Shown here piece after piece: positions 1 to 44,192 of a stretch of DNA of 44,192 nucleotides (positions are counted from its first letter, which is position 1; the number at the start of each line of letters is the position of its first letter). Source of the DNA: Chrysochromulina tobinii (lineage: Eukaryota > Haptophyta > Prymnesiales > Chrysochromulinaceae); NCBI GenBank assembly GCA_001275005.1, contig JWZX01002775.1, positions 1 to 44,192 on the forward strand, given 5' to 3'. Made by a program: the position numbers and the translations under genes. Under the pieces are notes generated by a model. That model was not told where the DNA came from. It saw nothing but the letters and a program-made list of their open reading frames with translations, and did not search any database.

Positions 1-75
1 GGTGGGGGGTGGGGGGTGGGCTCCGTGACGAGCATGCGCGGGTGATGCGAGGTTGCCCACGACAACGCGATGGAG

Positions 76-3000
76 TCACACCGGGTCGACGATGGAGCCG
101 GGGTGGTCGGGGGGTAAGATAGGATGGACGTCCTTGGGCATCACGAGCATACGAAAGGGCGCGTTGCCCACCTGACGAGGGTAGCACTCAGAGGAGGTAA
201 TCAGAGGCAATCAAGGCTCATGAGCGTCCATCAGCGTGCACGAGGTCGAGAGGTGAGCCATCATGCGCAATCAGTGACGAAACGCAGCGAAACGCACCGC
301 CTCGACGAGCGCCTCGTCCGTGAGCTCGTGCAATCTCCAGCCGAGCGTCGCGTTCGTCAACACCAACGGCCCGCGCTCGAGGAGCTTGACGAAACCCATC
401 TCGACGGCGAGCTCATAGGGGACGCGGTTGCACGGCTGCACTCCGGGGCTGCGCTCGAAGGCCTCAGGGTAGACCGCCGACGCCTAATGAGGGAGGCAAT
501 CAGAGGTCATCAGCGGCCCTCGTACCTTGATTGCGGGCCAATCACGCCTATTGAGGGAGGCAATCAGAGGTCATCAGCGGCCCTCGTACCTTGATTGCGG
601 GCCAATCACGCGCAGAAGCGGCGCATGTCTCTGGCGGCGTAGCGGTCTCGAGCCACGTGGCAAACCTGATGAGGGATGCAATCGGAGGTACTCAAGTCGT
701 AATTAGGAGTCGCAATCCCACTGCGGCGCGGCGGTCTCGAGCCACGTGGCAACCCGTTTCGCCTCCGTAGCGATGCAATCTTAGCAATCTGTTGCAATCA
801 GTGGCAATCTGTGGCAATGATTGGTACTCAGTAGCACTCAGTAGCACTCAGTAGCAATCTGTTGCAATCAGTGGCAATCAGTTGTGGCAAACCGTTTCGC
901 CTCCGTAGCGATGCCGCCGCTGCCTTCCGCCTCCGTGGCCGCAAAGGCGGCGAATGCCTGATGAGGGAGGCAATTATGGGTCATCGGTGATCATCAGAGG
1001 TCATCAGAGGTCATCAGAGGTCATCAGAGGTCATCAGAGGTCATCAGAGGCGGCGAATGCCTGCGCTGCCCGTTGAGGGTCCACCTCCTTGAGTGCGTAC
1101 CTGTGGGGAGTGGGCGCCGTGGTGAGCACATGCATGCAAGGCGGGGTCCACCTCCTTTGAGTGCGTACGCCAGTCCCGAATAGGCAGCCGCTGATGAAGG
1201 CAAGATGCGCAATGCATGCTCGTACGCGTGCACCGCCCGCTCCAGAGACTCCGGCGTGCCTGTGGGGATTGGGCGCCGTGGTGAGCATATGCAGGCAACT
1301 CAGGGCCCGTCCGTGGCCGCTCCAGAGACTCCGGCGTGCCTGCGGGCGTTACCAGACGCACTCAGACGCACTCAGACGCACTCAGACGCACTCAGAGGCA
1401 ATCCAGACGCAATCCAGGCGCACTCAGACGCATTCAGACGCATTCAGAGGCACTCAGACGCAATCAATGGCGCGCCTTGACTCTTGGCCGTGTGCGCGCA
1501 ATCAGACGCAATCAGACGCAATCAGACGCAATCATGCCTTGACTCTTGGCCGTGTGCGCGGCCCTGATGAAGGAGGCAATCAGACGCAATCAGGCGCAAT
1601 CATGCCTTGACTCTTGGCCGTGTGCGCGGCCCTGATGAAGGAGGCAATCAGACGCAATCAGACGCAATCATGCCTTGACTCTTGGCCGTGTGCGCGAGGC
1701 TCGTGTACACGGCCGCATCGGACGGTGCGAGATTGAGCGCGAGATTGAACGCGTTCTCGGCCTCGACGAAACGCGCCGCCGAGTCGAGCGCGTTCCCAAA
1801 GTTGATCACCTGAGAGGGGGCCATCATGCGCAATCAGTAGCCATCAGTGGCCATCATTCGCAATCAATGGCCATCATTCGCAATCAGTGGCCATCATTCG
1901 CAATCAGTGGCCATCAGACATCATCAATGCACCTTGGACACATCTGTTGGATCCGCGTTGAGCGCCCCCCGATACCAAAAGAGAGCTTCGTCAAGTTTAC
2001 CGTCCACCTTCAGAGCATTGGCCAGGTTGTAGGCCGCAGCCGCGTCGTTCGGTGCGAGGCGCAGCACCGTCGTGAACGCCCCCGCCGCGTCGCGCGCGTG
2101 CCCCATTTTATCAAAGGCGTTCCCGAGATTGAAATAGCTCTCCGTGTCGGTGGGCTGTAACGTCAGCGCCGTCGTGAACGCCGCCACCGCCTCGGGGTGG
2201 CGCGAGGTGGCGTACAGGGCGTTGCCGCGATTGTGGTGGTTGTCTGCATGGGTTGTTCGTAGGCTCAGCGCGCAATCAAGATGCAATCAATAGGCAATCA
2301 ATAGGCAATCAAGAGGCAATCAAGAGGCAATTATCGACACTCACCAGCATTGGTTGGCCGTAGGCTCAGCGCGCGATCAAGATGCAATCAAGATGCAATC
2401 AAGAGGCAATCAAGAGGCAATTATCGACACTCACCAGCATTTGTTGGCTGTAGGCTCAGCGCGCAATCAAGATGCAATCAAGATGCAATCAAGGTGCAAT
2501 TAAGAGGCAATTATCGACATTCACCAGCATTGGTTGGCTGTAGGCTCAGCGCGCAATCAAGATGCAATCAATAGGCAATCAAGAGGCAATCAAGAGGCAA
2601 TCAAGAGGCAATCAAGAGGCAATTATCGACACTCACCAGCATTGGTTGGCTGTAGGCTCAGCGCGCGATCATAGGATGCCAACGCCTCGTGGTTCTTGCC
2701 GAGCTTCTGCAGCGACAGGCCATAGTTGGTGCCAACCGTCGAGAGGACCTGATGAAGGAGGCACTCAGGGGCACTCATCAGAGGCACTCATCAGTGCACA
2801 TCAGAGGCAATCATCAGAGGCACTCATCAGAGGCACTCACCAGAGGCACTCATCAGAGGCAATCAGAGGCAATCACAAGAGCCAAACAGAGGCACTCACC
2901 AGAGGCACTCAGCAGCATTCCAATTCCATATTAGGAATAAGCAGGCAAGCAAACGGACCTGCTGACGCTGCGCGTCATTGCGCCACGGTCCATCGGCGCT

Positions 3001-3435
3001 GAGCGTGAGGCAAAGGGCGTATGCCTCGGCCGCCTCGGCCCAACGGTTGGACTGCTGCAGCATGAAGCCGCGCTGTAGTGGCGCCATCCAGGCTGGCGGC
3101 TGCTGCGGCTGCTGCGGCTGCGGCTGCGGCTGCGGCTGCGGCTGCGGCTGCGGCTGCGGCTGCGTCGGCTGCTGCTCCTGAAGTGACGGCCTTGGTGCTG
3201 TTGAGGTAGGCACGCCGTCCTCTGCCTTGGGGCGAGGTGCTGGATCAATTTTGGAGGCCTGCTTTTTGGACGCGGCAGATGGCCGAGGTTCGCAACGCAA
3301 CGATGCCAGCCGGAGCGTGCAATGTGCGATCGGCTCGCAACGCACGCGCTGCCAAGACCAAGTGCACGCTGGTCGATCCTGTGCTCCAGCCAAGGCGATC
3401 AAGGTGAACAGTATGAGGCCGGTGGCGACGGCCAT
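76..3435 (-). CDS. Secreted/ER-routed TPR-repeat protein, ~10 exons
   Basis: Hand-joined exons (high to low): 3435-2959, 2748-2637, 2243-1933, 1809-1674, 1259-1169, 1100-1061, 957-893, 665-590, 483-298, 171-76. They sum to 1,590 nt, an open frame of 529 residues ending in TGA. The first ~19 residues (MAVATGLILFTLIALAGAQ) look like a cleaved signal peptide. A Lys/Pro-rich stretch follows, then a (PQ)n run encoded by 3113-3166, then at least five TPR units (for example HEALASYDRALSLQP and HPEAVAAFTTALTLQP). TPR arrays bind other proteins; the partner is unknown. The last ~95 residues (483-76) are non-TPR and I do not recognise them. The 1673-1260 intron seems to use a GC donor. The 957-590 junctions have an alternative in-frame solution because of duplicated exon pieces, so that part is uncertain. 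Confidence 0.72.
2244..2636 (-). repeat. TPR-gene intron made of repeated exon-end/intron units
   Basis: This intron lies between exons 2 and 3 of the TPR gene. It contains several copies of a unit made of the end of exon 2 (GCGCGCTGAGCCTACAGCC on the minus strand), a GTGAGTGTCGATAATTGCC donor, and 10-nt TTGATTGCCTC-type repeats. The last exon-end copy is diverged and ends CATGCAG, which serves as the acceptor. Successive exon-end copies begin at about 2261, 2351, 2447, 2543 and 2640, giving a unit of about 90-100 bp. Confidence 0.75.
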
Positions 3436-3604
3436 TAGCGATGTTGATCTCGGGTGTGCGAGATAGAACCGGAAGCGGGATCTATTGCACCGCCATTCAG
3501 GCCCCGAGAGCTGCGTCGCACTTTCCTAATGACAACAATCTCGGTGACGGGAGCTCACACCGGCTCTCGTGCGAGCGCGCCGACCCAGCCGGCTTGTTGG
3601 AGGG
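3436..3604. promoter_or_regulatory. Divergent intergenic region of TPR gene and phosphatase-like gene
   Basis: A 169-bp gap lies between two ATGs that point away from each other, so both promoters should lie here or in the 5' UTRs. I see no clear TATA box or other named motif. Confidence 0.4.
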
Positions 3605-4546
3605 ATGCCTCGCGTCGTCTCGCTGCCAACCATGCTCGCGCTCCTCGAGTTGGCGGGCTCGCTCCGTGTACCCGTCTCGCCACGCATGCAGCTCCTTGGT
3701 CCGGACGGCCGGCCTATCGGCGGCGGCAGGAGCAGCCCTGGCTCGAGTGCCACCCCTGGACGCAGTGGACTGCTCGGCGTGGGCGGCGCTGGCTCGGGTG
3801 CAAAGAGTGCCAGCCCGAAGGTTGTGGTCGTCGGCGGTGGCGGAGCTAAACCTGCAGCGGCCGCGTTCGGCAGCATGCCCGAGGACCTCGCCGACTTTGA
3901 TCCGTCGTTTGATCCGCTTGCGGCCGCACGGCCCAAATACGACCTGGCGGGCGCCTCGGGGCGCGGCGACGAGGCAGTGTGGGGCGCCGTGGCGCCCTCC
4001 TCAGCAGATGCGATCGCCGAGTGGACCAGCCACATGCTCGGCAAGGGCATCAAGCGAGTGCTCGGCTTGTTCACGGAGGAGGATGCGGCCGCGCGCAGTC
4101 CTGATGGCTCCGCCGCAGGCTACATGGGGGCGCTTGTGGCGGCGGGCTTCGAGCCGAGTGGTGTGTCGCTGCTAGACCCACGCCTCCCAGGCTCGCGCGA
4201 CATCGTCCTCGCAATGTGCCGCGACGCGTACGCCGAAAAGGTGCGCCTGTGCGTGCACTGTGCAGACGGGACCACGCTGACGTCGGTTGCGATGGCGGAT
4301 TGGCTACTCAGTGACTACGTGGGCGGCAACAACGCGGAGGAGGCGTGCGATCTGCTCGCGACGCGCAAGCGGCTCGCGGGCGTCGAGCGGCGCACCGCGC
4401 CCGAGCAGCTCGAGTGTTGGGTCACCAACGGCTGCCTTGCCGACGTGACGCCCGTGCATGCAAAGTCCTTGGTCGACGCCTGGTTGGAGCGACGCGCCAA
4501 GCTCGAGACGCCGAGCAACATCCAGGTGGTGGACGACCTGATGTGA
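3605..4546 (+). CDS. Phosphatase-fold (PTP/DSP-like) protein lacking the catalytic Arg
   Basis: An uninterrupted 313-residue frame. ATG at 3605 is the first usable start, because the frame opens upstream only with GTG. The first ~100 residues are hydrophobic then Gly/Ser/Ala-rich and could be a targeting or linker region. The second half resembles a dual-specificity phosphatase: VRLCVHCADGTTLTS followed by a helix (AMADWLLSD) and an EEACDLLATRKRL segment. In the family signature HC-x5-R the Cys is present (residue 219) but the Arg position is Leu (225). Catalysis is therefore unlikely and a phosphate-binding or scaffold role is possible; this is inference. A broken copy of its 3' half lies at 6246-6660. 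The fold call is from motif shape only. Confidence 0.7.
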   Translation: MPRVVSLPTMLALLELAGSLRVPVSPRMQLLGPDGRPIGGGRSSPGSSATPGRSGLLGVGGAGSGAKSASPKVVVVGGGGAKPAAAAFGSMPEDLADFDPSFDPLAAARPKYDLAGASGRGDEAVWGAVAPSSADAIAEWTSHMLGKGIKRVLGLFTEEDAAARSPDGSAAGYMGALVAAGFEPSGVSLLDPRLPGSRDIVLAMCRDAYAEKVRLCVHCADGTTLTSVAMADWLLSDYVGGNNAEEACDLLATRKRLAGVERRTAPEQLECWVTNGCLADVTPVHAKSLVDAWLERRAKLETPSNIQVVDDLM

Positions 4547-4848
4547 GAGATGAGAGGGGTAGTGGTAGGGGTGGTGCGTGTGTGGAGGACCTGCCGGACG
4601 CGTGACGGACGCGGACTCAACGAGGGTTGATACGGGTTCCGACCAGAAAAATTTCTTTGAGGATCGAGCTCGTGTGCGGATCGAAATGATGTCGTTGCGG
4701 CGCGCGTGTTGGGCCGATAGACCGCGTCGTGAGCGTTTCTGGGCATCGAGATGAAAAGCGTCGTGTTGAGCGGCGAGCGGAGCGTCGGCAGTTCCGCCCA
4801 TAACCGCGCTACAATTGTATTGCGCACGACGGCGAGGGCGGTACTCTC
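4547..4848 (+). promoter_or_regulatory. Duplicated upstream block shared by U-box genes
   Basis: The stretch after the phosphatase stop contains a block found again at 6660-6905 (+) and, reverse-complemented, at about 34850-35090. All three lie just upstream of a U-box/Sel1 gene. The shared core includes the words ATTTCTTTGA and GATCGAGCTCGTGTGCGGAT and a CGTCGTGTTGAGCGGCGAG tail. The most economical reading is that the promoter/5' UTR was duplicated together with the gene. At 4547 and 6660 the block directly follows the phosphatase-like 3' end, so that end travelled too. Confidence 0.6.
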
Positions 4849-4938
4849 GTGACGGGCTACTTCAGCGGCAACGCATCGTTCGGCTCGACGACACTCACAA
4901 GCCTTGGGAAGGCAGCAACCTGCTTTGTTGCTTCGCTC

Positions 4939-6153
4939 ATGCCGCCTCCAGATCGACCACCGCTGCCTCCGCGCCCGCCGCCAGCGCCATTCCACCCATC
5001 ACCACCAGGCTCCCCTCCGGAATCATCTCTGACGCCAGATCCGCGTGGCGTTATGGCTCTTAGCGAGCAGACTGCAGTTGTGGTGTCCCTCGCAACCAGT
5101 CTTGCACTTCTGGCTCTGCTGTTGGCGTGCGTCTATCGCCGCCACTATCGCCGTCTAGCCGACAACTTTCGGGTCTCGCTCGACCGCCGTGAGCTCGACC
5201 TGCAGCTGCTCGAACACCGCTTCAAACAGCAGGCTCGTCCGCAATCGGACGAGTCGCCCTGGTACGTGTCCCCACCGTCCGAGTATGCGCCCAACTCGAT
5301 CCCCAAGCGGTGTGACTTCCCCAAGCGGTGTGTCTGTGACGTCTGCGCGATGCCGCCCAAGCGCGGCCGCGCGGCTGCGGACGAGACGGCGCATGATTTT
5401 CGCCGACACAAGAGCGCCACGGAGGAGGCCTTTGCCGAGCTCGTCTGCCCCATCACCTTCTCGCTCCCCGTCGACCCCGTCACGGCGGAGGACGGCAACG
5501 TGTACGAGCGCTCGGCCATCGAGGAGTGGCTCAAGCAGCAGCTCAAGAGCCCGGTGACGAACTTGGCGATGGGCACGAAGCTGCTACCGGCGCTGCAGGT
5601 GAAGAACATGATCCGCACGATGGTCACCTCGGGCGCTCTCACGGGCGACAAGGTGGACTTGTGGAAGCTGAAGCTGAAGGAGGAGGAGGAGGTGGCGGTG
5701 ATGCTGCGGAGGGCCGAGGCTGGCGATGGCGCGGCGATGTTCATCCTGGGACTTTGGTACGAGAATGGTGAGAAGGGCCTCGTGAAGGACAAGGCCAAGA
5801 CTTTCGAGTGGTACAAGAAGAGCCACGAGGCTGGGGATGCAAGTGGGACTTGCTGCCTTGGCCAGTCTTACTTGGTTGGTGATGGCGTGCCAAAGTGCCT
5901 TGCGCGTGGTGCTACGCTGCTGAGCCAGGCCGCTGAGCACGGCAGCCAATACGCGTGCTGCAACCTGGGGCGCGCATACGCTCATGGCCTCTGGGGCTTC
6001 CCGGAGGACGAGACGATGGCGCGCCGCTACTACTCGATGGTGGCGAGCGCCGCGATCGAGTACTACTCGATGGTGGCGAGCGCCGCGATCGAGGATTGCA
6101 CACCTGCCAAAGAGGAAGCAGCCACATGGCTGCGTGAGCATCCGGCAGCTTGA
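4939..6153 (+). CDS. U-box/Sel1-repeat protein with N-terminal Pro-rich and membrane-segment extension
   Basis: The family body starts at ATG 5350 (MPPKRGR). It holds a U-box (LVCPITFSLPVDPVTAEDG and EEWLKQQ), which recruits E2 enzymes for ubiquitin transfer, then an acidic helix and Sel1-like helical repeats, ending REHPAA. In this copy the frame is open further upstream. From ATG 4939 it adds a Pro-rich stretch, one hydrophobic segment (VVVSLATSLALLALLLACVY) followed by basic residues, and a charged tail. This looks like the C-terminal end of an unrelated single-pass membrane protein fused in frame. A piece resembling an SBBP-type repeat (GYFSGNASFGSTTLTSLG) precedes it from 4849 without an ATG. 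A 33-bp in-frame duplication repeats YYSMVASAAIE. If transcription starts near 5300, only residues from 5350 are made. Confidence 0.75.
   Translation: MPPPDRPPLPPRPPPAPFHPSPPGSPPESSLTPDPRGVMALSEQTAVVVSLATSLALLALLLACVYRRHYRRLADNFRVSLDRRELDLQLLEHRFKQQARPQSDESPWYVSPPSEYAPNSIPKRCDFPKRCVCDVCAMPPKRGRAAADETAHDFRRHKSATEEAFAELVCPITFSLPVDPVTAEDGNVYERSAIEEWLKQQLKSPVTNLAMGTKLLPALQVKNMIRTMVTSGALTGDKVDLWKLKLKEEEEVAVMLRRAEAGDGAAMFILGLWYENGEKGLVKDKAKTFEWYKKSHEAGDASGTCCLGQSYLVGDGVPKCLARGATLLSQAAEHGSQYACCNLGRAYAHGLWGFPEDETMARRYYSMVASAAIEYYSMVASAAIEDCTPAKEEAATWLREHPAA
6028..6093 (+). repeat. 33-bp in-frame tandem duplication in U-box gene
   Basis: The segment encoding YYSMVASAAIE occurs twice head to tail. The other U-box copies here have it once. 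The duplication keeps frame and lengthens the last Sel1-like helix pair by eleven residues. Confidence 0.9.
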
Positions 6154-6245
6154 CTCGGTGCGTTGGCACGTTTGAGTGCTGCGCTGGATGACGCTTCAGA
6201 GGCTGAGCTAGCTCGGCTTGCGGTTGCTTCGTGTGTGTCTTGTCA

Positions 6246-6660
6246 GGGACATCGTCCTCGCAATGTGCCGTGACGCGTCCACGCCGAAAAGGTGCGCCTG
6301 TGCGTGCTCTGTTTGGACGGGACCACGCTGACGTCGGCTGCGATGGCGGATTGGCTACTCAGTGACGACGTGGGCGGCAACAACGCGGAGGAGGCGTGCG
6401 ATCAGCATGCAATCAGCATGCAATCAGCATGCAATCAGCATGCAATCGGAGGAGGCGTGCAATCTGCTCGCGACGCGCAAGCGGCTCGCGGGCGTCGAGC
6501 GGCGCACCGCGCCCGAGCAGCTCGAGTGTTGGGTCACCAACGGCTGCCTTGCCGACGTAACGCCCGTGCATGCAAAGACCTTGGTGGTCGACGCCTGGTT
6601 GGAGCGACGCGCCAAGCTCGAGACGCCGAGCAACATCCAGGTGGTGGACGACCTGATGTG
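6246..6660 (+). pseudogene. Truncated duplicate of phosphatase-like gene with an inserted intron-like element
   Basis: The sequence is closely similar to 4198-4546 (3' part of the phosphatase-like gene) but has no 5' half. Relative to the parent it has +2 nt at about 6277 (a frameshift), +3 nt at about 6585, and a 61-nt insertion at 6394-6454. The P-loop His-Cys has become Leu-Cys. The insertion is four copies of AGCATGCAATC flanked by a 13-bp direct repeat (6387-6399 and 6448-6460). Removing it as a GC-AG intron restores the parental frame, giving AEEACNLLATRKRL. It is probably not functional as a separate gene. Confidence 0.8.
6394..6454 (+). repeat. Recently gained 61-nt GC-AG intron-like insertion
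   Basis: The empty counterpart is at 4345-4354 in the parent gene. The insertion starts GCGTGCGATC and ends GGAGGAG, just before a second copy of GCGTGC. Its length is not a multiple of three, so it would break the frame unless spliced out. Confidence 0.85.
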
Positions 6661-6945
6661 AGAGATGAGAGGGGTAGTGGTAGGGGCGGTGCGTTTGTGG
6701 AGGACCTGCCGGATGCGTGACGGACGCGGACTTCTCAACGAGGGTTGATACAAGTTGATACGGGTTCCGACCAGATAAATTTCTTTGAAGATCGAGCTCG
6801 TGTGCGGATCGGAATGATGTCGTTGCGGCGCGCGTTTTTTGGCCGATAGACCGCGACGTGAGCGTTGTGGCAACGAGTTTCGAAGCGTCGTGTTGAGCGG
6901 CGAGGGGTGTGTTCCGCCTTCCTCCTTGTGCCCACCGGCGTCGCG
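6661..6945 (+). promoter_or_regulatory. Second copy of duplicated U-box upstream block
   Basis: Matches 4547-4800 with small differences, including a duplicated GTTGATAC word near 6745-6762. It sits directly in front of the U-box gene at 6946. Confidence 0.6.
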
Positions 6946-7722
6946 ATGCCGCCCAAGCGCGGCCGCGAGGCTGCCGAGGACGAGACGTCGCAGGAGCTAC
7001 GTCGAACCAAGAGCGCGGTCAACGAGGCCATGAACGAGTTCCTCTGCCCCATCACCTTCTCGTTGCCCGTCGACCCCGTCATGGCGGAGGACGGCAAGGT
7101 GTACGAGCGCTCGGCCATCGAGGAGTGGCTCAAGCAGCAGCGCAAGAGCCCGGTGACGAACTTGGCGATGGGCACGAGGCTGCTGCCGGCGCTGCAGGTC
7201 AAGAACATGATCCGCACGATGGTCACCTCGGGCGCTCTCACGGGCGACAAGGTGGACGCGTGGAAGCTGAAGCTGAAGGAGGAGGAGGAGGTGGCGGAGA
7301 CGCGGCGGAAGGCCGAGGCTGGTGATGGCGTGGCGATGTACGACCTGGGACTTTGGTACGAGAATGGTGAGAAGGGCCTCGCCAAGGACTTGGCCAAGGC
7401 TTTCGAGTTGTACAAGAAGAGCCACGAGGCTGGGGATGCAAGTGGGACTGCCGGCCTTGGCGATTGCTACTTGGTTGGGATGGGCGTGCCAAAGTGCCCC
7501 ATGCTTGGCGCTACGCTGATGAGCGACGCCGCCGCACGCGGCAGCAAAAACGCGTGCTGGAACCTGGGGTTCGCATACGCTGATGGCCTCGGGGGCTTCC
7601 CGAAGGACGAGACGATGGCGCGCCGCTACTACTCGATGGTGGCGAGCGCCGCGATCGAAGATTGCACCAACGAGGGCAAAGAGAAAGCAGCCACATGGCT
7701 GCGTGAGCATCCAGCAGCTTGA
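6946..7722 (+). CDS. U-box/Sel1-repeat protein
   Basis: 258 residues, intronless. The start is the conserved MPPKRGR Met; an in-frame stretch upstream has no conserved counterpart. The N-terminus is charged, followed by a U-box at about residues 29-100 (FLCPITFSLPVDPVMAEDGK), an acidic helix (KLKEEEEVAE) and Sel1-like repeats to the C-terminal REHPAA. This copy belongs to the subgroup with AMNEFLCPI instead of AFAELVCPI before the U-box, shared with the copies at 42992 and 44042. Expected role: E3 ligase or chaperone-linked adaptor. Substrates are unknown. Confidence 0.85.
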   Translation: MPPKRGREAAEDETSQELRRTKSAVNEAMNEFLCPITFSLPVDPVMAEDGKVYERSAIEEWLKQQRKSPVTNLAMGTRLLPALQVKNMIRTMVTSGALTGDKVDAWKLKLKEEEEVAETRRKAEAGDGVAMYDLGLWYENGEKGLAKDLAKAFELYKKSHEAGDASGTAGLGDCYLVGMGVPKCPMLGATLMSDAAARGSKNACWNLGFAYADGLGGFPKDETMARRYYSMVASAAIEDCTNEGKEKAATWLREHPAA

Positions 7723-8833
7723 CTCGGTGCGTTGGTACGTTTGAGTGCTGCGCTGGTTGACGCTTCAGTGGCTGCGCTAGCTCGGCTCGTGGTTCCTTGT
7801 GGTTGCCCCTCTTAGTGTGCGTCCTCTCGCTCTGAGCCTCTGAGGGTTCCGTCGGCTGTATTGCGCGTTTGCGGTGCGGTGGCGGGTGGGGTGTGAGTGG
7901 GCTGTGAGTGGGCTGTGAATGGGGTGTGAATGGTGATTTGAATCCGCACGGAATGTGTCAGCGCGGTCTCCCCGCTCTCGCCGGGATCGGATATCGTATC
8001 GCGGCAGTGCGGATTCCCGACGCCGGTTCGCCCGCGGCGGGGAATACCGTACGTGCGTAAAAGCCCGATCGCTACATACGATTTTTGTCGCGCGCAACCG
8101 GCGGTGTTCCCGCTGTCTGCGACCGATCGGAACGCAAACAACGTAGAACATATCGACGAGAGCCCCACTCCGCCCTACGCCCTCGGTTCCCGTCATCGTG
8201 AGCCAGCTATAACGTAGACGCTCCGCACTGCAACGGAGCGAGCCAGCCAACTTCCTCCTTACCATTCTCCCCTTACCATGATTGTATGCACGGCTGTCGC
8301 GCGTCGTGTCGAGCTCTGGTCGGCGCGCGGTACTGTAGAAGATCCTCGGATGCGCGATTGTATGCAGATGGTAGCTCCCTGAGCCCACCCCGTACGTATA
8401 CGGCGCCTGATGGGCGCCCTCATCATGCCAAACTACGCGCCCACGATGGCGCTCCCCCCCAGCTTCGGCTCCCTAACCCGACGTCATTTGTTCCCCACCA
8501 CCATCCTGCGCTGTGCATGCCGCATGCAAACCAAGAGACCGGGACTCACGTGCCCTAATTAGGGACTCACGTGCCGCATGCAAACCACGAGACCATGAGT
8601 AGTCTCGGCATCACGTATCAAGTTCACGAGATGGACTTTCTCGGGGTGACGAAATCGGCCTCTTGGGACTTTCTCGGATGCAAGAAGTTCCTCATCAGTA
8701 ACAATCAGCTCATCAGACGAGGTGACGAAACCAGCCCCTCCTAATGAAGAAGTTCCTCATCAGCTCATCAGACGTCGACCATCCTTGATTGCCTGCCTCA
8801 TCAAACGTCGACCATCCTTGATTGCCTCCCTCA
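7723..8833. other. Gene-free region between U-box gene and giant gene 3' end
   Basis: The first ~200 bp (to about 7930) is a U-box 3' flank that reappears reverse-complemented at about 35100-35302. From 7930 to 8540 I see no coding signal, RNA gene or repeat. 8541-8576 carries two copies of GGGACTCACGTGCC around a CCTAATTAGG palindrome. 8690-8833 holds CATCAGACGTCGACCATCC and TTGATTGCCTCCCTCATCA repeats of the intron type. Confidence 0.6.
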
Positions 8834-11800
8834 TCAAAAGTTCAGGGCGATCTTCATGCCGCGACGCTGCAGCAAGCCCAGCAGATCTTTTTGGTCAGCT
8901 TCGGAGAGCGCCGAGTTGAACGCCAAGTTGAGCGCGCTGACGGTCGATCGCGCCTTGGCGAGCGTCTCAATCAGCGTGATGACCCACTCCTTTTTGAGCG
9001 AGGTGGCGGCGAGATCGACCTCGAGCACGTCGCGGTTGTGCCGGAAGAGCCCGGTCAGCAGCAGCATGGCCCCGTGCAGCATGGGCCTCTCCCGCAGCAA
9101 CAGGAGCTTTTCGCCCTCGACCACGTCGAACGCGTCGCACCGCATGTACCTGATGAGGGACGCAATCGGAAGGCGTACTCAGAAGGAGAGAGGAGAAGAA
9201 TCAAGGGCCTTTAGGAGAGAGAGGCCATCCGAGGGGTTCCAGAGGAGGCATCGCATGTACGCGAGACAGGAGACAGAGTCTTCCTTGAGAAGCATCGCGC
9301 CGATGCGCTCGAACGACTCAACCATCGTTGACACCTGATGAGCGAGGCAATTCGGGAGGGAGGGAATGGTGGAGGCCATCAGAGAGCTCATGGTAAGCGT
9401 CGTGGTGGGCACCCGCCCGCCTCGGTGCGCTCGAGGTTCGAGCGCCGTGCCGGGCACCTTGCGCACGTCGAGTGACCGAAGTGTCGAGTTGGTCTCAAGA
9501 GACTTGACGAGGGCAGGCACATCCAGCTGCGTGTTGGACAGGTCGAGAACTCGGATCGGGCACTTGTCCATCTTGAGCACGGCCGCGAGATCCGCCTGAG
9601 ATTCCTTCGAGATCTGGACCGAGCTCAGATGCAGCACGGAGACGCGCTCGTAGTGCGAGGGAATGCCCCCGGGCACCGGCCGGATCTTGGAGAGGATGAG
9701 CTTCACGTGCGCGTTCGCGAGGCGCGCGTCGTTCATGAAGCAGCCCCACGTGTGCCCCTCGTACACCTGGAGGAATCTCGAGCCGGGGGGGTTTCGTGAG
9801 AGGGGGGGTGTGGTTTCGTCGGAGGAATCTCGAGCCGGGGGGGTTTCGTGAGAGGGGGGGTGGTTTCGTCAGGGCTCCTCAGGGCTCCTCAGGGCTCCTC
9901 AGGGCTCATCAGGGCTCCTCAGGGCTCATCAGGGCTCCTCAGGGCTCCTCAGGGCTCATCAGGGCTCCTCAGGGCTCCTCAGGGCTCATCAGGGCTCCTC
10001 AGGGCGGCTCAGGGCTCATCAGGGCTCCTCAGGGCGGCTCAGGGCTCATCAGGGCTCCTCAGGGCGGCTCAGGGCGGCTCACCGTGAGAGTCTCGAGCTG
10101 GGGGAAGGTTTCATTCCGCGCCATGAGTTCGGTCGGCGCGAGGAAGAGCACCTGATGACGGGAGGCATCATTCGAGCTCATCAGTGGCATTCAGCGGCAT
10201 TCAGCGGCATTCAGCGGCACCTTGTTCGTGAAGAGCTCCTCTATGCTGGGGGCCATCATCAGCTTCACTCAGTGGCACTCAGTGGCACTCAGCGGCACCT
10301 GATTCGTCAAGAGCTCCTCCATGACGGGCTTCGATCGCAACGGCTCCAGATCCGCCTCAGTTCGAATGTCGACGATGATCACGAGCGCATGCAACTCGAC
10401 GGCCTGCTTGAGAACCTCACCTGTGGGGAAGAGGGGCGGGCGCCGCGGTGAGCACCTGCATGCAGCTCGACGGCCTGCTTGAGAACCTCACCCGCATCAG
10501 ACGAGACTCCTTTAGGCAACGACTCCTCGATGCTCTTGAGAATCATATCGCGGGGGTTTGTGCGCTTGGCCTCATCGGCCATGATGGCACCCAGCTTGCC
10601 GAGCGCGAGGGGTACCGGTACCTGCCGCCGTGGTGGGCACTCCGCGCTGGGGTGAGCACTTGCATGCAAGGCGCGGCGCCTTGCTGAGCGCGAGGGGCAC
10701 TGTCACCAGCCGCCGGTCGCTCTTGGCACCCTGATGGCAATCCGAGGCAATCAGTGGCAATCAGTGGCAAGCTCTGGCACCTGCCGCCGGTCGCTCTTGG
10801 CACCGAGACGCGCCACGTCACTGAGGAGCGTGCTCGTGAGCGTGTGCAGTGCCTGCGAGAGCAGCAGGTCGTGCTCCTGTGGGGAATGGGGACGCCGCGC
10901 TGTGGTGAGCACTTGCATGCAAGGCGGGGGGGCCTCCATGGCAACCAACGTACCGTCTTGCTCTTGGTGCGGCAGAAGAAATTCGTCAGATTGGCATGGT
11001 CTTCGGAGGAGGGCGCCATCAGCTGATCGATCATCGAGAGTGCGTTCACGGTCGCCACCGCCTGCTCCTGCGGTGTCGGTGTCGTCCTTCCATCGATGCC
11101 TGAGAGAGGAGGGCGTGGCGCCGTGGTGAGCACTTGCATGCGAGGCGGTGTCGTCCTTCCATCGATGCCTTCTTTACCGGCGGGTGGTTTCGTGTCATTT
11201 GCGCTCCCGGCGGCTTTGGCAACGACCGAGGTAGTCAGCGACGGCAGGCTGCGGAGGTACAGGCGCTGATCTGACACGCGCAGTGTCTTCTTGATGATCT
11301 CATCAGCAACCTCCGTGTACTCGGCCTGCAGCGCCATCAGCGAGCCGCACTCAGAGAGTCAATGAAAAAGGCACTCAGAGAGTCAATGGGAGAGGCAATC
11401 AGACGCCATCAAGGGGGGGGCAATCATCAAGGGCGATGAGAGAGGCAATCAGACGCCATCAGGGGTGGGGGGCACTCATCAAGGGTAAGCACACACCTGT
11501 AGCACGTCAAGGAGCTGCGTGCGCGCCGCCTCGTACTTGGCCACCGACGAGAAGAGGAGCTTCGCGTGATTGCCCTCATTCAAGTCGATGATGACCATAC
11601 TCGCATCTTTCTTGAGAAGCTTCTTCGATTTGGCGGCGGCGCTGTTGCCCTTCGAGCCGAAACGCAGCTGGTGGCGCGAGCCATACCTGATGAGAGAAGC
11701 AATCGGACGGTACTCAGAAGAGAGGAGAGGCAATCAAGAGCCATCAAGAGCCATCAAGCGCCATCAAGCGTCATCACGCGCCATCAAGCGCCATCAAGCG

Positions 11801-14800
11801 CCGTACCGGACGCCAAACCAGTGCTCGCAATCAAGAACAATCAAGAACAATCACGCGCCATCAAGCGCCATCAAGCGCCGTACCGGACGCCAAACCAGTG
11901 CTCGCAATCAAGAACAATCAAGAACAATCAAGAGCCATCAAGAGCCAGCAAGCGCCGTACCGGACGCCAAACCAGTGCTCGACGATGACGTCCGTGAGCC
12001 GCTTCTCGTACACGAGGATGAGTGCCTGCCAAATAAGGCAACCCACAATTGTCGGAGGGAATCAGAGGTCCGCAGTTAAAGTCAGGGACTCACGTGCCCT
12101 GATTAGGGACTCTATGTGCCCTAATTAGGTATCGCAATGATCAGGGGGGGCATCGGTGACGAAACCGCGTGAGGAGACCGACGAGACTCGCCTGGCTCGC
12201 CTTCTACGAGGGGACCTCTTATCAGGGGGGGCATCGGTGACGAAACCGCGTGACGAGACTCACCTGGCCTGCCTTGTACGAGGGGACACTGGTGCGTACT
12301 ACCGTGTCGGGCCTCGGGTCGATGACGATCTCCATCTTGGTCGTACTCCGCTTGAAGGACTTGGAGGTCGAGAGGCCGTCGACGTGCACGCCATCGTAGG
12401 CGACTTCGACCGTGTCGTCGTCGCGCATCTGATGAGGAACATGATCAGTGGCAATCATCAGCAATCAGTGGCAATCAGTGGCAATCATAAGCAATCAGTT
12501 GCAATCCATGGCAATCCATGGCACCTCGACCACCGTCGCGCAGCCGAATGATGTCTTGAGGCGAGCGCCGACCGAGCAGCCGTAGGCAAGCCAGGGGGTG
12601 GCCACCACATTGACAGAGGCGCGCCCTTTGCCCTTGACATTGATGAGGAGTGTGGGGACGTCGCCTGCCTTGATGGCCTGCGAAGACAAGGGCAGCCGCA
12701 CGACCTAATGAGGGCGGCAATCGGAGAGGTCCTCAGACGCCATCAGAAGACTGACCTGGGAAGACCAGGGTAGCCACACGTTCTCTAACTCGAGCCGGTC
12801 AGCGAAGGTGTCTGCTGGCGCACGCGACGAGCGGAAGCGCCCGATGACCTGCGCATGCAATGGGGGAGGAAAGAGGTGATGCGCATGCAATGGGGGAGGG
12901 AAGAGGTGAGCATCCGATGCAATTCGGTGTCATCAAGTGCAATCCGGTGTCATCCAGTGCAATCGGGTGTCATCAAGTGGATAGCAGAGGAGCGGCAGCG
13001 CCGTCGAACGCACCTGCATGTTGAACATCGCGATCACGGTCAGGTCTTCGGTCTCGCCCATCACCGATGCCGCGTCAGAACCATCCGCAATGCGAAATGT
13101 ACAGCCGTTGCAGTTGAACAGCAAGATCATGCTTCCTGGCCCTGCCCAATCGTGGCGTGATTGCGTGGCGCCGTTGGGGTTGGACGATGCATGCTTCGAG
13201 GGCTTGCCCCCAGCCCAAAACTCAGGCCCACTCGCCGTGTACCTGGTGAGGGACGCAAAGATCAGAGGGCATCAGAGGGCATCAGAGGTCATCCGAGGTC
13301 ATCCGAGGCCGGCCATCCGAGAGGTCATCCGAGGTCATCCGAGCACGTACGAGGCTTCCGTGGACTCGACCATATCCTTCTTCGACCAGCCAAAGTAACG
13401 GCGGATCACGCCAATGCCCTGGCGCGCCTGCTCCTCGAGAGCCGAACGCGCTGTGGTGAGCACTTGCTTGCAAGGCAGGTCATCAGTGGCAAGCAACGTC
13501 GTCGAGCTGGCGCGCCTGCTCAATGCCCGGCTTCTCAAGAGGGTTTCGTCCGCACGAGAGCGTGATCTCGTCGCTGAGCTCGCAGAACGAGATCGGGAGC
13601 TCGATGATCTTGTTTTCGGAGATATCGAGCTTCTTGAGCGCGGTCAGCTTGCCCATGTCGAGCGGCAGGACGGTGATCATGTTCTTGTGCACGTCGAGCA
13701 CCTCGAGCCCCGTAATCAGGCAGAGGGAGGTTGGCAAGTCGACGAGCTGATTCGAGTAGAGCAGCAGGTGGCGCAGCGTGAGCATCGTGCCAATGAGCGA
13801 TGGCACCTGTGGGAAGACGGCGCGCTGGGGTGAGCGCTTGCATGCAAGGCGGGTCTTCCGTGGCAATCAAGGGCCATCAAGGGCCATCAACGCACCCTCA
13901 GCAACCGATTCTTCTCGAGAGAGAGCGTGCGCACGGAGCGGAGCTTGCATAGCGGGGCGAGCGTGGACGCATCTCCAGCGAGATCGTTCTCGTCCATGCG
14001 GAGCTCGGCGAGCTGCGCGCGCGAGATCGAGGCAGATTGCACCTCGGTGAGATCTCGTGGCAAAGCGCAATCAGGGAGGCACTCAGGGAGGTCATCAGGG
14101 AGGCAATCAGGGAGGCAATCAGGGAGGCAATCAGAGAGGCAATAAGAGAGGCAATTAACGAGCCCTCACCTGCCCAAGTGATCTGCAGATGGCACCGGTC
14201 AGGTCCGTGAGCGACACGTCATCAGTGCCGGCCAGCCCTGCGGACTTGATGTGGAGTGACTTGACAGGCGCCTCCCCAAGCCCCTGGATGATCGCCTTGA
14301 TGCCCGACGCGCCGAATGGGTTGTGGTCGAGCTGCAGTGATGAGATGAGCAGATTGCCCTTCATCAGAGTACCCATGGCATGCGCCGAGAGCAAGCCGAG
14401 ATTGAGGTGAGCGACGTTCAGGGCCGACTCGGCGCCTGATTGTCCTCGAAGCTGTGGGATGGTCCGCGGGATGGTCATGAGTGGTCATCAGAGGCCATCA
14501 GAGGTCATCAGAGGTCATCAGAGGTCATCAGTGAGATTGTACCTGCGGGATGGTAAGCGCGGTGGCGCCTTCGATCTTCACGGTCATCATCTTCGGATGC
14601 GAGCGGATGGCGTCGGCAACCTATTCCACGCCGATCGCATGAGGTCATTAGTAGTCATTAGTGGTCATCAGGGACGGCCATTACGGAAGGTCATTAGAGG
14701 CCATTACCTGCTCCACGCCGATCGCATCGATCGCGTTCCGGCCAGATACATCGAGATGCTCTAGGGTCTTGTTCTCCCTGAGCGCCGTTGCGACCGACGC

Positions 14801-17800
14801 GGCCCCAGCGTTGTTAACATCTGCCAGATCGGGAGGCAAGTGTGAACAGATCGGGAGGCACACGGCTCATCAATCGCCATCATGCTCGCGGCCAACGGAC
14901 GCACTCAGACGCGCAGGTGAGGCGCTCGAGCGTCGAGCTATACTTGACGCAATCAGAGATCATCAGAGATCATCAGAGATCATCAGTGGTACTCACCGGA
15001 CGAGAGGGTGAGGCGCTTGAGCGTCGAGTTGAACTTGACGACACCGGCGAGAAGCAGCACGACCGGATCGACCTTCCCACCAGGCTGTAGCTCCTTGGCC
15101 TCGCCTTCCTTGGTCTCCTTCGAGAAGTCGATGTGGCCTTCCTTATCAGGGTACGCCAGCTCGCTCTTCTCGGGCGTGATTTGGAAGGCGTCGCAGCTGA
15201 CGAAACCGACGAACCCGAGCCGGCAGTTGGAGGCTCAGCAGCTCATCAGTCGCAATCCATCGCAATCAGCGACTGCCATCAGCGGTGCTCACCTGACGAA
15301 CCCGAGCCGGCAGTTGCAGTCGTCCTGGAGGAGGTACGAGCCGATGAACGTGAGGATGTCGTGCGTGTTCGCGCCGGGCACCCCGCGCACGTCGAGCGAC
15401 GTCAGAGATTCGTTACGCTTGAGCGAGACCGCGAGCTCGTACCTGATGAGGGGCGCACTCAATGGTGATGAGGGGCGCAATCAAAGGTGATGGGGGGCGC
15501 AATCACAGGTGATGAGCGAGATCGCGAGCTCGTACCCATCCAAGTTAGGGTTGTCGGACACGTTGAGCACCTTGATGTTGCATGGTGCGCGTTCGGACCT
15601 GATGAGGGGCGCAATCAGCGGTCATCGTGAGCGGCGATCCGACGCAATCATCGATCAGCAGTTGTACTCAGCGGGGCAATGAGCTCATTCACACCAGAGG
15701 AGCTGCTTGAGCGCCGTCGTGAACTGCTTGCCGAGGTCGTTTTTGGCGAGGGAGAGGGAGGTGATCTTCTCGTACCCGTGATCTCCCTTGCCCAAGCCTT
15801 CCACAAGCGCCGAGATGAGCTTGCCGCCCGCCTTGTCGTTGAACTGGGCGTTGCTGAGCACCAAGGCGGTGATCTTGCACTGGTTGTCCTGTGAATGTGA
15901 AGGGCGAGAGCGCTGTGGTGAGCACTTGCATGCAAGGCGGTGATCTTGCACTAGTTGTCCTGGCACAGAGTGGCCGGAAAAGGATATGCCCTCGCTGTGG
16001 TGAGCACTTGCATGCAAGGCAGGTCATCAGTGGCAATTAACGTACCTGGCAGAGTGGCCGGAAAAGGATATGCCCTCCTTCGCCCTCCGCCCCGATTGCG
16101 ACGCCCACACCCGACGAGGTGAGGTCGAGGCACTCGAGCCGCGTGTTTGCGCTCACGAGGGCGCCTGTTCAGGGGGCAAACGGAACCGCAATCGGAACCG
16201 CAGGACGAGGTTCGTCAAGAGGGCGCTCGGGCGGAGAGGTTCGTCAAGAGGGCGCTCGGGCAGAGAGGTTCGTCAAGAGGGCACTCGGGCAGAGAGGTTC
16301 GTCAGCCCCCCGAGCGCGCGCCGATGATGCCGCACGTCACGCGGTTGAGGGTGCCGTTTTGGCACGCTGTCGAGAGGTCGACGCGCTTCAAGGCGTCATT
16401 GCTGGCACCGGTGAGCTCGGGTACAGGTAGGGTCACCACGGACTGGCCTCCCGATCGCGAGACGGTGATGATGTCGAGCCGCTGTAGCTTCTCGTTGCCT
16501 CGCAGCGCCTGCGCCAGGGTGTTGATCAGCTCAATCTTCATGTTGTTCAGCGTCACGTGCGTGAGCGTCCGGTTGCCTCGCAGGCAGCCCGCGAGCAAGC
16601 GGAACGGCTCTACGTCCTTCAAGTCGGAGCGTGAAAGGTCGAATTCACACCGTTCCACATTAGGAAAGAGGCCGAAGTCGTTACAATAGGCGACCTGCGC
16701 GTTCGGGTTCGTCAGCAACGCGTTCCCAATCTCCGATCGCGCCTTCGAGTCGATCGTAGCTCCGGGCCCGAGATTGAAGGCGGTGAGCGTCGTGTTGGCA
16801 CGAAGCGCGCCCGCGATCAAGACGGCGTCCGAGGTCGACGCCTCTTTTGGCCACGTGAGCGTCTTCGTCTCCTCGGAGAGCACGAACCTGATGAGGGAGG
16901 CAATCAGACGTCATCAGAGGTCATCAGAGGTCATCAGACGTCTCCTCGGAGAGCACGAACCAGATGAGGGAGGCAATCCGCATGCACTCAGGAAAGGCGA
17001 TGAGGGAGGCAATCTGCATGCAATGAGGGAGGCACTCAGGCGCCGCAATCAGAAAGGCCGTGACGGAGGTCATCAGGGAGGCAATCAGGGAGGCCATTAG
17101 GGAGGCAATCAGGGAGGCAACAGCCATCAGAGAAGTCCGCACGCACATGTCACAGTGCAAGAAGGAGAGCTTGCGAGATTTGTTCTCGAGCAGAGCTCGG
17201 CCGATCTCGTCCTTGGCGCGCGTCGGCAGATGGCGATCTGAATGTTCGACGAGCTCCACCGACACCAGTGAGGGATGCTTACGCAACAGCTCGGCCAAGG
17301 CAGGCGTCTACCGACGGCTGATTATGCGAGAGGCCTGCGCAGAAGGGGCGCCATCGTTTGTCGCTCGTCATCGGGAGGGGCGCTAGCATTGCGCTCGTCA
17401 TCAGGAGGGGCGTTAGCATTGGGCTCGTCATCAGGAGGCCATCCGAGCCCATCCATGGTCCGTCAAGGTGCAATCAGACGCAATCAGTGCCGAGGACGCA
17501 CCGAGCCGGCGCTGGTTCGTCAAGGTGCAATCAGACGCAATCAGTGCCGAGGACGCACCGAGCCGGCGCAGCCCCTTGAGGGATTGCAGGCTGTTGCAAA
17601 TCATCCGCACGCCCACCATGCCGAGGTTATTGCTGTTCACGTTGAGGTCGGTGAGAGAGCGGTTATTGGCGAGCGCCTCGCACATCCGGTGGAAGCCACT
17701 GAAGTGCGTCTCGACGAGGGTGGAGAGCTGGTTGTTCGAGATGTCGAACTTGGTCAGTTTGGGGCACGTGACGAGCATGCGCGCCATCCCGGGCACATCC

Positions 17801-20800
17801 TCCCAGCTGATGTCGTTCTGCGAGACGTTGATGTTCTGCACCTCCAGGTTCGAGTCCGTGATGAACCAGAGCGCGGACCTTCCATTTTCGGACAGGGGTT
17901 CGTCATGGAAGTCCCAAGTGGGCCGTTGGCGAGCGAGAAGAGCGCCAAGGTAGCCCGAGGCGATCCGGCACGTGTTATTCATGTACCTGAGGAGGGACGC
18001 AATTCGAAGCGATTAGGGGCCAAGAGAAGCCATCATAGGCGCACGCCCGAACAACCCGAGGCAATTAGAGGCAATTAGAGGCAATTAGAGGCAATTAGAG
18101 GCCATTAGAGGCCATTGGAGGCCATCAGAGGCGCACGCCCGAATGACCCGAGGCAAGTCGGCACGTGTGATTCTCAACGTACCGGTTGTTGAGGAATTCG
18201 GCGGCCGCCTTGTCATTGACCCAGCCCGGCCAGCCCGGACCAGCGGGCGGCGTGAGAGACGTGACCGTGATCAGGAGGTACTCGGCATAAAGGCCCTCCT
18301 GGAAGGAGAGGTGCTTGAACTGGTACTGCGCGGGCGCCTTGTCGGTCTGCATGGCGAGCGTCGCCGCGAGCGCCACGCCGTACTCGCCGTCCAAATCGAG
18401 GCGTGACCTGATGATGGAGGCAATCAGAGGTCATCATCCGAGGTCATCATCGAGCTCAGGTCCAGCTGAGCGGCCTGATGAGGGTGGCACTCAGAGAGGT
18501 CATCAGAGGCAATCAGACGTACCAAAGGCCCAGCTCGTCGGGATTGAGCCCGAGGACGCAATCAGAGGTCATCAGAGAGGTCATCAGAGGCAATCAGACG
18601 TACCAAAGGCCCAGCTCGTCGGGATTGAGCCCGAGGACGCACGCCACGTTCTTGCTTGTGAATTCACGCCGGCCGTTTTCTTGGTTGTTCACAGCGACGC
18701 GCCGGAGCATCTTCTTGCACACTTCATTCAGCTGCGCTTCCGTCTGCGACGGAGGCATCAACACGTACTCGACGAGCGCGGTGACGACCGTGTGCATGGC
18801 ATGAGACTTGGGGACGACCGCCACAATGCCAGTGCGCATGTCGAACCCAGGCACCTGAGGAAGGAGGCAATGAGAGGCAATGAGAGGCAATGAGAGGCAA
18901 TGAGAGGCAATGAGAGGCAATGAGAGGCAATTAGAGGCAATGAGAGGCAATGAGAGGCAATGGGAGGCAATGAGAGGCAATGAGAGGCAATGAGAGGCAA
19001 TGAGAGGCAATGAGAGGCAATGAGAGGCAATTAGAGGCAATTAGAGGCAATGAGAGGCAATGAGAGGCAATGGGAGGCAATTGGAGGCAAGTAGAGGCCA
19101 TCAGAGGCTCATCAGTGGTCATCAGAGGCCATCAGAGGCCATCAGAAATGCAATTCGAGGTGCGCTTGTCGAGATCCGCGCACCTTGGACCGTTGAAGCA
19201 CTCGCAATGAGTGTGTATCGCAATCAGTGCTCATCAGTGCTCATCAGTGCTCATCAGTGCTCATCCGCGCACCTTGGACCGTTGAAGCACTCGCACACAG
19301 AGCGCATAGCAATCGGCGACCTCGTCTTCGCCCGAGACGACGCGAACCTTCTTGCCACGCAAGATCGAGTTGAGATCCAACGCTGCCTCGAGCGTCTTGA
19401 CTTGTTTTTGCTGCACCTGCGTCGTCTCCTGCACCTTCTCCTCCTTCCCACTCGCCGCCGCGCCTCCCGATGAGTAGGCAGAGCCCAGGGACTCTTCCAA
19501 GGAGCCCTTGCGCTTCTGGCGTTGCCGACCGCCCCCGGCTTGGGCTGCCTCCTCCTGGTCCTTCGCCGCGGCCTGATGAGGGGAGCCATCAGAGGTCATC
19601 AGAGGCCATCAAGAGGCCATCAAGAGGCCATCAGAGGCCATCCGAGGTAATCAGTGGCCATCCGATGCCATCAGAGGTCATCCGATACAATCAGGTGCAC
19701 TCAAATGCAATCCGGATCATCAGTGGTAGTCAGCGGCCATTACCTTCTCGGCTTCCTTGAGCTCCTTTTCGACCTTCTCCTTGCCCGCCGAGGACTGTAC
19801 CTCGATTCGCATCCGGTTCCGAATGCCGGCCGAGATGCCTAATTTGGTACACGGGAAGCCGAGAGCGCTGTGGTGAGCACTTGCATGCCAGGCAGGTCAT
19901 CAGTAGCAATCCGCATACCTAGTTTGTACAGCTGCAGCCGCGTGTCAGGCAGCTCGCCCAGGTCGATGACGGCGCTCTCCCCGCTATCCTTCCCGCTTTG
20001 GATCGCAGAGTAACTGATGAGGGAGGCAATCAGGCGTCCTCAGAGACCATCAGACGTACTGCGGAGGCAATCAGTCGTCATCGGATGCAATCAGAGGTCC
20101 TCAGCACGCGTACGTGAGCAGCAGCATCGAGAGAAGGACGGGCACTCCGATGGCCTCGACGAGGAAGGAAAGGAGGAACTCGAACTTCTCATCAAACGCC
20201 TTCTGGCTCATGTTGAGCATTCGATCGAAGAAGAAGTCGTGGGCGGCCCGGAAGGCCGCATCCTTTTCGAACGCCTCGTGGATCTGCTTGTGGATGATGC
20301 TGATTGCGACGGGGACGACCTTGACCTTCTCAAGGCCCAACCCCTTTTCGGAGGCGAGGATCATCGTGAAGCTCATCGAACGCACCTGATGAGGGCGGCA
20401 ATCAGGAGTGTCATCAGATGAGGGAAGCAATCAGGCACGTCGCGGAAGGTGTGAAGCTCATCGAACGCACGTGTGTCGGATGCATGCCATCGTTGCCGTA
20501 ACGGTTGAGGACGTGGACCGGCGTGAGCGTGGTCAAATCTCCCTTCATCTCGAGGTCGAACCCGTTGATGAGCACCTTCATCAGCTCGAGGCAGTGCTCG
20601 CCCGAGTCGATGGAGAACGTAACGGTCGCTGCGGACTTTGGAAGCGCCTCGGGGGGCTCGACGCCACCGAGGTACCTGATGAGGGAGGTAATCAGGTAGG
20701 TCATCAGTGACAATCAATAGGCAACCCGAGGTGTCATCAGAGGTCATCAGAGAAGCAGCACGCTCGTGATGAAGCCGAGGAGGAGTCATCAGAGGTCATC

Positions 20801-23800
20801 AGTGGCCATCTAGAGGCCATCTAGAGGCCACCAGTGGCCATCAGTGGCCACCAGTGGCCATCTAGAGGCCATCAGAGCTCCTCAGAGGAGCAGCACGCAC
20901 GTGGCTTCGATCCATAAAGCCACTGGGTTCATGTAGGTTATGTTCGGGAGTTGTTTGGCAGAATTGGGGATTAGGTCTCCTTTGATCTTGTCGCGCATCA
21001 GGCAGAATCCGTCCACGTTCGCCGCGGAGGCGATGCAGCCGAGAAAGTGCATCAGGGTCGGCTGGATCGCGTCAAAGGAGATGTACCTGGACGCAGCGAG
21101 GCGCACAAGCGAGGCACTCAGGGAGGCGATTGGGCAGGTCATCAGGAAGGAAGGCCGTGACGGAGGTCATCAGGGAAGCAATCTGGGAGGCAATCAGGAA
21201 GGCCGTTACGGAGGCCATCAGGGAAGCAATCTGGGAGGCAATCAGGAAGGCCGTGACGGAGGTCATCAGTGAGGCGATGGGGAGGCACTCATGGAGGCCA
21301 TCAGGGCGAAACACGTACAGCTGCTCCACGGTCTGAATGACTTGATGCCACAGGCCAGACGCAACGATGGGGACCGCGCGCCCACCACGACGCCCTCCTG
21401 ACGCCGGCAGCTTGCGCTGCAGCGCAATCTTGGTCAGGGCCTCGGCCATCTCGACTGTGTAGAAGCCCGCAGGCATCGCCTGATGAGGAGAGCCATCCGA
21501 CGCGCAATCAGATGCAATCAGACAGGCATCGCCTGATGAGGGGAGCCATCCGACGCGCAATCAGATGCAATCAGATGCACTAGGATGCAATGAGATGCAA
21601 TGAGATGCAATGAGATGCAATGAGATGCAATGAGATGCAATGAGATGCAATGAGATGCAATGAGATGCATTCAGATACAATCAGATACAATCGGATGCAA
21701 TTCGATGCAAGAGCGGTCATCCGCGGTCATCGGCGGTCATCCGCGGCCATTAGCGGCCATCACCTTGAGCGCCATCTCGACCGCGGGGATGACGTGAGCA
21801 CGCGAGCTCGGCGAAGGCAGTGGACGGATCTCAAACTCGAGCAGATCGAGCAGATGCTCCTTCTCGCCCTTGGCGTTCGGGATCCTCGAGGGAGACATGA
21901 TCTTCTTGTTGAATTGGTTGATGAAGGGCTGGCGGAGCTCGCGCATGCATTCCTTCTCGGCTTCCTCGAGGTATGTTTGTAGCTCGACTTGAGAGTCCAC
22001 CATCAGCCGGCGCTGCGGGCGCGACGACATCAGCATGCGCTGCTTCATGACGAACTCCTTGAAGTTCGACTCGCGCTGCTTCCGCTTGAACTCCTCCTCC
22101 GCTTGCTGCTCTGCATTCGATAGACCCTTGGACGCGTGCTTGCCCTGTGGGGCGAGTGGTTGGCGTTGGGGTTCGGCTCAGTGTTAGGGCTAGGGCTCGG
22201 ATTAGGCTGAGGGCGGGTTGGGCTTCGGTTCAGGGCTAGGGCTAGGGTTGGGCTTAGGGCTAGGGTTACCTGCGACGGGTGGCTGGCTTCATCGAGATCG
22301 CGCTCCAGATCGCGAGCTGCGGCGAGATCGAGGATCTGCTGGGCGGTCTGCATGACCCTCTCATCTCGAGCCGCGAGCTCCGTCGGGCCGAATCTCGCGT
22401 CCTCGAGATCAATGCGCATCGACTCGGTGCGGAAGACCTCTTTGTACCTGTGGGGAAGAGCGCGCACAGGGCGCCGAGATGAGCACATGCATGCATTGAC
22501 TCGGTGCGGAAGACCTCTTTGTACCGGAGGTCAAGGTCATCAGGGGTCATCAGAGGTCCTCAGAGGTCATCAGCTTGTACCGGAGGTCAAGGTCATCAGG
22601 GGTCATCAGAGGTCATCACGGGTCATCACAGGTCATCAGTGAGATTGTACCGGAGGTCGAGGTTCTTGCGGCACTCGGCGATGTTGACGAGATGCTCGAA
22701 GAAACGGTTGCCCTGCACGCACGAAACGCTCGCGAGCCATCAGTACGCAATCTGGACGCAATCTGGACGCAATCAGGACGCGATCAAGGCGTACCTGCAG
22801 CTGCATCTGGATCACGGTGCGCTGCTGCTCTTGGGAGAGCTCCTTGAGATTCACCTGAGATCGAGAGGGCAATTAGGGAGACCATCAGAGGGAGGCCATC
22901 AGAGGGAGCCTCACAATGACGAAACGCAACAGGGAGGCCATCAGAGGGAGGTCATCAGAGGGATGCCATCAGAGGGAGGCTATCATAGGCCATCAGCGGG
23001 AGCCTCACAATGACGAAACGCGATTTATACTCGTCCACGTCGACACCTTCGGGGCGCGACGTGACCATCAGCCGATTGCCCGAAGGGACGAGCTCATAGT
23101 GAACGAAGGCTTCGACGATCTCGCGCATGCCCGCGGCTTCGTCAACCCCATCGACGAGCACGACGAGCGCACAGAGCTCATGCGCGATCAGAAGCATCCG
23201 TCGGTCCTCGTGGCGGTCGATGAACTCAGAGGAGATGTACCTGCCATATCGGGCATTAGAGGTCATTAGTGGTCATGAGGTCATTAGAGGTCATTGGCGG
23301 TCGATGAACTCAGAGGAGATCTACCTGCCATCTCGGCAGCATCTCGGCATCACATCAGGGCTCATCAGGCGCCAATCAGATGCAATCAGATGCAATCAGA
23401 GGCCATCAGAGGCCATCAGAGGCCATCAGAGGGCATCAGAGGGCATCAGAGGGCATCAGAGGCCATCAGAGGCCATCAGAGCCGAGGACGTACCAGCGCA
23501 GCAGGCCGTTCGGATCGGAAAGGAGCTCCTGTGGATCATCTCCGTGCTCGCGTAGCAGCCGGACAATGCGCTGCACGAAGACAATCACAGGCACGAGCCT
23601 CACGCCCTCGCCCGCGGTCTTTGGGTCCCCACAGCCCTCGGCCACCATGAAGAGAGCCTGCTTGATCATCCACGTCTTACCAGTGCCCGGTCCGGCGCGC
23701 ACGAGCACGGGCTGGGCCGCATGGGTGCCTTCTTGCCGCTTGGGTGAGGGTTGCATCTGCTCAGAGGTCATTAGAGGTCATTAGAGGTACTCAGAGGTCA

Positions 23801-26800
23801 TCCGAGGTCATCAGAGGTCGTCAAAGGTCGTCAGAGGTGATCAGAGGTCGTCAGCGCACCTGCTCGCGTGAGAGCTCGGGTACGTCCTTCATCACTTGGT
23901 ACTGAGGGGGCGCGGTGCCGCCGGGGATGTCGGCGAGAGCGAGGAAGATGAGCTGGTCCTTGATGAGCAGCAGATTGCCGGTGATCGCGTCCTCGACCTT
24001 GTCCTCATGTGCCGTGACAAACTTGCAATACTTGATGCGATCGTCTTCGAAGGTGAAAGACGTTACCTCCGTCGGCACGGCCACGTGGTTGAACTGGTTG
24101 AGGTCATACCTGTGGGGAAGTGGAGGAGGTGGGGCGTCGTCGTGAGCACTCGCATGCATGCCCCCTATTCGATTGAGGTCATACCAAACTTGGGAGCCTG
24201 TCTTGCACTCTCGGGGCTCAATCGAGATCACATGGCGAGATCACATACCAAACTTGGGAGCCTGTCTTGCACTCCCGGGGCTTCACCGAGATCATATGGC
24301 GAGATCCCTCGTCGTACTCGAAGGCGCCGACCCAGTAGAGCACGGAGGCGTCGACGAGCTTCTTCTCGTGTAAGAGCAGCAGCTTCGTGTCGCGCGCATA
24401 GTGGGGGAAGGTTGTGTACACGACGTTGGCGGGCTGGATGTCGATGATCACCTCGCCCTTGACGCCGTCTTCTTTGCAGAAGGAATCGACGCGAGCGACG
24501 ATGCGGTCGTCCTGCAGGACGCGCTGGACGGTCGCGCATTGCCCTGAAGGAGCGCCCACCTATCAAAGGAGGAGAGGGGAGGTAATTAGGGAGGTAATTA
24601 GGGAGGCCATCAGAGATGCAATCAGGGGATGCACTCAGAGGCCATCAGCCCACCTTTCGAAGGATGACGCGAGCTCCAATCGAGGTTGAGTACGCTAGCC
24701 AAGGTAATCAGGGAGGTAATTAGGGAGGTAATTAGGGAGGTAATCACCTTTCGAAGGATGACGCGAGCTCCAATCGAGGTTGAGTACGCTAGCCAAGGCT
24801 GCACCACGATGGTGGCCACTTCCTTTCCCCACACGATCTCGAGCTCCAGAGATGCCGCCGACTGCCAGCCGTCGTTGCCGAGGTCGTACTCCTCGCAGAG
24901 GTACCATTCGTTTGGAAACTCGACCCGCTCGAGAAAGGGGGTGCTCAGCGCGTACGCGAGCTTCAGACGCCCAACCTGTGGGGTCCGGACGCCGTGGTGA
25001 GCACTTGCATGCAAGGCAGACATTCAGAGGCAATCAGCGCACTTGCATGCAAGGCAGGCAATCAGAGGCAATCAGAGGCAATCAGCACACCTTCTTCTTG
25101 CGATTCGACTTGAGGAGCATGCATGCAAGGCAGGCAATCAGAGGCAATCAGAGGCAATCAGAGGCAATCAGCACACCTTCTTCTTGCGGTTCGACTTGAG
25201 GAGCAGATCGAACGAGACCTCAAGGGGAAGCTTCTCGAATGGGTGCTCCTTACCGGTCCAGCTGGTGACCGCGAAGGGCGCATTGAAGCAGTTGAAGACC
25301 ATCTTGAGGGTCGCCGGCTCGGTGACGACGGCATGCCGCGAGGTGGTCGGACCTGTGGGGAAGAGGGGGCGCCGTGGTGAGCACATGCATGCTCGGACGG
25401 GAGCGGCGCGAGGAGGTCGGACCGTCCTGGTCGCCAAACTTGGGACGCTTGCCCGCCACGGCGCTTGGGAGGCCTTCGCCGTCCTTGCGGCGCTTGATGA
25501 CGCTCGCGCCCTGACAGGGGAGGGGGTGGGGCGCCGTGGTGAGCACCGGGAGAGGCAGTGCTTGCGCTTTGGTCGCCTGCGACGACGCGGTCGAGGCGCA
25601 CCTTTCCCGCCTTTCCCGAGTGGCAATCAGGGGCAGTCAGTGGCCATCAGTGGGGCACTCGTGCATGCAATCCGCGGGCGCACACCTTTCCCGCCTTGCC
25701 CGAGAGGACGCGCATCAGGCTGTTGGCCGTGTGGACCGCGAGATTGAACGAGATCGGGAGCGGAGTGGCGGGTACGAGCAAGGTCTGGTCTTCTTCGCCC
25801 TTGGCCTTGCCTGGAATCTTGGTGACGATCCAGCCGTACGCGCTCGCCACGACGCCATCCTTGGAGATCAGCGCCTTCTCGGTGCCGTCGGCGAGCACGA
25901 TCGTCTCCATGATGCGCACGGACGTATCCTTGGGCACCTCCCCGATCTTGGTCGCTTCGGAGCCGTCCTCCCTGCCGGTCGACTCGCGCACCACGCACGA
26001 CTTGATCGTCTTCATCAGTGGGAATCCGCGGGAGGCGAGCTTGAGCGTCTCGATCTCGTCGCGCGAGATGCCGGTCACCCAGCCGAGCGGCTCCTGATCT
26101 CCGTCGAGCTCGATGTGCATGCGCGTCTCGTTCACCTGACGAAACCAAGAGGGCCTCGCAATCAGAGGTCATCAGAGGTCATCAGAGGTCATCAGAGGTC
26201 ATCAGAGGTCATCACCGGTTTCGTCATCAACTTCTCCTTGAACGAGAGCATCTCCTTCGCGCCCACGCGCACGAGCGAGCCGGGAAGGATCTTGTGGCAT
26301 GTTTCGACCAGCGCCGAGTCGTGCGTCGGCCCTTGACGAACCTGGAGGGTCGACATGGCCACCATCAACGCTCATCAAGGCTCATCAATGACAATCAGTG
26401 CTCATCAGGGCGTCGGCCCTTGACGAACCTGGAGGGTCGACATGGCCACCATCAACGGCGACTGCGCAAACGGCGAGATCGTCTCCTCGACGACGACCTT
26501 CTCGACCTGTGGGGAGAGCGCACGCGCGCCGTGCTGAGCGCTTGCATGCGGGGCAGGCCATCCGCATGCAATCGGAGCGTACCTTCTTCTTGACCTTCTT
26601 CGACTGGCCGTAGCTGCCATACCCACTCGAGCCCTTCTCCTTGGCGGCGGCCGCCTCCGCCGCCGCCGCGGCCGCCGCGGCCTCCGCCTCCGCCTTCTTG
26701 CTCTTCGTCGCTTCGGGCTTCTTCTTGGTCGTCTTCTTCGCCTCGTTCGCGCGGTCCGAGACGATCCTCGTCGGACCTGCCATATTAGGGAGACGCAATT

Positions 26801-29800
26801 CGGGCTCCTCAGTCGCAATCAAGAGGCCATACGAGAGGAGCCAGGGAGGTCTCGCGTTCCTTTCATCCGCGGCGTCGGACCTTCTCCCGTCGCCTGGTCT
26901 GGCGCCCCCTCCCCTGTGAACGCCTCTGTGAACGCCTCTGTGAACGCCTCTGTAAAAGCCTCCTCCGCCGGTGCCGCCGCGTCAACGGCCACCTGGCTGA
27001 TGGCCGCGCTCATCACCGCCGCTGAACTGTCAGTGCTCGGCTTTCGCGCGATGATCGGGGAGGGCGCCGTCCCGGGCGCCGTCACACTCGAAGGGGCCGC
27101 TCGCTTTCGGACGAAGGTTTCGTCAGCGTTGGCGTTGGACATGGCCACGGCCATCGCCTCCGCAGCGGCCGCGGCCTTCGCCTCCGCGGCCTCCTCGGCC
27201 GCCGCGGACGAAACGGTCACCACCGCCGCAGCCGCGAGCGCTGCCGTGAGCGCTGCAGCCTCGATGGACGCGACTGGCGCCGTGTCGAGGTCGGCCACCT
27301 TTTGCGAATTCGCATCGAGCGCATTAAAGAGCTTCTCATCGTCGGCCAGGCGCACCTGATGAGGGAGGCAATCAGACGCAATCAGAAGACGCAATCAGAC
27401 GCAATCAGACGCAATCATAGTCGGCCAGGCGCACCTGATGAGGGAGGCCATCAGACGCAATCAGACGCAATCAGACGCAATCATCGTCGGCCAGGCGCAC
27501 CTGATGAGGGAGGCAATCAGACGCAATCAGACGCAATCAGACGCAATCATCGGCGGCCAGGCGCACCTGATGAGGGAGGCCATCAGACGCAATCAGACGC
27601 AATCAGACGGAATCAGACGCAATCATCGTCGGCCAGGCGCACCTGCAAAAAGCGGGAGGCACTCACGGCTCATCAGTAGTCATCAACCGGCCATCATGAA
27701 GCTTCTCATCATCCACAAGGCGCGCACGACGATGAACTTCTCCTTGCGAAACAATCAGTCGCAATCAGAGCTCATCAGTGGCGCACGTGATTCCCAGGCC
27801 CGAGGATGAACTTCTCCTTCCGAAACAATCAGTCGCAATCAGAGCTCATCAGTGGCGCACGTGATTCCCAGGCCCGAGGATGAACTTTTCCTTCCGAAAC
27901 GTGAGAGGGCCCTTGGCCGCATTGATCGCCTTGATGAGGAGATCGACCGCCGCGGAGGTGTACGTGCCACGGATCGCCGCCTCACCTGCGACTCAATCAG
28001 ACGCAATCAGACGCACTCAGACTCAATTAGACGCAATTAGAAGCAATCAGGTGTACGAGCCACGGATCGCCGCCACCGCTCCGACCCGACCTTTCCACAG
28101 CCCACACCTGATGAGGGAGGCAATCAGCATGCAATCACGATCGCGGCCTCACCTCCAACCCGATCTTTCCACAGCCCGCACAGCTCATTCTCGTGCAGCT
28201 TGAGATCGGTCACTGACGAGCCCTCCATCACGTTCGTGAGCGCTTGGATGGCTGTGGAAGGGGGGAAGCAGTGGCCATCAGAGGTCAACAGAGGCCATCA
28301 GAGGCCATCAGAGGTCATCAGAGGTCATCAGAGGCCATCAGAGGCCATCAGAGGCCATCGGAGGTCATCAGAGGTCATCAGTCCACCTGCTGGCGACCAG
28401 ACGAGGTCGGCTTGCTTGTGCTTGGGCGAGCAGTCACACAGGTTGGTGCCCGAGAGATCCAGTGTGCGTAGGGGCCGGTGGGCCAGCAGTGCCGTGATGA
28501 CCTGCAGCGCAATCAGGCGCAGTCAGACGAAGTCAGACGCAGTCAAGCACAGTCAGGCGCAGTCAGACGCAATCCACGAGAGCCCATCCTGTGATTACCT
28601 TTGCGCCGGCCTCCGAGCCGAGATTGTTATGCGCTAATGAGCAGCTCGTCATCGCGACAAGGGCCGGCAGGGCCGGTGGCAGCGCCGTCGCGAATGCGCG
28701 CCCAAGCTGGTTGTGCGATAGGTCGAGAGACATGAGCATGAGGCTCTTGCCCTCGCGCAGCTGCCAAATTAGGGAGGCGTTTGCCAAATTAGGGAGGCGT
28801 TCGCCGAATGGGAGACCGTTTCGAAATCGGTTAGGCGTCCAGAGGCACTCGGGGGCGCAATCCGACGCAATCAGACGCAATCAGGCGCCATCAGACGCAG
28901 TCAGACGCAATGAGACGCACCGTCGGGCTAGGACAGCCGAGTTGGGTGATGAAGATGGCGGCGGCCGTGTCAGCGACGCCTGAGCTCGATAGCACGAGAT
29001 TCCGGAGGCCGCCGCCCAGAGTGATGACGTTGGCGAGGTGGCCGATCTCGTCCTCCTTGGCATCCCCACAGCTGAGGCGCGAGAGATCGAGGTCCGCGAG
29101 CGAAGACGTTCCCTCGCGCAGGCACGCTTGGCAAAAGGTCACCATCGACGACGCGTGCAGCGTGTGGTTGCCGCCCAGGTTGAGTTTCGTCAAGACGCCC
29201 TTCGTCTGCGCGAGCTGCCGGCCGAGGTCGGCGATCTCGTCCGGCGAGATCATGTTATCGCGCAGATCGAGGGACGTGATCTCCGGCACAAGCAGCCCCA
29301 CCGCCCGTAGCGACGTCTGCCGATGGCCCCCGATGAGCGCGCGCAGGTTGATGGCGCTCTTACCGGTCGCAACCGACGCCTTGTGAAGCCCCTTCGAAAA
29401 GGCCTTGCCCATCTTCGCGCCCTCGCTCAACACGGCGCCCCAGCGCTCGGGCCAGCGCCAGGGAGACGCAGCCTCGGGGGGGAGCGCGCACAGGCCCTTG
29501 CACAGGACACGCGTCACGAGCGACACGAGCACCTTTTCGTTCTTCGCCCGGATCACAAGCGGTGCGGAGGAGACGAGGCTGACGACGGGCAGCTCGCCCG
29601 ACTTGACCAGCTGGGTCACCTGATGAGGGAGGCAATCAGACTCAATCAGACGCAATCAGACGCAATCAGACGCAATCAGACGCAATCAGCCCGACTTGAC
29701 CAGCTGGGTCACCTTGCCGACCTCGTCACGCACCACCTTGGGCAGCCGCTCGAACTCCTTGACCACCTGATGAGCGAGGCCATCAGGCGGCATCAGCGGC

Positions 29801-31499
29801 CATCAGCGGTCATTATCGGTCATCAGCGGCCATCAGCGGTCATCAGCGGTCATCATCGGTCATCATCGGTCATCATCGGTCATCAGAGGTCATCAGAGGT
29901 CATCAGAGGTCATCAGACGTCATCAGAGGTCATCAGACCACCTTGATCGCGCGCAGCTCGCCCGGGGCATCGCGCCAGAATTGCTCGATCTTATTGGGGC
30001 CGGAGAGGGCGATTGCGGCGGCCTGGAGCTCAGCGGTCGAGATTGCGTCCGCGCCCTGCGCGAAGCTGATGAACATGGCCACCTCGATGAGCTCCTGCAG
30101 CAAGGACGGCAGGCCGCTGAACGCGGTGAGCGCCGAGTCCTGTTTGAGGAGGAGAGGAGCGTCGTGGTGAGCGCGTGCATGCACGGCAGGTCATCAGTGG
30201 CAATCAACGTGCCTGCTTATCCTGCTCGAGCTCCGAGGGAGATCGGATCACGATACCAATCAGGCGCAATCAGGCGCAATCAACGTGCCTGCTTATCCTG
30301 CTCGAGCTCGAGCGCCTCGACCGCCGCCTCCTCTGCCGCCGTGAGAGCCACCTGCCAAGTTTGGGTAGCGATCAGAGGCTGATGAGATCAGCAATCAGAG
30401 GCTGATGAGGGCAGCAATCATCTCGACGAGAGCGACCTCCTCCTCCACTGATGAGATCAGCAATCAGAGGCTGATGAGATCAGCAATCAGAGGCTGATGA
30501 GATCAGCAATCAGGGGCTGATGAGGGCAGCAATTACCTCGACGAGAGCCACCTCCTCCTCCACCGGCGGCGGAGGAGGCGGGGCGTTCTTGACGAACTCC
30601 TGGAATTCGTCAAAGCTCAGATGGCCATCGCCATCGGCGTCGAAGTCTCGAAACATCTCCATGGATGAATCCGTGTCCATTTCACGTGGCGGGGGCGGCG
30701 GCTCCACCTCCTCCTCCTCTGCCGCCGCTGGCGGCGGCGGCGGAGGGGCCTCATCCCAGGGGGCCTCCGCTGCTGCCTCGGCTGCCTCGGCCTCCGCTGC
30801 TGCCTCGGCCTCCGCTGCTGCCTCGGCTGCCTCGGCTGCCTCGGCCTCCGCTGCTGCCTCGGCTGCCTCGGCCTCCGCGGCTGCCTCGGCCTCCGCTGCT
30901 GCCTCGGCTGCCTCGACCTCCGCCGCTGCTGCCTCGGCCTCGTAGATGGAGTCCGCAGTCTCGTCTGGCACCGGTTCCTCAACCACCGCCTCTACAACCG
31001 CCGCCTCCTCAACCGCCGCCGCCTCCTCAACCGCCGCCTCCTCAACCGCCGCCGCCTCCTCGACTGCCGCATTGAATGGAGCTGGTTCTTCGACAGTCTC
31101 TGACGACGCTCCTTCCTCCTCAGCGGCCAATTCATCGAGCGCCTCCTCGAGCGCCGGGGGCTCATCGTGGAATGACGGCGGCTGCTCCAGACCCTGCTCG
31201 ACCAGGTTGGAGGAGGAGGATGGCGCCGGAGCTTCTGCGATCGAAGACATCGAATCGCGGTGGCTCAGCTGCGAAGCCTTGGCTTTGGCTTTCGGCTTGT
31301 CCGTGCGGGCCGACTTATCCCGGTGGGACAGGGGCCCGCTTTGCTTGCGATCGCTGTGCTGGCCCGAGGGCAAATCGCCCCTGTGCGACGACTGGGATTT
31401 GCCACTCCGGTGCGATGCCTGGGATCTGCCGGTGGTCTTGTCGGTCGATTTTCCGTCATTTGGTGCGAGCTTGGGCAGTGCGGGCGGTTTCTTGCTCAT
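8834..31499 (-). CDS. Giant EF-hand / LRR / NACHT / LRR protein (NLR-like STAND ATPase), 63 exons
   Basis: A frame-consistent chain from ATG 31499 to TGA 8836-8834: 63 exons, 13,071 nt, about 4,356 residues, with 62 mostly short introns that are about 40% of the locus. Domains in order: low-complexity N-terminus with one perfect EF-hand loop (287-298); LRR block I (~500-780); Ala/Lys-rich linker (~800-1100); beta-rich region and module A copy 1 (~1113-1613); NACHT-type P-loop NTPase (1614-1778; Walker A AGPGTGKT 1634-1641, Walker B VLVDGVDE ~1728-1735, TSRPE 1761); a long insert; HLSFQE (2559-2564), typical of the end of NACHT modules; LRR block II (~2600-3560); module A copy 2 (~3562-3869); LRR block III. 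NACHT-LRR proteins sense ligands and oligomerise using nucleotide. Role here, immune-like signalling, is inference. Exon-36/37 and exon-14/16 joins are the weakest. It could be two genes if a cryptic promoter exists. Confidence 0.75.
9767..10082 (-). repeat. Intron filled with AGGGCTCCTC/AGGGCTCATC 10-mers
   Basis: Intron 61 of the giant gene. About twenty 10-bp units occupy 9869-10080. Two ~52-bp GGAATCTCGAGCCGGGG units follow toward the acceptor at 9767-9868. Confidence 0.85.
10421..10491 (-). repeat. CCCCACAG-type intron flanked by a 34-bp exon duplication
   Basis: Intron 59 of the giant gene, 71 nt. The first 34 bp of exon 60 (10387-10420) also open the intron (10458-10491) with one mismatch. 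The remaining ~37 nt is the compact element ending TTCCCCACAG. Confidence 0.85.
11497..13242 (-). other. Giant gene exons 50-55: module A copy 2
   Basis: Exons 13242-13014, 12848-12756, 12704-12525, 12428-12264, 12025-11961 and 11686-11497 (residues ~3562-3869). Segments MILLFNCNGCTFRI, VVATPWLAYGCSVGAR, ALILVYEKRLTDVIVEHW and IIDLNEGNHAKL align in order with MVFNCFNAPFAV, VVQPWLAYSTSIGAR, KLLLLHEKKLVDASVLYW and YDLNQFNHVAV of copy 1. Confidence 0.7.
13351..17986 (-). other. Giant gene exons 36-49: LRR block II
   Basis: Exons 17986-17548, 17307-17147, 16887-16322, 16164-16046, 15888-15695, 15598-15536, 15442-15293, 15196-14997, 14820-14708, 14620-14543, 14451-14170, 14042-13896, 13806-13516 and 13427-13351. 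LRRs include LTKFDISNNQLS, LTDLNVNSNNLG, LEHLDVSGRN, VRTLSLEKNRL, LEVLDVHKNMIT and LKKLDISENKI. The last ones (exon 48) are plant-type ~23-residue LRRs, the others RNI-like. The exon-36 donor is ambiguous: the only phase-0 choice I found is a GC donor at 17547. Confidence 0.75.
18183..18407 (-). other. Giant gene exon 35: post-NACHT HLSFQE motif
   Basis: YQFKHLSFQEGLYAEYLL matches the F-x-HLSFQEFLAA-x-YL pattern that closes many NACHT modules, just before the LRRs begin. It supports the NACHT assignment independently of the P-loop. Confidence 0.8.
18855..19272 (-). repeat. Intron with ~22 tandem GAGGCAATGA decamers
   Basis: Intron 33 of the giant gene. A near-perfect 10-bp array runs 18866-19085. 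A partial copy of the preceding exon's end (GCACCTTGGACCGTTGAAGC, plus strand) lies at about 19180-19199. Confidence 0.85.
21480..21763 (-). repeat. Intron with GATGCAATGA decamers and duplicated acceptor
   Basis: Intron 26 of the giant gene. The acceptor and first bases of exon 27 (AGGCATCGCCTGATGAG, plus strand) occur twice, at 21471 and 21524. About ten decamers run 21570-21670. Confidence 0.8.
22145..22269 (-). repeat. Intron of degenerate telomere-like GGGTTA/GGGCTA repeats
   Basis: Intron 25 of the giant gene. The plus strand reads runs such as TTAGGGCTAGGGCT and TTAGGGCTAGGGTTACC. No other intron in the window has this composition. It starts GTAACCCT and ends GCCCCACAG. Confidence 0.8.
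23009..23756 (-). other. Giant gene exons 21-22: NACHT-type nucleotide-binding core
   Basis: Exons 23756-23494 and 23240-23009. Walker A is VLVRAGPGTGKTW. Walker B is ALVVLVDGVDEAAG, with the spaced second acidic pair (DGxDE) typical of NACHT rather than NB-ARC. A sensor-like NRLMVTSRPEGV follows. The order and spacing of these motifs fit a STAND NTPase. The split codon at the exon boundary (TG|G) regenerates Trp, which supports the splice call. Confidence 0.85.
23860..26135 (-). other. Giant gene exons 14-20: beta-rich region and module A copy 1
   Basis: Exons 26135-25686, 25510-25423, 25352-25177, 24975-24748, 24559-24249 and 24109-23860 (residues ~1113-1613). An optional ~18-nt exon near 25601-25584 may be only an intron-internal duplicate. 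Exon 14 has an EPLGWVTGISRDEIETLKLA-like segment. The part from 25352 onward (MVFNCFNAPF, VVQPWLAYSTSIGAR, LLLLHEKKLVD, DLNQFNHV) recurs in diverged form at 13242-11497. The function is not recognised. Confidence 0.7.
26216..27985 (-). other. Giant gene exons 9-13: Ala/Lys-rich linker
   Basis: Exons 27985-27861, 27355-26881, 26776-26583, 26506-26429 and 26341-26216 (residues 780-1112). Composition is biased: a long Ala-rich segment, four tandem EAFT units (DNA 26918-26965), and a Lys/Ala stretch (KKTTKKKPEATKSKKAEAEA). It is probably a disordered linker. I recognise no domain. Confidence 0.7.
27356..27860 (-). repeat. Intron with four tandem copies of acceptor-plus-exon-start units
   Basis: Intron 9 of the giant gene. 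The exon-10 start (GTCGGCCAGGCGCACC, plus strand), the CTGATGAGGGAGG acceptor and a short ACGCAATCAG array recur about every 60-75 bp from 27341 to 27645. A mixed copy with exon-9 sequence lies at 27700-27800. Confidence 0.85.
28153..29766 (-). other. Giant gene exons 4-8: LRR block I
   Basis: Exons 29766-29713, 29619-28921, 28760-28599, 28501-28387 and 28251-28153 (residues 404-779). RNI-type leucine-rich repeats are clear: ITSLDLRDNMIS, LTKLNLGGNHTL, LMSLDLSHNQLG, MTSCSLAHNNLG, LRTLDLSGTNLC and VTDLKLHENELC. The block lies before the NACHT domain, unlike typical animal NLRs where LRRs are C-terminal. Confidence 0.8.
29620..29712 (-). repeat. Decamer intron flanked by a perfect 24-bp exon duplication
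   Basis: Intron 4 of the giant gene. 29596-29619 (start of exon 5) and 29689-29712 (first bases of the intron) are identical. Between them lie five ACGCAATCAG-type decamers and the CTGATGAGGGAGG acceptor. Confidence 0.9.
29942..31499 (-). other. Giant gene exons 1-3: low-complexity N-terminus with EF-hand
   Basis: Exons 31499-30552, 30351-30289 and 30139-29942 (residues 1-403). A Ser/Lys/His-rich basic start is followed by an acidic Ala/Glu/Val array (EAEAAAEAA-type), Pro runs, and one canonical EF-hand loop DADGDGHLSFDE (residues 287-298), with Asp, Asp, Asp, Gly, Leu and Glu at positions 1, 3, 5, 6, 8 and 12. A helical segment with LLQELIEVAMFISFAQGAD follows. A single EF-hand suggests calcium sensing, possibly through dimerisation. 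Confidence 0.8.
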
Positions 31500-31858
31500 G
31501 ATCGACGTGCGCCTACCCTGCGCCCTTCCTCGCACGTCCCACTTAGCCACCAGCCCGCGCGCAAGTGCTTTTTGGAAAGGTCAGGGCCTTCTTTCTTTTG
31601 GTCGCGACAAACAGCGGGGCCGCGCAGGAAAATGCACCATACTGGGCAAGTTCGTGGCTCGAAACGTTATTTTCGTCTTGCTCTTTTTTTAGTTTTGGTT
31701 CAAACAGGCATATGTACATGTACAGTAAAAGAGCAGTGGGTGATTACATGAAACCAACCTTCCTCAAGAGGTGAAGTGCGTCTAGAAAAAAGCGCCATCG
31801 TGAGCGCCTCGAGGCGCAACTCTTTCCAAAACACTTTTTCGCCTCGCGGTGCGCGCCA
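31500..31858. promoter_or_regulatory. Divergent promoter region, giant gene and bestrophin-like gene
   Basis: 359 bp between two ATGs pointing away from each other. It is more AT-rich than its surroundings, with T-runs at about 31683-31692 and a CATATGTACATGTACAG word at 31710. No known element was recognised. Confidence 0.45.
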
Positions 31859-32857
31859 ATGACCATCGCGTACGATGCTGGGGACCTCAACGAGCTGACC
31901 GTCTTGTTTCGGTGGCACGGCACGATTATCCCCAAGGTGCTGTGCCGGCCGGTGCTGTGGCTGCTGGTCGCGTCCCATGTGGGCTTCTTGTATATGCACA
32001 TGTACCGCGACGACATCACGTTGCCAACGCTCCCGTGGAAGCTCACAGCGGTGCCGACGGCCTTGCTCACCTTCTTCATCGTCTTCTACTCCAGCAACTG
32101 CTACAACCGCTACTACACCTTCTACTCCAAGTGCACGGGCATGTCCGCCGCGGTCATGTGCTGGGTCGGCCTGCTGCGCGTTCACTTCCCGAAGGCGAGC
32201 CCGGAGATCCTGTGGAACTTGTGCCGGCACATGGTCGCGAGCGTGTACATGCTCTACTTCCAGCTGGCAGGGGGCGCGAGCGACGGCGGCAAGCAGGTGA
32301 CCGAGAGCGAGTGGCAGGTGCTCCTCCAGACTGGTTTGCTATCCCCGGAGGAGAAGAAGAAGCTCGCCGAGTACCGTGGCTTCAAGCCCTTCCTGTTGCA
32401 GGTCTGGGCGATGCGCGCGCTCTCAGACCACATCGCTGTGGACAAGGACAAGGGCCCGAACGCCAACCTCGGCCCCTTTCAGACGCAGGCGCTCGCCGCG
32501 CGCGGCTGCTGCGCCGACATTGTCAACACGATGACGCAGCCTGTGCCCTTCCCGTACTACCACACTCTCACCCTGATGCTCTCGCTCAATCTCCTGATGA
32601 TCTCGTACTCGCTGCTCGAGTTCGAGACGACGATGACGGTCCCGGTCTTCTTCATCATCGTCTTCGTCCTCCTCGGCCTCAAGGAGACGGCCGTCGTGCT
32701 CGCCGACCCCTTCGGTGGCAACGACGTCGACTTCGAGACCGAGGTCTACATGGCCAACATGCTCGCGAACTCGAAGGCGCTCATCTCACCGTCGGCGGAC
32801 TACGTGCCGCAGACGCTGCCGCTCGCTGTTGTGAAGGCGTCGCCCACAAAGAAATGA
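31859..32857 (+). CDS. Bestrophin-like anion channel
   Basis: 332 residues, intronless, ATG at 31859. Hydrophobic segments lie near residues 22-42, 54-76 and 235-280. The N-terminal FYSSNCYNRYYTFYSKCTGM stretch and the C-terminal DPFGGNDVDFE motif are hallmarks of bestrophins (animal DPFGEDDDDFE); the latter follows the last hydrophobic helix. Bestrophins are pentameric chloride/bicarbonate channels. Algal relatives act at thylakoid, pyrenoid or plasma membranes, and the location cannot be told here because no clear targeting peptide is visible. It stands divergent to the giant gene. Confidence 0.85.
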   Translation: MTIAYDAGDLNELTVLFRWHGTIIPKVLCRPVLWLLVASHVGFLYMHMYRDDITLPTLPWKLTAVPTALLTFFIVFYSSNCYNRYYTFYSKCTGMSAAVMCWVGLLRVHFPKASPEILWNLCRHMVASVYMLYFQLAGGASDGGKQVTESEWQVLLQTGLLSPEEKKKLAEYRGFKPFLLQVWAMRALSDHIAVDKDKGPNANLGPFQTQALAARGCCADIVNTMTQPVPFPYYHTLTLMLSLNLLMISYSLLEFETTMTVPVFFIIVFVLLGLKETAVVLADPFGGNDVDFETEVYMANMLANSKALISPSADYVPQTLPLAVVKASPTKK

Positions 32858-34047
32858 GCTGTGAAGGCGTCGCCGCCCTATTTTGGACTGGCATCGTGAC
32901 CTAATTAGGCAAGTCGGATGGCCAACTCTGTGGCCTCGTAGCACGCGGCGGAGGGCTTGGGAGTCGCTTTCGCAGCCGGCGGCGACGCCTTGGGCACCGT
33001 GTTGGGCGCTGGGCCCATGCCACCCGTTGAGCCATCCATGGTGGCGGCATCCAGTGCGCAACCCGCAGAAGGCCTGGGCAGAGTGGTCGATGGTGTAACC
33101 ACAAATGGTCGCTTCCACAAAGTGCAAAACCGTTGATGAATGTGCGCAGCGTGTGGGGGCGGGGGCCCTTGTGATGCAGCAGGCGGCAGCAAGAGTTGCA
33201 TGCAGGCGGCAGCGAGGGACGCATGGGCAGATGCGCGTGCCGCGCGACGTGGCGACGTGTCAAACGGTGAGCGCGGACCACGATCGACGATGCGCGGGTT
33301 GTGAAAGTTACTAACGAGTAACGTGTGCTCGTGTTGCTGTTGCATTTGCTGTTGGTATGCCGTGTGTCTCTGTTTGTGTATGCGCTCACTGCTTGGGCCA
33401 GCAGCCAGCACTTTGAGCTCTGCCCGAATAAAAGTTAAATATGAGTGCTCACGTGTCGCGTATGTGGATTGTTGCCCGCGTCGCGGATGACGGCGTCCTA
33501 GGCCGCTATCGCTAGAGGGACCGCGCTCCGCGGACGGCGACGGGACCTACACGATGCCGAGCCCGCGACAGCACGTCCGAAGGGCCCTCAAAGGGCCCGT
33601 TAGTCAAAGGAGAAAGCACCCACGCTGCCACCGAAGGCGGTAATGAATGCGGGCCGGGCCAGGGGCCACAGCGCGCATAAGCTCGTCCGGCCTCCATGAT
33701 GAGGGATGCAATCATCGGTCATACGAAGTCATCAGAGGCCCCGCACAAGCTCGTCCGGCCTCCGCGCTGTGGCGCCGCCCACACCTCACTGAGTGGCAGA
33801 CACTGTCGCCAAGTGCTTTCGCCGCTGCTCACCACCCTTCCCCACAGCACCGAGAGAGAGAGAGAGAGCGGCATGGGGAGAGTGGCACAGCCGCGAGCCA
33901 TGTCACCGAGGCGGCCTCGCCATCCACGTCGGCATGCAAGTGCTCACCAAGACGCCCTCTCCTCTCCCCACAGCCACGAGCCATGAGCCGAGCTACCTCA
34001 GCCATCGAGCCTCACCTAACGCAGAACTCAAACGCGCCAAAGCCGAG
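32858..34047. other. Gene-free region with one introner-like copy
   Basis: 32865-32890 repeats the bestrophin gene's last codons (GAGCTGTGAAGGCGTCGCC). 32902-32910 carries TAATTAGG. 33425-33445 is AT-rich (AATAAAAGTTAAATATGAG) and could hold a poly(A) signal. 33666-33765 is an intron-type insertion with a 17-bp direct repeat (AAGCTCGTCCGGCCTCC) at both ends. No convincing ORF or RNA gene. Confidence 0.55.
33666..33765 (-). repeat. Intron-type element matching the Hsp33 intron
   Basis: The core (ATGATGAGGGATGCAATCAT, then CGGTCATACGAAGTCATC...) is the reverse complement of the repeated unit in the Hsp33 intron at 41818-41940, including the adjacent GGCCCCGCAAAAGCTCGTCC-like flank. Here it sits outside any gene I can support. 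Confidence 0.75.
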
Positions 34048-34827
34048 TCAAGCTGCTGGATGCTCACGCAGCCATGTGGCTGCTTCCTCCTTTGCGTCGT
34101 CGGTGCAATCATCGATCGCGGCGCTCGCCACCATCGAGAAGTAGCGGCGCGCCATCTTCTCGTCCTTCGGGAAGCCCAAGTGGCGCTTAGTGTATGCGCG
34201 TCCCAGATTGTAGCACGCGGAATTGCTGCCGCGTCCGGCGGCCTCGCCCAGCAGCATAGAACCACGCGCAAGGCACTTTGGCACGCCAACACCATGCAAG
34301 TAGCACCCTCCAAGGTTGCCAGTCCCACTTGCATGCCCAGCCTCGTGGCTCTTCTCGAACCACTCGAAAGCCTTGACCAAGTCCTTGGCGAGGCCCTTCT
34401 GACCAAGCCAGTACCATGCTCCCAGTATGCACATCGCCCAGCCATCACCAGCCTCGGCCTCACGCAGCTTCTCCGCCACCTCTTCCTCCTCCTGCAGCTT
34501 CAGCTTCCACGCGTCCAACTTGTCGCCCGTGAGAGCGCCCGAGGTGACCATCGCGCGGATCATGTTCTTGACCCGCAGCGCCGGCTGCAGCCTCGTGCCC
34601 ATCGCCAAGTTCGTCACCGGGCTCTTGTGCTGCTGCTTGAGCCACTCCTCGATGGCCGAGCGCTCGTACACGTTGCCGTCCTCCGCCGTGACGGGGTCGA
34701 CGGGCAGCGAGAAGGTGATGGGGCAGACGAGCTCGGCAAAGGCCTCCTCAGTGGCGCTCTTGTGTCGGCGCAGCTGCACCGTCTCGTCCTCGGCCTCGGC
34801 AGCCGCGCGGCCGCGCTTGGGCGGCAT
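34048..34827 (-). CDS. U-box/Sel1-repeat protein
   Basis: 259 residues, intronless, from the conserved MPPKRGR Met at 34827. U-box LVCPITFSLPVDPVTAEDGN, acidic helix KLQEEEEVAEKL, then Sel1-like repeats (MCILGAWYWLGQKGLAKDL, GNLGGCYLHGVGVPKCLARG) and the C-terminal REHPAA. The repeat part differs most from other copies, as expected for a binding surface, while the U-box is nearly invariant. The upstream block at 34850-35090 matches those at 4547 and 6661. Confidence 0.85.
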   Translation of the reverse strand: MPPKRGRAAAEAEDETVQLRRHKSATEEAFAELVCPITFSLPVDPVTAEDGNVYERSAIEEWLKQQHKSPVTNLAMGTRLQPALRVKNMIRAMVTSGALTGDKLDAWKLKLQEEEEVAEKLREAEAGDGWAMCILGAWYWLGQKGLAKDLVKAFEWFEKSHEAGHASGTGNLGGCYLHGVGVPKCLARGSMLLGEAAGRGSNSACYNLGRAYTKRHLGFPKDEKMARRYFSMVASAAIDDCTDDAKEEAATWLREHPAA

Positions 34828-35302
34828 CGCGACGCCGGTGGGCACAAGGAGGAAAGGCGGCACCACCCCTCGCCGCTCAACACGACGCTTTTGAACTTCC
34901 GCGCAAAACGACGCGGTCTACCGGGTATCGGCCCAAAACGCGCGCCGCAACGAGATCATTCCGATCCGCACACGAGCTCGATCTTCAAAGAAATTTATCT
35001 GGTCGGAACGCCCGTATCAACCCTCGTTGAGCTTGAGGCCGCGTCCGTCACGCGTCCCGTCCGGCAGGTCCTCCAAACACGCACCACCCCATTCACACCC
35101 CATTCACAGCCCACTCACAGCCCACTCACACCCCACCCGCCACCGCACCGCAAACGCGCAATACAGCCGATGGAACCCTCATCAGAGGCTCAGAGCGAGA
35201 GGACGCACACTAAAAGAGGGGCAACCACAAGGAACCACGAGCCGAGCTAGCGCAGCCACTGAAGCGTCATCTAGCGCAGCACTCAAACGTGCCCAAGCCG
35301 AG
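34828..35302 (-). promoter_or_regulatory. Upstream block of 34827 gene plus 3' flank of 36082 gene
   Basis: 34850-35090 is the third copy of the shared U-box promoter block. 35090-35302 matches the 3' flank of the 6946 gene (7723-7930), including a CACTCACACCCCA-type minirepeat at 35100-35145. The two U-box genes here are head to tail with only these duplicated flanks between them. Confidence 0.6.
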
Positions 35303-36082
35303 TCAAGCTGCTGGATGCTCACGCAGCCATGTGGCTGCTTTCTCTGTGGCAGCGGCGGTGCAATCATCGATCGCGGCGCTCGCCACCATCGAGTAATAGC
35401 GGCGCGCCATCGTCTCGTCCTTCGGGAAGCCCCAGTTGCCATCAGCGTATAAGAATCCCAGGTTGCAGCACGCGACTTTGCTGCCGCGTTCAGCACCCTG
35501 GCTCATCAGCGTATTCGCACGCGCAAAGCACTTTGGCACGCCATACCCCAGCAAGTAGCACGCTCCAAGGCTGCCAGTCCCACTTGCATCCCCAGCCTCG
35601 TGGCTCTTCTTGTACCACTCGAAAGCCTTGGCCAAGTCCTTGGCGAGGCCCATCTCACCATACTCGCACCAAACTCCCAGTTGGTGCATCACCGCGCCAT
35701 CACCAGCCTCGGCCTTACGCAGCGTCTCCGCCACCTCCTCCTCCTCCTCCAGCTTCAGCTTCCACGCGTCCACCTTGTCGCCCGTGAGAGCGCCCGAGGT
35801 GACCATCGCGCGGATCATGTTCTTGACCCGCAGCGCTGGTAGGAGCTTCACGCCCATCGCCAAGTTCGTCACCGGGCTCTTGTGCTTGTGCTTGAGCCAC
35901 TCCTTGATGGCCGAGCGCTCGTACACGTTGCCGTCCTCCGCCGTGACGGGGTCGACGGGCAGCGAGAAGGTGATGGGGCAGACGAGCTCGGCAAAGGCCT
36001 CCTCGGTGGCGCTCTTGTGTCGGCGCAGCTGCACCGTCGCGTCCTCGGCCTCGGCAGCCGAGCGGTCGCGCTTGGGCGGCAT
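35303..36082 (-). CDS. U-box/Sel1-repeat protein
   Basis: 259 residues, intronless, conserved Met at 36082 (MPPKRDR). U-box LVCPITFSLPVDPVTAEDGN with IKEWLKHKHK instead of IEEWLKQQ. Acidic helix KLEEEEEVAETL, Sel1-like repeats (MHQLGVWCEYGEMGLAKDL, GSLGACYLLGYGVPKCFARA), end REHPAA. Its upstream region is not the shared block; it carries a 24-bp-armed palindrome 55 bp from the ATG. Confidence 0.85.
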   Translation of the reverse strand: MPPKRDRSAAEAEDATVQLRRHKSATEEAFAELVCPITFSLPVDPVTAEDGNVYERSAIKEWLKHKHKSPVTNLAMGVKLLPALRVKNMIRAMVTSGALTGDKVDAWKLKLEEEEEVAETLRKAEAGDGAVMHQLGVWCEYGEMGLAKDLAKAFEWYKKSHEAGDASGTGSLGACYLLGYGVPKCFARANTLMSQGAERGSKVACCNLGFLYADGNWGFPKDETMARRYYSMVASAAIDDCTAAATEKAATWLREHPAA

Positions 36083-36728
36083 GTGTTTGCAAACACCCGC
36101 GTCCGTTCCTGTGCGCACGTTTCGGAACTTAAATAGTTGTGCATGCAGTTCAGTTCAGTTCAGTTAACTGAACTGAACTGCATGCACAAATTAGCGTTGA
36201 AACGTGCCTCTCTAACGTGAGCCAAGCCAGTCGCCCCCCCCACAGGACGGTGTGTGTGCGCACAGAGGGTCCCGGGGGGTAAATTTGTGGGTGAGCCCTA
36301 TTAGTGGTGCTAATTGGATAAACTGTGCGGCCGCCGGAGCTTGCCCTCGTGCCCGTGGTATCTTCGTGGCCGCGGCCTTGCCCTTCGGCGGCCCCGTTGC
36401 CGTTCCGTTGGCCGAGCCTAAATGTAGAAAGCATCTCAAAGCGAAGCACACCACACTCTAACGTCCTAGTGTGACGGTCAAAGATCGCTGCGGTAGACCG
36501 CTCACTGCTCTACAGAGTGCAGTTCCATCCATTCTCAATTTCGCGAGTCTTCTTCAGGTCGGCCTTCGTGACAAATCCCGGACGGCCGAGTGACGAATCC
36601 CGGACGGCAGCGAGGCATGAGGGCCGAACGGGCGCTCCTCTGCGTGCCATTCGTATTCAGTCGGCCCAGTCCACTTCCCACGTGAGCTGGGTTCGGGTTC
36701 AGGGTTCGTCAGGGCTCGTCAGGGTTCG
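36083..36728. other. Intergenic region between U-box gene and DnaJ-TPR gene end
   Basis: Contains the palindrome at 36137-36189. 36560-36610 has two CGGACGGC words. 36655-36690 repeats the last coding bases of the DnaJ-TPR gene (TCGGCCCAGTCC, CCCACGTGAGCTG) found at 36731-36761, separated by AGGGTTCGTC units. No gene supported. Confidence 0.55.
36137..36189. repeat. Perfect inverted repeat, 24-bp arms, 5-nt spacer
   Basis: Arms 36137-36160 and 36166-36189 are exact reverse complements. They consist of TTGTGCATGCA plus reiterated GTTCA units, with a GTTAAC palindrome at the centre allowing several registers. It lies ~55 bp upstream of the 36082 start codon, so it may act in transcription or in the 5' UTR. 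Confidence 0.9.
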
Positions 36729-39509
36729 TCAGTCGGCCCAGTCCGCCTCCCACGTGAGCTGCGCGTCCTTGAGCTGCGCCTTAATCTTGTCGTTGTCCGG
36801 ATCCATTTTGAGCGCCGTCTCGAGCTCGTGCACCGCAAGCTTGACCGTTGTCCGCTCGTTGAGCGCGAGGTGTGCCTCCGCGGCTCGGAGATACGCCTTC
36901 AGATAGCTCGGATCGATCTCGTACGCATCGACGGAATCTTCGGCGGCCTGACGCAGATAGCGCTTCGTCTGAGGCAATTAGAGGCAATTAGAGGCAATTA
37001 GAGGCAATTAGAGGCAATTAGAGGCAATTAGAGGCAATTAGAGGCAATTTTGAGGCAATTAGAGGCAGATAGCGCTTCGTCTGGGACGACGCGCGGACCA
37101 AGCTGGAGTGAGTGGCACTCAGAGGCCATAAGCATGCACTCGGAGGCCATCAGCATGCACTCAGAGGCCATAAGCGGCACACAGAGGTAACCCGAGGTCC
37201 TGCGAGGCCATCAGAGGTCATCAGAGGTCCTGCGAGGCCAACAGAGATCATCAGAGGCAATCACCTTGGAGGGCAGTCCAAGCTTGAGACCGGCCGCAAT
37301 CAGAGGTCATCAGAGGTCATCAGAGGTCATCAGAGGCCATCACCTTGGAGGGCAGCCCAAGTTTGAGACCGGCCGCAGCGCGGTTCGACAGGTACTCTTT
37401 CTTCTGAGGGTTGAGTCGAATCGCCTCGGTAGCGAGGTCGTACCTGTGGGGAAGTGGGAGGGGGCGTCGTGGTGAGCACTTGCATGCACGAGGGTTGAGT
37501 CGAATCGCCTCGGTAGCGAGGTCGTACCTGATGAGGGAGGCAATCAGAGGCCATCAGTGGCCATCAGAGGCCACCAGAGGCCATCAGAGGCCATCAGAGG
37601 CCATAAGAGGCCATAAGAGGCCATTAGAGGCCATCAGAGGCCATTGGTGGCCATCAGTGGCCAGCAGAGGCCATAGGACGTACGAGCGTTGGTACTCCTT
37701 CTCCTTGAACGCCCAATGGGGGAGGCAATCAGTGGCAATTAGAGGCCATCGGACGTACGAGCGTTGGTACTCCTTCTCCTTGAACGCCCAATGGGGGAGG
37801 CAATCAGTGGCAATTCGAGGCCATAGGACGTACGAGCGTTGGTACTCCTTCTCCTTGAACGCACGGACCGCCGCGTCGTTGAACTCCTCGGCGACCGCTG
37901 GCGCCTCGGCAGAGCTCGGTTTGAGCTCGGGTCGCGTCTTCGGCGGCACGTACCTGTGGGGAAGTGGTGGGGCGTCGTGATGAGCACTTGCATGCACGAG
38001 GGTCGCGTCTTCGGCGGCACGTACACGGGCGCTCGTTCCTTCTTCGCAATCAGAGGCAATCAGAGGCAATCAGTGGCACGTACACGGGCGCTCGTTCCTT
38101 CTTCGCCGCCTGATCGAAGCCGACTCCACCCACCGCCTCCCACGGCCGGGCCGCCGCGTCGGCACCCACCTGACGAGAGGCATGCGATCGAGGAGGCACT
38201 CAGCATGCAATGAGGAGGCATGCAATCGGGCCGCCGCGTCGGCACCCACCTGACGAGAGGCATGCGATCGGCGTACAATCAGAGGCCATCAGAGGGTAAG
38301 ACCACCCACCTGTGTCTCCTCTCCAAAGGTCTGGCGGGCAATCAGCATGCAATCACCATGCAATCAGCATGCAATCAGCATGCAATCAGCATGCAATCAG
38401 CATGCAATCACCATGCAATCACCATGCAATCACCATGCAATCACCATGCAATCACCATGCAAACAGCATGCAATCAGCATGCAATCAGCATGCAATCAGC
38501 ATGCAATCAGACCCACCTGTGCCTTCTCTCCGAAGGTCTGCAGCAGATCATCGGTGCTCATGCCAGCCGTTGTGGCGACGATCGCGCCAGACCCGATCAC
38601 CGGGGCGCTACTGCCGCCGCCGCCGCCGCCATTGTACCCCAGCTCCCGCTGGCGCTTATCTTCGAGACTCTGCGTCGTTGTGTACACGGAGCCTGCATGC
38701 ACGTGGTAGTTGGGAGGCCATCAGTCGCAATCAGCATGCACTCAGTCGCAATCAGCATGCACTCAGTCGCAATCAGCATGCACTCAGTCGCAATCAGCAT
38801 GCACTCAGTCGCAAAATCAGCAATCACCTGCATGCACGTGGTAGCTGGGATCCTCTTTGCTCCCCGCTGACCATGGTATGGAGAGGTTGATGCCAAACTC
38901 GGCGTGCGGCCGGTAGTCGCCTCGCTTCTTGAGCAGCATCTCGATCTGGTAGGGGTCCGCGCCCTTGAGCGCCATCACGAGCACATCCTCGAGCGACTGC
39001 ATCGGCGGGATGACGAAGTTCTCGGCCCAACGCTTGTAGTCAAAGTTGTTGGTGGTGAGGAAGTGGTAGGCGGCGTGCACGGCGGTGAACACGTCGGCCG
39101 CCTCCTTTTGGCGGCGCATGTTCTTGTCCGGATGCCACTTGAGCGACATCTTGCGGAATCGCATCTTGACCTTGTCGAGGTTGCCACGGTCCTCCTTCTT
39201 GACGCCGAGGAAGTCGTAGGCCTGGTCGGTGGTCATGGGCATGCCCGGGATCTCGGGCAGCGGCTCGAATGGCGCCGTGTCGGGCGCGTCCTTCTGCTTC
39301 ACATCCGCCGCCTCAAGGAATGCGTTCAGGTCGGGCAGGTTCTGTGCGCCCTCGACGCCGCCTTCGTACGGCCGCGCCGCACGGTCGTTGATCTCGCCAA
39401 AGGTGCCGTCACCCCGGACGTTGTGGCCCGACAGCTTGTGCACGTACGTGGGCGGCGGGGGAGTCGGCGTCGCGTCGGAGGATGCGGCCGCGCTCTCGCT
39501 GTCGGCCAT
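36729..39509 (-). CDS. DnaJ-domain TPR co-chaperone, six exons
   Basis: Exons 39509-38828, 38692-38517, 38169-38084, 37953-37834, 37443-37344 and 36968-36729. The sum is 1,404 nt, an open 467-residue frame. ATG is at 39509 (MADSESAAASS). Residues ~100-175 are a J domain (AYDFLGVKKEDRG, helix, HPD in KWHPDKNMRRQ, VFTAVHAAYHFL). The HPD loop stimulates Hsp70 ATPase. The middle is Gly/Ala-rich. The C-terminal ~150 residues form TPRs (AVRAFKEKEYQRSYDLATEAIRL, YLSNRAAAGLKLG, DPSYLKAYLRAAEAHLALN) of the kind that bind EEVD tails of Hsp70/Hsp90. A J domain plus TPR fits a DNAJC7-like adaptor, although J is N-terminal here, opposite to DNAJC7. All five introns carry exon duplications. Confidence 0.85.
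36969..37343 (-). repeat. DnaJ-TPR intron 5 with AGAGGCAATT decamers
   Basis: Nine or so decamers at 36970-37060 are bounded by two copies of the exon-6 start (CAGATAGCGCTTCGTCTG, plus strand; 36953 and 37066). The exon-5 end is copied at 37262-37298. Confidence 0.85.
37444..37833 (-). repeat. DnaJ-TPR intron 4: nested insertions with duplicated exon ends
   Basis: The exon-4 end plus donor is present three times (about 37676-37706, 37752-37781, 37830-37860), each followed by a GGGGGAGGCAATCAGTGGCAAT-like array. The first 38 bp of exon 5 (37406-37443) recurs perfectly at 37490-37527, with a CCCCACAG element between the copies. Confidence 0.85.
38170..38516 (-). repeat. DnaJ-TPR intron 2: AGCATGCAATC array with both flanking exon ends copied
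   Basis: About 15 AGCATGCAATC/ACCATGCAATC 11-mers run 38341-38510. A copy of the end of exon 2 lies at 38305-38336 and a copy of the start of exon 3 at 38226-38270. The 11-mer is the one found in the phosphatase pseudogene insertion at 6394. Confidence 0.85.
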
Positions 39510-39741
39510 GGACGACGACGACTCGGCTGGGTGAGTCCTTCGCGAGCCGAGCGGAGCGCGCGCAGGTGCCGTTATAGGCACGCGAGCCACGTCACCAAAA
39601 CTTGAACTGACGCGACAGACTAGCCCCTCACCCGAACGGCCGTGGACGATGATGGCAGAGCGAAAGTGAGGTCGGATTTTTTGTAGTTTTCGCAGGGAAG
39701 TTTGCAAACGACTTCTCGCGAACGCCACCCGCCGCGCCAAC
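39510..39741. promoter_or_regulatory. Divergent promoter region, DnaJ-TPR and U-box genes
   Basis: 232 bp between divergent ATGs. A T-rich run lies at 39675-39690, upstream of the U-box gene. No named motif seen. Sharing a promoter region would allow co-induction of the two quality-control genes, but this is inference. Confidence 0.4.
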
Positions 39742-40521
39742 ATGCCGCCCAAGCGCGGCCTCGAGGCTGCCGAGGCCGAGGACGCGACGGTGCAGCTGCG
39801 CCGACACAAGAGCGCCACCGAGGAGGCCTTTGCCGAGCTCGTCTGCCCCATCACCTTCTCGCTGCCCGTCGACCCCGTCACGGCGGAGGACGGCAACGTG
39901 TACGAGCGCTCGGCCATCGAGGAGTGGCTCAAGCAGCAGCTCAAGAGCCCGGTGACGAACTTGGCGATGGGCACGAAGCTGCAGCCGGCGCTGCGGGTGA
40001 AGAACATGATCCGCGCGATGGTCACCTCGGGCGCTCTCACGGGTGACAAGGTGGACGCGTGGAAGCTGAAGCTAGAGGAGGAGGAGGAGGTGGCGGAGAT
40101 GCTGCGTAAGGCCGAGGCTGGTGATGGCGGGGCGATGCGCAGACTGGGGAAATGGTACAAGTATGGTGAGAAGGGCCTCGCAAAGGACTTGGCCAAGGCT
40201 TTCGAGTGGTACGAGAAGAGCCACGAGGCCGGGGATGCAAGTGGGACTTGCTGCCTTGGCACGTGCTACTTGGTTGGGATGGGCGTGCCAGAGTGTCAAT
40301 CGCGTGCCAATACGCTGCTGAGCGAGGCCGCTGGGCGCGGCAGCAAGCTCGCGTGCTGCACTCTGGGGCGCGCATACGGTGATGGCCTCTGGGGCTTCCC
40401 GAAGGACGAGAAGATGGCGCGCCGCTACTACTCGATGGTGGCGAGCGCCGCGATCCATGATCTCACCGGCGACGCAAAGGAGGAAGCAGCCACATGGCTG
40501 CGTGAGCATCCAGCAGCTTGA
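39742..40521 (+). CDS. U-box/Sel1-repeat protein
   Basis: 259 residues, intronless, MPPKRGLEAAEAED start. U-box at residues ~31-100 (LVCPITFSLPVDPVTAEDGN), acidic helix KLEEEEEVAEML, Sel1-like repeats ~123-245 (MRRLGKWYKYGEKGLAKDL, CLGTCYLVGMGVPECQSRA, CTLGRAYGDGLWGFPKDEKM), end REHPAA. Family logic: the U-box docks E2 enzymes and the Sel1 solenoid selects the client. Its upstream sequence differs from the shared block of other copies. Confidence 0.85.
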   Translation: MPPKRGLEAAEAEDATVQLRRHKSATEEAFAELVCPITFSLPVDPVTAEDGNVYERSAIEEWLKQQLKSPVTNLAMGTKLQPALRVKNMIRAMVTSGALTGDKVDAWKLKLEEEEEVAEMLRKAEAGDGGAMRRLGKWYKYGEKGLAKDLAKAFEWYEKSHEAGDASGTCCLGTCYLVGMGVPECQSRANTLLSEAAGRGSKLACCTLGRAYGDGLWGFPKDEKMARRYYSMVASAAIHDLTGDAKEEAATWLREHPAA

Positions 40522-40884
40522 CTCGGCATTGGCACATTTGGTTTGGCTCAGCGGCTGAGCTAGCTCGGTTACATGGCTCGGCGGTGCCAATCTCTCTACG
40601 CGTGTACTTGTATAGCGTCGTCACTCACCAGCCGAGCCCGCCCCCGTGGCGGCTAGCCCGTGTGGGCTGCGCATCGCGCATGAGGCGTGCACAACTTCAA
40701 TGATGAGCATGTACATGTATCCGTATCGGTTTATCGCGAGGACTTATATTGAGTGTGTTTGCACGTTGGGGAAGTATTCGAGTCAGGCGTTACAAGACAT
40801 GCCGCGCATCTCGCACTCGAGGTTGCGAACTTCTCGGACAATGTGGCGTCGTCCCCCTCGCTGAAGTCCACGCATCGGACCGCG
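40522..40884. promoter_or_regulatory. Intergenic/promoter region upstream of Hsp33
   Basis: The first ~60 bp resembles other U-box 3' flanks (GACTCGGCATTGGCAC, GGCTGAGCTAGCTCGG). 40700-40760 is AT-rich with CATGTACATGTAT and ACTTATATTGAG, possible core promoter. No other feature. Confidence 0.4.
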
Positions 40885-42396
40885 ATGCAGCGCAGCCTGC
40901 GCCTTCTCGTGCTGGCCACCTCCTCGTCGTACAGCTGCGCGTGGGAGGTGGCCAGGGTGCCGTCTCGCCACGCCCACGGAGTCGCGCGCCGCAGCGCGCT
41001 CTCAATGTCCGCCACCACCGCCGCGCCCGTTGCCTCGGCGGCGGATGAGCTAGTGACCGCCATCTCGGGCGACGGCTCGATCTCCGCGAAAGCCATCGTG
41101 ACGACCGCGCTGGTCGCCGAGACGAGCCGGCTGCAGGGCCTCGGCGGCCTCGCGGCCGCGGCGCTCGGCCGCGCCCTCACGTGCACGCTGATGATCGCGG
41201 ACGGTCTCGAAGAGGATGAGACCTTCCAGGTCAACTTCCAGGGCGATGGGCCGCTGCGCGGCGTGCTGGCGCTCGCGAACGGGAAGCTCGAGGCGCGCGG
41301 CTACGTGGGCAACCCGGCGGTCACGCTGCCGCCCAACGCCAAGGGCAAGTTCGACGTGGGGCAAGGTGTGGGCAAGGGCTCGCTGCAGGTCGTGCGAACG
41401 AAGAACCTGCCCGGGGAGGTGGTGTCGTCGCCGTACACGTCGATCACGGAGATCAAGACGGGCGAGATCCCGGAGGACATTAACTACTTCCTCTGCGATT
41501 CGGAGCAAAAGGAGGGAGCTCTCGCCGCCGGCGTCTATGTGAACGGGCTCGACCCGGGCACCGACCGCAACGGCCTGTGCCTCAACGGCGCGCTCGTGCA
41601 GGCGGCGGGAGGCTGGTACGTGTCGCTGCTGCCCTTTCCGAATGAGGATGCGGTGGCGCAGCTGCAGAAGAATCTCGAGGCGATCTCGCACCGCTCGCCC
41701 ACCCAGATGATCCGTGACGGGCTGAGCGCCGAGGACATCCTGCAGCTGCTGCTCAAGGACATGGCGCCCCAGATCATGAGGCGCGCGGTGCGTCTGTTGG
41801 CCTCTGATGGCCTCTGATGGCTTCGTATGACCGATGATTGCATCCCTCATCATGGAGACCGGACGAGCTTTTGCGGGGCCTCTGATGGCTTCGTATGACC
41901 GATGATTGCATCCCTCATCATGGAGCCCAAGATCGGCTGCCTGCCTCTCTGATTACGTATTACGACCGATGATTGCATCCCTCATCATGGAGCCCAAGAT
42001 CGGCTGCCTGCCTCTCTGATTACGTATTACGACCGATGATTGCATCCCTCATCATGGAGCCTAAGATCGGGTGCCTGCCTCTCTGATTACGTATTATGAC
42101 CGATGAATGCAGTGCCTCTGAGTGCCTCTGAGTGCCTCGGAGTGCCTCTGAGTGCCTCTGAGTGCCTCTGATGATGAGCTTCATCCCAGGTGCCCGCCTC
42201 GCTGGCGGCGAGCTGCAAGTGCTCCGAGGAGCGCGTGATGCGCACGCTGCGGCTGCTCCCGCGTTCGGAGATCGAGGACATCATGGAGAAGCACGAGGAC
42301 ATCGAGGTCAAGTGCGAGTTCTGCGGCAAACGGTACAACATGACGCCGGAGGAGATCAAGACGAATCTGGACGCGACCCCGAAAGGGACTCCCTGA
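40885..42396 (+). CDS. hslO: Hsp33 redox-regulated chaperone, plastid-type, two exons
   Basis: Exon 1 is 40885-41787 and exon 2 is 42190-42396 (369 residues, phase-0 GT-AG intron). The first ATG at 40885 opens a hydrophobic then Arg-rich leader (MQRSLRLLVLATSSSYSCAW), compatible with a signal-anchored plastid transit peptide. The N-terminal core shows ISAKAIVTTALVAETSRLQ, LGRALTCTLMIADGL, FQGDGPLRGVLALANG and the NPAVTLPPNAKGKFDVGQGVG region of Hsp33. Exon 2 supplies the zinc/redox switch: CKCS and CEFCGKRY, i.e. CxC and CxxC. Oxidation releases zinc and activates holdase activity. The intron separates the chaperone core from the redox switch. Only the first ~60 residues lack bacterial Hsp33 similarity. 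Confidence 0.9.
41788..42189 (+). repeat. Hsp33 intron with ~67-bp tandem units
   Basis: The donor is GCGCGCG|GTGCGT and the acceptor CATCCCAG|GTGCCC. The unit containing CCGATGATTGCATCCCTCAT starts near 41831, 41900, 41966 and 42035, with a diverged fifth copy. Six GAGTGCCTCT decamers follow at 42110-42175. The same unit is found inverted at 33690. Confidence 0.85.
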
Positions 42397-42991
42397 GCTC
42401 TACAGGGGGAGATCGAGAGGTCCCTGAGCTCAACAGGGGGAGATCGAGAGGTCCCTGAGCTCCGCATAGGGAGATCGAGAGACACTCCTGGCGCGCAGCG
42501 GCCCCAGCGGAGCAGGCGGCGCCCGCCTCCGAGCGAAGGTACGCACGTGAGTTATCCGCTGCCGTGGCGGCGCACGTCGGTTTTGGTTTTTCTCTAGTCA
42601 AAATAAGTAACGCCGTGCGCGCCCGGGGAAAGCCCGGGGTGGGCCGTGATCGCCGTGAAAGTCGCGCGCATTGGCGTCGCGCGCGCGGCCGCGCGCCGCG
42701 CCGCGCCCCAATCACTCCCGCCCGCGCAATTTTAACCCATGAAATTATACACAGAGATCAGAGTGTGTATACGTGACGACGAAGATAACGTCGTGTCCCC
42801 TGTGTGACATGATTGTTGCATTGTTCCCTCATGACGCCACACGTGCTCGCGTCTTGAATCAAATGTCTGGCCTATTGAGTACTCACCCGGTCGTGGACGT
42901 GGATCGCTTAGCGAGAGGGCGATGCCGACTCACATCTTTTAATTTGAGATCCTTTCACACACAGCCGTCGCGCGACTTCCCGCCTACAACC
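42397..42991. other. Intergenic region between Hsp33 and U-box gene
   Basis: 42388-42483 is a three-copy ~32-bp tandem repeat (CCCTGAGCTC...AGGGGGAGATCGAGAGGT) that overlaps the Hsp33 stop codon. 42640-42720 is very GC-rich (CGCG runs). 42720-42990 becomes AT-richer before the U-box ATG. The reading frame to 42992 is open from about 42773, but that part has no counterpart in other copies, so I treat it as 5' UTR. Confidence 0.55.
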
Positions 42992-43771
42992 ATGCCGCCC
43001 AAGCGCGGCCGTGCGGCTGCCGAGGCCGAGGACGAGACGGTGCAGCTGCGCCGACACAAGAGCGCCACCGAGGAGGCCATGAACGAGTTCCTCTGCCCCA
43101 TCACCTTTTCGCTGCCCGTCGACCCCGTCATGGCGGAGGACGGCAACGTGTACGAGCGCTCGGCCATCGAGGAGTGGCTCAAGCAGCAGCACAAGAGCCC
43201 GGTGACGAACTTGGCGATGGGCACGAGGCTGCTGCCGGCGCTGCGGGTCAAGAACATGATCCGCGCGATGGTCACCTCGGGCGCTCTCACGGGTGACAAG
43301 GTGGACGCATGGAAGCTGAAGCTGGAGGAGGAGGAGGAGGTGGCGGAGAAGCTGCGTGAGGCCGAGGCTGGTCATGGCGGGGCGATGTACAACCTGGGAG
43401 TTTGGTACGAGAAGGGTCAGAAGGGCCTCGCAAAGGACTTGGCCAAGGCTTTCGAGTGGTACGAGAAGAGCCACGAGGCTGGGAATGCAGGTGGGACTGG
43501 CGGCCTTGGAGCGTGCTACTTGGTTGGGATGGGCGTGCCAAAGTGCCTGGCGCGTGGTGCTATGCTGCTGGGCCAAGCCGCTGAACGCGGCAGCAAAGCC
43601 GCGTGCTACCAACTGGGATTCGTATACGCTGATGGCAACTTGGGCTTCCCGAAGGACGAGAAGATGGCGCGCCGCTACTACTCGATGGTGGCGAGCGCCT
43701 CGAACGAGGATTGCAGCGACGCTGCCACAGAGAAAGCAGCCACATGGCTGCGTGAGCATCCAGCAGCTTGA
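42992..43771 (+). CDS. U-box/Sel1-repeat protein
   Basis: 259 residues, intronless, MPPKRGRAAAEAED start. AMNEFLCPITFSLPVDPVMAEDGN variant U-box, acidic helix KLEEEEEVAEKL, Sel1-like repeats (MYNLGVWYEKGQKGLAKDL, GLGACYLVGMGVPKCLARG, YQLGFVYADGNLGFPKDEKM), C-terminal REHPAA. The U-box subgroup is that of 6946 and 44042, yet its N-terminus (AAEAEDETVQLRRHKSATEEA) matches the other subgroup, so it may be a recombinant. Confidence 0.85.
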   Translation: MPPKRGRAAAEAEDETVQLRRHKSATEEAMNEFLCPITFSLPVDPVMAEDGNVYERSAIEEWLKQQHKSPVTNLAMGTRLLPALRVKNMIRAMVTSGALTGDKVDAWKLKLEEEEEVAEKLREAEAGHGGAMYNLGVWYEKGQKGLAKDLAKAFEWYEKSHEAGNAGGTGGLGACYLVGMGVPKCLARGAMLLGQAAERGSKAACYQLGFVYADGNLGFPKDEKMARRYYSMVASASNEDCSDAATEKAATWLREHPAA

Positions 43772-44041
43772 CTCGGCTTTGGCACGTTTGAGTGGTGCCT
43801 TACAGTGGGCGTGTGGCTCAGTGCACGGCCCATGGCCACACTCTCTGTGCCATCCTCTCTCGACGCCTCCGGCACCTGGCGTCTGGGAAGCAACGCGCGG
43901 CACCAGCGGCCCCAGGGCGCCCGTTCTCCGTGCGAAGGTGTGGGCGCATGCATAAATCCAGTGTCATGGTGTGTTCACACCGATCACAGTAACGTTTACA
44001 CTACGATCGACTCTTACGCGGGGAAATCTCGTTGACACAAA
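43772..44041. other. Spacer between two tandem U-box genes
   Basis: 270 bp. It starts with the common GACTCGGCTTTGGCACG 3' flank. No gene. It contains GCATGCATAAATCC near 43947 and an ACACAAA-ATG context before the next gene. Confidence 0.5.
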
Positions 44042-44192
44042 ATGCCGCCCAAGCGCGACCGCGAGGCTGCCGAGGCCGAGGATGAGACGGCGCAGCTGCG
44101 CCGGCACAAGAGCGCCTTCGAGGAGGCCATGAACGAGTTCCTCTGCCCCATCACCTTCTCGCTGCCCGTCGACCCCGTCACGGCGGAGGACG
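44042..44192 (+). CDS. U-box/Sel1-repeat protein, 3' end beyond window
   Basis: The first 50 codons only (MPPKRDREAAEAEDETAQLRR onward, through AMNEFLCPITFSLPVDPVTAED). It is the seventh family member in the window, tandem to the 42992 gene. The partial sequence is cut by the window edge, not by a mutation. Confidence 0.85.
   Translation, partial: MPPKRDREAAEAEDETAQLRRHKSAFEEAMNEFLCPITFSLPVDPVTAED

Follow-up and report, generated by a model that had tools for sequence, protein, structure and literature searches.

Recruitment of a 5' splice site from a target duplication has already been described for introners of the Symbiodinium microadriaticum type, in which, according to the portion of the survey consulted, the insert brings the 3' splice site, the copies are many and the coding sequence is preserved (PMC9860276). 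These introners carry a 4 bp duplication together with inverted repeats; earlier introner families show duplications of 3–9 bp, and the same wide survey, from which low-complexity families were filtered out, ascribes most known introner cases to DNA transposons (PMC9860276). It also covers introners of a haptophyte, Chrysochromulina sp., that lack terminal inverted repeats. Direct repeats at intron/exon borders are reported, in the excerpts available from three further studies, for the introner elements of Amoebophrya, which form many introns in one genome and have direct repeats of 3–5 nt, inverted repeats of 8–20 nt and non-canonical splice sites (PMC7789003), for the neointrons of Daphnia pulex, whose repeats of 4–12 bp were attributed to staggered breaks (PMC4202315), and for the 213 chosen introns from many taxa surveyed by Rogers and Bendich, where they measure 4–30 bp with a mean of 11.4 (PMC11782384). 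Finally, in the model of tandem genomic duplication at AGGT, as given in the part of the paper at hand, the start of the intron equals the start of the downstream exon, the whole intron being a copy of exon (PMC3443670).

We analysed a window of 44,192 nucleotides from Chrysochromulina tobinii, corresponding to contig C1617 of a 53.15 Mb genome assembly, in which many introns begin with a copy (T1) of the start of the downstream exon (T2). As in S. microadriaticum, the insert would bring the 3' splice site and the duplication the 5' splice site, with many copies and a preserved coding sequence, but the duplications here are mostly 15–47 bp long and no inverted repeats were found in family A, one of two families of insert. 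The haptophyte host and, in family A, the lack of terminal inverted repeats recall the introners of Chrysochromulina sp., and the array of the second family, B, is of the low-complexity type that was filtered out of the survey. With Amoebophrya the present introns share direct repeats at the boundaries of many introns in one genome, although the repeats and splice sites there are of a different kind. As in Daphnia, a repeat of the adjacent exon end lies at the opposite end of the intron; the repeats here are longer, however, and, in the passages of the two papers that we drew on, neither the Daphnia study nor that of Rogers and Bendich describes a cassette common to the introns of one genome. 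In contrast to the AGGT model, only the first part of the intron matches the exon. The present case works like a donor-borrowing introner, but one whose duplication is not of fixed length and, in family A, is not accompanied by inverted repeats. In the open-licence literature, as far as the accessible parts of it go, we found no family of haptophyte introns whose duplications are long and variable, which is no proof of novelty; donor borrowing is known, and what is new is the length and variability of the duplication.

The intron-bearing genes lie on the minus strand, and a plus-strand reading of them was rejected. On the plus strand, a bestrophin gene (31859–32857) has haptophyte relatives in Haptolina ericina (taxid 156174; 69%) and Prymnesium parvum (55%). 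Two adjoining uninterrupted reading frames on the minus strand (34048–34866 and 35303–36118; 272 and 271 residues) are similar by eye and might encode Sel1-type repeat proteins. An intron-like segment at 22145–22270 (minus strand) contains telomere-like TTAGGG/CTAGGG units (array 22184–22267) before a CCCCACAG acceptor. A search of the window against Rfam gave 0 matches at gathering scores.

Direct repeats in the window were scored with +1 for a match and -3 for a mismatch at a threshold of 12, mismatched pairs from the same window serving as the null, and for 31 CTCATCAG and 12 CCCCACAG sites on the minus strand the best-scoring match to the exon start was sought upstream. On this strand the exon start was copied upstream at 8/12 CCCCACAG sites (0/126 mismatched pairs) and at 9/13 TCCCTCATCAG sites (0/142), and when all CTCATCAG sites were taken together 14/31 reached a score of 12 (0/874). 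On the plus strand, the same score was reached at 0/5 CCCCACAG sites and at 10/28 CTCATCAG sites (null, 1.8% of 670), the latter being by eye mostly repeats internal to arrays. The five repeat pairs named in the earlier note (24, 20, 34, 38 and 23 bp) are all present, but they have to be read on the minus strand; its layout of a copy, a tandem array and an acceptor stands for the copy and the acceptor, while the array belongs to family B only.

Table 1. Repeat pairs, inserts and exons in the window, all on the minus strand. T1, copy at the intron start; T2, start of the downstream exon.
Feature	Coordinates (T1 for repeat pairs)	T2	Repeat	Insert	Details
Exon upstream of the 29.6 kb intron	29713–29766				ends GGCAAG
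Repeat pair, 29.6 kb intron	29689–29712	29596–29619	24 bp, exact	family B, 29620–29688	T1 supplies the GT donor; 10-bp array ending CTCATCAG; insert absent from relative P0194
Repeat pair	20451–20470	20366–20385	20 bp, exact	family B, 20386–20450	
Repeat pair	10458–10491	10387–10420	34 bp, 1 mismatch	family A, 10421–10457	37 bp, array-free
Repeat pair	37490–37527	37406–37443	38 bp, exact	family A, 37444–37489	46 bp, array-free; GTGCATGCAAGTGCTCACCACGACGC...CCCCACAG, branch-point-like CTCAC, pyrimidine tract, AG
Repeat pair	15513–15535	15420–15442	23 bp, 1 mismatch	family B, 15443–15512	
Repeat pair	38000–38024	37929–37953	25 bp, exact	family A, 37954–37999	
Repeat pair	22493–22524	22416–22447	32 bp, 1 mismatch	family A	
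Repeat pair	1317–1339	1237–1259	23 bp, exact	family A	
Repeat pair	731–754	642–665	24 bp, 1 mismatch	family B	
Repeat pair	16939–16960	16866–16887	22 bp, exact	family B	behind another acceptor-like end
Target copy plus array, serially duplicated in tandem	27355–27642				four CTCATCAG acceptors; units of 66–79 bp; T begins GTGCGCCTGGCCG
DnaJ exon 1	38828–39509				
DnaJ exon 2	38517–38692				
DnaJ exon 3	38084–38169				
DnaJ exon 4	37834–37953				begins with T2

The intron at 29.6 kb, a simple one, offers what appears to be an empty site at the protein level; although confined to this one site, it is the strongest individual argument that insertion went along with duplication. Joining 30140–29942, 29766–29713 and 29619–28921 keeps one frame open over 317 residues, whereas each of the other two frames contains 7 stops; with the intron retained, a stop follows directly after T1. 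Only two homologues of this reading were present among 8000 scored candidates. The first, P0194, aligns without gaps at 92% identity over 252 residues, and, read at the protein level, it has no 29.6 kb intron and contains the target once; the second, P0195 (42%), is gap-free at this junction as well, such that splicing leaves the coding sequence unaltered relative to 2/2 homologues and the intron is present in one orthologue and absent from another. P0194 starts with MTTDCLPHQ. As GAT TGC CTC CCT CAT CAG would encode DCLPHQ, these first residues fit GATTGCCTCCCTCATCAG-type intron DNA, and P0194 therefore seems to be a raw genomic reading frame. The DNA behind it thus appears to hold the upstream B-type intron (before 29766) and to lack the 29.6 kb intron.

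The joined exons of the DnaJ gene give a reading of 388 residues, in which Pfam identifies a DnaJ domain (8e-12) and a weak TPR_2 match, the latter below the cut-off (E 0.56); relatives of the gene include Haptolina ericina (67%) as well as Coccolithus, Emiliania, Isochrysis and others. Against seven homologues, two of which (P0090 and P0095) carry MMETSP transcript names, the reading is gap-free at four junctions when the outer donors are used; in exon 3, short gaps occur within a few residues of the junction. Since P0091 diverges before the fourth junction, that junction rests on six homologues; P0091 itself is suggestive of presence and absence of a DnaJ intron. YVPPKTRP and YDLATEAIRLNP, which lie behind two family A acceptors, occur once each in the DnaJ relatives. 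Two introns of this gene (37444–37833 and 37954–38083) are composites of several inserts each, and the protein is accordingly obtained with the outer GT sites at 38083 and 37833 as donors and not with T1; at 38024 and 37527, T1 falls within these composite introns. According to the earlier note, the donor (GT or GC) comes from the duplicated target and the AG from the insert, which is borne out through the homologues at the 29.6 kb intron; in the composite introns of DnaJ, the product of repeated events, an outer copy acts as the donor.

Across the genome, exact copies of the family A 20-mer occur 595 times and those of the family B 18-mer 991 times (reversed patterns, 0), so that many sequence-similar introns are found in this one genome. 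Loci were chosen by the motif inside the intron, blind to the repeat: 60 of family A (L029–L048, L069–L088, L109–L128) and 60 of family B were picked from the first 100 listed places each, and places near one already taken were mostly skipped. Of the A loci 7 were dropped for want of an acceptor or of enough sequence and 1 was a duplicate, leaving 52. A copy anchored at the splice junction was present in 37/52 A loci, against 0/612 mismatched pairs, and in 29/60 B loci, against 20/708; the excess of repeats over controls on which the claim of the earlier note depended holds both in the window and genome-wide. Among the loci without an anchored copy, the 15 of family A include 4 with an exact match of 7–14 bp (0.22 expected) and the 31 of family B include 3 with one of at least 7 bp (1.36 expected). 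One anchored A locus, L127, has no GT start and a long gap and may be a mere coding repeat. At L045 (C101) and L081 (C235) the sequence around the cassette is equal on two contigs, which are either alleles or a segmental duplication. The exact A 20-mer was found in no prokaryote genome, and among viral contigs the A motif occurs in one record and the B motif in none. At the end of a phage-like IMG/VR contig (L151:4200–4554) lie the exact A 20-mer and a 10-bp array, with a flanking repeat of ~33 bp; haptophyte DNA may have been joined to this contig in a chimeric assembly.

Both families share a common anatomy. In family A a target copy of 17–47 bp (median 30) is followed by a filler of mostly 0–24 bp, GCATGCAAGTGCTCACCACGRCG, a pyrimidine-rich tract that varies and CCCCACAG or similar, and then by the exon; in family B the copy measures 15–43 bp (median 25) and precedes a 10-bp array, which ends CTCATCAG, and TCCCTCATCAG. 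Three further B copies, of 57–60 bp, extend into an array or a nested unit. CTCAC and CTGAT are taken, by consensus, to be putative branch points. The upstream copy begins with GT in 29/37 and with GC in 4/37 A loci, and with GT in 17/29, GC in 2 and GA in 2 B loci. Its left edge matches the splice-site consensus (C)AG|GTRCG and its right edge is without motif; it starts right after an acceptor-like end in 1/37 A and 5/29 B loci and also at 37527 in the window, where it directly follows a family B acceptor. Judged from sequence, the insert would be the source of the acceptor and the target copy that of the donor in both families.

The copies are identical in 8/37 A loci, at 18, 19, 22, 22, 28, 28, 30 and 37 bp, and in 11/29 B loci, nine of them at 17–36 bp and two more, of 57 and 60 bp, running into arrays. 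The duplications are thus long and variable, as the earlier note had proposed, their length differing even among identical copies, and they lack the short fixed size of those made by DNA transposons. Nor was there a terminal inverted repeat in family A, the sole family in which one was sought: its left and right ends agree at 6/12 positions, a value reached by 49% of shuffles. In 34 A loci the target copy and the filler together measure 36.7 +/- 6.2 bp and are inversely related (r = -0.74), a trade-off with a sum near 37 bp that we read as a minimum distance from donor to branch point; selection would thus also shape the lengths of the copies. Exact tandem units of copy, filler and cassette occur at L111 and L124, and near-exact serial units at L132.

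Reading frames were less informative at this scale. Joined at offsets 0, 1 and 2, the frame was open in 30, 28 and 28 of 37 A loci (28 with the intron retained) and in 16, 16 and 15 of 29 B loci (2 with the intron retained), giving no discrimination. A wider search, over 265,749 bases, collected 57 repeat events in which the insert is array-like; their strand was assigned from array motifs and is, by eye, wrong in some cases. Frame-preserving GT-AG junctions lay at the start or end of the copy in 11 of these events and in 2 antisense, while inside the copy there was no excess (7 vs 10 antisense); 26/57 had no GT/GC junction, as compared with 33 antisense. In the window, two array-only inserts at 38304–38540 and 38692–38850 have AG|GT within the duplicated segment or at its end and not at its start. 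The lengths of the 37 anchored A introns are 3n+2 in 25, 3n in 9 and 3n+1 in 3 cases (chi-square p 3e-5), and those of anchored B introns are 3n in 15/29; such a skew might stem from selection in favour of premature stops in retained introns, although stop counts in three coding regions of the window were mixed.

Altogether, we consider it probable that spliceosomal introns are made here by a short acceptor-half cassette that inserts into exons and duplicates its target. The insert carries a branch-point-like motif, a pyrimidine tract and AG in family A, or the 10-bp array and CTCATCAG in family B. A long staggered break or a pair of nicks (~17–47 nt) could be filled in to give the duplication, and the insert may be copied from another intron, often one nearby, of which it represents the acceptor half. 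The events that survive would be those in which the duplication begins at a GT or where an exon already started; later, units of target copy and insert might expand by tandem duplication, and further inserts might produce composite introns. Put more boldly, and only tentatively, half-introns may multiply: no transposase would be involved, nearby introns would be the source of branch point and acceptor, and the donor would come from the 17–47 bp target duplicate.

Two observations bear on the copying from nearby. The rarer ACGACG variant forms 6 same-contig pairs where 1.0 is expected (p 0.003; 82 thinned places), and the variable tracts are more alike within contigs (0.54 vs 0.43, p 0.0024; 18 pairs, partly the same data as in the ACGACG test). 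The ceiling of 47 bp on A copies, in a search that reached to 60 bp, would in turn speak for a break of bounded length. Anatomy and contig clustering taken together, long staggered breaks or copy-in from nearby fit better than a transposase with a fixed cut. Of the preference expressed in the earlier note for break repair or template switching over a transposase, the rejection of a fixed cut is upheld by the variation in length, which leaves a filled-in long staggered break or nick pair, target-primed reverse transcription and template switching as candidate causes.

Template switching during replication or repair, in which the polymerase jumps to a neighbouring acceptor half and returns slightly earlier, thereby duplicating an exon segment with no dedicated enzyme, strikes us as somewhat doubtful. 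It would account for the local similarity of variants and tracts, for the tandem duplication of units and for a filler between copy and cassette that varies even where the copies are identical. Free jumping, however, would not be expected to bound the duplication, and no A copy exceeds 47 bp though 60 were searchable; nor would it be expected to return to the same cassette ends (GCATGC...CAG).

We regard as unlikely a SINE-like retroposition, in which LINE machinery would reverse-transcribe RNA of the intron or cassette at a nick in the target (target-primed reverse transcription). A variable target duplication, as found here, is a feature of LINEs and SINEs, and the absence of inverted repeats in family A and the combination in family B of one fixed end with one repeat-rich end, resembling a tandem-repeat tail, agree with it. 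Furthermore, in nine contigs (C914, C962, C1004, C1323, C1586, C1728, C1778, C367 and C767) a reverse transcriptase has an endonuclease domain upstream of it on its own strand. LINE-like genes are therefore present, but nothing ties them to the inserts, and two LINE fragments, both ending short of the 3' end, are without array or cassette. Typical LINE target duplications are of ~7–20 bp, which those of 15–47 bp exceed, and a contig-local clustering of variants is unexpected from a genome-wide master.

Tandem duplication of an exon segment, with the array growing later between the copies and no insertion at all, is an established proposal for intron gain (AGGT model; PMC3443670, as far as consulted), and plain tandem duplications do exist at 27355–27642, L111 and L124. 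As the same cassette or array recurs throughout the genome, the middle part is not derived from exon; moreover, the copy at 29689–29712 is preceded by plain exon and its target occurs once in P0194. As a sole cause this model was rejected on these grounds, and we hold it to be very improbable. If an ordinary non-autonomous DNA transposon duplicated a fixed length of its target, this would explain why a cassette recurs, ends included, in hundreds of places, but the spread of 18–37 bp among identical A copies excludes a fixed-cut transposase, family A has no terminal inverted repeat, and this explanation, which we rejected, is the most improbable of all.

The proposed insertion of an acceptor-half cassette with duplication of its target bears on an old open question, the origin of introns on a large scale. 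Many of the junctions are young enough, the copies still being identical, for the event to be read directly, and the staggered-break and template-switch proposals can now be tested within one genome. The findings suggest that surveys which drop low-complexity introns have possibly missed a class of intron gain, and they point to a way of creating introns unlike that of an ordinary cut-and-paste transposon. If half-introns do multiply in the manner proposed, almost any GT in an exon could become the start of an intron.
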